This document shows, piece after piece, positions 1-64,000 of a DNA stretch of 64,000 nucleotides (positions are counted from its first letter, which is position 1; each line of letters opens with the position of its first letter). The notes below the pieces were generated by a model that worked only from the letters and a program-made list of their open reading frames with translations, had not been told where the DNA came from and did not search any database. Both the position numbers and the translations under genes were made by a program. Source of the DNA: Sipunculus nudus (lineage: Eukaryota > Annelida > Sipuncula > Golfingiida > Sipunculidae); the NCBI GenBank assembly GCA_026874595.1, contig CM049311.1, positions 39,080,676 to 39,144,675 on the forward strand. Direction: 5' to 3'.

Positions 1-299
1 ACTGCGGCTAGCCGCAACCCTCCTGCAACCTTCCAGCACACAATTCAGATTTGCTGCACACTTTCCTGCAGCCTTTGCCAGGCAGCGGGAAGCATGCAAC
101 TAGCCGCAGCCTTCCTGCACACTCTTCTTGCAGCCTATTTTGGTTTCTGCTGCTTTGCAGCACGGTTGCAGCAAAGCAGCGGCAAACTTTTCATTTTGCT
201 AAGGGTTATAAAAAGATCTCCTTGCAAACCTGAAATTAGGTCACTGCGACCTATATTCTCGAAGTTATGGGGTGTGTTTGCACCCCCCAGAAATAACTC
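1..299. repeat. GC-richer repeat with long hairpin
   Basis: A CTAGCCGCA-CC-TCCTGCA motif occurs twice (from 8 and from 98), so the left edge looks like a diverged tandem of about 90 bp. A perfect 10-bp inverted repeat, GCTGCTTTGC at 149-158 and GCAAAGCAGC at 171-180, extends imperfectly to about 17 bp. The right part has GGTC/GACC and GGGGTG/CACCCC hairpins at about 240-292. The 5' boundary lies outside the window. It may be the head of the AGGTCA-rich element that follows. Confidence 0.5.
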
Positions 300-1140
300 T
301 TTGAGACAAAATTTTCATCCCAAACCTTCCATCTTTCACATACAGCTCACCTACCAACAGGGGAAGAACCATAATATTTTTTAGGTCAAATGGTCAAAGG
401 TCAAGGTCACAAGAGCCTCCTCTTTGAAAAGCCTGTGGATGCATTTTAAGCCAACCCTTTCATCCCAATTCTTTGATTTTTCACATAGAGCTCACCTACT
501 AAGTTGGAGAAGAATCCTATAGATTTCGAGGTCACAAGGTCAAAGGTCAGGGTCACAGGATCCACTTCTTTGAAAAGGTTGTGGACACATTTCAAGCTAG
601 ACTTTTCATTCCAAACCTTCCAGCACTGATATCGCTTCACTGCCAACAGGGGAAAAGACCTGTTGATTTTGAGGTCAAAGGTCAAGTTCACAGCACCCAC
701 TTCTTGCGTGGAGTCATTTTCAGGCAAACTTTTCAATCTGTACCTTCCATCTGTCATATATGGCTTACCTACCAATAAGGGAAGAAGCCTATTGATGTTG
801 AGGTCAAAAAGTCAAAGGTCAAGGTCACAATATTTAATTGTTCTAAATGCTTGTGAGCATATTTCAAGTGTAACTGTTCAACCCAAACCTTCAGTCTTTC
901 ACATATGCCACATCTATGCATCACTCAGTTTGACTCAAACTTCATATTTATGGGTCTTTTTGCTTGAATAAATAAGTTATTGATTTTGGGGTCAGCTGGT
1001 CAGCAGGTCAAAGTTATTCACCCATTGGTTGCCAAGTAATTACACCAGATTTAAGTTGTTAGTAGTTACCCATCATTTAGAAAGAATCCAGTTGATATAT
1101 GGGCAAAAGGCCAAGGTCATAGGTCAGGGATGTTCACAAT
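300..1140 (+). repeat. Tandem array of about 125-150 bp units with AGGTCA blocks
   Basis: Five to six diverged units repeat the order TTTTCATCCCAAACCTTCCA, ACATA-AGCTCACCTACCAA, a GGGGAAGAA-CC stretch, then GGTCAAAGGTCAAGGTCAC. Units start near 311, 459, 605, 729 and 880. Divergence rises toward the right. Reading frames here are broken and no protein family is visible. It is a mobile-element interior or satellite-like block in the intron upstream of the first visible exon. Confidence 0.75.
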
Positions 1141-4070
1141 TACTTATTTTATAGACCATCTCTATTTTTCATGTATATATAACCATCCCACTCCAGCTGG
1201 TACATCTCCCTGTGTGGCTGTAATTGTGAGTGACACTGGTGACATATGACTCCCTTTTGTATCAGCCTATTAAGTGATAAGGCTCAGTGATAAGTACCTC
1301 GTTACTTCATAACAAAAACACTGTTGTCAGAATGCTTCAGCCAGGCATTAAGACTATGAGAGTATAGTATTAAGGTTTAGCTACTGATTTATAAGATGAT
1401 GGGAACATTTTGCAGTTTATTTTATGGAATCCTAGCAATAAACTTAGTTTCCTAGATATCTGAATATTTTAATATATATCACCACATATAAAAGCAAGTG
1501 TTTGTTCTCATAATATGTGGATGTGTACCTTGATTTAGGATGGCTTTTTGTTTTATTTCAAGACTCTTAGTCATGCTTTCTGCATTTCTTTTCTTTCAGG
1601 TTTGGCAGTTTACCTACCCTGCTGACCCCATTGAAAAGCAGAGTGATAATAAAAAATATTGGACTTACACTTTTTACAATTGCATATCTATAAATCTGAT
1701 ATGAGGGCCTGGACATGCCTTTTGAATTATTTTGGGCATTCATTACTGGATAATTTGCCCCAAGTTTAGTCTCTTATTGGAGAATGTGGGATATCAAATG
1801 TCATACATGTCAGAAATCCATTATGTCTGCCAGTTAGCCATCTTAGAAATTCTTTCTTCAGTGCAGTTTCAGTAATTTTTCTTTAATGTTTGGTCTGATT
1901 TAGAGAATGTTTGTTGTCTGATTTCAGACTTGTCAGAAGTTCAATATGGCCACCAGGCAACCATCTTTTAATTCCTTTTGATTATATTATCTCAAGAACA
2001 GTTAAAGTGAATGCAGTTGGATGTATATTTATGTAATCTTGTAAAGGATTGGGTCAAATATTTCTGAATAAATATTACCATCATTTATAACAGTGCAGTA
2101 CAGTTGGCTTGTATTGAATAAAAATTCATACAGAAGCACCTGTTTCTCAATAATTCTTGCATGTATTTCCTTGATTTTTGCTATATATTTTGATCTTATA
2201 TTTGCCCTTTGTGGTGTTCCTTTGAGACTGACAGGTTTCAAGCAAGCTGTTGGAATAGTTCCTGATAGCTTAACAATCATGCATTTTCCTCAGACCATCA
2301 ATTCACTGTGTTTTAACCAGACATAGGTGATATATATTTCTGTTGTCATAGAAAATTTTCAACAAATTGGCAAATTGGTTCTTCAAAATTTGACTGGAAG
2401 TTGTGAATCTCAGTCCATGATGTCACAGGTCATGCTTGGCAGCTGAGCGTCATGACCCATGGGTCACTTGTTTTATTTCTACACAGAATTTTGAAATGCT
2501 CCTCTTATGCAAATTTAGTCAAACTTTTTCAGAATCACAAAAATGACTTCTTCTCCTTTATTGCTCAACCGATTTGAATATTGTTTGTTTTGTCTGATAG
2601 GGCAGGTTGTGGGCTTTTAAACTTCTACACAGACTTCTGAACTAGTAGATAGGGCCTCCTTAGATACCAGCTTCCCATAAGGAATAGTTCATTCCATGCT
2701 CCTCATGAAAATTGCATACTGGTAATGTTATCTTGTGGGGGTACCAGATGAGCACTACATCACTTACATTCTTGTTTTGGTGACTGACAGTTTGGGTTTA
2801 TAAAATATTATATGATGCAATTAAACACGAGGTTTCTCTATATCTTGACAATTTGTATGTGAACTATAGCAAAATTTTGAGTAGAAGACAAATATACAGA
2901 TTTCTTTAGACTATTTTGTTTTTACATTCAGTCCCAATGGTTTAAAGAAAAAAATGATATTCATGCTGAAATCAATGTAATTAACCTGAAAAAGAGGCTT
3001 TGATAAGGTATGTCTGAATCCAAAAAGTTTCAATCACAATGTACAAAAATTATATAATCTGCATTTTACTTTTTTTAGGATTTTTACAGAGAAAAATAAA
3101 TCAGTCCCTTTCCTGTGTGAGATGATTATAATTCTAACTATAGGCATTGCCAGATACTTTTTTTTGTATTTTTATGTTGTTTCTTTGTGCCATCCATTTT
3201 GATATGACATGACATTGTGACATTTGACAGCTCCTCCATAGAAGGTTAAACCTATGACATTTATACATAATTATAGCAGTGACATTTTTCTATTAACATT
3301 ATGAACTCCGGCAAGCCTGCTGTTAAGGTGTCTCCTTTGTCATGTTGCCCTTCAGTATTTTTTCTACACCATACTCTACACCAGCATGTGACATTTCTGG
3401 CATTGCTTATTTTCATACTGTTCCCCCAGCATAACATTTTTGGAATATTTTTTGTCCATAATAATCAGCAGTTACATTATTAGTTTTTGAGGTCTAGGCA
3501 TGACCCAACACCCAGACATAAGGCCAGACCAACTAAAAACCCGGAGATTCATGTGTTATCATTTCTTCATAACCTAGACAGACAAGAAGAGATCCTTTTT
3601 TTCACAAATTTCCCTTGTATAGACATGGAGTAACTAAAGTAAGTGAAAACCATGGAAAGAACCATCTGTTGGTCATCGGACTAGATGGAGTCTATATTTT
3701 AAGCTTGACATATATTTTAGACATGTCTGTGCACTTTGGTAATTCTGTTTGTATTAATTAATTAAAACAGAAGACATCATTATTATACTTATCCTTTTGT
3801 GACATACAGCAAATGCCGTGAGATACTGTGCATTAATATTTCATGGCATTGTATACATAGATCTATACATTGATCTTCATTCAGAATGGCATATAATACT
3901 ACCAACAGTTGATTCAAAAGTTTATTTTATTTTTTTTTAATGAGTAAAGATTCTTTAAATGTTAGACTGATATATGTACTTTCATGTAAATGAGATGATG
4001 CAGGATTATTTATGATTATTATGTGGAGTATAATTTTTTGGTAAGTTTTTCATGTCTCCTTTATTTGTAG
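1141..4070. other. AT-rich intron upstream of the first visible exon
   Basis: I see no supported exon here. At 2438-2470 stands a solitary 3' end of family D: AGCTGAGC, then the palindrome GACCCATGGGTC, then CACTTG. The rest is AT-rich with no clear repeat structure. Confidence 0.6.
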
Positions 4071-4190
4071 CGTCTGATGCCACCTCCAGCAAAGACTACA
4101 CACTAGCGGTGGCCTTCAAGTCAGGCACAGTGTACCTGATGACGAGCCATGATGATGTTTGTCCTAAAGTCATCACTACAGGTCTGACAG
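4071..4190 (+). CDS. TULP4: TULP4 exon: late WD40-repeat segment
   Basis: The acceptor is a pyrimidine-rich tract ending in TTTGTAG at 4070 and the donor is GTAAGT at 4191. The exon opens with the last two bases of a split codon and ends with one base of the next (phase 1). It encodes about 39 residues, including the stretch YTLAVAFKSGTVYLM and then DDVCPKVI. This aligns with the vertebrate TULP4 blade that reads SFTSGDISLM and then DDLSPTVI. It is one strand group of the WD40 propeller, the likely substrate-binding part. The preceding WD40 exons must carry a phase-1 end and are not in the first 4 kb. The assignment rests on this alignment and on the exact phase match to the next exon. Confidence 0.82.
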
Positions 4191-4426
4191 GTAAGTGTTC
4201 TTCCTCACTTTGATACAACCTCAGAGGATTATGACTTCTGGTTAAATTCCTAGTCATCTGCAAATGAAAACCTGAAAGCAATGATTTAATATTAAGTAAT
4301 CATTCTTACCTAAAATGATTTTTCTTGTAATGCTGCCCCAGTGACAACTATTTCAACCAGTCGGGATGGAATATTAATTTGTGTTTCAAAACGTGTTTTT
4401 TTTTTTTTACACCAGAGGATTGCCAC

Positions 4427-4690
4427 AAAACATGGTCTCTTTCATATCAGACCTCCCCAGGATTATCACAAAATAGGCAATCCCTTTATCTGAAATATTC
4501 AACTCCCAAGGAATTTCACAAAACATGGTCTCTTTCAGATCAGAGCTCCCAAATAGGAATTCAACAAAACATGGTCTCTTTCACATCAGGGGTCCCACGG
4601 AATTCAACAAAACATGGTCTCTTTCACATCAGAGCTCCCAAGGAATTAAAAAAACATGGTGTCTTGCACATCATGTACCACTACAGACTC
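4427..4690 (+). repeat. Minisatellite of 42-47 bp units
   Basis: The core AAACATGGTCTCTTTC-CATCAG recurs with CATGG at 4431, 4524, 4570, 4613 and 4655, plus a degenerate copy near 4478. Units alternate with AGAGCTCCCAAGGAATT. Reading frames here are repeat artefacts. Confidence 0.85.
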
Positions 4691-4722
4691 AAAACACTGC
4701 TCCACTTTCCAAAACAGATACA

Positions 4723-5290
4723 GTAGGACGCCGGATATCCGAATGCCGAATTTCCAAAAATTTGTTTTTCCGAAAATCAAAATTGGGAACCCAAAATTTA
4801 TTCGTATTTCTGAAATATATGTAATATATATTTATATATATAAAATATATATAAGTATGTAAAAACCTAATATGAGTATTGTTAGTATGAGTCACAAGGC
4901 CTGCAGTCGTGTTAAGCCCTGTGGTGACCCTAATTAATTAGTTCTGGGTCCATGTTGTCACCTGGGCAAAGGTGTGAAAACTACAGCTAGCCCCGCAACG
5001 CTCGGCCCCCTATGCTCGCTGAGCAGTTTATCCAAGAGCACTTGTGTGTTGTCAACCACATCTCGTTTGTAATCAAGCAAGCATAGTTCGTCGGTTGGGA
5101 CAGGATGTCATGCCAAATAACTGAGCAGTTTACTCGCATCAGCATAATTCATTAAACGCTTATGCTCGAGCAGCTTTTAAATGTCCCAGTCTTCAATAAC
5201 ATAGATCTATAAGAAACACCGTGTTCCTTGGCGATGTCATTTGACCTTTCCCTCCAGTGAATTTGATGAAAAAAAGCACACACGTATCCT
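4723..5290 (-). pseudogene. Relic of a pogo/Tigger-like DNA transposon
   Basis: On the - strand around 5145-5285 the translation contains DIAKEHGVSYRSML, which resembles the helix-turn-helix (CENP-B/Psq-type) start of pogo-superfamily transposases. Stops break it soon after. At 4721-4745 the sequence TACAGTAGGACGCCGGATA, followed by TCCGAA, looks like a terminal inverted repeat of that superfamily with a TA target. The terminus 16380-16394 reads the same motif in inverse orientation. No DDE core is recognisable, so this is a decayed copy. The exact right boundary is unclear because a family B element begins at 5347. Confidence 0.5.
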
Positions 5291-5346
5291 TTCAGCAGGT
5301 TAGACTGATCTTTGCCAAATATGCTCAGCAATAACCCAATATTTTT

Positions 5347-8300
5347 TAGCGAACCTGTGAGCTTATGCGATGGTGCGGTGTCGTCCGTCGTCCGTCATCT
5401 GTTGTGCGTTGTCTGTACGTTAACCATAGCTATCTCAAAAATGGCAGGAGCTAGCATCACCAAATATTTTGCAAATAATCAGTCATCCAAAAAACTATAT
5501 CGGATTTTGTTTATTTTTTTTCTAACTGCATCTTCTTAGATTATATAAGGAAAAAGCTAAAAAAACTTTAAAAATCTTCTCCTCTGAAACTGTCCAGCCA
5601 AATTGTCCAATATTTCACAGAAATTATCCCAGGAATAATCTCTCTCAAGTTTGTTCAAATGGTTCCAGTTCAGAGATTTTTGGCCGAGTTACAGGAGGTT
5701 GGACTTTGTTACCTGTGCAAAAAAGCATATTAAAATTTAAATCTCAGAAACGGCTGGAGCTGTCATCACCAAATTTTATGCCAATGTTGGTCACATAAGT
5801 CATATCTGAAATTGAGGTATTGGTGGCGCCACCTGCATCGGCCTTTTTTGTACGGGGTCATCAGTGCCTGTATCACACTGAGGGCTACAAATAACTTCTT
5901 CTCTGAAACCATATGGCCAAAATGTTTAATATCGCACAGAAATGATCCTAGGGTAGTGCTTTCTGAAGTTTGTTCAAATGGTCACTTTTCAGTGACTTTT
6001 GGCTAAGTTATGGGAAGCTAAATTTAGTCATATGCCATAACAGCCCATATTAGCTCAGTGGCTACATAGATCTTCTTCTCAAAAACCACTGGGCCAAATT
6101 CTTAAATCTCACACATTAATTATCCTCAGATGTTGATAATTCAATTTTGTTCAAATGGTTTTGGTTCAGTGCTTTTTGGCTGAGTTACGGGAAGCTGAAC
6201 TTAGCCAGTTTTCTGTATCTTCCTATATGAGTTATAAACCTGCAAAACATTTTTCGACTGATGCCACTGAAGCCAGTTTGTTAAATATTTTACAAAAATA
6301 ATCCCTACAATTATTCTTATAATAAATGTCATTAATGGTTCCACATGAATGATTTTTGGCTGAATTATGGAGCTTGAATTGAGTCATTTTACCATATATG
6401 TTAGCTGTGTGATGCTGTTACATCTAGCCTGACACTAGTTTATCAGCATCTATTACATCATGCCACTAGACATTTAGATTTCAGGTTATCTTTGGTTAAT
6501 ATTGACAAGAAAATTTTTTTTAAAGCTTTTAAAAAATTTAGATTTATGATTTAAGTTATTCATCATACTAGGCAATGTTTCAATCATGGATATTCAGCTC
6601 TCTGTGGCTATATAAAGACAACTGTACTTGGATTATAAATTATTGATATCCCTATACTCAACTTAAATCAAAAATTTGCCATCAGTGAGATATATCTGTA
6701 TTTTATTTTTGCATTCAGTATGTATCCATAATAATTTTAAATATATTCCTGATTTCTTTCTTATAAAAAGTCGGCTGAAAAGCATTTTGTATTGGGAAAA
6801 TAAATTTCAAAGTTATTACAAGTAGGGACCACTTTTGTGTACAGATTGCAGCACTTGGTTTACCATTGGCAGTTTGCCAGTACCTTGATGTTGGCCATTA
6901 GCCAAGATGATGTCAGCTCTATAAATAGTTTTGGCACAGTGCCAGGATTGGAAGAGGTGCAGCCAAGTATAGGTCAAGAGTTCACTTAGTGCAGTAGCTG
7001 CATTCTATTTATAGCTTTGGCAGACTGCCAACTGTATCAGATTATGCAACAGGTCAAGAGTTCACTCAGTGCAGCTAGGTACAGGGCAAAAATTCACTCA
7101 GTCTAGCCAGGTGCAGGTCAAGGGTTCACTCAGTGCAGTAGCTTGAGGCAGGAATTTGTCACAGGTCACTCAGGGGCAACTGCCTTACTCACCTAAGCCT
7201 TGTCAGCCCAGTGCATCAAAATCTGGGGAAGTTTGATGTATTGGATTGATATTTTTACCTGTCTATGCGTCTTTGATGGTATTCTCATTTACAAGACAGG
7301 TGGTGCCACCTACATTGACTTTTGCAGTGTATGCGCCTGCTTATTTCTACAAAGGAATTTTATACATCAGCCTAAAATTGGGCATGTTTATACATATCGG
7401 GTAGCTTTATAGTGTACAAAACTGGTGGTGCCACCTACAATAATTTTTGCACAGTGTATGTCCCTGCTTATTTCATAGGAGGGGTTTGTTTGACATACTG
7501 GTGGTGCCAGCTACAATCATTGTATCCGCCAAAACAGAGTTTGACGGATACTATGTTTTCAGTCGGACGCGGATGCTGCAGCCATCGCCGTATAGGTTTC
7601 CGGAGAACTCCTCCATAACCACTGGGCAGAATTTTTAAAATTCCGAATTATGATCGGTCATATTTGAACTGCTGCGCCCTCAGTTTTGGTTGACCTCTGA
7701 CCTTTCCTCTCTGCCCAGCGTCCATTTGTGTGTCTGTTTCCACACATAAACCCACATATCTCCGGAACCGTTTGACCGATAAGGCTAAAGATTTTGCACA
7801 AATGTAGCCCTTGGAAAGCTTTATAACATACACTAAAAATGGTGGCGCCACCTGCAACCATTTTTGCAGAGCGTCCATCTGTTCATCAGCCTTGGGATAA
7901 AAACACTCATATCTCTGCATTGGTTGTACTTATCCACCTGAAATGTTGCATGTGTATACATTCTGGACAGCTTTCTTGATTTTATGACAGGTGGCGCCAC
8001 CTACATTCACATTTAAGCTGCAGACATCCAAGCTCATATCTCGGGAACCATTTGACCAGTTGGGCCAAAATTTTGCATGTCTATAGATCTCCCATAGCTC
8101 TTTATCATATGCAAAACTGGTGGTGCCACCTGCACCAGTTTTTGCACAGCGTCCATCTGTTCATCTGCCTTGGGATAAAATCACTCATATCTCGGCAGTG
8201 GTTTGACTTATCCACCTGATATTTTGCAGGTTTATACATCATTGACAGCTTTCTTGATTTTATGACAGGTTGCGCCACCTACATTCACTTTTAAGCTGCA

Positions 8301-9233
8301 GACATCCAAGCTCATATCTCGGGAACCGTTTGACCAGTTGGACCAAAATTTTGCATATGTATAGATATCCCATAGCTCTTTATCTAATGCAAAACTGCTG
8401 GTGCCACCTGCCACTATTTTTGCACAGCGTCCATCTGTTCATCTGCCTTGGGATAAAATCACTCATATCACGGCAGTGATTTGACATACCCGCCTGAAAT
8501 TTTGCATGTGTATAGATCTCACATAGCTCTTAATCATACACAAAATTGGTGGTGCCATCTGCCACATTTTTTGCACAGCGTCCGTCTGTTTGTCTGCCGT
8601 GGACTAAAATCACTCATATCTCAGTAGTGGTTTGACTTACTCACCTGAAATTTTGCATGTTTATTCATCTTGGATAGCTTTCTGGATTTTTTGGCAGGTG
8701 GCGCCACTTAATTTATGTATATGCTGCAGACATTCAGGCTTATAACTCAGGACTGGTTTGACTTATTCCCCTGAAATTTTGCATGTGTATAGATTGCATA
8801 TCTCTGCATTGGTTGGACTTATCCACCTGAAATTTTGCATGTGTATACATTCTGGACAGCTTTCTTGATATTATGACAGGTGGCGCCACCTACATACACA
8901 TTTCAGCTGCAGACATCCAGGCTATTATGCAACACACCTCACTCTATTTCCCCTTGCCACTGAATCTATTCCTCACTTCACCTTTCCCACTCTGATTTTG
9001 GCAGATACAGGTAGATGCTTGTTGACTACCCATATTCTAGTTTTTGTGTTGTGTGCACCCATGCCAGAATTGCAGCAGTGATGTATGTTTAATTGTTTCT
9101 TGTTCTAAGTGTTTAGTACTTGCATTGTTCATATACATGTTACACATGTTCTTGAAAAGAAATGGTCCAGCATTGAAGCATTATACCTGGTGTAAACTCA
9201 TTGCACAGGTTCGCATTAGGCCTGTAGGCCTTG
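5347..9233 (+). mobile_element. Helentron/HINE-like element, family B, with nested family A
   Basis: The 5' end is TAGCGAACCTGTG and the 3' end holds the exact inverse CACAGGTTCGC (9204-9214), then the hairpin AGGCCTGTAGGCCT and CTTG before TT. The 11-bp asymmetric inverted repeat (5349-5359 with 9204-9214) is perfect. A GTCCGTCGTCCGTC run and GTTAAC follow the 5' end. The interior has one perfect GGTGGCGCCACC (5822) and repeated GGTCAAGAGTTCACTCAGTGCAG near 6960-7140. Without the family A insertion at 7521-9040 it is about 2.4 kb. I see no Rep/helicase coding, so it is non-autonomous. Confidence 0.75.
7521..9040 (+). mobile_element. Helentron/HINE-like element, family A, nested in B
   Basis: It begins TGTATCCGCC with a 5' hairpin and ends with GCAGATACA (a decayed copy of GGCGGATACA), a GTAG-TTGACTAC hairpin and TATTCTAG. 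The centre is built from about 280-bp tandem units, each carrying two GGTGGCGCCACC-type palindromes (for example 7841, 7990, 8879), many decayed at the central CpG. The host site is known: the paralogous B copy near 16019 lacks the insertion. Confidence 0.78.
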
Positions 9234-12158
9234 TTTATTAAAAACCTATTTTCACACTTCAGGACAGCCTAACTACGAAACCACTCACCTGTTTTTCCTC
9301 ATATTTACCATAAATATTCCTCTATATAGTTCCTATGTACATGCCAGAAATTAGGTCTGTATTATATGATTTAAAAAAAGTTATGGGCTCAAACATAATG
9401 AATTTTGTAAAAAATCAGGAAAGATATTTGATCACTGAACACAAAACATTTTAAAGCTATGGACTTTTTTCCAGTAATATATCTTTTATTAATAAAAATT
9501 AAATTGTATACCCAAAATTAGATCAAAATCTGTTAAATTTTTAAAAATATTAGCAAAAATAAAAAATTGGTACCTTAAATTTTGCCTAAATTTTACCATG
9601 GCACATTTTTTTCTTATAAGTACATTTGATTTAATTTTCACAGCCAGTTTACATATGGATTTAATCTGATGAATTTTGAATTTGAAAGTATAAGCTTAAA
9701 AAATAGTCTAGCTATTGAAGTTTTTTAGAAGACTTAATGTATTTGTATTTTCTAGCACCATGACCCTACTTTTGTTTACCTGGTAATCCAAAAATTGGCA
9801 TAATGTTAGATGTAATTGTAAATATTCATATTCTTCCATACATTTCCTATGTACATACCAAAATTTAGGTCAGTATTGCATAATTTGTTGAAGTTATAGG
9901 CTCAAACATAATGCACTTTGTAAAAATTCAGGATATATATTTACTCACTTAACATAAGAATGGCTGAGACTTTTTATCAGGAATATAACATCATTTAATC
10001 AAGATTCAATTGTATACAGAAAATTAGATCTGAAATTTGCAATTTTTTTAAAGTTATTAGCATAAACATAAAATCAGTACCTTAAATTTTGCCCAACTTA
10101 GGCCACGGCACAATTTTTTCCTGTAAGTACTGTGGATGTTATTTTAACAGCATGTACACAAAAGGATTAAATCTTAAAATTTTAATCTTTAAAATCTTAA
10201 ATATGAAAAATAAAAGCTGCAAATTAGGCTAGTTATTGAATTTGTTTGGAGGCTCTTGTTGTATTCCCTTACATTGTCAAGCAGTCCATTGAGGTCACTG
10301 TAGGTCATTCAATGCAACTCTCTATGCTCCCCCAGGCTGTTATGTAATCCCATCACTCCAGCAAGCCCTCTCTCTTGTTGAGCTTGATCAGGCTGCCAGC
10401 ATAAATACCACAGGGAGCCTTTCTCTCTCCCCCCCCCCCCCACCCCATTCTGTTGACAGACCTGTATTCTAAACAAAATGAATCTTATAATTTCACATTT
10501 TTTCAGCGAGGAACAGTAACAACAGAGACCCCTCACTGAACCCACCGCTTCGATACACAGGACTAATATACAAGACAAAGCTGATAATTTTAATATTAAA
10601 AAATTCTTTTTGTTGAGACTTTGACAATTTTGATTTTCAAAGAAAAAAATGTTCAGGAATTTAATCCTAATATTCATATATGGTAAAATATTAGGACCTA
10701 ATGAAAGTGCTAACTGACAAGATTTAAGAAGATATAAATACTTTGTAGCATTTCGTTTATATCTCTTAAAGTTGGTGGGGCCTAGTTATCTAGTTTTTAG
10801 CCCTCAGCCCTTAGGCTGATGGGCTATTGTCGTCACCCAAGCTGTCCGTCCGTCCGTCGGGCGTCCGTTAACTTTTACCTTGTGAGCGGGATATCTTGAA
10901 AAGGATTCACCATCACAATTTTATTTCCTCGGTAAAGATGTATATCGACAAAATCTCGGTCAAGTTCGAAGATGGGTGACCTTGACCTATTTTTCTACAT
11001 TTTAGAGCTGATTATAGAAAAACACTTAGATGCTTATTACTCAGTAACCATTTGGTGGATTTTCACAAAACTTACTATGATTATTGGGACTGATAGTCTG
11101 TACCTGCTACACAAGTTTGGTGGCGCCACCTACAATTTCTGATTTTTAATCAATTTTTATCAGATTTTTCAACTTTGGGCTTGTGAGCGGGATATCTCTA
11201 AAAGGATTCACCGTAGGAATATTATTTTTTCGGTGAAGATGTATATTGACAAAATCTCAGTCAAGTTTGAAGATGGGTGACCTTGACCTATTTTTCTACA
11301 TTTCAGAGCTGATTTAGAAGCTTATTTCTCAGGAACCATTTGGTGGATTTTCACAATACTTACTATAATCAAAGGGACTGATGGTCTCTAACTGCTGCAC
11401 GAGTTTGGGGGGGCAACCTACAATTTCTGATTTTTAATGAATTTTTCTTGGATTTTTCAACTTTGTCCTTGTGAGCAGGACATCTCTTCAATGATTCACA
11501 ATAAGAATTTTATTTCTTTGGTGAAGATCTTTATCGACAAAATCTCGGTCAAGTTCGAAGATGGCTGACCTTGACCTACTTTTCAAGGTCACAGAGCTTA
11601 TAATAGAATAAAACTTAGAAGCTGATATTTCAGGAAGCATTTGGTGGATTGTTATGAATCATGGTACAGATATACATCCATGTGAGAACAGATATTTAGT
11701 ACTTGTTACTGTTACCAACTCTAAACACTGTTTCTATTGGCTGAGGGCTTTTGTCAGCTTCTGCTGATATTCTAGTTAAAATTAGAAACATTGGTCAAAC
11801 TTTGTGGGATTAATTCTTAACTCATATGGCCATATATTTAACTTTTGAAAAATTAATTACCTTCACACATTATTTGTTTATGAAATGGAACTTTTATATG
11901 ACACTTACCGTAAGCCCATTTTTTCCCTTGGTGCATCACTAAATGGTTTCAGGCCAAAGGTTTCATTTATTACACAGTCCATATGCTTTAGCTCATGTCC
12001 ATTATTCTATAATTTACAGAGTTTCATTTAAGCTGGGCCATTTTCTCTTAGCTTTTCAAATGGTAATATACATGGAAAAACCATGAGAAACAAAAATTTT
12101 TTGCAGTTACTAATATTTTCCAAAATTCAGCTGAGCGACGTGACCCATAGGTCCCTTG
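9234..12158 (+). mobile_element. Family D element, 5'-truncated, with nested family C
   Basis: The body aligns by eye with the other D copies (AAAAACC-ATTTTCACACTTCAGGAC, then AAACATAATGCA-TTTGTAAAAA). The 3' end is TCAGCTGAGC (12127-12136), a GACCCATAGGTC hairpin and CCTTG. The D 5' hairpin is missing; the left edge abuts the 3' end of family B. Two diverged body copies seem to follow one another. A poly-C run lies at about 10431-10442. Confidence 0.6.
10798..11775 (+). mobile_element. Helentron/HINE-like element, family C, complete
   Basis: This is a compact 978-bp copy nested in D. The 5' end is TAGCCCTCAGCCC with hairpin partner GGCTGATGGGCT, then GTCCGTCCGTC and GTTAAC. The 3' end holds GGCTGAGGGCT (11739-11749), the perfect inverse of AGCCCTCAGCC (10799-10809), then the hairpin TCAGC-TTCT-GCTGA and TATTCTAG. 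The interior is about two and a half tandem units of about 300 bp with GAAGATGGGTGACCTTGACC; the first carries GGTGGCGCCACC at 11119. Confidence 0.8.
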
Positions 12159-13619
12159 TTTCCCTGTAAGCACTGTCTTTAATTTACACAGCATATATAC
12201 ATAAGGATTTAATCTTTTAAAATCTGAAATTTCACAGGAATTGGTTGAAAAGAGTAGCTTTTATTCAAGTTTTCATACACCATGTCAAGTGTTGTTTACA
12301 TCTAGCCCATCTAGTAGTACAGCCTTCTCTTGCATTATGTAACCCACCCAGGTTGCTTGCCTTGGCTAAGCTTGGCCACTACAAGCAGGGTTCCCCTCTG
12401 CCCTGCACTCCCCCCTCCCCCCCCCCCCCCCCCCGATGGTGCATAAACTAGATGAATGTTATAATTTTCTCTATTTTATTTTATTCTTGTTACAATGATT
12501 AAAGTTCACATTTAATTGTGTCCACAAAGTGGTGTATTGCTATGAAAGTGTGGATGTTCATCAGATAAGTAATTCCTTAATTCAGAAGAGTAAAAACTTC
12601 ACCAGGTGTGAAATTGACTATTAATTCCAGTTATAAATTATAGCTGAGATAGTAATTAGCACAATGATATTGTTTGTCCCTTATTCAAGAATTTTATTCT
12701 TGTAACAATGATTAAAGTTCACATTTAATTGTGTCCACAAAGTGGTGTATTGCTATGTAAGTGTTGATGTTCATCACATAAGTAATTCCTTAATTCAGAA
12801 GAGTAAAAACTTCACCAGGTGTGAAATTGACTATTAATTTCAGTAATAAATTATAACTGAGATAGTAATTAGCACAATGATATTGTTTGTCCCTTATTCA
12901 ACCAACAGTGTGTATACTTTATTTGAAAAGATGTTTTTATTTTATCAAATTTACTGAATCTTTTATTTTATTTCAGTGAATAAAATTAAGCATGTACTGA
13001 AAACTCTAATGTGCAAAACTTTTTAATAGTGTTTCAAGGAATAATCTTGAAGATGCCATGTTGTGGCATTATTTTCTTTTAAATTCAGTTTAAACATTTG
13101 TGATTTAAAAATAATAAAATATATGTGTATGCATAATATGACCCAATATGAGTGACACTCTGGATATATAATGATTGCAACTTAGATTTCTAATATTTTA
13201 ACGTATATTTTCAGTTTTTTTAATTACAAATTTATAAAACTTGTAAATAAAAAAATGAATCAGATAAAAACTATTAATGGAAAATGGATATGCTAAAAAA
13301 ATAGGCTTATATGTAAAATTAAATGCATTATTCCCTTGAAAGTGAAATAAAAGTATTAGTCCATTCTGTCCACCTGTAAATTTTTCATATGCATCACAGT
13401 ATCTCAAAACTTTTACTGTTTTTCTTCATGACAGTCTTGTCAGAGTATTAGTTTGCAATCATATATTTAGAACTTTACTATAACCAAGTAGGAGGGCCCC
13501 TTTCCTCTTAGCTTCTCCTATGCTTATATAAATGAAAAACATTACAATAGAATATTTTGCATTTGCAAAAATTTCAAACTTCAGCTGAGCACCGTGACCC
13601 ATGGCCCATGGGTCCCTTG
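12159..13619 (+). mobile_element. Family D 3' portion
   Basis: It has the D body (TAAGCACTGT, ATATATACATAAGG, poly-C at about 12410-12434, an internal duplication at about 12470-12660 and 12690-12890). It ends TCAGCTGAGC, a GACCCATG-CCATGGGTC hairpin and CCTTG. It is near-identical over more than 1 kb to 43060-44340, so both derive from recent relatives. Confidence 0.65.
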
Positions 13620-13968
13620 TTCCATATATGTTAGCTGTGTGAAGCAGATACATCTAGCCTGGCACCAGTTTATCAGCATCTATTACATCATGCCTCTAGA
13701 CATTTAGATTTCAGGTTATCTATGGTTAATATTGACAAGAATGTTTTTTAAAAGCTTTGAAAGAATGTAGATTAATGATTTTAGATATTCCTCATGCCAG
13801 GCAATGTTTACAATCACAGGTATATACAACTGTCTGTGAGTATTAAAAGACAGCTGTACATGGATTATAAATAATTGGTATCCATACTCAACTTAATTCA
13901 AGATTTTCCCATCAGTGAGATGTATCTGTATTATAATTTTGCATTCAATATGCATCTGTAGTAATTTT
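13620..13968 (+). mobile_element. Family B interior fragment
   Basis: This fragment runs from CCATATATGTTAGCTGTGTG to the AT-rich stretch TAGTAATTTTT and matches 6390-6740, 50450-50800 and 53480-53830. It abuts a D 3' end on the left and a new B 5' end on the right. Confidence 0.65.
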
Positions 13969-16203
13969 TAGCGAATCGTGAGCTAATGCGATAGTGTGGC
14001 GTCGTCTGTATGTTAACCCATACTATTTTAAAAAACAACTGGAGCTAGCATCATGAAGTTTAATGCAAAAAATAGCCATCTCAAAAACTCTGCATTTTCT
14101 TAGATTTAATAGAGAAAAAGCTAAAAAAACCTTTAAAATCTTCTTCTCCGAAACGGTCAAGCCAAATTAATATTTCACAGAAATAATCTTTTATATCATC
14201 TCTCTTAAATTTGTTCGAATGATTCAAGTTCGGTGAATTTTGGCCGAGTTACAGGAAGTTGAACTAAGTCAACTGTCCAAAAAAGCATACTTAAATGACA
14301 GTCTTGCGCCACCTGCATTGACTTTTTTTTGTACGGGGGTCATTGGTCATCTGTAAATTAACCCATTATTTCTCAGGAATAGCAGGAGCTACCATCCCCA
14401 GATAATCTGTCACATATCAAATGTTGTGGGATTCAGCTTATTTTTTTGCTATCTGCATTTACTAAGATTTCATAGGGAAAAAGCTGATAAACCTTTAAAA
14501 GTCTTCTTCTTGTAAACTGGTCCAGCCAAATTGTTCAGTATTTTACAGAAATGATCCCAGAGACAAGCCCTCTCAAGTTTGTTCAAATGGTTTGCATTTG
14601 ATGAATTTCAGTGGTGTTACACAAATTTGAACAGTCATTTGGCCAATCAAGCATACTGACATAGTAATCTCAGAAATGACAGAAGCTAGCATTACTAAGT
14701 ATTGTGCAAATGTTGGTCACATGACTCATATTTGAAGTTGCAGATTTTGTGGTGCCACCTACATTTACCTGTTTTTTATGGGCAAAAACCTCATAATTTT
14801 AGCCTCTTTCAGCTTATAATGTTTATGATGAAACTGTCAAGTTGGATCGTTCAATTTTTCAGAAGAATTATCCTAGGACATAGTTCTTTCAATTATATTA
14901 GAAAAGCTTAAGTTGGTCTTATGGCCATTATTATGTCTATTTCAAACTGAGGACTGCAAAACTGTTCTTCTACAAAATTATTGTTTCAAGTCAAACTTCT
15001 GTAACATTGCACAAAAATTATTCTTAGGTGGCCTTTGTTCAAGTTTATTTGAATGATTTTTGGCAGAATTATTGGACCTTTTTATATTCTAGATATTTTG
15101 ATAAAAAGTTTATGAATATGTCAGCTTGAAAAAAAGCATTTTAGCCAAAGTCTTTCAGTATGTGTAAACAGATTTACCAACAGGCCATGATTGTGTCTGT
15201 ATCTTTAAATAGGTTAAGAAACTGCCAACTGTTTCAGATTTGGCAACAGATCAAGAGTTCATTCAGTGCAGCCAGATATAGGTCAAGAGTTCAGTCAGTG
15301 CAGCCAACCACAAGACATGTGAACACCTCATGGGCACAATGTGATCACCTCATGGGTGTCATGCCCCTAAGGGCTGCATGTGGAGCCAATCTGTGAGTTT
15401 ATGCAATGGTGTGGCTACTATTTCAGATTGGCAACAGAGCAAAGGTCAGACTGGATCTATTTATAGCTTTGGCAGACTGCCAACTGTGTCAGATTATGCA
15501 ACAGGTCAAGAGATCACTCAGTGCAGCCAGGTACAGGTAAAAAGTTCACTCAGTCTAGCCAGGTGCAGGTCATGAGTTCACTCAGTGTAGTAGCCTGAGC
15601 CAGCAAATTTGTCACAGTTCACTTGGGGCAACTGCCTTTCTCACCTAAGCCTGGTCAGCCCCATGCATCAGACTCAAGGTAAGTTTGATGTATTGGCCTG
15701 ATATTTTGACCTGTCTATGTGTCTTTGATGGCTTTATCATTCACAAGACAGGTGTCGCCACCTACAATGACTTTTGCAAAGTGTATGTGCCTGCCTATTT
15801 CTACAGAGGAATGTGATATATCAGCCTGAAATTTGGCATATTTATACATATCGAGTAGCTTTGTCCTATACAAGACTGGTGGTGCCACCTACAATAATTT
15901 TGGCACAGTGTGTGTCCCTGCTTATTTCTGAGGAGGGGTTTGATATATCAGTCTGAAATTGGGCATATGTATATATCTCTGATAGCTTCGTTGTATACAA
16001 GACTGGTGGGGCCAGCTACAATCATTTTTGTGTTGTGTGCACCCATGCCAGAATTTCAGCAGTGATGTTTGTGTAATTGTTTCTTATTCAAAATGTTTAG
16101 TACATGCATTGTTCATATACTTGAGAAGTAATGGTCCAGCATTGAAGCATTATACCTGGTGTATTTCCCAATGCACAGGTTCGCATTAGGCCTGTAGGCC
16201 TTG
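13969..16203 (+). mobile_element. Family B element without the family A insertion
   Basis: The 5' end TAGCGAATCGTGAGC is a diverged terminus. The 3' end GCACAGGTTCGC, AGGCCTGTAGGCCT, TTG is intact. It is about 2.2 kb. At about 16019 it reads ACAATCATTTTTGTGTTGTG uninterrupted, giving the empty site for family A. No coding capacity was recognised. Confidence 0.72.
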
Positions 16204-16394
16204 TTATATGTCCAGGTTGTCAATTACAAAAATCGAAAAGAAACACTGTTAACACTGGTAAAGATGGCATTAAGTTAATCATTAAATGTCGTACTAACTT
16301 GCGCTAGACCTTTGTCTGCATTTCTGAATGTTGGTTTTTACAAACAAAAAGCTTGTCCATCAACGCTTTTGGAAAAACGGCGCTCTACTGTACC
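16204..16394 (-). mobile_element. Short pogo-like terminal fragment or MITE
   Basis: The right edge reads GGCGCTCTACTGTA, which on the - strand is TACAGTAGAGCGCC. That is close to the terminus at 4721 (TACAGTAGGACGCC) and suggests a shared DNA-transposon family with TA targets. The left boundary abuts family B, so the length is uncertain. Confidence 0.4.
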
Positions 16395-19127
16395 TCATTT
16401 ACATTCAGTTTAGTCCTTACGTCTGTATATCCTCAATAGTAAAGTCTTTAATAATCTCATTCAATTAATGTATCATTGTTCTCTGGCTCAAAGATGACCC
16501 TTTAAAACATCCCCCATATTAGCTGCCACCCGAGCCTGACTCTTTTTGTTTGGGTTTCCATTTTACTAAAACATAAGATGATCTTTTCCCCAACATGTTC
16601 CCATTATGTACATTACATGTTTGTGAAATCTATTAGTTCTAGAATCGTACATAATTTAACAGCATAAAGAGAACGATAAATGTTCTTCTGACCAGTCAAT
16701 GAGAATATTATATGAAAATTTGATCAGCATGCAATACCAGTAACTGGTATATATAATTGCCAGATCTTTAAGTTTCTAACAAATTTTTTATCTTTACAAT
16801 ACTCTATTTTACTACTCCTGTCAACCTGTTTTTTGTTGTTTTGATAATAAAATTAATTCAGGATTAAATATGACTGAACAGATATATGTTTTATGACATA
16901 TCATTGATGGCCTAAGTTGAAGTTCTTAAACTACATACATTTGATGGTTCATACAGATGACATCACAATGGTATCTTTATGTGACACTTGTGTTACATCA
17001 CACATATGTCCCTCCTAGATAAATAGATGATGTCCACTGGAAATGATGCCATCTTTCATGCAGCTCTGACTAGAGAGGTTGGCATTGTCCTAGCATCCGA
17101 GAGAAAATATATTTATTTCACACTTATTTTAATTATCATAAATCGCCACATTACCTCCCATCAGTACAGTTGCTCTATGGTAGCAAATGAAATAAATCTG
17201 AAGGAATTATTGCAAAAAAATTATGTGGAATTTGGTGTTGGGACAGATATATAAAGAAATATGGAAATCCTACATGTTTTAAACCAACTCACCATTCAGA
17301 CAACGATCTTGTGGAAAATAATAAGATTTTGTATATATATTAACCATTGTTTTTTTTAGTGTAATATAAATCTGCCATCCTGGCTGAGTATAACCAAATT
17401 TATAACCCAGGTTAATCTTTTTCATTTGGTAAAAGCTGATGCAAATCTGGAGGAAAATTTAGCTCAGATAAGATTTTGTGCCAAATAATACTAGTTTGTT
17501 ATGAAGCTGGGAAACAATCCGGAGCCAGCAGCCATTACTCTTGTTTAGCGATGTAGTCTAACGATGAGTTACTGACCATACTGAAACAGTAGGGTAATGA
17601 AGGTCATTTCTGTTCGGTAGCGAAGAAATTTCCTGTCACCTTAATGTCTCCCTTACCCGGGGCAGGATGTAGCTCGTTAGGTTTAGAGTGATGATGTTAC
17701 AGCTGGGCTATGAATCCTCATCAAGTATGCAAGCTTTATATCTTTAATGGTACATGTTGTCAGATCAGCCGCATGTTCATATCTGTTACAGATACTTTAG
17801 TTAATGTGTGAATTCTATGGTATTCCTTGTACCCTTTGGTAAAATGAAGATAATGCTTCAATCAGGCTTTGTATTTCAGCAGGACTACGTATAAATATTT
17901 AACAGATTTTCTAGATTTTTCCCTCTCTTACTTATATATCACCATCATACAGTCACTCATGGCTGTAAATTTTTGTGAAACCAAGTGGGTCATTGGAACA
18001 GATCCAAATTATTATTTATACAAAAGAGGATTTAAAGATACTCACCACAGCTTGTAGCTCCCATGAAAACCAGAAAATGTGGGGATTTAAAGATATCCCC
18101 CAAGGTGTGTAGCCTCTGTGAAGTACACAGATGTTAGGATATCATTTCAAGATTTCCTGTTGTATAAAAATAGTTTACTCTGGCCTAATTTGCAACATTA
18201 TATTAGGATGATTTGCATGGCATGGTCTCAGATGAAGTAAGCATGGGCTCAAGAAGCTGTCATAATAGATTAGTCTAGATACCATGTAGAACCATGGTAC
18301 ATAAATTTATCAATTTTTGTGCTAAGAAACTTTTCTACAATTGCAAAAGAAAAAAAATAAAAACTGCAGATATATTTATGTAACAGATGCCAAACAGCAT
18401 GAAAAGGGGCAGAATCAAAGTAAAATTGTTTAGTAAGTTTGTCAGTGGCATTACTTAGTCCTCTGAGTAATTCAATAGAGTCTTTGAGTCAGGCAGATTA
18501 TGCTTTGCTTCAAACTACCAAGGGGCAGAAAGGATTCCTTTGAAGTAAATTGGAGATTGCTTCCTTCAAAGCTCTGTTGATCCTGGAAGCTATCAACCTC
18601 GTGGGGTGGTCAGCCTTCCTGGCCATCAAGCTTCATGAATTACTCAGCAGGAAACTACATCAGTGTTCATCATGTTTTCTCTGTCATGTGACTCTGTAGC
18701 TAATTAATTAGGTTTATATGTTTATTGGTGTGGATGGTCCATTGAATACTTTTTGGTGCCCTGAATGAAAGCTGACAATTTTAAGGATCTGTCAAGCATA
18801 GACTGTCTTCAAAAGGAATTTTCTATTAAGACACTTGTGGCTTCTTAAATTGTTAATTCATTGATAAAGACATAGCCTTGTATTTGGAGATGAATTAATG
18901 TAAACTGGAGCCGGTAAATACCTTGAGTAAAGAACTTTAAACAGGTTTCTGCTGAAACATACATTTCTCCCCTTTGTAACCCATAACTGTTTAGGATTAC
19001 TCAGCACTGACCCTCAATTATATAACTATTTGTATTGCTAGCAACAAATTTTTTCAGTGATGAAGGAAACAGCATCATGTACTCAAAATTAAAACATAAA
19101 CTAGACATTGTTCCTTTTTATGGACAG
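16395..19127. other. Mostly unique AT-rich intron
   Basis: There are no repeats of the families described here. A slightly GC-richer patch at about 17520-17740 and another at about 18530-18680 show no supported exon. Confidence 0.5.
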
Positions 19128-19270
19128 GTTTGAAGATGGAATGGTCTAATGAAGGCGAAATCTTGGCAGTTGGAGGATTCCGACGTAAACCAGATTTATT
19201 ATGTGAAAGTCAGGTCCACTTTTATTCTGCCACTGGACATCTCCTGAAAGTCGCTGTAATCCCAAGACTG
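19128..19270 (+). CDS. TULP4: TULP4 exon: WD40-repeat segment
   Basis: The acceptor is TGGACAG ending at 19127 and the donor GTGAGT at 19271. Two opening bases complete a glycine codon begun in the exon at 4071-4190, and the exon ends in phase 0. It encodes about 48 residues with LKMEWSNEGEILAVGGF followed by VHFYSATGHLLKVAVIPRL. This is the typical WD40 pattern of a hydrophobic W strand, a G-D/E-LAV turn and a second strand, and matches the TULP4 segment with GDLLAVAG and VKFYNVRG. It is separated from the previous exon by a 14.9-kb intron packed with nested mobile elements and from the next by only 173 bp. Confidence 0.9.
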
Positions 19271-19443
19271 GTGAGTTTGGCCACAACACAAACCTCAGAC
19301 ACCCAAACATAAACCTAGCCCTCACAGTGTCTCACAATTTAGACATATTATATAACAGTTAACATGATATAACATATATAATTACTTTACAATTTATATA
19401 ATTTTTGTATTTCTAAGCAATTTTTCAAACTTCTGTGTTTTAG

Positions 19444-19671
19444 AGTAAACCACTGACAGCCTTAACTTGGGGTCACAGTGACCGGAGGCTGTTCCTTAGT
19501 GTAGGCTGTCACATCGTCACTGCCTGGGTGCACAAAATTACTCCGTCCCTTGAGTATCTATGCAGAAACTTTGTCCATGCTTTAGTAAAGGAGGAAGAAA
19601 TAGTCAGCAAACTTCCACTTCCTGCCAAGCTGAACCAGTCTGTTGCAGCAATGTTTTCCCCAACAATTAAG
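19444..19671 (+). CDS. TULP4: TULP4 exon: last WD40 strand plus SOCS box
   Basis: The exon holds exactly 76 codons in phase 0, with a TTTTAG acceptor at 19443 and a GTAAGT donor at 19672. Residues 1-33 hold the WD40-like stretch LTALTWGHSDRRLF. Residues 35-43 read SLEYLCRNF, a BC box of the form SLxxLC, which in this family contacts Elongin C. Residues 56-63 read KLPLPAKL, containing the LPLP core of a Cullin5 box. The exon ends FSPTIK, as vertebrate TULP4 does (FIPTIK). Both SOCS half-motifs are intact, which supports a ubiquitin-ligase adaptor role as inference. A tRNA-derived SINE starts 225 bp after the donor. Confidence 0.92.
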
Positions 19672-19838
19672 GTAAGTTTAGCTCTTGTATTAAATCAAAA
19701 CGGTGGCTAAGGGATTTAGCATAGTTGGTCTAGGTTGGATACTCAACAAGCCCTAAGGGAGGGCTCCAATTTGAAAGTTGCTTGAGCTATTTGGATATGA
19801 TACAGTTTTTAAAAGAATTTTTCAATGCTTTTAATTGT

Positions 19839-19873
19839 TCATTTGCTGAGCTTCATGACCCTTTGGTCACTTG
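19839..19873 (+). mobile_element. Solitary family D-type 3' end
   Basis: GCTGAGC followed by TTCATGACCCTTTGGTCACTTG resembles the D terminus (inverted repeat, GACC/GGTC hairpin, CTTG before TT). The body is not recognisable. Confidence 0.4.
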
Positions 19874-19895
19874 TTATTAAGAATTGACATTACCA

Positions 19896-20282
19896 GCTTC
19901 TGTGGTCTAGGGGTAGAGCACAGGACTCAAAGCCAGGAGATCGTGAGTTCAAATCTCAGCGGAGGCGGTAGATTTTTCAGCCCCCACCAAGGGTGAGCAC
20001 TCTGCAGGCTGAATCAGGGGAGACTGTGCCCAACAGTCAGATTTCACTCACAAACAAGTGCATCTTTCAGGTGTTCCAAGTTGGTGTTGAGTCCCAGCAA
20101 TTTAGACAAAACATGCCAAGGACCCACTAGAATGGTACACCAAGCCCAGTTGAAAACCAGGATTATCATGTGTAAGCCCCTGTGACGTATCCTGAAACTG
20201 AAATTTAATTCTGCAGATCTACATAGTTCTGAGTTAAGCAACCTTTATAAAATGAAGGTTGTTACCTCCATGAAAAAAAAAA
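19896..20282 (+). mobile_element. tRNA-derived SINE
   Basis: The head (19896-19966) folds as a tRNA. The acceptor arms GCTTCTG and CGGAGGC pair at all seven positions (two G-U). A box-A-like TGGTCTAGGGGTAGAGC and box-B-like GAGTTCAAATCTC stand at the expected places, and the loop would hold anticodon CAA (19928-19930). The anticodon stem is poorly paired and a non-tRNA body of about 300 bp ends in poly-A (20273-20282). So this is a SINE with an internal Pol III promoter, not a working tRNA gene. It lies in the sense direction of the TULP4 gene. Confidence 0.8.
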
Positions 20283-22455
20283 TTTTTATATTGACCTTGA
20301 ATCACAGATCCCTATAGCTGTAAAAACATGAAGATTCTGCAAAATATGCAGACAAAAATAGAGTCCTGCACAGTGGTAAAAAAACAAGGGTGGTTTTGGA
20401 TATAATTCCAGCAGGATCAGCTAGAAGAGTATTAATCCTGGGCTTCTTTCTCTATACAGGCTTGGTGTCAGAGTGTACCTGATGCTGGAGAATGTATGTT
20501 TATTACCATCCTTACTTGACTTTCCTTTGAGTATACATGCAATACCCTCACTGAACTCTAATTATACATCCAGTCTCATTTTAGTGACACTTCAATTGAT
20601 GAAGTCTCAGATGCAAGGTCTGGGCCTTTCCTCATTTCCCCCAGATTTGTTCATTTATAGTGTGATGTACGCTGGGATAGCGGTCACAGCTAAGACCCCC
20701 GGGATCACAAGCTGCCCTCCTTAAACCTGAACCATGCTTATTTTACCTAGTGCATGCCATCTGCTGACCTAGGTTGCCACTTTCTCTGCAGAAATAAGTA
20801 TTGCTATCAGAACTGAGGCTGAAAGTACTTTTGATAAATCATTGTAAAACATGTCCTGTCTGCACAAGTCATGCATTCTTCTTCCTCTGTGTTTCCCTCA
20901 GTCATCAATGCAGGCCTGCAACTTATCTTTATTCTAAAGGAAATAAGAGGCATTACCTGTAATGTCAGTGGATTGAATGAAGTGACAGACAGTATTTATC
21001 CTCATCTGTTCTACTTAAATAGTAAAATTTGTTACAATCAGGGAACGGATTATTTTGCTTCAGATCTCTTCTTGTCCTCATGGTCATGTCATTCCTGGAT
21101 TTCAGGCTTACTCTGACTTTTTCATTACTCACTGCCTGCTCATTTTATGACATATTTCCCTTAAATTACAGGTGGTTAATTTAAAATGCATTCTTGCAAT
21201 TATCTCTTTAAAACAGTATCCAGTCTTGCATTCCCATTCCACTGACCTCTATATTTCCTGTATATTCTTATATTTTCCTATGAAAAAAATTGTCTCATAT
21301 AATTTCTTACATTTTCCAGCATTTACTATGTAATATCTTATATTTTGTTATACTTGTTCACAGGAAAATTGTGTTTCTCAGATAACTGTTTTTAAAGAAT
21401 AATTATTGCTATAAAACCCTGTTATTTTGTAATGGGTCCATCTGTTTTGTAGGACTGTACATGTAAGTGTTACAAGTAAACCATTTTAGTCAGTTTAAAA
21501 GGCCTTCAGATGCTGCTTGGGGAACTGATGATCATAGTTAGTGTCCGGGTAAAACATGATTCTGCAGTGAAAACTCAAATTTTCTCTTTATTTTGGCTGG
21601 AAGTTCCTATAAATTCTTATATTTTTGGCTCAAATGCTCCTATAAAATTGATCTATATCATCTGGAGCCTGGTGGGAGCATGATATAAGGATCCATACAT
21701 TTGTAGGTTGTCTGGTTTATATTGTTGTCTTGGATAAAAGGATCCATACATATGTATGTTGTCAGGTTTATATTGTTATCTGGGATGTCAAACAAAACTG
21801 CTGCATGAAAATGTATTAAGACCAAAAAATAATATTGTTCTGTGGACTCTGGGAACAAAAATATTTTGAGCAGATTTTTTTTTTCTTGTCAAAACAAAAT
21901 TAGTGAAATTTTGTCAGCTTGCCTGGAAAATATGAATATTGCTGTCAGCATGGGGGTGAAGGTGGTGTACAGGCGTTTTGCCCGGAGTGGGTGTGGTTGC
22001 TGCTGCTCTGCTTGCTCGTTCGACTTCATTTCTTGGACCCTGTTGGTGCGTGCTGTTCTGCAGCTGACCTGGGAAGGCATTTGGGACCCTTTTGCACTTG
22101 GCTTGGTGTGGCATTCTCAACAATCTTCATACACATCACTTCTATTCTTCTCCTTTAATATACTGGAAGCCAAAATACTGGAATCAAACTCTACTATTGT
22201 TGGTTGTGAGGGAGCTGGTGCAGGTCCTTTTAGGGCTATATGTGATCACTTCAAGCCCAGACTCCACTTTTCTGCTGCTGCTTCAATTGTTGAAATGGTA
22301 CGTGTATATGTTCAACACCAAATATAGCCCATTTTCTGTAACCTTTTTGGGAATTTGTGCCAAAGCACAAATTAGCAACATCACCAAGGACTTAGTCTGA
22401 TTTGCAAAATAAAGAATAATCCACAAAAAATTTGGGCAATTTAGAACAATAGAAT
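20283..22455. other. Intron, mostly unique
   Basis: A tandem duplication of about 50 bp (AGGATCCATACAT, GTATGTTGTC-GGTTTATATTG) lies at about 21688-21785. A GC-richer stretch at about 21940-22310 is open in two frames but has no recognisable domain or splice evidence. Confidence 0.5.
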
Positions 22456-23030
22456 TTTTTATACGCTAAGACGGCTGGGACATATTATGTTATACCTGTA
22501 GTCTGTCTGTCCATCTGTCCGTCAGTCTGTAAACTTTTAGTGTCGCCAAAATAACTTACCAGCTAGGGCTTTGATATATTATTATCACGAAATTCACTTA
22601 AACTCCTGACCAATCGATTATCTCACCCAAGTTTGGTTATAGGCAAAAGCCACACATATTTAAGGAGGTCAGACGTCATGAGGCTTCTTTGTGGTGTGGC
22701 CACGATAACTTATCAGGAATATGATGGATTTTGATGAAACTCATTATAAGTATTACCCAATACAGTTTCTCATCTTAATTTAATTTTCAAAATGATATAT
22801 TAACCAATATAATATCTTACCTTAGTTCAATTCCCGGCAAAATCCATGCATATTTAATGAGGACAGAGGTCACCAGACTTTGGTGGCACCATGTAATGAC
22901 TTACCAAAAATCTGATGGGTATTCTTGAAGCTTATTATAAATATCAAGCAATACAGTTTCTCACCTGAATTAAATTCTCAGCATAAGATGGGTGTATTAT
23001 GTGGGTTTGCAGTGCTCTTGTTTTGTATGG
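22456..23030 (+). mobile_element. Possible further Helentron-like family (G)
   Basis: A GTCTGTCTGTCCATCTGTCC run (22501-22531), GTAAACTTTTAG and about 170-bp internal units (CAATACAGTTTCTCA-CT, then AATTAAATTCTC) resemble the 5' block and body plan of families B-D. The right edge ends GTGCTCTTG before TTTT, fitting the CTTG ending. I could not find a convincing inverted repeat pair. Confidence 0.4.
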
Positions 23031-25447
23031 CCTAAAGTTCACCTTTAGTGTATTTATAATTGTCAAATCTGTAAAATATATCAACAATAAATGTTTTCTG
23101 TTACCATAAGTAAAACTCAATCATAAGACCCTATCTTCAACCACATTTCCAAAAACTTTTACCTTATTTATATTGGCCAGGCCTTGGGCAAATGATAATG
23201 AGGTCAAAGGTAAGTGGGGTCAAGTGACCAATTTCATGCATTCTCTATCTTGGCCAACTAATCTTATTTATTTGTTTATCCTGGTTTGAACATCTCTGAT
23301 GGTTTAAAAAAAAAACCACTTACACCTGATGTTTTATGACATCTTGACTTGTTACAGCAGATCTCAGAGACTTATATCTAGATAAACTCATGATATATAG
23401 AAGAACTTTACAGAAGATGCTGAAAGTTTTTTCACTCTGTACCTAGGAGACACCCAGGAGCCAAAAAAGGTTGGTTTCTAGCTCACTAGCTGTTCTCATC
23501 AATTCAACCCTCAAACAACATATTTATTTTAATTTTCAGAAGATATTTAACCAATTTGAGTTCCAGCCTATCTGATAATTCATTCAAGAATCTTAACAAA
23601 ATGAAATAAAAAATTTTATAATGATGAAGTACTTTTACATGTTCAGCAAAATAACTGTGTTATGATCATGCTTAAGGTTAATAAATCCGTCCTCCAATAG
23701 TGTTTTCTGAAAAAAATACCTTAGATCCCAGCATGTTATGCCTTATTTTCTTGTATATTTTCTTCCACAGATACATATGGGTACATGCCTAAAGTGGATG
23801 CTCTTTTATAGAATAAGGATGAATCATATTTTATTAAATTTTGTTTTAATGGTTTTCTTAGTTTTAGGTTTCCTTAAGATTGGGGATGATTTGAAATAAA
23901 GGCATTAGTGATTATTAAAGCATTTAAGTGAATCATTGTAATTCAGAAATCTGTAATTTCACCTTGTATTCTCAGGTAGGAATGAGTTTGAATAAACAAG
24001 CTCAGTAATCTGTGTTAACAAACATTACAACCATCACTGTTGTATCTCATGCAGTTAATTAGGATTAAAATTTAGTCTGTGCTTGCTGTTGGATAAAAAA
24101 GACATGCAGCAAATTTGTTGACAGTGTAAAAAGTCAGGCATAATTAATTCCCATAAAAAAAACACAAATATTTTACAAGTCTTTGCATAAAGTTTATGTT
24201 TGGCTTGTGTTGCATCTCTCTTAATTTTTTTCACAACTTGGTTAACAAATTAAGCACAGAAGAAAAACATGTAGGTTTTAGTTTGCAGCCAGTAAATCAA
24301 GCATTGTCTCTCTCAATAATATTCCGGGGATACTGCATCAGAATTATTGAAAGCTTTCACATATGATTTGTGCTATACCTATTGAGCACTATTATTCATT
24401 GATTTTGCATCATTTTCAGAAGCTTGTCAATAAACTAAGCAGAAGACAGTTTTTATTCTAAAATAATCTAAAAACATTCTCAATGTAGTTTATCTTTCAG
24501 ATTTAATGAGTCATAATTTTGCTAATCTTGTTTAATTAAATGGAATAAATAATCCCGGGGGAAGTTTATTCTTAGACTTACCTGGTTAATAATGAAATAA
24601 TCTGTGACACGATCAGACATCTTGTTCAGTAAATAAAGGAAACTAAACAAAACAGATAATGATAACAGCTTAAGATAATTGTAATCAGGCTGCGGCATTA
24701 AGGTAAAATAAAAAATACTGCATGAAGTTAGTGGTTTGTGATCTGTGTGACTTGCTATGAGAATCACAGCGCCACATAATTGGTATGTGCAATAAATGTT
24801 AAAGGGGCCTAATCACCCTCAAAGCATGTTGAATTAACACAAAAATTGCTTCTTCCCTTTGAAATAAATCTATACCTGCCAAAATATTGCCTTCAAACTG
24901 TTTGCTTACTCCTGTAAATGAGTGTTAAAAACAGTGAAATGGGGGCTATTGTTGCGTGAGGGTAGCCCAAGCGGACTAGGCACAGTAGACCAAGAAGAGC
25001 AAGCATTAATAAACAGTCTTTAATAGATCGCCATAACTGGATACTACAGTAAACAATATAAAAATTACCATAAAGACTATTGTCTCTTATGTCCGTATGG
25101 TGGCGACACTGGCTGATGTGCCCACGTAACAGCTATCACAGGTGTCAACATAAACACAGCGCATGGGGCTGTTTGCATCGCGTGGTCAAAAACACTTGTC
25201 AATCAGGATATGCACTGACTGACTTAGCCCAAAAATGTAATACACGTTCCTGCTGCCTGAAACATAGCGTGTTGCGACGCACAATGCAAATACATGTGAT
25301 AGAATTTATAAAGTTAGCTTGTTCTTGCCTGGAGGACAAAATTCCAGTGTATATCTGTTACTGGTACCATTTTGTGTTCTGCTAAAATATTGCTGCAGAG
25401 AAATAACCATCTTCATGGTGATCACTCAGTCATCATTCATGTTTTCT
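23031..25447. other. AT-rich intron
   Basis: No exon or structured repeat was recognised. A short AGGTCAAAGGTAAGTGGGG stretch lies at about 23211. A GC-richer patch at about 24950-25280 has no recognisable coding content. Confidence 0.45.
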
Positions 25448-25486
25448 AATAATAATTATAATAATAATTATAATAATAATAATAAC
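25448..25486 (+). repeat. TAA-type microsatellite
   Basis: Runs of TAATAATTA change to TAATAATAATAA just before the minisatellite region. Confidence 0.9.
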
Positions 25487-25648
25487 AGTTGATTAATATG
25501 TACCCTCTCTATTGCATGTTCAGGTTTTACATACACTTTGTAAAATTGAAACTAAACTGAGGTTTTTCAGGTGTTTAAGATTAGGAATAAGTTCTTTAAT
25601 CATGTTTGATGATTGAACTTATGACAAAAGCAATCAATGGTAAATCAT

Positions 25649-27097
25649 CAGTCAGTAATTTAATGTACCAGTCAGTGATCAGTTATCAGTCAGTAATTTT
25701 ATGTACCAGTCAGTGATCAGTTATCAGTCAGTAATTTCATGTACCAGTCAGTGATCAGTTATCAGTCAGTAATTTTATGTACCAGTCACTTATCATTTAT
25801 CAGTCAGTAATTTTATGTACCAGTCAGTGATCATTTATCAGTCAGTAATTTTATGTACCAGTCAGTGATCAGTTATCAGTCAGTAATTTAATGTACCAGT
25901 CAGTGATCAGTTATCAGTCAGTAATTTAATGTACCAGTCAGTGATCAGTTATCAGTCAGTAATTTTATGTACCAGTCAGTGATCAGTTATCAGTCAGTAA
26001 TTTTATGTACCAGTCAGTGATCAGTTATCAGTCAGTAATTTTATGTACCAGTCAGTGATCAGTTATCAGTCAGTAATTTTATGTACCAGTCAGTGATCAG
26101 TTATCAGTCAGTAATTTTATGTACCAGTCAGTGATCAGTTATCAGTCAGTAATTTCATGTACCAGTCACTTATCATTTATCAGTCAGGAATTTCATGTAC
26201 CAGTTAGTGATCAGTTATCAGTCAGTAATTTTATGTACCAGTCAGTGATCAGTTATCAGTCAGTAATTTCATGTACCAGTCACTTATCATTTATCAGTCA
26301 GGAATTTCATGTACCAGTTAGTGATCAGTTATCAGTCAGAAATTTCATGTACCAGTCAATAAACAATTATCTGTCAGTAATTTCATGTACCAGTCAATGA
26401 TCGATTATCAGTCAGTAATTTTATGTACCAGTCAGTGATCAGTTATCAGTCAGTAATTTCATGTACCAGTCACTTATCATTTATCAGTCAGGAATTTCAT
26501 GTACCAGTTAGTGATCAGTTATCAGTCAGGAATTTCATATACCAGTCAATAAACAATTATCTGTCAGTAATTTCATGTACCAGTCAATGATCGATTATCA
26601 GTCAGTAATTTTATGTACCAGTCAGTGATCAGTTATCAGTCAGTAATTTCATGTACCAGTCACTTATCATGTATCAGTCAGGAATTTCATGTACCAGTTA
26701 GTGATCAGTTATCAGTCAGGAATTTCATGTACCAGTCAATAAACAATTATCTGTCAGTAATTTCATGTACCAGTCAATGATCAATTATCAGTCAGTAATT
26801 TTATGTACCAGTCAGTGATCAGTTATCAGTCAGAAATTTCATGTACCAGTCACTTATCATGTATCAGTCAGGAATTTCATGTACCAGTTAATGATCAGTT
26901 ATCAGTCAGGAATTTCATGTACCAGTTAATGATCAGTTATCAGTCAGGAATTTCATGTACCAGTCAATAAACAATTATCTGTCAGTAATTTCATGAACCA
27001 GTCAATGATCGATTATCAGTCAGTAATTTCATGTACCAGTCAATGATCAATTATCAGTCAGTAATTTCATGTACCAGTCAATAAACAATTATCAGTC
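25649..27097 (+). repeat. 38-bp minisatellite with 190-bp higher-order repeats
   Basis: The unit is CAGTCAGTAATTTTATGTAC plus CAGTCAGTGATCAGTTAT, 38 bp in all. The distance from the first to the last register mark (25649 to 27093) is 1444 bp, exactly 38 units. The unit itself looks like a diverged dimer of about 19 bp. A variant unit starting CAGTCACTTATCA falls at 26163, 26277, 26467, 26657 and 26847: the last three gaps are each 190 bp (five units) and the first is 114 bp (three units). Since 38 is not a multiple of three, the open frames across it are artefacts. Confidence 0.95.
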
Positions 27098-28371
27098 GAA
27101 CTAAGAGAAAGGAATTACATATGCAGGCCTGAGTTATTAATAATATTGCCAGATTGTTGTAACAGTAATATTTACATGGTCAAGTGCAACAATAAAACAA
27201 AAACTGTAACTTCTTTTCTGTCCACCAGGATTTGATATTTTTCTGATATTAGGCAAATACAGCTGAGTGAAGTAACCCATGGGGCCCTTTTTTTTCTTCT
27301 TTTCACAGAATGTTCGGCCCGGATTTTGAATTGATAAAGAAGCATGAATCTAATCTCAGTATTAGCATTCATGCATCATAATGACTTCCACAAGTTTATT
27401 GTACACAGCTATTACAGGCCTTCTCTGTCTTTAATCTGGTGATATAGCTGAGGCTTTGAATTAAGTAACAATGATCAGAAGCTTTTTAAACAGGACAGAA
27501 GTAATCACTGAACATGTACGTTGGACACTGAATGGGACTGTTTGTGTTATTTCTTTCCTTCTTGTTGTAATCTGCTGCCACTCAACACAGAAAGCTTGAT
27601 TAAATCTTAAAATAGATACACTGTTCATTGTATAAACAAGGTTTTATTGGGCATGGCAATTGATTTGTCCAGGCTATGGCTTTTTAATCATGTAACCTTT
27701 CCTCTCTAAATAAAGAGACTACCAGTATTTTTCTCAGAAAACTATATGTAAAATTATAGAATTTGAAATCCTGGGAGGTTTTACTTTAACTGAATTTCCA
27801 TGATTCCAGCCTTTGGTAATCCAAATATTAATATCCAGATTAAGTCATGTTCAAGTAGTTAGGACATCAGCCTGTTTAAGTCATTAATAATTCAGCCTTG
27901 GACAGTCTTAATCTGAATATGCTTATTAAGTCATGTTCTAGTAGTCAAGACATCAGTCTGTTTAAGTCATTAATACTTCAGCCTTATACAGTCAAAACTT
28001 GATTATCATAATTAAGTCATATAAAAATGGACAAACTCTTAAGATATTAGTCCATTTAGTCAGTGACTTGAGTCCATTACAGTCTCATCTGTAATCTATT
28101 GTAAGTCCAAGTTTAATTTTTGTATGTAAGATTAGATGACGAATGGACCCTCTGACTTAGCAATCCACAGTAATTTTCTCAGCTTAATTTAAAGCATACA
28201 TTTAACAAATGCTTTCTGGGTAGATTATATTTTTAATATTCACACATCATTATATAACCATGCAGGCAAGTGCCATGTAATTGAAACAGCTGCAAAACTG
28301 CTTGCTCAGCATGTTTTCATAAAAAAAAACAGTGCTGCAGACAAGTTGAAAGAACACACATATTTTACTGC
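27098..28371. other. Intron with D-type 3' end and local duplication
   Basis: CAGCTGAGTGAAGTAACCCATGG followed by GGCCC at 27260-27290 is a decayed D terminus. An 86-bp tandem duplication (TAAGTCATGTTC-AGTAGT, then ACATCAG-CTGTTTAAGTCA) starts at 27841 and 27927. Confidence 0.55.
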
Positions 28372-28590
28372 TCACCCACACACGACCTGCTGGAAGATAA
28401 GAACTGGGAATGTATATTGAATTTCTGATGGTTCCCGCAAAGATGACCCTGCAGCGCTAGAGTGAGCACCCCTGGAAACGGTCTGCTGCGGCAGAAACTG
28501 TCCGTTATATTGCCCTGCTGCCAGACTGAGTAGATTAGCTATGCCAGTTTGTTGGGCCCTGTTACCAATTCCATTGTGTAGTTGGCACAA
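28372..28590 (-). other. Unrecognised open stretch on the - strand
   Basis: An open frame of about 72 codons is GC-richer than its surroundings (contains AGQYNGQFLPQQTVSRG). It is followed on the - strand by a good donor-like GGGTGAGCAG. It lies leftward of the promoter-like island, so it could be an exon of a divergent transcript. I recognise no family and cannot exclude chance. Confidence 0.25.
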
Positions 28591-28891
28591 ATTGCCAATA
28601 TTGTCAGATTTCTTTTACTTGTCATGCAATTTTCAGAACCTGGGAGAGAGACAATCTATTTTCCATGTGACTGTCATTGTCACCAGACAATAGGTGACAA
28701 TATGTACGGTGTTTTGTATCATAGTTTAACGAAGTCTGTTCTCTATTGATATTGACGTGAAGCGTCATCCTAAAGCGTTGACAGGTCTTGATTGTATATA
28801 TATATTGTGTATTCTTGTATGGAATCCCATCGGCTATCAGCTGATTTATCCGTGTCACGCATCGTGTGTAATTATTACATTTGGTATGTGG

Positions 28892-29012
28892 GTCGCCATG
28901 GTGACGCTAACAGTCAAACTAGGTCACATATATCCTTATATGGGACACTTGAGAAATAAGCCAATCAGAGAACCGGATTGCCGTACACAGTGAACAGGCG
29001 ATTGTGACGTCA
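28892..29012 (+). promoter_or_regulatory. Cluster of X-box, CArG, CCAAT and CRE motifs
   Basis: GTCGCCATGGTGAC (28892-28905) fits the RFX X-box form GTNRCC-N2-RGYAAC with one mismatch. CCTTATATGG (28934-28943) is a perfect CArG box. CCAAT stands at 28961-28965 and a perfect CRE, TGACGTCA, at 29005-29012. Spacing between motifs is 28, 17 and 39 bp. Four classical promoter motifs in 121 bp of an otherwise AT-rich intron suggest a promoter or enhancer; the transcription start is inferred to lie just to the right. Confidence 0.55.
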
Positions 29013-29586
29013 GACTTCAAGAAGAGACGCTGAATGTTGATTCAGTTGGGTCTTGAAGCTTGAGGTGGCAGCACGCACGCACGGGAGTAGGAACATTGAA
29101 ACGCCAGGAACGGCATAGAAGCAAGCTTCTACATGAGGCAAGGACCCAGCTCATGAGAACTCAGCCGTGCTGCCGACAGAGCTTCGTATTGGCGATAAAG
29201 TGAAAGAGCGCTCGTCACCTGCCGGCCTATTTCAGCTTGACCTAGATACATAACCGCCGTAAGCCGTGAAACCATTGCTACACGAGCAAGGTCAAGGACT
29301 CTAAGCTCTACGTAAACAAAGAGCGCTATTGCATTCATGTGAACGTAAACCTACCCGGGTCGCTGACAAGCAAGATCAGTTGAAGATCGCTAAACTCAGA
29401 AAGACTAGATCTATATGGTACTAACCATACGCTAGATTCTACACAAAACAGTAACCAGAGATCTCTGAAGGAACTGGACTTTATGGTTTTTTTATACAAA
29501 CCATGGACTCAGTAAATATCCTGTAATTTTAATGTGAAGAACTGTCGTATTGACACATCAACGCACACACTCACATTTGTGTCTCT
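29013..29586 (+). other. Candidate non-coding first exon downstream of the motif cluster
   Basis: This is CpG-containing, GC-richer sequence without transposon hallmarks. It ends TTTGTGTCTCT before GTAAGTATTG at 29587, a strong donor. A transcript starting here could splice to 37665 and use the in-frame ATG pair at 37743, giving a form without WD40 repeats and SOCS box. The exon and its start are inference. Confidence 0.35.
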
Positions 29587-32500
29587 GTAAGTATTGTCTT
29601 GAATTATATTTGTGAATTTAACCTGATGTCTCATAGTTTCTATTGATCTGGGTGTATGATTGTCTGGTATTTTAATACACGTCCTTAAAAGAACCTGGAA
29701 ATGTCACCTGTAATGACCGGGATCTAATTTCTTGATGAGTGAAATCAAGTGGCGAGCGTAAACCCATCTTATGGTTTTATAGGATATATCCGTTGTAAAG
29801 TTTTCACGTTAAGTTAGGGGTGACAGTCATTTAGAAGATACAATGAAGGGTGTTCCAGCTGTGACTTGGCCACCCAAGATTGACTGAAAATGAGATGAGG
29901 TGTTTTAACAGAAAACGCGAAACTCGTGATCTACTTCAATGCCTTAGGTTGTCTTGAAAGTCCCTCCAGAGTACCTTAAACAACGGAAAAACCTTTACCA
30001 TCAGAGTGGTCTAAATTCTTAAGTATATAGTGCCTGAGGTTTCCTCTAGGGCAGTCATTACCGACACCATGCAACCAGCTTTTTATGCAAAGGTCAGATT
30101 ATCAGAAGTAATCAATAGTTATATTTACATGAGAGCTTGAACTGAAATGTTTCATCTCAAGATGATATTTTTTTTTAACCTGATTTAGCCACAATTAATA
30201 GCACTCAAAACATCACTTCCTCTGAGTCCACATTGTAAATTAGAATAGCCTATATGATTACATTAAGCTTACCCTGTTTCCCAATCAAATCTTGTAAGGG
30301 TTTCTTAATAATTCTTTATTCCGTTTAATATATGTTTAGTTTTCATATAAGGACTGTACCAACAGGACATGTTAACGCAGGATAAACTGTTGTTGGGTAT
30401 TTTTGCCAGCACAAGTTAAAACATTGGGGTCATTTGTGACATAGTGCCAGACGTGATGTCAACACACCCAAGATTACAGGCTTGGCCACACATATGCTAA
30501 CCAGGTCACATGGTAACTATTCTGTGAACTTGGAATTTTAATTTTTCCTGTTGTAAGGGAACCACATTCTGCATACCAAGTGGTTCATTAAAAATTGCTA
30601 CAGGCAAAATGAAAACATTTCCCAATGTTTTCACTTATGGTTTGCCAAGGAAACACAGATTCAGGGATTTTTAAACACATGTATTCATACAGTAATTCCT
30701 TAAAGACATGGAAATAATGGACTTTCAAATGCCAAATAAAACCCTTGAAAATTTTTGAAATTTTAAAGACATGGAAATAATGGACTTTCAAATTTCAAAT
30801 ATAAGCCTTGAAAATTTTAGAAATTTTAAATTCCTACTTTCAGATTCTATTAAATGTATTTTGCAGTGCTCATAATATTGTATGGCTGTTGTAACTGAAA
30901 ATTGTTGAACACTTTATAAATTTTATTTTAGTGTAGTTTGACTTTGAGCTGATCGAGCTAGTTGATTTTTTCAGATGTTTGCAACAAGTTTTATCTATCT
31001 AATATGGAAAGGTTTAAATCACTGCAGATTTTTTTTGAAGTACCTCAAACATTCAAAACTACAAGTGCACAAATATAGAGCTATATAATCACCAAGTGGA
31101 TACTAAGAGTGTACAGTTTCCCTAAAACATCTTGAAAACAACAATGACTGAGGAAATTTATACATTTCTCAGGCCACTTTTATTTCTAATGGTAATAATA
31201 TTGATTTTACCCTTTCATTTATTTATTGAAACAAATTAATTAGGACAGTATTTAAAGAGACCTCCAGACAGGTGAAGATAAAACAAAATTTTATATGCAG
31301 ATTCAGCAGGGAAATGTATCAGTTTTCCTTAAACCTTAAGCTTATAGTCTTTAATCATTTAAATAGTGTTTCAACCTACAGAGAAAAAGTCAGTAAAACC
31401 TATGGACCCGTTGCGGGAGTTGGGTCAAAAGAGCAGGCAGCATGTTTGGAATACATTTCTTGCAGAAAACACATAAAGAGCAAAACCTGGTCATGCCTGC
31501 TGTAACAGACAGTGGTAAATCAATCCCAGCCTGAAGCAAGAAACAGCCCAGCCTAAGCCAGCATTACTGATCTGTATCAATAAAGAGATATTCAAACAGC
31601 AACGGAGACCTAAAAGATTGACCTATTTTATCAACCCTATAATTTCTTAGGGCAACATTTACTTGTTTTTTATCCATAGCATAAGCAGCCATATTGATGT
31701 ATGACTAGAAATATGAACTTTAAACATTGATGTATTTCATTTAGGAAAATATCTTCATTTTTTTATATGTTGACTCTGGTACAGTTGTTTGATGTTTTAC
31801 TCAAAACATTATGTCAAGGAAATGTATTCTGATGTATGATATTTCTGTGATTTTTTCACAGTTTACTTGCAAATAGCAAGTTTCCTGTAACATGTTTCAC
31901 TAATTTCCTAGTAAATGGCTTATGTAACCATGTGCCACACAAACATGGTCTCATATTTAGAAACCTAAACAGACTCTTAGAAGACATAATCCCAGTCAAG
32001 AGCCAAAGGTGCCCCTGACTGCATCATCCCAGCCATTTTGGTAGTTTTGTAAATTTATAATTCCTAAATTTAAACAAAACCTGTTTTAGGTGGGGCAGTT
32101 TTAACCAGGTTTATAACCTTTTGTTAAAACCTTCTTGCCTAAAACTTGCCAACCGTGTCCCTAGTTTAATAGAGTGCAGGATCAATATTTTGATAAACAA
32201 ATTATATTCTTATAATCCATGCCAGGTAAGGGTTTGGTTATACCTGTGATTTTATAAAGAATACTTCATCTTTCCCTATCCTCACAAGGTGCTCCTTGGC
32301 TGTAAATTAATTCCCTCCTGTTTCAAATCCAGTTTGTAGACTACATCAATTGCATGAACAGCTATTGGTAAAGTTGCCCAATAGACTCAATCTAATTAGA
32401 TTAGAAGCTACAAAGATTAGACATATATTGAAAAGTTCTTTATCTAATCAATACACATATGGCTGAAATATCTGACACATTATTGGAGAACTTCAGTAAA

Positions 32501-33021
32501 AGGAAGATATTTTTTCTAAGTTTGATAACAGCCAATTACATTTAAGTTCACTGTGATGTTATTTGTTGCAGAGTGGTCAGAAAATATACACATTTAGTAT
32601 ATGGCTGCATGATCAGCCTGTAATGAATGAAGGGTTGGCTCTTTTACATAATCCTGGATAATGTGCTTTCACATTCCTGCATATATAGGGCCAGAAAACT
32701 ATAGGTCTTCAGACTGCTTGTATCAGTGACACAATTGCATTAACTTTGGTGTTCCTTATATTAATTAAATTCACTCAGAAGTCTAGATTCAGGTTATAAT
32801 TATCTTTATTGGTTTGCTGTGCCCTTCCCATCCAATTCCATCTCTGTACCTGAAATTTCTTCACCACATGGTGGAGGGGCAAATTTTCCTTTGACACCAT
32901 GGAAATTTTATTGGCTGAAATGTCTGCTTCAACAAAAATATATTTTTTGGGGTGATTTTTAAAGAAATTTTTTTTTAATGTGTTTTTCCCATACCTGGAG
33001 TACTCTAAATATGTGAAATAG

Positions 33022-33023
<2 letters not shown>
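29587..33023. other. AT-rich intron
   Basis: No exon was recognised. A 62-bp tandem duplication (GACATGGAAATAATGGACTT, TCAAAT, CCTTGAAAATTTT) lies at 30705-30835. Confidence 0.5.

Positions 33024-33061
<38 letters not shown>
33024..33061. repeat. (TA)n microsatellite
   Basis: About 18 uninterrupted TA units. Confidence 0.97.
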
Positions 33062-33065
<4 letters not shown>

Positions 33066-33255
33066 TGATTTATTTACTTGAAAGATGCATGGATAGTGTT
33101 TTATCAGCGACCAAAATTATTCTGTTTTCCCCCAATGCAACAAGATTCTGACCAAAACTGTTCCAAGGTGTGACTCCCATAACAAGTGTATAGGACGTAA
33201 CTTACTGTGAGCATCGCAGGGTGTTAAGTTATATGTGACTTAAACTGATGACAGT

Positions 33256-33512
33256 TATTAACTCAGCTGACTTTAAGTCAACTGAGCTATAGCGATACTC
33301 CTTTGTCCATTGGCTGACTTTTGGTACGTCTTAGCATCCATCTGTCTGTCTGTCCATTAAACTGGCACATATTGAAACCATTGGAACTACAAATCCGAAA
33401 TTCAGCATACAGTTAGATGTCCCCAAAATCCCTTACCATACTGAAAATTTGGTCACTACGACTTTGTCCCTTCAAGATTAGAAAGAACATTATATGTCAA
33501 ATGTCAAAATTG
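33256..33512 (+). mobile_element. Family D 5' fragment
   Basis: TTAACTCAGCTGACTTTAAG with partner CAACTGAGCTA is a decayed D 5' hairpin, followed by CTGTCTGTCTGTCC and about 150 bp of D body. It ends where a second D element starts. Confidence 0.65.
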
Positions 33513-36500
33513 TTAGCTCAGCTGACTATAAGTCATCTGAGCTATAGTCGTGCTCCATTGTCCGTCGTCCGACTGTCTGTCCGTCCGTCCGTCAGTAAGT
33601 AGATGTGGCACGTTTTGAAACCGTAAGACCTAGGAATCCAAAATTGGGCATAATGTTAGATGTCCCCAAGATCTCCTACCAAGCCGAAAACTGGGTGTTT
33701 GCAACTTCGTTCCTTTGAGAAATTAAGGAAAATCCTCAATTTTTTATTAAAAACCTATTTTCACACTTCAGGACTGCCTAATATCAAAACCACTCATCTG
33801 TTTTACCTCATATTTACCATAAATATTCCTCTATATAGTTCCTATGTACATGCCAGAAATTATGTCTGTATTATTTAATTTAAAAAAGTTATGGGCCCAA
33901 ACATAATGCATTTTGTAAAAAATCAGAAAAGATATTTGATCACTTAACACAAAAAATGTTAATGCTATGGACCTTTTTTCCAGTAATATAACTTTAATTA
34001 ATCAAAATTAAATTGTATACCCAAAATTAGATGAAAATCTTTAAAATTTTTAAAAATATTAATAAAAATAAAAAATTGGTACCTTAAATTTTGCCCAACT
34101 TTGACCATGGCACGTTTTTTTCCTGTAAGTACTGTGGATTTAATTTTCTTCCCATGTTTTTGTTACCATTTTGTCTGTTAACACCAAAAATTTGAAACCA
34201 GTTGATCAAAAACTGTAGATTTTAATCAAGTTTTCAAGCACCATGTAACATATTGTTTACATCAAGCTAGTGTTATGCAGTTTGCAAGAGCTCAGCTCCC
34301 CAGCTTCAGCTCTAAGTTCCTTAAATTCGGCATACAGTTAGATGTCTCCAAAATGCCCTACCATGCCAAGAATTTGGTCACTATGACATTCGAGATATTA
34401 ATGAAAAATTTCATTTTTCCATTAAAAACCCATTGTTACATTTCAAGACTGCCTAATATCAAAACCACTGATCTGACTTTAATTATAAATAATATACATA
34501 TTTTTCATTCTCTATGCACATGCCAGAATGATGTCAGTATTGTGTAATTGTATCCGCCAAAACAGAGTTTTGCGGATACTATGTTTTCAGCTGGTCGCCG
34601 CCGCCGCCGCCGCCGCCGCGTAGGTGTCCGGAGAACTCCTCCGTAACCGCTGGGCGGAATTTTCCGAAACGCGGGATCATGTTCGGGTCACATGTGAACT
34701 GCTGCGCCCCGATTTTGTTTTGACCTCTGACCTTTCCTCTGCGCTCTGCGTCCGTTTGTGCGTCTGTTTCCACACATAAACCCACATATCTCGGGAACCG
34801 TTTGACCGATCAGGAAAATTTTTTTGCACAAATGTAGCCCTCGGAGAGCTTTATAACATACACCAAAAATGGTGGCGCCACCTGCAACCATGTTTGCACA
34901 GTGTCCATCTGTTCGTCTGCCTTGGGTTAAAATCACTCATATCTCTGCAGTGACTTGACTAATTCACCTGAAATTCGGCATGCGCAAACATCCTGGATAG
35001 CTTTTCTTATTTTATGACAGGTGGCGCCACCTACATTCACGTTTACGCTGCAGACATCCAAGCTCATATCTCGGGAACCGTTTGACCGATCAGGAAAATT
35101 CTTTTGCACAAATGTAGCCCTTGGAGAGCTTTATAACATACACCAAAAATGGTGCCGCTACCTGCAACCATGTTTGTACAGTGTCCATCTGTTTGTCTGC
35201 CTTGGGTTAAAATCACTCATATCTCTGCAGTGACTTGACTAATTCACCTGAAATTTGGCATGCGTATACATCCTGGATAGCTTTTCTGATTTTATGACAG
35301 GTGGCGCCACCTACATTCACGTTTACGCTGCAGACATCCAAGCTCATATCTCAGGAACCGTTTGATTGATCAGGAAAATTTTTTTGCACAAATGTAGCCC
35401 TTGGAGAGCTTTATAACATACACAAAAAATGGTGGCGCCACCTGCAACCATGTTTGCACAGTGTCCAGCTGTTCGTCTGCCTTGGGTTAAAATCACTCAT
35501 ATCTCTGCAGTGGTTTGACTAATTCACCTGAAATTCTGCATGCTTATACATCCTGGATAGCTTTTCTGATTTTATGACAGGTGGCGCCACCTACAATCAA
35601 GTTTACGCTGCAGACATCCAAGCTCATATCTAGGGAACCGTTTGACCAATTGGGCCAAAATTTTGCATGTGTATAGTTCTCACAAAGCTCTTTATCATAC
35701 GCTAAACTGGTGGCGCCACCTGCAACCCTTTTTTGCACAGCGTCCATCTGTTTGTCTGCCAAGGGCAAAAATCACTCATATACAATATAGTGGTTTGACT
35801 TATCTGCCTTAAATTTTGCATATGTATACAACTTGGACGGCTTTCTGGATTTTTTGGTAGGTAGCGCAACCTACATACACAATTTGGCTGCAGACATCCA
35901 TGCTGATATGCAACACTTCACCCGTTCCACTCTGATTTAGGCGGATACAAGTAGTCGCTTGTCGACTACCCGTATTCTAGTTGTTTTAAGTTATGGGCCC
36001 AAACATAATGCACTTTGTAAAAAATCAAGAAATATATTTACTCCCTTAACAAGAGCATTGCTGAAGCTAGAGATTTTTTTGTCAGGAATGTAACATTATT
36101 TAATCAAGATTCAATTGAATACCCAAAATTAGTTCTGAATTTTTCAAATTTATTTAGTATAAATATAAAATTAGTACCTTAAATTTTGCCCAACTGTGAC
36201 CATGGCACGTTTGTTTCCCGTGAGCACTGTTGATATAATTTTCATATCATGCACACATAAGCATTTCAGCTTTTTAGTTTAGAAAGCTGAAAGAAATCGG
36301 CCAAAAATTGTAGCTTTTATTAATGATTTTTATGAGACCCTGTCAGACTTTGGCTCTCTCCAGCCCCTCTTGAGTCACCTGTATGTTGACCTTGTTGACC
36401 TTTCATCAAATTATGCACGCTTGAGGCGAGGCATACATGGAATCCAGGCAGCTTATGGCAAGCCACAGTTGATCCAGGTGTCCAACCCAACTCATCTAGT

Positions 36501-37553
36501 AGTTTTAACCAAGAACATAACAAAAAACAATAAATTAATAAATTTTTATTGGTTTTTAATATCAAATTAAAGAAAAATAGAAAAGGAATTTGTTAGTTTA
36601 TAATAACAGGAAATTAACTTGCAGTTACTGATGATATAAGAATCTTGTATCGATGGGTAGAATGTCACATATTCCAAATAACACCATGCAGTCACCTATG
36701 GCATTTTTCAGTTCAATTTTAATGATAAAGAAGTAAATCATATTATTCATTACTAATCATTAGGGATCATATGAAGGAAATTAGACAAAGATGCAGTTGA
36801 TAATATTAATCTAGATTCCTGCTGTGTCTAGTGTGTACATTGATGTGAAATTAGTCCAAAATGAATTTTTTACAGTTATTTTTTAATATAAATAAAAGCC
36901 ATAAAACCGGGTACTTATGATCATTATTTAAATGTGTGAATTTTGTACATTATGGATTCTCAACACCATTGTTTGGTGAAAACTGAATAAATACCAGACA
37001 TGGTGGGAATACTTTGCAATTGTATTTAAATACAAATATGATTATTTACTCCATTAAAAAATTTCTTGCATATAGAATGGGAATTCAGGTAAAAATGAAA
37101 GTATATGAATACCAGTGCAAATACTTTCCAAATGTATTCATGAATGCATTCATGAATATATTCTTTAATATTATTTTAATAATCATTTCAGTTATATTTC
37201 ATTTTAAAAATCATACGATTCTCTTATTATTTTTAATAAAAATTATATCTGGGACAATATTTGTAATTTTTTTTAATAAATAGTTAAACTCTTATATTAT
37301 ATGTTCTGCTTCTAAGTTATATGGCCAAGTCAAAATCTGTGTGACAATAGTACTCCATTTGTTAATAAAATAAATGAAATCAATCCTCTTCCCTGTCTCC
37401 AAAGGTACTATCAAAATCATACATAAGTTAAACAACAACAACTCATAATACAGCTTATACTTATTACCACACAAAACCAGCATGTGCCTCATTTCTAAAT
37501 CATATTTTTTTATCATATATAACAGCTGAGCGCCGTGACCCATAGGTCCCTTG
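33513..37553 (+). mobile_element. Helentron/HINE-like element, family D, with nested family A
   Basis: The 5' end TTAGCTCAGCTGACTATAAG with hairpin partner TCATCTGAGCTA is followed by GTCCGTCGTCC and GTCCGTCCGTCCGTC. The 3' end CAGCTGAGC (37523-37531) is the inverse of GCTCAGCTG at the start, followed by a GACCCATAGGTC hairpin and CCTTG. The body includes AAAACATAATGCA and CATGGCACGTTTTTTTCC blocks shared with the other D copies. Removing the A element (34549-35980) leaves about 2.6 kb. It ends 111 bp before the TULP4 exon at 37665. Confidence 0.72.
34549..35980 (+). mobile_element. Helentron/HINE-like element, family A, best-preserved copy
   Basis: 5' TGTATCCGCC (34549-34558) and 3' GGCGGATACA (35940-35949) are perfect inverses. 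The 5' end forms a hairpin closed by GTATCCGC and GCGGATAC, followed by a (GCC)n run (34598-34619). The centre has 280-bp tandem units registered at 35020, 35300 and 35580. The 3' hairpin GTAGTCG-CTTGT-CGACTAC precedes CGTATTCTAG. There is no coding capacity beyond repeat-derived frames. Confidence 0.85.
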
Positions 37554-37664
37554 TTTTTTATTCTCAAATATTCCCAGATTAGTCTTTATTAATAAGTATT
37601 TATTGATTTCTTCCTAAATTCTTTTTAATTTCTAATTAAATTTATTTCTAATGTCTCTAAACAG

Positions 37665-37899
37665 GGCTGTATTCCTGACCCCTACAAGCTGAGAGAATTT
37701 GTATGTATACCGCCCCCTGGTGGTGAGAGGTTGTACTGCACCATGATGCGTCACGGTGAGGAGAGCATCGGAGGTTATTACACGTTGTACCTTGAGTACC
37801 TGGGGGGTATGATCCCCCTTCTGAAAGGAAGGAGGGCGTCCAAAATAAGACCAGAGTTCATCATCTACGACCCAAAGATCAGAGTCATGGATAAAACTG
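37665..37899 (+). CDS. TULP4: TULP4 exon: start of tubby domain
   Basis: The acceptor is CTAAACAG at 37664 and the donor GTATGT at 37900. The exon has 78 codons plus one base (phase 1). It begins GCIPDPYKLREF, matching the SOCS-to-tubby junction IPDPNNMRDF of vertebrate TULP4. The first tubby strands follow, with ERLYCTMMRHG, YYTLYLEYLGG, then LLKGRRASKIRPEFIIYDP. The last stretch corresponds to the tubby signature in which a basic loop (KGRRxSK) precedes the ...PEF/NYxIxxDP strand. The ATG ATG pair at 37743-37748 is in frame and would be the first possible start for any transcript beginning in the preceding intron. Confidence 0.95.
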
Positions 37900-38009
37900 G
37901 TATGTAGAAAAAGACTAGCATGAATCTTACAACATGAATATAGACTGCTGGAGTGAGGGGAATATCTTAGGCATGGGACACAACAGTGAACTGTTTCAGA
38001 CAGTTTTAT

Positions 38010-38330
38010 TAGCTCAGCTGACTTTAGGTAATCTGAGCTAAAGCAATGGCCAAAATCTGTTAACAGGACACTTTTTGAAACTGTTTGAGCAATAACATCT
38101 AAAATTTAGTATATGGTAAGATGTCCCTAAAGTCTCCTACCAAATGTGACTTTGTTCCTTCGAAAAATAAAGGAAAACCCACTGTTTTCCAGAGAGAACC
38201 TTTTGTTACACTTCAAAAGTGCCTAATATTCAAAATTCCAAACTTTCTAAATATATTTGATACCAGAAACATAATAACACCAGTCACTAAATCACCAAGG
38301 AAATAATCCAGTTATCAAACACAGCGAAGG
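38010..38330 (+). mobile_element. Family D 5' fragment
   Basis: TTAGCTCAGCTGACTTTAGG with partner AATCTGAGCTAA, then GTTAACAGGACA and a diverged piece of D body. The 3' part is missing. Confidence 0.6.
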
Positions 38331-39602
38331 GCAGCTTTGTGTGGAAGAGAAGTACCACATCTTGTGCAACAAAAGAAACACAGATTAGTTTAAATGAGCT
38401 TATTTCAAAATGTGCAAACACTAACTTCAAATATAAGCTCATTTATATGCATGTTTAAACTATATATATGAAAGTGTGTTTGTGTGTTAATTAATGAGAC
38501 AGGATTAAAATCCAAGAAAAATTTAGATCTGCCAAGAATCAGACTAGAATTTCAATATGTTTGTAAAATGTTTAATCCTCAAAACAAGAGAAATATATGC
38601 CACAGCTTTAATGAAATATTGGAAAGATGTTAAAATGTGTCAATTATTACAGTCAATTTATTAATTAATTACTTTTGGATACATGTCTCCTTATCTTCAG
38701 TTTCTTAATTATCTCATGACATTTAATCAGAAATAATTTCCCTGGGATATATCATCTATGTATTAACAGTTGCAGATGAAAGGGTGCTATAATGTCACAT
38801 TAGTGATATTTTGCTGATTTGAAACTATTTTCACACTATAATGTTCCTAGGATCTGGTAACTTTATCGTCATTTTTATAGGCAAAGTGGGAAAGAGGGTG
38901 GGGGTTGTGGCTGAAGGGGGGGGGGGGGGACTGTGACCCCCTGGAGCACTGCCCCCTGGCTTAGCCATGACAATTAACCCGACTCAATAGGCAATGATAA
39001 TTGGGCTTGTAAGGCTACTTATGTTGTGATACAAGCAATATCGAGGAATGCATCGCAGTGGTTTTCCATCATGTTGCATTCATATTGTGCTAAACAGCCT
39101 ATAATCTTAACATTATGCTAGGAATGATGAATAAACATACGAGAATACATTGAACTCACAACCGAAACTGAAACCCCATCTCTATGGTAAAGTATCATTT
39201 CCTGTATGGCATACAAGTCAGCTGCATCTAGTAACCCATGTGAGCCAGGCATGTATTCATGCGGTCAGAAATTCAACAAACATATGGAGGGGTTTACCAA
39301 TATGCTGAGTTAAAACAGAACTTTTCTAGCTCATGTTTTGTGTTATAAGAAAGTAAATAAAAATGCTTACGATTAGTCTGGTTTATGTCAATTGAAACTC
39401 ACTCACAATGTACCTGTAGGCCATGAGGTGTTGTCAAAAATTTCAAAATTTGCATCCTCATTGGGCCTTATAATGCATTCCTCAGACCTGGATGTAAAGG
39501 CACTCTGACAGCCAGTAATCTGGTTGTAATGTCAGAGGGCGGATATGGCGCTACCCCTGGCTATGCCCCTGATTGACGTTTTTCTTATTTATTGTTTGCA
39601 TG
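38331..39602. other. Intron between tubby exons
   Basis: The sequence is mostly AT-rich. A run of about 14 G at 38916-38929, followed by GACCCCCTGGAG and CCCCCTGG, is the only notable structure (possible quadruplex or hairpin). No exon was seen. Confidence 0.55.
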
Positions 39603-39605
39603 TAG

Positions 39606-39814
39606 CAGTAGTGATGGACGACCTGTTACTGAGCAGCCCATCTGAACAGGAAAGTGAGTCTGAGGATGATGTGGTCGTGGATGGGTGTGGATCACCAAGA
39701 ATGCAGAGAAGGAAACTGTCAAGGTCTTCTCAGGGTCAAATCTACAGCAGACGAAACAGCACAGTCTCCCAAAGGCCGATTGATGACGTCATGTATGATG
39801 AGAATCTTCCAGAG
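39606..39814 (+). CDS. TULP4: TULP4 exon: Ser/acidic insert within the tubby domain
   Basis: The exon has two opening bases plus 69 codons, ends in phase 0 and uses a GTACTT donor at 39815. It encodes a low-complexity insert: an acidic serine cluster SEQESESEDDVVVD, then basic phospho-site-like motifs RRKLS and RRNSTVS, then DDVMYDENLPE. Vertebrate TULP4 has an insert at the same place that also mixes acidic and serine/basic stretches. The acceptor is a tandem TAGCAG at 39603-39608. Using the first AG gives A-V-V-M, the second gives V-V-M, and both keep the frame. The insert is poorly conserved, so this exon is assigned by phase, position and composition. Confidence 0.8.
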
Positions 39815-39824
39815 GTACTTTTAT

Positions 39825-40440
39825 GTTATCAGTACAATTGTACATTTTGACTTTATTATTTATCTTATCAGTGCAGTAGTACAGTAATTATTCATTAAGA
39901 TCACACACTGAGGGTATTTTTTAACATGTGCCAAAGACAAGAGCTAAGGCTTTTTCAGATCACAGTTTCAGTGTATTAGCTCCAACACAGTGGAATAATC
40001 TTCCAAGAATGACCAGGCAGATTGTTAATACTCAGAAATTCAGGTAGACCCTTAAAACACATTTGTTTGCTGAGGCATTTAAGTAATTGAAATGTAATGA
40101 GTATTAAGATTATATGTGGATATAATTCATAGCATGTACACTTATCTACCTTTCTCATTTCATTAAAGCACCACAGAATAATTGTATTGGAAACAATATC
40201 ATGCACCAGTTGAGCGCTGTATAAAACATTTAATAATAATAATATCAGTTCAGTAGTACATTTTGACTTTATTTTGTAACTTATCGGTACAGTAATACAG
40301 TAGTACATTTTAACATCATTATTTATCTTATCAGTACAAAAGTATATTTTGACTTTATTATTTATCTTATCAGTACAGTAGTACATTTTGACTTCATAAT
40401 TTTTATCTTATCAATACAGAATGCATTTTGACTTTATTAT
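39825..40440. repeat. 40-bp-type tandem repeat interrupted by a LINE remnant
   Basis: The unit TATCTTATCAGTACAGTAGT plus ACATTTTGACTTTATTATT occurs at 39830-39885, several times at 40247-40440, and again at 41899-41990 after a family A insertion. The array has therefore been split twice by mobile elements. Confidence 0.75.
39940..40246 (+). pseudogene. 3' remnant of a non-LTR retrotransposon
   Basis: The frame from about 39940 encodes FSDHSFSVLAPTQWNNLP followed by QKFR, a stop, then TLKTHLFAEAFK and a stop. This is the conserved C-terminal tail of many LINE reverse-transcriptase ORFs (form SFSVxAPxLWNxLP...LKTHLF). One in-frame TAG interrupts it. The 3' end has GAGCGCTGTATAAAACATTT and an (AAT)n tail, typical of such LINE ends. 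The reverse-transcriptase core is absent, so this is a 5'-truncated dead copy. Confidence 0.8.
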
Positions 40441-40441
40441 T

Positions 40442-41898
40442 TGTATCCGCCAAAACAGAGTTTTGCGGATACTATGTTTTCAACTGCACGCCGCCGCTGC
40501 CGCCGCCGCGTAGGTGTCCGGAGAACTCCTCCGTAACCGCTGGGCGGAATTTTACGAAACCCGGGATTATGTTCGGGTCACATGTGAACTGCTGCGCCCC
40601 GATTTTGTTTTGACCTCTGACCTTTCCTCTGCACTCTGCGTCCGTTTGTGCATCTGTTTCCACACATAAACCCACATATTTCCAGAACCGTTTGACCGAT
40701 CAGGAAAATTTTTTTGCACAAATGTAGCCCTTAGAGGGCTTTATAACATACACAAAAAATGGTGGCGCCACCTGCAACCATGTTTGCACAGTGTCCATCT
40801 GTTTGTCTGCCTTGGGTTAAAATCACTCATATCTCTGCAGTGACTTGACTAATTCACCTGAAATTCGGCATGCGTATACATCCTGGATAGCTTTTCTGAT
40901 TTTATGACAGGTGGCGCCACCTACATTCACGTTTACGCTGCAGACATCAGAGCTCATATTTCCAGAACCGTTTGACCGATCAGGAAAATTTTTTTGCACA
41001 AATGTAGCCCTTAGAGGGCTTTATAACATACACAAAAAATGGTGGCGCCACCTGCAACCATGTTTGCACAGTGTCCATCTGTTCGTCTGCCTTGGGTTAA
41101 AATCACTCATATCTCTGCAGTGACTTGACTAATTCACCTGAAATTCAGCATGCATATACATCCTGGATAGCTTTTCTGATTTTAGGACAGGTGGCGCCAA
41201 CTACATTCACGTTTACACTGCAGACATCCAAGCTCATATCTCGGGAACCGTTTGACCGATTGGGCCAAAATTTTGCATGTGTATAGATCTCACATAGCTC
41301 TTTATCATACGCAAAACTGGTGGTGCCACCTGCAACCATGTTTGCACAGTGTCCATCTGTTCGTCTGCCTTGGGATAAAATCACTCATATCTCGGCAGTG
41401 GTTTGACATATCTGCCTTAAATTTTGCAGGTTTATACATCCCAGACAGCTCTCTTGATTTTATGACAGGTGGCGCCACCTGCATTCTAGTTTATGCAGCA
41501 GACATCCAAGCTCATATCTTGGGAACCGTTTGACCGATTGGGCCAAAGTTTTGCATGTGTATAGTTCTCACATAGCTCTTTATCATACGCAAAACTGGTG
41601 GTGTCACCTGCACCATTTTTGCTCAGCGTCCATCTGTTTGTCTGCCACGGGCTAAAATCACTCATATACATGTAGTGGTTTGACTTATCTGCCTTAAATT
41701 TTGCATATGTATACAACTTGGACGGCTTTCTGGATTTTGTGGTGGGGGGGCAACCTACATACACAATTTGGCTGCAGACATCCATGCTTATATGCAACAC
41801 TCTATTTCCCCTTGCCACTCAACCCATGCCTCACTTCACCCGTTCCACTCTGATTTAGGCGGATACACGTAGTCGCTTGTCGACTACCTGTATTCTAG
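40442..41898 (+). mobile_element. Helentron/HINE-like element, family A
   Basis: 5' TGTATCCGCC and 3' GGCGGATACA (41858-41867) are perfect inverses; the end is TATTCTAG. The 5' hairpin is followed by GCCGCCGC repeats. Tandem units register at 40910, 41190 and 41468. It sits inside the 40-bp tandem array, whose uninterrupted units supply the empty site ATTATTTATCTTAT. It ends 104 bp before a TULP4 exon. Confidence 0.85.
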
Positions 41899-42002
41899 TT
41901 ATCTTATTAATTTCAGACATATTTCTCTAATCAATACAGAATACATTTTGACTTTATTATTTATCTTATCAATTTCAGACATATACATTATTCCTGTTTT
42001 AG

Positions 42003-42243
42003 ACCCACCGACTAGCAGAGGTCATGTCAAACATCTGGGGGACCAAGTTTCGTCTTAGGTCAGTGGTTTCATTTCTACCCGAGGATCTGGGTCATGTGAT
42101 TTACCGCACCAGTTTACTCCACCTTCAGCCACGACAGATGACAGTGAGCTTAGCGGAGCTGGGAGGGAACATCAATGTGCAGACCAGTGGAGAAGCAGCC
42201 TCCACTCACAGTTGTGGTATGAGTGAAAGTGAGGATGATAACG
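42003..42243 (+). CDS. TULP4: TULP4 exon: middle of tubby domain
   Basis: The acceptor is CCTGTTTTAG at 42002 and the donor GTAAGT at 42244. The exon has 80 codons plus one base. It encodes VMSNIWGTKFRLRS, then LGHVIYRTSLLHLQPRQM followed by TVSL. These correspond almost residue for residue to vertebrate TULP4 (SNIWGTKF, LGAVIYKTSLLHLQPRQMT). They are the tubby strands that include the NxxGTKF motif and the PRxM motif found in all tubby proteins. After residue 50 the sequence turns serine- and acidic-rich (MSESEDDN). The domain is completed by exon(s) beyond the window. Confidence 0.95.
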
Positions 42244-42468
42244 GTAAGTTTAAGTTGATTGAGTGAACTCAAACAGTGCTCAGTTGCTTCAGAAGACGTA
42301 ATCACTATACCAACTGGGTCCAAGCTGTGACGTACAGTACTTCAGGTGTATCCTGGGGGGCAGCACCTTCCAGATAAGTTCTACCATTTAATTATTTCAG
42401 AGAAGTGTTTGCACATGACTGATAGAGTATAAGTGCTTATTTAGGCTTTATTTTGTAAGATCATTTTT

Positions 42469-44340
42469 CAGCTCAGCTGACTATAAGTCATCTGAGCTAA
42501 AGTCCTGGTCCTTTGTCTGTCGTCCGGACGTTAACAGGGCACGTTTTAAAACCGTTGGACCTACGAATCCAAAATTCTGCATACCCTTAGATGTCCCCAA
42601 AATCTCCTACCATAACGAAAATTGGGTCATTAGGACTTCGTTCCTTTGAGATATTAAGGAAAAAACTCCGTTTTCCATAAAAAAAGCCATTGTTACACTT
42701 CAAGGCTGCCTAATATCAAAACCACTGATCTTTTTTTCATCATATTTAGTATTCATATTCTTCCATACATTTTCTGTGCACATACCAAAAATAAGGTTAG
42801 TATTGGGTATTATTTTGAAGTTATTGGCCCAAATATAATGCAATTTTTAAAAAATCAGGAAATATATTTGCTCACTTAACATGAGAATTGCTGAAGCTGG
42901 AGACTTTTTTTTCAGGAATATAACTTTATTTAATCAAGATTCAGCTGTTTAACCAAAATTAGATCTGAATTTTGCAAATTTTTCAAGTTATTAGCATAAA
43001 TAAAAAATCAATACCTTAAATTTTGTCCATTTTTGGCAATGGCACGTTTTTACCCTGTAAGCACTGTTGATTTAATTTTCACAGCATATATACATAAGGT
43101 TTCAATCTTTTAAAATCTGAAATTTCAAAGGAATTGTTTGAAAAGAGTAGCTTTCATTCAAGTTTTCATACACCATGTCAAGTGTTGTTTACAGCTAGCC
43201 CACCTAGTAGTACAGCCTTCACTTGCATTATGTAACCCACCCCAGGCAGCTTGCCTTGGCTCAGCTTGGCCACTACTAGCAGGCTTCCCCTTTGCCCTGC
43301 ACCCCCCCCCCTCCCCCAGCTTGTGCATAAACTAGATGAATGTTATAATTTTCTGTATTTTATTTTATTCTTGGCTATGCTACATTTTAGATTTTGTATT
43401 GTACTACCAGGGTTACAACGATTAAAGTGCACATTTAATTATGTCCACAAAGTGATGTATTGCTATGAAAGTGTGGATGTTCATCAGATAAGTAATGCTT
43501 TACTTCAGAAGAGTAAAACATCACCAGGTGTGAAATTGACTATTAATTCCAGTAATTAATTATAGCTGAGATTGTAATTAGCATAATGATATTGTTTGTC
43601 CCTCATTCAACCAACAGTGTGTATACTTTATTTGAAAAGATGTTTTTATTTTATCAAACTTACAGAATCTTTTATTTTATTTCGGTGAATAAAATCAAGC
43701 ATGTACTGAAAATTCAATATGCAAAACTTTTTAATAGGGATTCAAGGAAAAATCTTGTAGATGCCATGTTGTTGCATTATTTTCTTTTAAATTCAGTTTA
43801 AACATTTGATTTAAAAATAATAAAATATATGTGTATGCATAATATTACCCAATATGAGCTACAATCTGGATATATAATGATTGCAACTTAGAATTCTAAT
43901 ATTTTAACTTATATTTTCAGTTTTTTTATTACAAATTTATAACACTTGTAAATAAAAAAAATGAATCAGATTAAAACTATTAATGGAAAGAGTGGATATG
44001 CAAAAAAATAGGTTTATATATAAACTTAAATGCATTATTCCCTTGAAAGTAAAATAAAGGTATTAGTCCATTCTGTCCACTTGCCTGTCCATCTGTAGAT
44101 TTTTTCATATGCATCACAGTATCTCAAAACTTTACTGTTTTTCTTCATGACAGTCTTGTCAGAGTATTAGTTTGCAATCATATGTTTAGAACTTTAGTAT
44201 AACCAAGTAGGAGGGCCCTTTTCCTCTTAGCTTCTCATATGCTTATATAAATGAAAAACATTACAATAGAATATTTTTCACATTTTGCATTTGCAAAAAT
44301 TTCAAACATAAGCTGGGCGCCGTGACCCATGGGTCCTTTG
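42469..44340 (+). mobile_element. Helentron/HINE-like element, family D
   Basis: The 5' hairpin is CAGCTCAGCTGACTATAAG with partner TCATCTGAGCT, then TGTCTGTCGTCCGGACGTTAAC. The body carries the D blocks and a poly-C run at about 43303. The 3' end is AGCTGGGCGCC, GACCCATGGGTC, CTTTG (inverted repeat slightly decayed). It has about 1.9 kb and begins 226 bp after the exon at 42003-42243. Confidence 0.7.
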
Positions 44341-44940
44341 TTTATATTCTGGATTTTTCAACATCATTGTTTGGCTAAAACTGAATAAATACCAGACATG
44401 GTGCAAATACTTTGCAAATGTATTTGAATACGAATATGAATATGTACTCCATTATAAAATTTCTTGCATAAGAATGGGAATTCAGGTAAAAATGGAAGTA
44501 TTTGAATACCAGTGCAAATTAATACTTTCAAAATGTATTCATGAATGCATTCATGAATATATTCTATAATATTATTTTAATAATCATTTCAGTTATATTT
44601 TATTAAAAAAATCATATGATTCTCTTATTATTTTTAATAAAAATTATATTTGGCACAATATTTGTTATTAAGTTTTAATAATTTGTTAAACTCTTATCTG
44701 ATATGTGCTGCTTATCAGTTATATGACCAAGTCAAAATCTGTATGACAATAGCTCTCCATTTGTTAATAAAATAAATGAAATCAATCTCTTCCCTGTCTC
44801 CAAAGAAACTATCAAAATCATACATAAGCTAAACACCAACAACTCATAATACAGCTTATATTTATTTCCACACAAAACCAGCATGTGCCTCATTTTTTAA
44901 CATATATAACAGCTGAGCGCCTTGACCCATGGGTCCCTTA
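44341..44940 (+). mobile_element. Second family D-type 3' portion
   Basis: This block matches 36950-37553 (CAACA-CATTGTTTGG, AATACCAGACATGGTG, GAATGCATTCATGAATATA). It ends CAGCTGAGCGCC, a GACCCATGGGTC palindrome and CCTTA. It represents a D subfamily whose 3' half differs from the one ending at 44340. Confidence 0.6.
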
Positions 44941-45429
44941 TTAATTGGTTAATTTAGTAATTCAGAAGTAAAAAATATGTATAAGTCTTGGTTAGAAATA
45001 AAGAATTCTCAAAGGTCAAGGTAGAATAAAGGTAAAGGTATGGAGTTGGGAATACAGGGCTTTATGTTAACTTTTTACATTTAGATATACTTGCCCTACA
45101 TGGTTTTTACTTGCCCTATTTAAATCAGTGATCCTTACTACTAAGAGGAATTGTGTTCCACATGACTGTGGTGCTTGTTTCATTGTTTGTAAACAAAAAA
45201 TCATATTCAAATGTATGTGAGAAGATCATTGGGATTCAGACCTTTGGAGAAGTCTTATATTGGACCCACATCCACTTGTCCACTAGCAAGTGGGAGCCAT
45301 CTTTTAGTTGCCCTACCAGCATTATCTGGAACTATTTAGTTGCCATGGGCAAGTAGTCAATGGTTAATGTTGAGCCCTTGAATATTTCAATGTCAAGATA
45401 AGATCATATAAGATGTGTCATTTTTGCAG
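44941..45429. other. Intron before the long linker exon
   Basis: Mostly unique sequence; a short AAAGGTCAAGGTAGAATAAAG lies near 45013. A pyrimidine-rich acceptor ends it. No other feature seen. Confidence 0.5.
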
Positions 45430-46577
45430 GTACACAGGAGGAGCAAGAAAACAGTGCAGCCGTGGCACTAGCAATTGATGCATGTCTGCCCATCTCCCCT
45501 GAGACTCCTGCCAAAAACTTTTTCCCAAATCTAACAAGGCCACCAGGAGCTCCAGGTCTCCCTAGTCCCGGTTTCGTAGATAGTTATGCCCCTGGTCACA
45601 TGGACCCTGGTGGCCAAATGATGCAAGCTGCAGCTGTGGTCAGAAATAATCGCAATGATATTCGGCGAGGGTCTCCAAACACAAACTTACTACGGAAACA
45701 AGCTGGAAATTTACCAAGCCTCATGCAGAGTGGGAGTACATCTGTTCCCGGTGCTAGCAGGACTATGAAAATTAATGGCAATTCACAAAAATCTGATAGG
45801 ACGTTCAGTTTATCTAATGATAATGTGAAAGATAAATGTCGAATGAACGGCAAGTCGCCCTCAAAATGTGTGAACCAGGATGCAGCAGGTGTTTCTAATG
45901 AAACAACCTCCATCAAGACTTGCCCATGGAATAAAGCAGACCGTCCTATCATTACAGGGGAAATATTATATATTGACGATGATATTGGTGACGCTCCAAA
46001 TAATGCTAGCATTATTGATGACAGAAACACAGTAGCATTATGTTCTCAGGATCTGACTAGCGGGGATGTTCGCTGGCGGTGTACAGATGAAATTTGCACG
46101 GGTACGCTAAGTGAAACTTCACCATGCCGTTCGTCACCCAGTAAACATAATGGCCGGCCAACCACCTTGAAAAGCAGTACAGAAGACATACTGGTACTGA
46201 CTCAAACAGATACAGGAGATTCTAACAGACAAGTTCTCCTGGAACTGAAAACCAGTACAAATAAAATGAGTGACCAAATCACTATGCAAGAACCAGGTTC
46301 AGCCAATAGGAGCATAGATACAGATTCAGTGCAGAGCTTTTCTTTACCTTCCTCTCCACTTCATAGATTTTTCTCCTCCAAGTACAGAAAATCAAAAGCA
46401 AAGAAAGAACCTAAGCCTCAAAAAGGACGAATTAATGCTCCCAAGCAGCGCAGGTTGCGTAAATATAACGCGGTTGACAGTTCTGATGAGGATGTAGCTC
46501 ATAGTGCCGATGAAGTGCTAACGTGTGAGAACTACACAGATCTGGAGTCATTTCAAAAAGCTCAGCTCAAACAAAAG
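45430..46577 (+). CDS. TULP4: TULP4 exon: long disordered linker
   Basis: This is a large exon of 1148 bp: two bases plus 382 codons without a stop, TTTTTGCAG acceptor at 45429 and GTAGGC donor at 46578. It is rich in Ser, Asn, Thr, Pro and Lys, with no recognisable fold. Near the C-terminus come HRFFSSKYRKSKAKKEPKP, a second basic run KQRRLRK, and the acidic DSSDEDVAHSADE. The basic runs could act as a nuclear localisation signal (inference). Vertebrate TULP4 also has a very long disordered linker here, with a lysine-rich block followed by an SSESEPELFISGDE-like stretch just before the C-terminal tubby segment, so the order agrees. Reading beyond the donor meets a stop within 10 codons, so splicing at 46578 is expected. 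Confidence 0.9.
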
Positions 46578-47006
46578 GTAGGCCCCAATACAAATGTTAG
46601 TGCATGAAAGCTGAACACTGTTTCTTATATATTATATTTATTTCATTTTTATAAGCTAAGCTAAATTCAGTGATTGTGATAACCTTCCATCCATTATCTG
46701 TATGTGCAGGCAGACATTTATAAACAGGGTACATTTCACAGTCACTAAAGATGCAGACATGCAATTTTGCACAAGTTCAGTTTGCTGATAGTAAAATTGC
46801 TTGCCACTCTTTTAGCTAGATTTCTAAAAAATAATTTCCTGTAGTAATAACCTGGAAGATAAAGTGTATTTAACTATATTTGTCCTCTGTATCATTAACA
46901 GTGTATTTAATTATATGTGTTGTCTTTATCATTGTTTCTTATATATGTTGTAATCTTTTAGATGATTTAGAGTAGAGTGTCAGAGTGATGTTCTTTCTTT
47001 ACTTGG
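46578..47006. other. Start of the last visible intron
   Basis: AT-rich sequence without exon or repeat signal before the first family B element. Confidence 0.5.
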
Positions 47007-49431
47007 GAGTGAACCTGTGAGCTTATGTGAGATTGGCATCATCTGTCTCCTGTCGTCTGTCGTCAGTATGTTAATTAACCCATACTATGTTGAAAATGGC
47101 AAGAGCTAGCATCACAAAATTATATGCAAAAAGTCATTAAAAAAAAAACTATCAGAATTTGCTTATTTTTTTGCTATCTTCATTTACTTAGATTTTATAG
47201 GGGAAAAGCAAAAAACCTTTAAAAATCTTCTTCTCAGAAACTGTTGAGCCAAATTGTTCAGTATTTCATAGAGATGATCCCAGGAACAATCTCTCTCAAG
47301 TTTGTTCGAATGGTTCCAGTTCAGTGATTTTGGCCAAGTTACAGGAGCTGAACTTAGTCATTTGGCAAAAAGCATACTAAAATTTTAATTTCAGAAATGG
47401 CAGGAGCTATCATCACCAAATTTTGGTGACATGAGTTATATTCAAAATTGAGGTATTGGTGGCTCCACTTTTTTGACCATTCCTGTAAAGGGTGACCGGT
47501 CATCAGTTAAGTAACCCATAATTTCTCAGGAACTGCAGGAGCCAGCTTCCCCAAATTTTATGCAAAAATCAGTTCCATGTCAAATGTTGTGGGATTAAGC
47601 TTTTTGTGGCGCCTACTGCATTGATTTTTCTGGGGGAAAACTAGAAAACCTTTGAAAATCTTTCAAAATTGTTTAGCCAAATTGTTCAATATGTCACAGA
47701 ATGATCTCAGAGATGAGCTCTCTCAAGTTTGTTCAAATGGTTTGGGTTTGATAAATTTTGCCAGAGATACAGGAATTTGAACTTCGTCGATTTTCCAGGT
47801 AAGCATAATGACATAACAGTTTCAGAAACAACAGGAGCTAACATCACCAGGTTTTGTGCAAATGTTTGTCACCTGACTCATTGAAATTGAGGTTTTTATG
47901 GCACCACCTACATTGACCTGTTTTTTATGAGCATAAACCTTGTAATTTTAGCCTCTTTCAGCTTAAAAATGATTTAAGATGAATCTGTCAAGCTGAATGG
48001 TTTAATTTAGCACAAAAATTATCCTAGGTTAGAGTTCTCACTAGTTGCATAAGAATAGATTGGAATCATTGATTTTTGGCAGAATTATTGTACTTTTATT
48101 AATGAAAGGACTGTGAGATACTTTGGTAAACAAACATTGTAGGTTTAAAGTAATAACAAACAGTGCCCTTTGGTTATATATAATATAAGTAGAAATGTAC
48201 AGGCAACACAAATAATTAGTTTCCGTATCCAGTTAATGTGTAAGATAAATCCATGGATAAAAAATATATCTGTTTTCTGATTTGCTTTCAATGGGCATCT
48301 ATTGTTATTCTTGACATTTTGATAAACAAAAATCTTATGAATATGAAGCTTGAAAAAAGCACTGTAGCCAAAGTCTTTTAGTATGTAAAAACAGATATTT
48401 CATTATGCCAACATTTTGTGTCTGTCCATAAATAGCTTGGCAGACTGCAAACTTTTCTCAGACTTTAACAGGCCAAATTTCAGTCTGGATCTATATAAAG
48501 CTTTGGCAGACTGCCAACTGTACAGACTGCCAACTGTATCAGATTTTGCTATAGGTCAAGAGTTCACTCAGTGCAGTAGCTGCTGCTAGCAATTAGCTTT
48601 GCTTGACTTGGGGCAACTTCCTGCCTCAGCTGAGCTTGGTCAGCCCAGTGCACCCGACTCAAGAGAATTCAGTGTATCAGCCTGAAATTTTGGCCTTTCT
48701 ATGCATCTTTGATGACTTTTATGTACACAAGACTGGTGTCGTCACCTACAAAGAGTTTTGCTCAGTGTATGTCCCTGCTTATTTCTCTGGAGGGATTTGA
48801 TATCTCAGCCTGAAATTTTGCTTATCTATACAAATTTGATAGCTTCTTAGGATACAAGACTGCTGGCACCAACTGCAATAATATTTGCAAAGTGAATGTC
48901 CCTGCTTATTTCTCAGGAGGAATTTGATATATCACCCTGGAATTGGGCATATGTATACATTTGGATAGCTTTGTCATATAAAAGATTGGTGGCTCCACCT
49001 ACAATAATTTTTGCACAGTGTATGTCCCAGCTTATTTTTCAGGAGTGATTAGACATATCATCCTGAAATTGTGCATGTCAATACAACTCAGATAGTTTTG
49101 TTTTAAACAAGTCTTGTGGCATCACCTATAACTTTCTTTGGGTTTCATGTATCTGTGCACATAGCTCAAGAGAGGTTTGAAGTATTAGCCTTGAATTTTG
49201 CATGTCCATACATGTTTGATGGCTTTTCTAATACACAAGGCTGGTGGCATTATCTACAATCATTTTGTGTTGTGTACATTCATGTCAGTATTTCAGGAGT
49301 GATGTTTATATAATTGGTGCTTATACTTGGGTTCAAAATGTTTAGTACTTGAAAAGTAATGGTCCAGCATGGAAGCATTATACCTTATGTATATCCCATT
49401 GCACAGGTTTGTATTAGGCCTATAGGCTTTT
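47007..49431 (+). mobile_element. Family B element without the A insertion, diverged
   Basis: The 5' end GTGAACCTGTGAGCTTATG and the 3' end GCACAGGTTTGTATTAGGCC, TATAGGC are both recognisable but decayed. The internal order agrees with the B copy at 13969-16203. Near 49258 it reads ACAATCATTTTGTGTTGTG, a second empty site for family A. It is joined directly to another B element at 49432. Confidence 0.7.
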
Positions 49432-50796
49432 TAAGCGAACCTGTGAGCTTATGCGATGGTGTGGCGTTGTCCGGCGTCCGTACGTTTACCCATACTATCT
49501 TAAAAACAGCAAGATTTAGCATCATGAAATTTTATGCAAAAAATTAGTCATCTAAAAAACTCTATCAGATTTTGCTTATTTTTTGACTAACTGCATTTTC
49601 TTGATTTTATGGGGAAAAAGCTAAAAAAGCTTTAAAAATCTTCTTCTCCGAAACTGTTCAGCTAAATTGTCCAATATTTCACAGAAATGATCCTTGGAAC
49701 AATCTCTCTCAAGTTTGTTGAATGGTTTAAGTTTGGTGATTTTTGGCTGAGTTACAGGAAGTTAAACTTGGTCATCTGTCCAAAAAAGCATACTAAAATT
49801 ACAATCTTAGAAACGGCTGGAGCTATCATCACCAAATTTTATGCTAATGTTGGTCACATGAGTCATATCTGAAATTGAGATATTGGTGGCGCCACCTACA
49901 TCTGCCTTTTTTGTACTGGGGGTCATCAGTGCCTGTATCATACTGACAGCTACAAAAAACTTCTTCTCTGAAACCATATGGCAAAATTGTTTAATATCGC
50001 ACAGAAATGATCCTAGGGTAGTGCTTTCTGAAGTTTGTTCAAATGGTCTCTTTTCAGTGACTTTTGGGTAAGTTATGGGAAGCTGAATTTAGTCATATGC
50101 CATAACAGCCCATTTTAGCTCAGTGGCTACAAAGATCTTCTTCTCAAAAACCACTGGGCCAAATTCTTAAATCTCACACATTAATTATCCTCAGATGTTG
50201 ATAATTCAAGTTTGTTCAAATGGTTTTGGTTCAGTGCTTTTTGGCTGAGTTACAGGAAGCTGAACTTAGCCAGTATGCTGTATCTTCCTATATGAGTTAT
50301 AAACTTGCAAAACGTTTTTCAACTGATGCCATTGAAGCCAATTTGTTAAATATATTACAAGAAAAATCCCAACAATAATTTTATATAAAAATTGTCATTA
50401 ATGGTTCCACATGAATGAATTTTGGCTGAATTATGGAGATTGAATTGAGTCATTTTACCATATATGTTAGCTGTGTGATGCTGTTACATCTATCCTGGCA
50501 CAAGTTTATCAGCATCTATTGCATCATGCCACTAGACATTTAAATTTCAGGTTATATTTGGTTAATATTGACAAGAAAGTTTTTTTAAAAGCTTTTAAAA
50601 GATTTAGTTTTATGATTTAAGTTATTCATACCAGGCAATGTTACAACCATGGATATTCAGCTCTCTGTGGCTATATAAAGACAACTGTACTTAAAATATA
50701 AATTATTGATATCCCTACTCAACTTAATTCAAGAATTTGCCATCAGTGATATATATCTGTATTTTAATTTTGCATTCAGTGTGCATTCGTAATAAT

Positions 50797-51685
50797 TGTA
50801 TCGCCAGACATAGTCTGGAGATACTATGGTTTAGGCACGGTCGCGCCGCCGCCGCCGCCGCCGCAGAGATTTCTTTTGGACACAATAACTCAAAAAATAT
50901 TTCACGGATCTTTACCAAACTTGGTATATGTATAGATATGGGTGAGAGGACGACGCCTATTTAAAATGAGGTCATGACCTCAACTAGGAGAGTGACCTTG
51001 ACCTTGAATAGGTTCAATTTTGGGGAAAATCACACAAATTCTTAAATATCTCAAGAAAACTTGCATTGATTGATCCCAAAATCAAGTTGATCGAAGATCA
51101 TGGATAGGGTTGTCATGTTCCAGAAACTGGTGGCGCCACCTATTATTCTTTACTTGTTTTCATGCCGTTTAATATCCCCATCATTGCCATTTATCAGTAC
51201 TGAGAGCATTATAAGTCAAAAACTAATGGACAAATTTCTTTCATATTATGCATATACATGGATATGGGTTATAGGATAATGTTTATTTGAATAGGGGTCA
51301 TGACCTTTCCAATGAGTGGCCTTGACCTTGAATATTGCCATATATGGTGAAAATTACACAAAAACATTAATATCTCAATAAGGGATGCATGCATTGGTCC
51401 AAAAATCAACATGTTCGAAGATCTTGGAAAGTATTGTCATGTACCGGAAACAGGTGGCGCCACCTGTTATTCTTTTACTTGTTTTGTGCCATTTTATACC
51501 CCATCATTGCCATTTATCAGTACTGTGAGCATTATAAGTCAAAAACTAATGGACAGATTTCTTGCATATACATAGACATGGGTTAGGGGATGATGTATAT
51601 TGAAATTTAGATCATGACCTTTTCTATGAGAATGACCTTTTCTATGAGTGTGGTCTGATATTAATTGTTGCTGAAGATGGGGGGC
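50797..51685 (+). mobile_element. Family F element (A-related ends), 3' incomplete
   Basis: The 5' end TGTATCGCCAGAC with partner GTCTGGAGATAC forms a hairpin, followed by a (GCC)n run at 50841-50865, as in family A, but the body differs. Two units of about 324 bp follow, each ending in GGTGGCGCCACC (51129, 51453), and share TGCCATTTATCAGTACTG and AAAAACTAATGGACA. No terminal 3' hairpin was found, so the right boundary is approximate. Confidence 0.6.
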
Positions 51686-52332
51686 AAGGTATAGGTCAAG
51701 AGTTCACTCAGTGCAGAAGCTGTATTCTATTTATAGCTTTGGTAGACTGCTCACTGCATCATATTTGGCACCATATTTAAGTTCAGCCTGAATCTATTTA
51801 TAGCTTTGGCAGACTGCCAACTGTGTCAGATTATGCAACAGGTCAAGAGTTCACTCAGTGCAGCCAGGTACAGGTCAAAAGTTCACTCAGTCTAGCCAGG
51901 TGCAGGTCAAGAGTTCACTCAATGCAGTAGCTTGAGGCAGCAATTTGTCACAGGTCACTCAGGGGCAACTGCCTTACTCACCTAAGCCTTGTCAGCCCAG
52001 TGCATCAAACTCTGGGGAAGTTTGATGTATTGGACTGATACCTGTCTATGCGTCTTTGATGGTATTCTCATATACATGACAGGTGGTGCCACCTACATTG
52101 ACTTTTGCAGTGTATGCACCTGCTTATTTCTACATCAGCCTAAAATTGGGTATGTTTATACATATCCAGTAGCTTTAGAGTGTACAAGACTGGTGGAGCC
52201 ACCTACAATAATTTTTGCACAGTGTATGTCCCTGCTTATTTCAACAGAGGGGTTTGACATATCAGTCTGACATTGGGCATATGTATATATCTCATCGTTG
52301 TATATAAGACTGGTGGTGCCAGCTACAATCAT

Positions 52333-52449
52333 TGTATCTGCCAAAACAGTTTTACTATGTTTTACTATGTTTCTAGTCGGAGGCCGACGCTGCCGCCATC
52401 ACCGCATAGGTTTCCGGAGAAGTCCTCCATAACCACAGGGCAGAATTAT
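52333..52449 (+). mobile_element. Family A 5' remnant
   Basis: TGTATCTGCCAAAACAG and about 100 bp of the A 5' block (TTTCCGGAGAAGTCCTCC, ACCACAGGGCAGAATT) sit at the same host position as in two other B copies. The remnant is cut by the start of the next B element. Confidence 0.65.
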
Positions 52450-55400
52450 TAGCGAACCTGTGAGCTTATGCGATGGTGCGGCGTCGTCCGTCAAGTGTCG
52501 TGCGTCATCTGTACGTTAACCATAGCTATCTCAAAATGGCAGGAGCTAGCATCCCCAAATATTTTGCAAATAATCAGTCATCCAAAAAACTATATCAGAT
52601 TTTGTTTATTTTTTTTCTAACTTCATTTTCTTAGATTTCAGAGGGAAAAAGCTGAAAAAGCTTTAAAAATCTTCTTCTCCGAAATTGTCCAGCCAAATTG
52701 TCCAATATTTCACAGAAATGATCCCTGGAACAATCTTTCTCAAGTTTGTTCGAATCGTTCCAGTTCAGAGATTTTTGGCTGAGTTACAGGAGGTTAAACT
52801 TTGTTACCTGTGCAAAAAAGCATATTAAAATTTAAATCTCAGAAACGGCCAGGGCTATCATCACAAAATTTTATGCCAATGTTGGTCACATAAGTCATAT
52901 CTGAAATTGAGGTATTGGTGGCGCCACCTGCATCTGCCTATTTTGTACGGGGTCATCAGTGCCTGTATCACACTGAGGGCTACAAAAAACTTCTTCTCTG
53001 AAACCATATGGCCAAAATGTTTAATATCGCACAGAAATGATCCTAGGGTAGTGCTTTCTGAAGTTTGTTCAAATGGTCTCAGTTCAGTGACTTTTGGCTA
53101 AGTTATGGGAAGCTGAATTTAGTCATATGCCATAACAGCCCATTTTAGCTCAGTGGCTACAAAGATCTTCTTCTCAAAAACCACTAGGCCAAATTCTTAA
53201 ATCTCACACATTAATTATCCTTAGATGTTGATAATTCAAGTTTGTTCAAATGGTTTTGGTTCAGTGCTTTTTGGCTGAGTTACGGTAGCTGAACTTGGCC
53301 AGTTTGCTGCATCTTCCTATATGAGTTATAAACCTGCAAAATGTATTTCGACTGATGACATTGAAGCCAGTTTGTTAAATAATTTCCAAGAATAATCCCT
53401 ACAATTATTTTTATAATAATTGTCATTAATGGTTCCACATGAATGATATTTGGCTGAATTATGGAGCTTGAATTGAGTCATTTTAACATATATGTTAGCT
53501 GTGTGATGCTGTTACATCTAGCCTGGCACCAGTTTATCAGCATCTATTACATCATGCCACTAGACATTTAGATTTCAGGTTATCTTTGGTTAATATTGTT
53601 AAAGAAAGTTTTTTTTAAAAGCTTTTAAAAAATTTAGATTTATGATTTAAGTTATTCATCATACCAGGCAATGTTACAATCATGGATATTCAGTTCTCTG
53701 TGGCTATATAGAGACAACTGTTCGTGGATTATACATTATTGGTATCCCTACTCAACTTAATTCAAGAATTTGCCATCAATGAGATATATCTGTATTTTAA
53801 TTTGCATTCAGTATGTATCCATAATAATTTTACATATATTCCTGATTTCTTTATTATGAAAAGTCAGCTGAAAAGCATTTTGTATTGGGAAAATAAATTT
53901 CAAAGTTATCACAAGTAGGGAGCACTTTTGTGTACAGATGGCAGCACTTGGTTTACCATTGGCAGATTGCCAGTGCCTTGATGTTGGCCATTAGCCAAGA
54001 TGATTTCAGCTCTATAAATAGTTTTGGCACAGTGCCAGGATTGGAAGAAGTGCAGCCAGGTATAGGTCAAGAGTTCACTCAGTGCAGTAGCTGCATTCTA
54101 CTTATAGCTTTGGCAGACTGCTCACTGCATCATATTTGGCACCAGAGTGCAGCCTGAATCTATTTATAGCTTTGGCAGACTGCCAACTGTGTCAGATTAT
54201 GCAACAGGTCAAGAATTCACTCAGTGCAGCTAGGTACAGGTCAAAAGTTCACTCAGTCTAGCCAGGTGCAGGTCAAGGGTTCACTCAGTGCAGTAGCTTG
54301 AGGCAGCAATTTGTCACAGGTCACTCGGGGGCAACTGCCTTACTCACCTAAGCCTTGTCAGCCCAGTGCATCAAACTCTGGGGAAGTTTGATGTATTGGA
54401 TTGATTTTTTTACCTGTCTATGCGTCTTTGATGGTATTCTCATTTACAAGACAGGTGGTGCCACCTACATTGACTTTTGCAGTGTATACGCCTGCTTATT
54501 TCTACAGAGGAATTTTATACATCAGCCTAAAATTGGGCATGTATATACATATCGGGTAGCTTTATAGTGAACAAAACTGGTGGCGCCACGTACAATAATT
54601 TTTGCACAGTGTATGTCCCTGCTTATTTCATAGGAGGGGTTTGTTTGACATACTGGTGGTGCCAGCTACAATCATTGTATCCGCCAAAACAGAGTTTTGC
54701 GGATACTTTGTTTTCAGTCGGACGCCTAAGCTGCCGCCATTGCCGCATAGGTTTCCGGAGAACTCCTCCATAACCACTGGGCAGAATTTTTTAAAATTCG
54801 GAATTATGATCGGTCATATGTGAAATGCTGCGCCCTCATTTTTGGTTGACCTCTGACCTTTCCACATAGGTTTCCGGAGAACTCCTCCATAACCACTGGG
54901 CAGAATTTTTTTAAAATTCGGAATTATGATCGGTCATATGTGAAATGCTGCGCCCTCATTTTTGGTTGACCTCTGACCTTTCCACACATAAACCCACATA
55001 TCTCGGGAACCGTTTGACCGATAAGGCTAAAGATTTTGCACAAATGTAGCCCTTTGATATCTTTATAACATACACTAAAAATGGTGGTGCCACCTGCAAC
55101 CATTTTTACACAGCGTCCATCTGCTGTTCAGCCTTGGGATAAAAACACTCATAACTCTGCATTGGTTGGACTTATCCACCTGAAATTTTGCATGTGTATA
55201 CAAGCTTTCTTGATTTTATGACAGGTGGCGCCACCTACATACATATTTTGGCTGCAGACATCCAGGCTATTATGCAACACACCTCACTCTATTTCCCCTT
55301 GCCACTCAATCTATGCCTCACTTCACCTTTCCCACTCTGATTTTGGCAGATACACGTAGTCACTTGTTGACTACCCATATTCTAGTTTTTCTGTTGTGTG

Positions 55401-55578
55401 CACCCATGCCAGAATTGCAGCAGTGATGTTTGTTTAATTGTTTCTTGTTCTAAGTGTTTAGTACTTGCATTGTTCATATACATGTTACACATGTTCTTGA
55501 AAAGTAATGGTCCAGCATTGGAGCATTATACCTGGTGTAATCTCATTGCACAGGTTCGCATTAGGCCTGTAGGCCTTG
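52450..55578 (+). mobile_element. Family B element with nested short A
   Basis: The 5' end is TAGCGAACCTGTGAGC. The 3' end is GCACAGGTTCGC, AGGCCTGTAGGCCT, TTG (55578). The body closely follows 5347-9233, and A is inserted at the same site (54676-55385). Confidence 0.72.
54676..55385 (+). mobile_element. Family A element, shortened, with internal duplication
   Basis: 5' TGTATCCGCC; 3' GGCAGATACA, GTAGTCAC-TTGTTGACTAC, TATTCTAG. At 710 bp it has lost most tandem units. A 120-bp block (CATAGGTTTCCGGAGAACTC to ACCTTTCCA) is duplicated in tandem at 54745 and 54865. Confidence 0.78.
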
Positions 55579-56928
55579 TTTAAAATTCGGAATTATGATT
55601 GGTCAAATGTGAACTGCTGCGCCTACATTTTTGGTTGACCTCTGACCTTTCCTCTCTGCCCAGCGTCCATTTGTTTGTCTGTTTCCACACATAAACCCAC
55701 ATATCTCGGGAACCTTTTGACCGATAAGGCTAAAGATTTTGCACAAATGTAGCCCTTGGAAAGCTTTATAACATACACTAAAACATGGTGGCACCACCTG
55801 CAACCATTTTTGCACAGCGTCCATCTGTTCATCTGCCTTGGGATAAAAATACTCATATCTCTGCATTGGTTGGACTTTCCATCTGAAATTTTGCATGTGT
55901 ATACATCCTGAACAGCTTTCTTGATTTTATGACAGGTGGCGCCACCTACATTCACATTTAAGCTGCAGACATCCAAGCTCATATCTCGGGAACAGTTTGA
56001 CCAGTTGGGCCAAAATTTTGCATGTGTATAGATTTCCCATAGCTCTTTATCATACGCAAAACTGGTGGTGCCACCTGCAACCATTTTTGCACAGTGTCCA
56101 TCTGTTCATCTGTCTTGGGATAAAATCACTAATATCTAGGCAGTGCTTTGACTTATCCACCTGATATTTTGCAGGTTTTTACATCCTTGACAGCTTTCTT
56201 GATTGTATGACTGATGGCACCATCTACATTCAAATATATGCTGCAGACATTCAAGCTCATATCTCAGGAACCATTTACCCGATTTGGCAAAAATTTTGTG
56301 TGTTTATAGATCTTACATAGCTCTTTTTCATACGCTAAACTGGTGGTGCCACTTGCAATCATTTTTGCACAGCATCCGTCTGTTTGTTTGCCGTGGCTTA
56401 AAATCACTCATATCTCGGCAGTGGTTTGACAAAGCTGCCTAAAATTTTGCAGGTTTATTCATGTTGGATAGCTTTCTGGATATTGTGGCAGGTGGCACCA
56501 CCTACATTTATGTATACGCTGCAGACATTCAGGCTTATATCTCAGGACTGGTTTGACATATCCCCCTGAAATTAGGATGTGTATAGATCTCACATAGCTC
56601 TTAATCATACACAAAATTGGTTGCGCCACCTGCCACCATTTTTGCACAGCGTCCATCTTCTTTCTGCCACGGGCTAAAATCACTCATATCTTAGTAGTGG
56701 TTTGACTTATCTGCCTAAAATTTTGCATGTTTATTCATCTTGGACAGCTTTCTGGATTTTGTGATAGGTGGTGCAACCTACATACACATTTCAGCTGCAG
56801 ACATCCAGGCTATTATGCAACACACCTCACTCTATTTCCCCTTGCCACTCAATCCATGCCTCACTTCACCTTTCCTACTCTGATTTTGGTGGATACACGT
56901 AGTCGCTTGTTGACTACCCATATTCTAG
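55579..56928 (+). mobile_element. Family A element, 5'-truncated
   Basis: It starts abruptly inside the A body (AAAATTCGGAATTATGATTGG) next to the 3' end of B, and continues through several 280-bp units to GGTGGATACACGTAGTCGCTTG and CTAG. Together with the B tail to its right it repeats the preceding A-plus-B-tail order, so it likely arose by tandem duplication or template switching. Confidence 0.7.
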
Positions 56929-57121
56929 TTTTTCTGTTGTGTGCACCCATGCCAGAATTGCAGCAGTGATGTTTGTTTAATTGTTTCTTGTTCTAAGTGT
57001 TTAGTACTTGCATTGTTCATATACATGTTACACATGTTCTTGAAAAGTAATGGTCCAGCATTGAAGCATTATACCTGGTGTAATCTCATTGCACAGGTTC
57101 GCATTAGGCCTGTAGGCCTTG
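56929..57121 (+). mobile_element. Second family B 3' tail
   Basis: From TTTTTCTGTTGTGTGCACCC to AGGCCTGTAGGCCTTG this is nearly identical to 55386-55578. Confidence 0.8.
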
Positions 57122-57122
57122 T

Positions 57123-57251
57123 TGCTTGCCGGAATCAAAGATTTCGGCAAGCATATTGGTCAGTTGCGTATGTCTGTTTGTCTGTCTGTCTGTCTGTTTG
57201 TTGCTTGCCGGAATCAAAGATTTCGGCAAGCATATTGGTCAGTTGCGTATA

Positions 57252-57288
<37 letters not shown>

Positions 57289-60157
57289 TTGTTTGTCACC
57301 ACTCTCCTGGCCACAATTTTGCCACAATAACCTTGAAACTTACAGGGATGTTGGAAAACATAATTTCTAGATGCCCTATTGTTTTTGGTTAAAATAGGTC
57401 AAAGGTCAAGGTCAAGGTCGTCAAAACTTCTCAAAACGTTTTTTTCTTCATATCTTTGTGACTATTAGTCCTATCTACTTCAACAATAGCTCATTTTAAT
57501 CGTCATTCCAAGGCCTGTCATCTGGTGTGTAGCTGACTCAAATTTGCCGTAACCATGGTTACAATTTTTGGGGGAAAAGTCATGATATTCGAAAATAAGG
57601 GATCTTATTTTTCTAACTTTGTCAGTTTTAAAGCTAGAGTGATCTAGTTTTTTGCATCAGGTAGCATTCAACTAGTACTACAAGATTTTATTACAAGTCT
57701 TGCAGTATCTCGTAAAATATCTCGTGAATAGAGATATTTCGAGATTTCATTCATCTTGCGCCAAAGGCCACATTATTGCAGGAATCTTTTTGAATCTGAC
57801 ATATCATAAGTCCTACACTAGTATCTCGAAATTGTTTTTTCATTTTTTGAATATGGCTGCTAGGGGGCGCTGCACACGACCCTCACAGATATCATTACAT
57901 TGGCCATATCTCTAAAACCCAAAGCCTCAATTACATAAACTATAGCTTATTTTTCCCTCTGAGTCTTCTCCATAAACGGATAATGTCATCTGGTCTCAAT
58001 GTTGTGTCACTGTGTCATTGTGTCCGTCTGTTTGTCAGTTGTCCTCAAATTTGCCTGCTTGCTTTTGCGTCTCACATATAGCATTCTACAGGCCACAGTT
58101 TTGAAAGAATCCTTTTGAAACTATTACATCTTAAGTCTTACACTAATATCTCGAAACGAATTTTTCATTTTCCGGATATGGCCACTAGGGGGGGCTGAAC
58201 TCGAACCTCTCCCAGCATATCATGCTTTTTTGTTTGTTTGTTTGTCATCAATCTCCTGACCACAATTTTGCCACAATAACCTTGAAACTTACAGGGATGA
58301 TGAAAAACATAATTTCTAGGTGTCCTTTTGTTTCTGGCCAAAATAGGTCAAAGGTCAAGGTCAAGGTCGTCAAAACTTCTCAAAAGGGTTTTTTCTTCAT
58401 ATCTTTGTGACTATTAGTCGTATCTACTTCAACGATAGCTCATTTTAATCATCATTCCAAGGCCTGTCATCTGGTGTGTAGCTGACGCAAATTTGCCGTA
58501 ACCATGGTTACGAATTTTGGGGAAAGTCATGATATTTGAAAATAAGGGGTCTTATTTTTCCAACTTTGTCAGTTTTAAAGCTAGAGTGATCTAGTTTTTT
58601 GCATCAGGTAGCATTCAACTAGTACTACAAGATTTTATAAAAAGTCTTGTAGTATCTCGTAAAATATCTCGTGAATAGAGATATTTCGAGATTTCATTCA
58701 TCTTGCGTCAAAGGCCACATTATTGCAGGAACCTTTTTGAAACTGTCAAATCATAAGTCCTACACTAGTATCTCGAAATTGTTTTTTCATTTTTTGAATA
58801 TGGCTGCTAGGGGGCGCTGCACACAACCCTCACACACATATCATTACATTGGCCATATCTCTTAAACCCAAAGCTTACATTACATAAACTATAGCTTATT
58901 TTTTCCCTCTGAGTCTTCTCCATAAACTGATAATGTCATCTGGTCTCAATGTTGTGTCACTTTGTCGGTGTGTCTGTCTGTTTGTCAGTTGTCCTCAAAT
59001 TCGCCTGCTTGCTCTTGCGTCTCACATATAGCATTCTACAGGCCACAGTTTTGAAAGAATCCTTTTGAAACTATTACATCTTAAGTCTTACACTAATATC
59101 TCAAAACAAATTTTCCATTTTCCGGATATGGCCGCTAGGGGGCACTGAACTCGAACCTCTCCCAACATATCATGCTTTGGCAATATCTCCAAATCTATAA
59201 ACCTCAGTTACATAAACTGTAGCTTTTTTCTTCCTTTGAGTCTTCTTCATAACCTGGAGAAGTCATCTGGACTCAATCTTGAGTCACTTTGTCAGTGTGT
59301 CCGTCTGTTTGTCAGTTGTCCTAAAATTCGCCTGCTTGCTGGTTCTTGCGTCTCACATATAGCATTCTATAGGCCACAGTTTTGATGAAATCCTTTTGAA
59401 ACTATTACACCTTATGTCTTACACTAATATCTAGAAAATAAATTTTTCATTTTCCGGATATGGCCACAAGTGGGCGCTGCACACGACCCTCACACACATA
59501 CCAATGTATTGGCCATATCTGTACACCCAAAGCCTCAGTTACATAAACTAAAGCTTATTTTCTTCCTTTGAGTCTTCTGCATAACCTGATTAAGGCATCT
59601 GGTTTCAATCTTCTGTCACTTTGACAGTGTGTCCATCTGTTTGTACGTTATCCTCAAAGTCGCCTGCTTGCTGGTTCTTACGCCTTACATATAGCATTCT
59701 ACAGGCCACAGCTTTGACGGAATCCTTTTGAAACTGGGACATCTTATGTCATACACTAATAATACGAAACGCATTTGTCATCTTCGGAATATGTCCGCTA
59801 GAGGGCGCTACAGACGAACCTCCCAAGTATATAATTAATTCGCCATACCTCCAAAACTATAAATCTAAATTACATAAATTATAACTCATTTTCTTCCTTT
59901 GAATCTTCTCCATAACTAGGTAAAGTCATCTGGTGTCAATCTTGTCTCACAAAGTCAGTATGTCTGTCTGTTCGTCTTTTGTTGTCAGCTTTGTCTGCTT
60001 CCCTGTTCTTTTGTCTCATATGTCATTCTACAGGCCACATATTCTCAGCAATGTCCCTGAGAGTCATTCCATTAATAGAAAACCGACAATATGTACTGTC
60101 TGTCTGTCTGTGTTTCACTTCTGATTTCCGGCAAGCGTTCGACCTATGGTCGTCTAG
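57123..60157 (+). mobile_element. Helentron/HINE-like element, family E
   Basis: 5' TGCTTGCCGGAATC with partner GATTTCGGCAAGC forms a hairpin. The hairpin plus TGTCTGTCTG block is duplicated 80 bp downstream (57203). 3' TTCCGGCAAGC (60126-60136) is the perfect inverse of GCTTGCCGGAA (57124-57134), followed by the hairpin CGACC-TAT-GGTCG and TCTAG. The body is built from tandem units of about 330 bp, arranged also in longer blocks of about 950 bp that begin CACCACTCTCCTGGCCACAA or a variant. Each unit ends in a TGGCCGCTAGGGGGCGCTG-type motif. Confidence 0.8.
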
Positions 60158-62856
60158 TTTGTTTGTTTGTCACCACTCTCCTGGCCACAATTTTGCCACA
60201 ATAACCTTGAAACTTACAGGGATGTTGGAAAATATAATTTCTAGGTGCCCTATTGTTTTTGGTTAAAATAGGTCAAAGGTCAAGGTCAAGGTCGTCAAAA
60301 CTTCTGAAAAGGGTTTTTTCTTCATATCTTTGTGACTATTAGTCGTATCTACTTCAACAATAGCTTATTTTAATCGTCATTCCAAGGCCTGTCATCTGGT
60401 GTGTAGCTGACTCAAATTTGCCGTAACCATGGTTACAAATTTCTAGGGAAAAGTCATGATATTCGAAAATAAGGGATCTTATTTTTCTAACTTTGTCAGT
60501 TTTAAAGCTAGAGTGATCTAGTTTTTTGCATCAGGTAGCATTCAACTAGTACTACAAGATTTTATTACAACTCTTGCAGTATCTCGTAAAATATCTCGTG
60601 AATAGAGATATTTCGAGATTTCATTCATCTTGCGCCAAAGGCCACATTATTGCAGGAATCTTTTTGAAACTGACATATCATAAGTCCTACACTAGTATCT
60701 CGAAATTTTTTTTTCATTTTTTTAATATGGCTGCTAGGGGGCGCTGAACACGACCCTCACACAGATATCATTACATTGGCCATATCTCTAAAACCCAAAG
60801 CCTCAATTACATAAACTATAGCTTATTTTTTCCCTCTGAGTCTTCTCCATAAACTGATAATGTCATCTGGTCTCAATCTTGTGTCACTTTGTCAGTGTGT
60901 CCGTCTGTTTGTCAGTTGTCCTCAAATTCGCCTGCTTGCTCTTGCGTCTCACATATAGCATTCTACAGGCCACAGTTTTGAAAGAATGCTTTTGAAACTA
61001 TTACATCTTAAGTCTGACACTAATATCTCGAAACCAATTTTTCATTTTTTTGATATAGCCGCTAGGGGGCGCTGAACTCGAACCTCTCCCAACATATCAT
61101 GCTTTGGCAATATCTCCAAAACTATAAACCTCAGTTACATAGACTGTAGGTTTTTTCTTCCTTTGAGTTGTCTCCATAATCTGGAGTAGTCATCTGGACT
61201 CAGTCTTGAGTCACTTTGTCAGTGTGTCCGTCTGTTTGTCAGTTGTCCTCAAATTCGCCTACTTGCTGGTTCTTGTTTGTTTGTCACCACTCTCCTGGCC
61301 ACAATTTTGCCACAATAACCTTGAAACTTACAGGGATGATGAAAAAGGAAATTTCTAGGTGCCCTATTGTTTTTGGTTAATATAGGTCAAAGGTCAAGTC
61401 AAGGTCGTCAAAACTTCTTAAAACGGTTTTTTCTCCATATCTGTGTGACTTTCAGTTGTATCTATGTCAACAATAGCTCATTTTAATCGTCGTTCCACGG
61501 CCTGTCATTTGGTGTGTAGCTGATTAAAATTTGGTGTAACCATGGTTACAAATTTTGGGGGAAAAGTCAGGATATTCGAAAATAAGGGGTCTTATTTTTC
61601 TAACTTTGTCAGTTTTAAAGCTAGAGTGATCTAGTTTTTTGCATCAGGTAGCATTTAACTAGAACTACAAGATTTTATTACAACTCTTGCAGTATCTCAT
61701 AAAATATCTCGTGAATAGAGATATTTCGAGATTTCATTCATCTTGCGCCAAAGGCCACATTATTGCAGGAATCTTTTTGAAACTGACATATCATAAGTCC
61801 TACACTAGTATCTCGAATTTGTTTTTTCATTTTTTGAATATGACTGCTAGGGGGCGCTGCAAACGACCCTCACACATATATCATTACATTGGCCATATCG
61901 CTAAAACCCAAAGCCTCAATTACATAAACTTTAGCTTATTTTTTTCCTCTGAGTCTTCTCCATAAACTGATAATGTCATCTGGTCTCAATCTTGTGTCAC
62001 TTTGTCAGTGTGTCCGTCTGTTTGTCAGTTGTCCTCAAATTTGCCTGCTTGCTGGTTCTTGCGTCTCACATATAGCATTCTACAGGCCACAGTTTTTAAA
62101 AAATCATTTGAAAACTGATGCATATTATGTTTCACAGAAATATCTCTAAACTTTTTTTCTATTTTCCGGATATGGCCGCTAGGTGGCGCTGCACATGACC
62201 CTCACACACATATCATTATATTGACCATATCTCTAAAACCCAAAGGCACAATTACAGAAAGTATGGCTTATTTTCTTTCCCTGAGTCTTTTCCATGACCT
62301 AGTAATGTCATCTGGTCTCAATCTTGTGTCACTTTGTCAGTGTGTCTGTTTGTCAGTTGTCCTAAAATCCGCCTACTTGCTGGTTCTTGCGTCTCATATA
62401 TAGCATTCTAAAGGCCACAGTTTTTTTTTCAGGAATCCTTTTAAAACTGGTACATCTTATGTGTTACACTAATATCTCAAAACAGATTTTTCATTTTTCG
62501 GATATAGCCACTAGGGGGCGCTGCACTTTCACCTCCCCAACATATCATATTTTGGCTATCTCTCCAAAATTATAAACCTTACATACATAAACTATCACTA
62601 ATTTTGCTCTTCTTCACCTTCGGCGCTTTTGTCTGTAATCTGTTATCACAGATGTGTCAGTATGTCTGTCTGTTCGTCTTTTGTTGTCAGCTTTGTCTGC
62701 TTCCTCGTTGCTTTGTCTGATATGTCATTTTACAGGCCACAATTTCTCAACAAACGCTGAGTGTCATTCAAATAATAGAAAACCCACAATATGATCTGTC
62801 TGTCCGTCTGTCTGTCATTTCAACTTCTGGCAAGCGCTCGACCACTGGTCGTCTAG
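60158..62856 (+). mobile_element. Family E element lacking the 5' hairpin
   Basis: It starts at TTTGTTTGTTTGTCACCACTC directly after the CTAG end of the previous E. It repeats the same body and ends TTCTGGCAAGC, CGACC-ACT-GGTCG, TCTAG. This looks like head-to-tail E copies, with the second lacking a 5' end. Confidence 0.75.
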
Positions 62857-63667
62857 TTTAATATTTTACAAGAATAATCACCTGAATGATTCTTATAATA
62901 ATTGTCTTTTATGGTTCCAAATAATGAATTTTGGCTGAATTATAAAGATTGAATTGAGTCATTTTACCATATATGTTAGCTGTGTGAAGCAGATACATCT
63001 AGCCTGGCACCAGTTTATCAGCATCCATTACATCATGCCTATAGACATTTAGATTTCAGGTTATCTTTGGTTAATATTGACAAGAATGTAGATTTATGAT
63101 TTTAGATTTTCCCCATGCCGGGCAATGTTTACAATCACAGGTATGCGTTAACCCATACTATTTCGAAAACGATTGGAGCTAGCATCATGAAATTTAATGC
63201 AAAAAATTAGCCATCTGAAAAAATCTGCATTTTCTCAGATTTTATAAAGAAAAAACTAAAAAACCTTTAAAAATCTTCTCCTATGAGACGGTGAAGCCAA
63301 CTTGTTCAATATTTCACAGAAATAATCTTTTATACCATCTCCCTCAAGTTTGTTCAAATGGTTCAAGTTTGGTGAATTTTGGCCGAATTACGGGAAGTTG
63401 AACCTATTCATCTGTCCAAAAAAGCATACTAAAATGACAGTCTCAGAAACGGCCAGAGCTATCATCACCAAATTTTATGCCACTGTTGGTCACATGAGTC
63501 ATATATTCATGTATTGGTGGCACCACCTGCATTGACCTTTTTTTGTACGGGGGTCATTGGTCATCTGTATATTAACCCATAATTTCTCAGGAAAAGCAGG
63601 AGCTACCATCCCCAGATTTAATGCAATAATCTGTCACATATCAAATGTTGTGGGATTCAGCTTTTTT
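62857..63667 (+). mobile_element. Family B interior fragments
   Basis: TTTAATATTTTACAAGAATAATC and the following sequence match B interiors (compare 6285-6560). After a jump near 63145 the B 5' half resumes (GTTAACCCATACTATTTCG), with a GGTGGCACCACC variant at 63517. Confidence 0.6.
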
Positions 63668-64000
63668 TAGCCCTCAGCCCTTAGGCAGATGGGCTATTAT
63701 CGTCACCCAAGCTGTCCGTCCGTCCGTCCGTCCATCCGTCCGGCGTCCGTTAACTTTTACCTTGTGAGCGGGATATCTTGAAAAGGATTCACCGTCAGAA
63801 TTTTATTTCCTTGGTAAAGATGTATTTCGACAAAATCTCGGTCAAGTTCGAAGATGGGTGACCTTGACCTATTTTTCTACATTTTAGAGCTGATTATAGA
63901 AAAACACTTAGATGCTTATTACTCAGGAACCATTTGGTGGATTTTCACAAAACTTACTATGATTATTGGGACTGATAGTCTGTACCTGCTATACAAGTTT
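63668..64000 (+). mobile_element. Family C element, cut by the window edge
   Basis: The 5' end TAGCCCTCAGCCC with partner GGCAGATGGGCT, then GTCCGTCCGTCCGTCC and GTTAAC, nearly identical to 10798-11110. The copy is inserted in a T-run of family B. Its 3' part lies outside. Confidence 0.8.

Follow-up and report, generated by a model that had tools for sequence, protein, structure and literature searches.

The window analysed here, a 64,000-nucleotide stretch of the Sipunculus nudus genome, contains many copies of five families of repeated elements, designated A to E, and traces of a host gene. Two weak Pfam matches, below their curated cut-offs, mark a SOCS box at ~19.5 kb (E 0.0027) and, at 42.0 kb, a Tub domain (E 0.039 by itself). 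Joining the 42.0 kb and 37.6 kb frames brings the Tub match to E 0.00064, still below the cut-off, and the 37.6 kb frame alone matches nothing. These matches lie on the + strand, with SOCS followed by Tub, an order that resembles TULP4; a TULP4-like animal gene thus probably has + as its sense strand. A PDB search with one exon returned nothing significant (best E 1.6).

Element ends were searched for with 50-75 nt of each end as query against the window, retaining rows with E below 0.05. This yielded 20 5' ends (A, six; B, six, including a doubtful one at 15385; C, two; D, four; E, two) and 21 3' ends (A, five; B, five; C, one; D, eight; E, two). A match of the C 5' query at 33564-33593 is D microsatellite and was left out of the count. 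The elements and additional ends are collected in Table 1.

Table 1. Elements of families A to E, and additional element ends, in the 64,000-nucleotide window. B(A) denotes a B element carrying a nested A.
Feature	Position	Strand	Remarks
D, additional 3' end	2440-2470	+	
B(A) composite, copy 1	5349-9233	+	B 3' end CCTTG, then TTT
A nested in B	7521-9040	+	empty sites 16002-16103, 49241-49349
C, with 288-bp central repeats	10799-11775	+	
D, additional 3' end	12128-12158	+	
D, additional 3' end	13582-13619	+	
B without A	13971-16203	+	empty-site reference; doubtful second B-like 5' end inside, 15385
D, additional 3' end	19843-19873	+	
D, additional 3' end	27260-27290	+	without CTWG
D, additional 5' end	33261-33320	+	
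D interrupted by A	33516-37553	+	
A nested in D	34549-35980	+	empty sites 42726-42892, 9821-9965, 33842-33949, 9333-9441
D, additional 5' end	38012-38043	+	
A in 39-bp tandem array	40442-41898	+	array copies 40323-40442, 41919-41984
D without A insert	42471-44940	+	3' end CCCTTATT, not CTWG
D, additional 3' end	44313-44340	+	within the 42471-44940 D element; without CTWG
B, diverged	47009-49428	+	3' end GGCTTTTT, not CTWG; exact end in T-run unsure
Outer B(A) composite	49435-57121	+	starts ~5 nt or less from the 3' end of the 47009 B
A-like 5' end	50797-50863	+	palindrome changed yet paired
A of outer composite	52333-56928	+	split by inner B(A); site in B shared with the 7521 and 54676 copies
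Inner B(A) composite within outer A	52452-55578	+	empty sites 54716-54863, 7561-7716 and three more
A within inner B	54676-55385	+	
Outer E	57124-62856	+	begins 2 nt (TT) past a B 3' end
Inner E	57203-60157	+	in the microsatellite of outer E
C, second 5' end	63669-64000	+	runs off the window

All five families share one arrangement, which proceeds from a 5' repeat through a microsatellite and mostly tandem central repeats to a 3' repeat, a hairpin, CTWG and TT. An earlier note on this DNA had reported an inverse pair of repeats for each family, and all five pairs were found, perfect over 9-11 bp and with each of the ten arms exactly where it had placed them (A 34549/35940, B 5349/9204, C 10799/11739, D 33516/37523 and E 57124/60126). 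In every family the 5' repeat lies at or near the terminus and the 3' repeat is well internal, beginning 30-41 nt before the element's 3' end. The 3' tail described in the same note, an internal repeat followed by a hairpin and CT(A/T)G, is likewise present in 5/5 families, with a stem-loop between the 3' repeat and the end and with TT following either form of the motif. The motif is CTAG in A (at 35977), C and E and CTTG in B and D; its final G, counted from the start of the 3' repeat, is nucleotide 30 in B, 31 in D, 32 in E, 37 in C and 41 in A. CTWG is intact in 17 of the 21 3' ends and missing in four. The loop of the A hairpin itself contains a CTTG, at 22 in the same count.

The families differ in the sequences that fill this arrangement. 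Their 5' ends start with TGTATCC, GCGAACC, AGCCCTC, GCTCAGC and GCTTGCC, and the microsatellite is of the GTCC/GTCT type in B-E and GCC in A. Tandem Repeats Finder gave central repeat units of ~280 bp (A), 127 bp (B), 288 bp (C) and 331 bp (E); for neither of the two full D copies did it report a central array. By eye, there seem to be two classes of 3' end: in A and C the hairpin is followed by several nucleotides that include TATTCTAG, and in B, D and E a GRCC/GGYC hairpin is near or overlaps CTWG. Ten ORFs from the elements, out of 92 in the window with at least 75 codons, gave no Pfam match above cut-off. One of the ten, in the E repeats, matched Rep_OBD at E 0.0043 and 17.6 bits against a cut-off of 24.6, which we take as chance. 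An A end pattern and two D end patterns were also run against viral contigs, with 0, 0 and 1 match.

One copy per family was folded as single-stranded DNA, with z scores against shuffles. The first 28-32 nt form a 5' palindrome in A (z -7.15), C (-4.06), D (-4.87) and E (-5.29), and the one B copy folded has none (-0.26). A palindromic 5' repeat, or an adjacent inverted repeat, is thus a feature of four of the five families; B lacks it save for the doubtful B-like 5' end at 15385, which has a 9-bp distal inverted repeat (z -1.94). The 3' hairpins score -5.06, -2.19, -3.65, -2.96 and -3.98 in A to E, respectively. At 50797, a diverged A-like 5' end has changes in each arm of its inner stem and retains the ability to fold (z -6.45), a pattern that, in this single copy, fits selection on the palindrome.

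These end signals also exceed chance on one strand. In 100 windows simulated from dinucleotide frequencies, hairpins before CTWGTT occurred on average 2.08 times per strand (maximum 8), against 12 sites on the + strand of the real window and 2, the chance level, on the - strand. Ten of the 12 are element ends and two (23348 and 41486) are not; the scan misses the end on the 9204 side of B, where CTTG overlaps the stem, and that on the 37523 side of D, with its 4-bp stem. With an inverse 10-mer added 300-5000 nt upstream, the counts are 6 (+) and 0 (-), compared with a simulated mean of 0.22 and maximum of 2. Inverse 11-mers give 4 and 0 (mean 0.07, maximum 1), and 9-mers 6 and 0 (mean 0.75, maximum 3).

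Insertion sites can be read within the window, where other copies preserve the uninterrupted sequence. The flanks of 15 presumed elements were joined and the joins searched against the window, and six of the 15 led to empty sites: those of three A copies in B, all at one identical site, of A in D, of A in the 39-bp array and of B in A. In the last case the empty site reads GAATTTTTTAAAATTC and the filled site GAATTATTA(GCGAACC ... CCTTG)TTTAAAATTC. Two joins (B_49435 and B_47009) re-found only neighbouring ends, and seven (B_5349, B_13971, C, both D and both initial E joins) had no spanning match within the window; a later E join, made across the inner copy, aligned at 195/199 to that copy's uninterrupted start. 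No empty site for a C or D insertion was found within the window. The targets are T-runs or TTTG tracts, and filled sites have none to two extra Ts relative to empty ones. The length of the T-run differs between copies, and duplication of a single T is compatible with these data. The earlier note had named target-site duplications as evidence that would point to another superfamily; the empty sites for A, B and E contain none beyond one or two Ts.

Perfect inverted repeats of 9-11 bp would also suit MITEs, remnants of cut-and-paste transposons that carry terminal inverted repeats and a target-site duplication, and there is a precedent for such a naming in the bivalve element Pearl, which was first called a MITE and later reassigned to the non-autonomous Helentrons (PMC7492417). 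In all five families, however, the 3' repeat lies internally, with a hairpin and CTWG after it, and the empty sites show T-runs of variable length without duplication beyond one or two Ts. The internal 3' repeat, the target site and the end motifs led us to reject this origin, which we regard as most improbable. A canonical Helitron (Helitron1) was also rejected, as the elements have neither a 5' TC nor insertion between A and T, starting instead with other sequences and targeting T-runs.

Each of the five families A to E very probably consists of HINEs, rolling-circle transposons of the Helentron/Helitron2 group that are non-autonomous. Published HINEs are defined by palindromic subterminal inverted repeats (subTIRs), a 3' stem-loop and a T-rich target that is not modified (PMC4067079). 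Insertion at TT, a short microsatellite, a lack of coding capacity and, in many cases, tandem central repeats also characterise HINEs, whose autonomous partners would have the same ends and encode a Rep-helicase-endonuclease. A T-rich target without modification is seen here for A in three contexts, for B and for E. The Helentron-like layout proposed in the earlier note is therefore borne out by the anatomy of the ends, by T-run empty sites without longer duplication and by the match to this definition. HINEs as a type are ordinary and already known from oysters and other molluscs.

A close likeness is to the Cg_HINEs of the Pacific oyster, which share an 11-12 bp subTIR with a complementary inverted repeat, a short microsatellite, a satellite-like central array and a 3' subTIR followed by a palindrome; individual elements share or differ in their central repeats (PMC7492417). 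Several Cg_HINEs carry GTCY, GTCC or GTCK microsatellites, comparable to the GTCC/GTCT of B-E (PMC7492417). The likeness is one of architecture, and the available text on Cg_HINEs describes no nested composites or orientation effect (PMC7492417). The bivalve elements Pearl, with central repeats, DTC84 and MgE are described as comparable in architecture (PMC7492417). HINE/DINE-1 elements and Helentrons share palindromic subTIRs, one close to the 5' end and the other well within the 3' end, as well as a variable number of Ts; in the mite the distance of the 3' repeat from the end is 38-60 bp (PMC4067079), and in A-E 19-31 nt separate the end of the repeat from CTWG. The bat canonical Helitron Helraiser shares a 3' hairpin before CTAG, the hairpin being a terminator that can be bypassed, but differs in its 5' TC end, and the part of its description available mentions no asymmetric inverted repeat (PMC4778049).

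No autonomous partner was seen in the window. In the mechanism proposed here, a Rep-helicase made elsewhere would nick the strand carrying the subterminal repeat at its 5' end. The nicked strand would then be peeled off or copied in a rolling-circle step up to the 3' repeat, the hairpin, as putative terminator, and the CTWG signal. The transferred strand would finally be joined into a T-run, with no duplication beyond one or two Ts. It is unlikely that the partner is a Helitron2, with a Rep-helicase lacking the endonuclease, rather than a strict Helentron. Asymmetric terminal inverted repeats, with a hairpin at either end, are found in Helitron2 as well (PMC4067079, PMC5148889). The insertion into T-runs with TT and the combination of microsatellite and central repeats match HINEs, but the target published for Helitron2, TTTT then T or C, is likewise T-rich (PMC5148889).

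The elements are extensively nested. The inverse pairs of B and D each enclose a nested A, and the pair at 57124/60126, taken in the earlier note as the two ends of a single E element, belongs to two copies, one within the other. The nest at 49435-57121 has four levels, with B, A, B and A lying successively inside one another. B carrying A occurs at three sites with differing flanks, and the B sequence downstream of A shows 97.4-99.5% identity among the three composites, against 92.6-93.8% and 79-81% in comparison with two B copies lacking A. Because B(A) is present at three sites, B would appear to have moved as a unit past the internal 3' signal of A; the simplest account of these sequences is probably that A entered B once and that B then moved with it. 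A single, clean origin is opposed by the identities of the A parts, which do not sort by composite: the 5' part of A 7521 shares 83.5% identity with A 34549 and 77.1% with A 54676. Similarly, the 5' part of the outer B is 85.5-86.4% like the other composites and 84.1% like B without A. Conversion or repeat slippage may have mixed the A parts and the 5' part of the outer B.

The mosaic of inner and outer B, 99.5% alike in their 3' parts and 86.4% in their 5' parts, in a region rich in tandem repeats, could also be taken to mean that local segmental duplication or gene conversion, not transposition, generated the nesting and repetition. This is very unlikely, since the alignments stop at element ends, the flanks differ and empty sites exist for nested A, B and E; on those empty sites segmental duplication was rejected for the nested copies, and gene conversion may have followed insertion. 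Under the transposition account, B(A) would be a clear example of 3'-end bypass but not a new principle, because Helraiser is known to bypass its 3' end (PMC4778049) and Helitrons directly adjoining one another are known as well (PMC4067079).

The families are not entirely separate in sequence. The earlier note's view that their bodies have little similarity holds for eight of the ten family pairs, which gave no match at E 1e-3 in a self-comparison of the window, but not for A and B, which share a related central-repeat motif (66-67% identity over 209-255 bp with two B copies and 78% over 64 bp with a third). B and C, the only other pair with a match, align over 24-30 bp. The further proposal of long co-evolution with one replication machinery finds no support in the two classes of 3' ends or in the seeming mobilisation of B past the 3' signal of A. 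Such movement would point instead to end recognition specific to each family, or to leaky termination.

The most surprising feature of this window is that the elements run in a common direction along the gene. All 20 5' ends and all 21 3' ends (41 in total) lie on the + strand. Self-comparison of the window gave 1093 plus-strand matches, including the self-match, and four minus-strand matches, all short palindromes at 37131-37177 and 44516-44578; the minus-strand rows of the end search come from 5' ends that pair with their own fold-back arm and from pairing of the A 3' query with two A 5' ends. Twelve insertions have both ends located (A, two; B, five; C, one; D, two; E, two) and all are on +, giving p 0.0002 at even odds (0.0005 two-sided) or ~0.001 if + offers a share of 0.57 of the targets, values computed after the pattern had been seen and for insertions in one region that need not be independent. 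Five of the 12 lie inside (A 34549, B 52452 and E 57203) or adjoin (B 49435 and E 57124) an element of the same direction. The free-standing insertions are 7/7 on +, with p 0.008 at even odds, 0.016 when two-sided, and 0.02 if the + share of targets is 0.57, subject to the same limits and to the fact that C and B 5349 may in turn lie within D-like sequence.

Strand bias of T-runs was rejected as the sole cause of the common orientation, as the + share is too small: over the window as a whole it is 0.56-0.62 for runs of TT to TTTTTT, and outside masked elements it is 0.55 for TTT to TTTTT. Insertion directed by strand, selection within introns, a preference for elements already present and chance are all possible causes. 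We consider it quite doubtful that insertion is strand-directed; in that reading the enzyme would join the element into T-runs that transcription, or a replication fork moving in a fixed direction, has made single-stranded, and all insertions of a region would face one way, as described for bacterial IS200/IS605 elements. Orientation bias has been reported for bacterial IS200/IS605 and Tn7 (PMC5371812), and the literature consulted on Helitron/DINE-1 orientation showed none for eukaryotic Helitrons. For Helraiser, lagging-strand replication or supercoiling are described as possible sources of single strands for cleavage (PMC4778049), and other Helraiser work finds that the donor must be double-stranded (PMC5876387).

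Empty sites within a single window fix the insertion sites of these HINEs without recourse to outside data. The presence of B(A) at three sites suggests that the 3' terminator of one family can travel silently inside another. Finally, whether rolling-circle transposons of eukaryotes respond to strand polarity when they insert, be it that of transcription or of replication, could be tested cheaply across a genome by way of this one-way orientation.

Repeats detectable by self-comparison of the window (1-64000) lie in a single orientation, with 1093 plus-strand matches, the self-match included, against 4 minus-strand matches, all of them due to short palindromes. On the same (+) strand, T outnumbers A over 1-64000 (21487 and 19045 bases, respectively). 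The long open frame on this strand (see table), which found no match in a Pfam search, may be a large host-gene exon.

Selected features of the window
Feature	Position	Strand
Tandem array, 38 copies of a 38-bp unit	25647-27097	
Open frame, 401 codons	45402-46604	+
Close junction, element after element	49428-49435	
Close junction, element after element	57121-57124	

Both copies of E, one of the five non-coding rolling-circle families (A-E), contain an internal body repeat, within 57279-62856. It restarts at a TTTG tract at 58230 and 61273, and no E 3' end precedes either restart. In a pattern scan, a D-type 3' hairpin pattern was matched exactly in one IMG/VR viral contig (L001), which may be chance.

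In two cases, an element starts ~2-5 nt past the 3' end of another, and both junctions look as if the terminal T-run of the earlier element were a favoured target.
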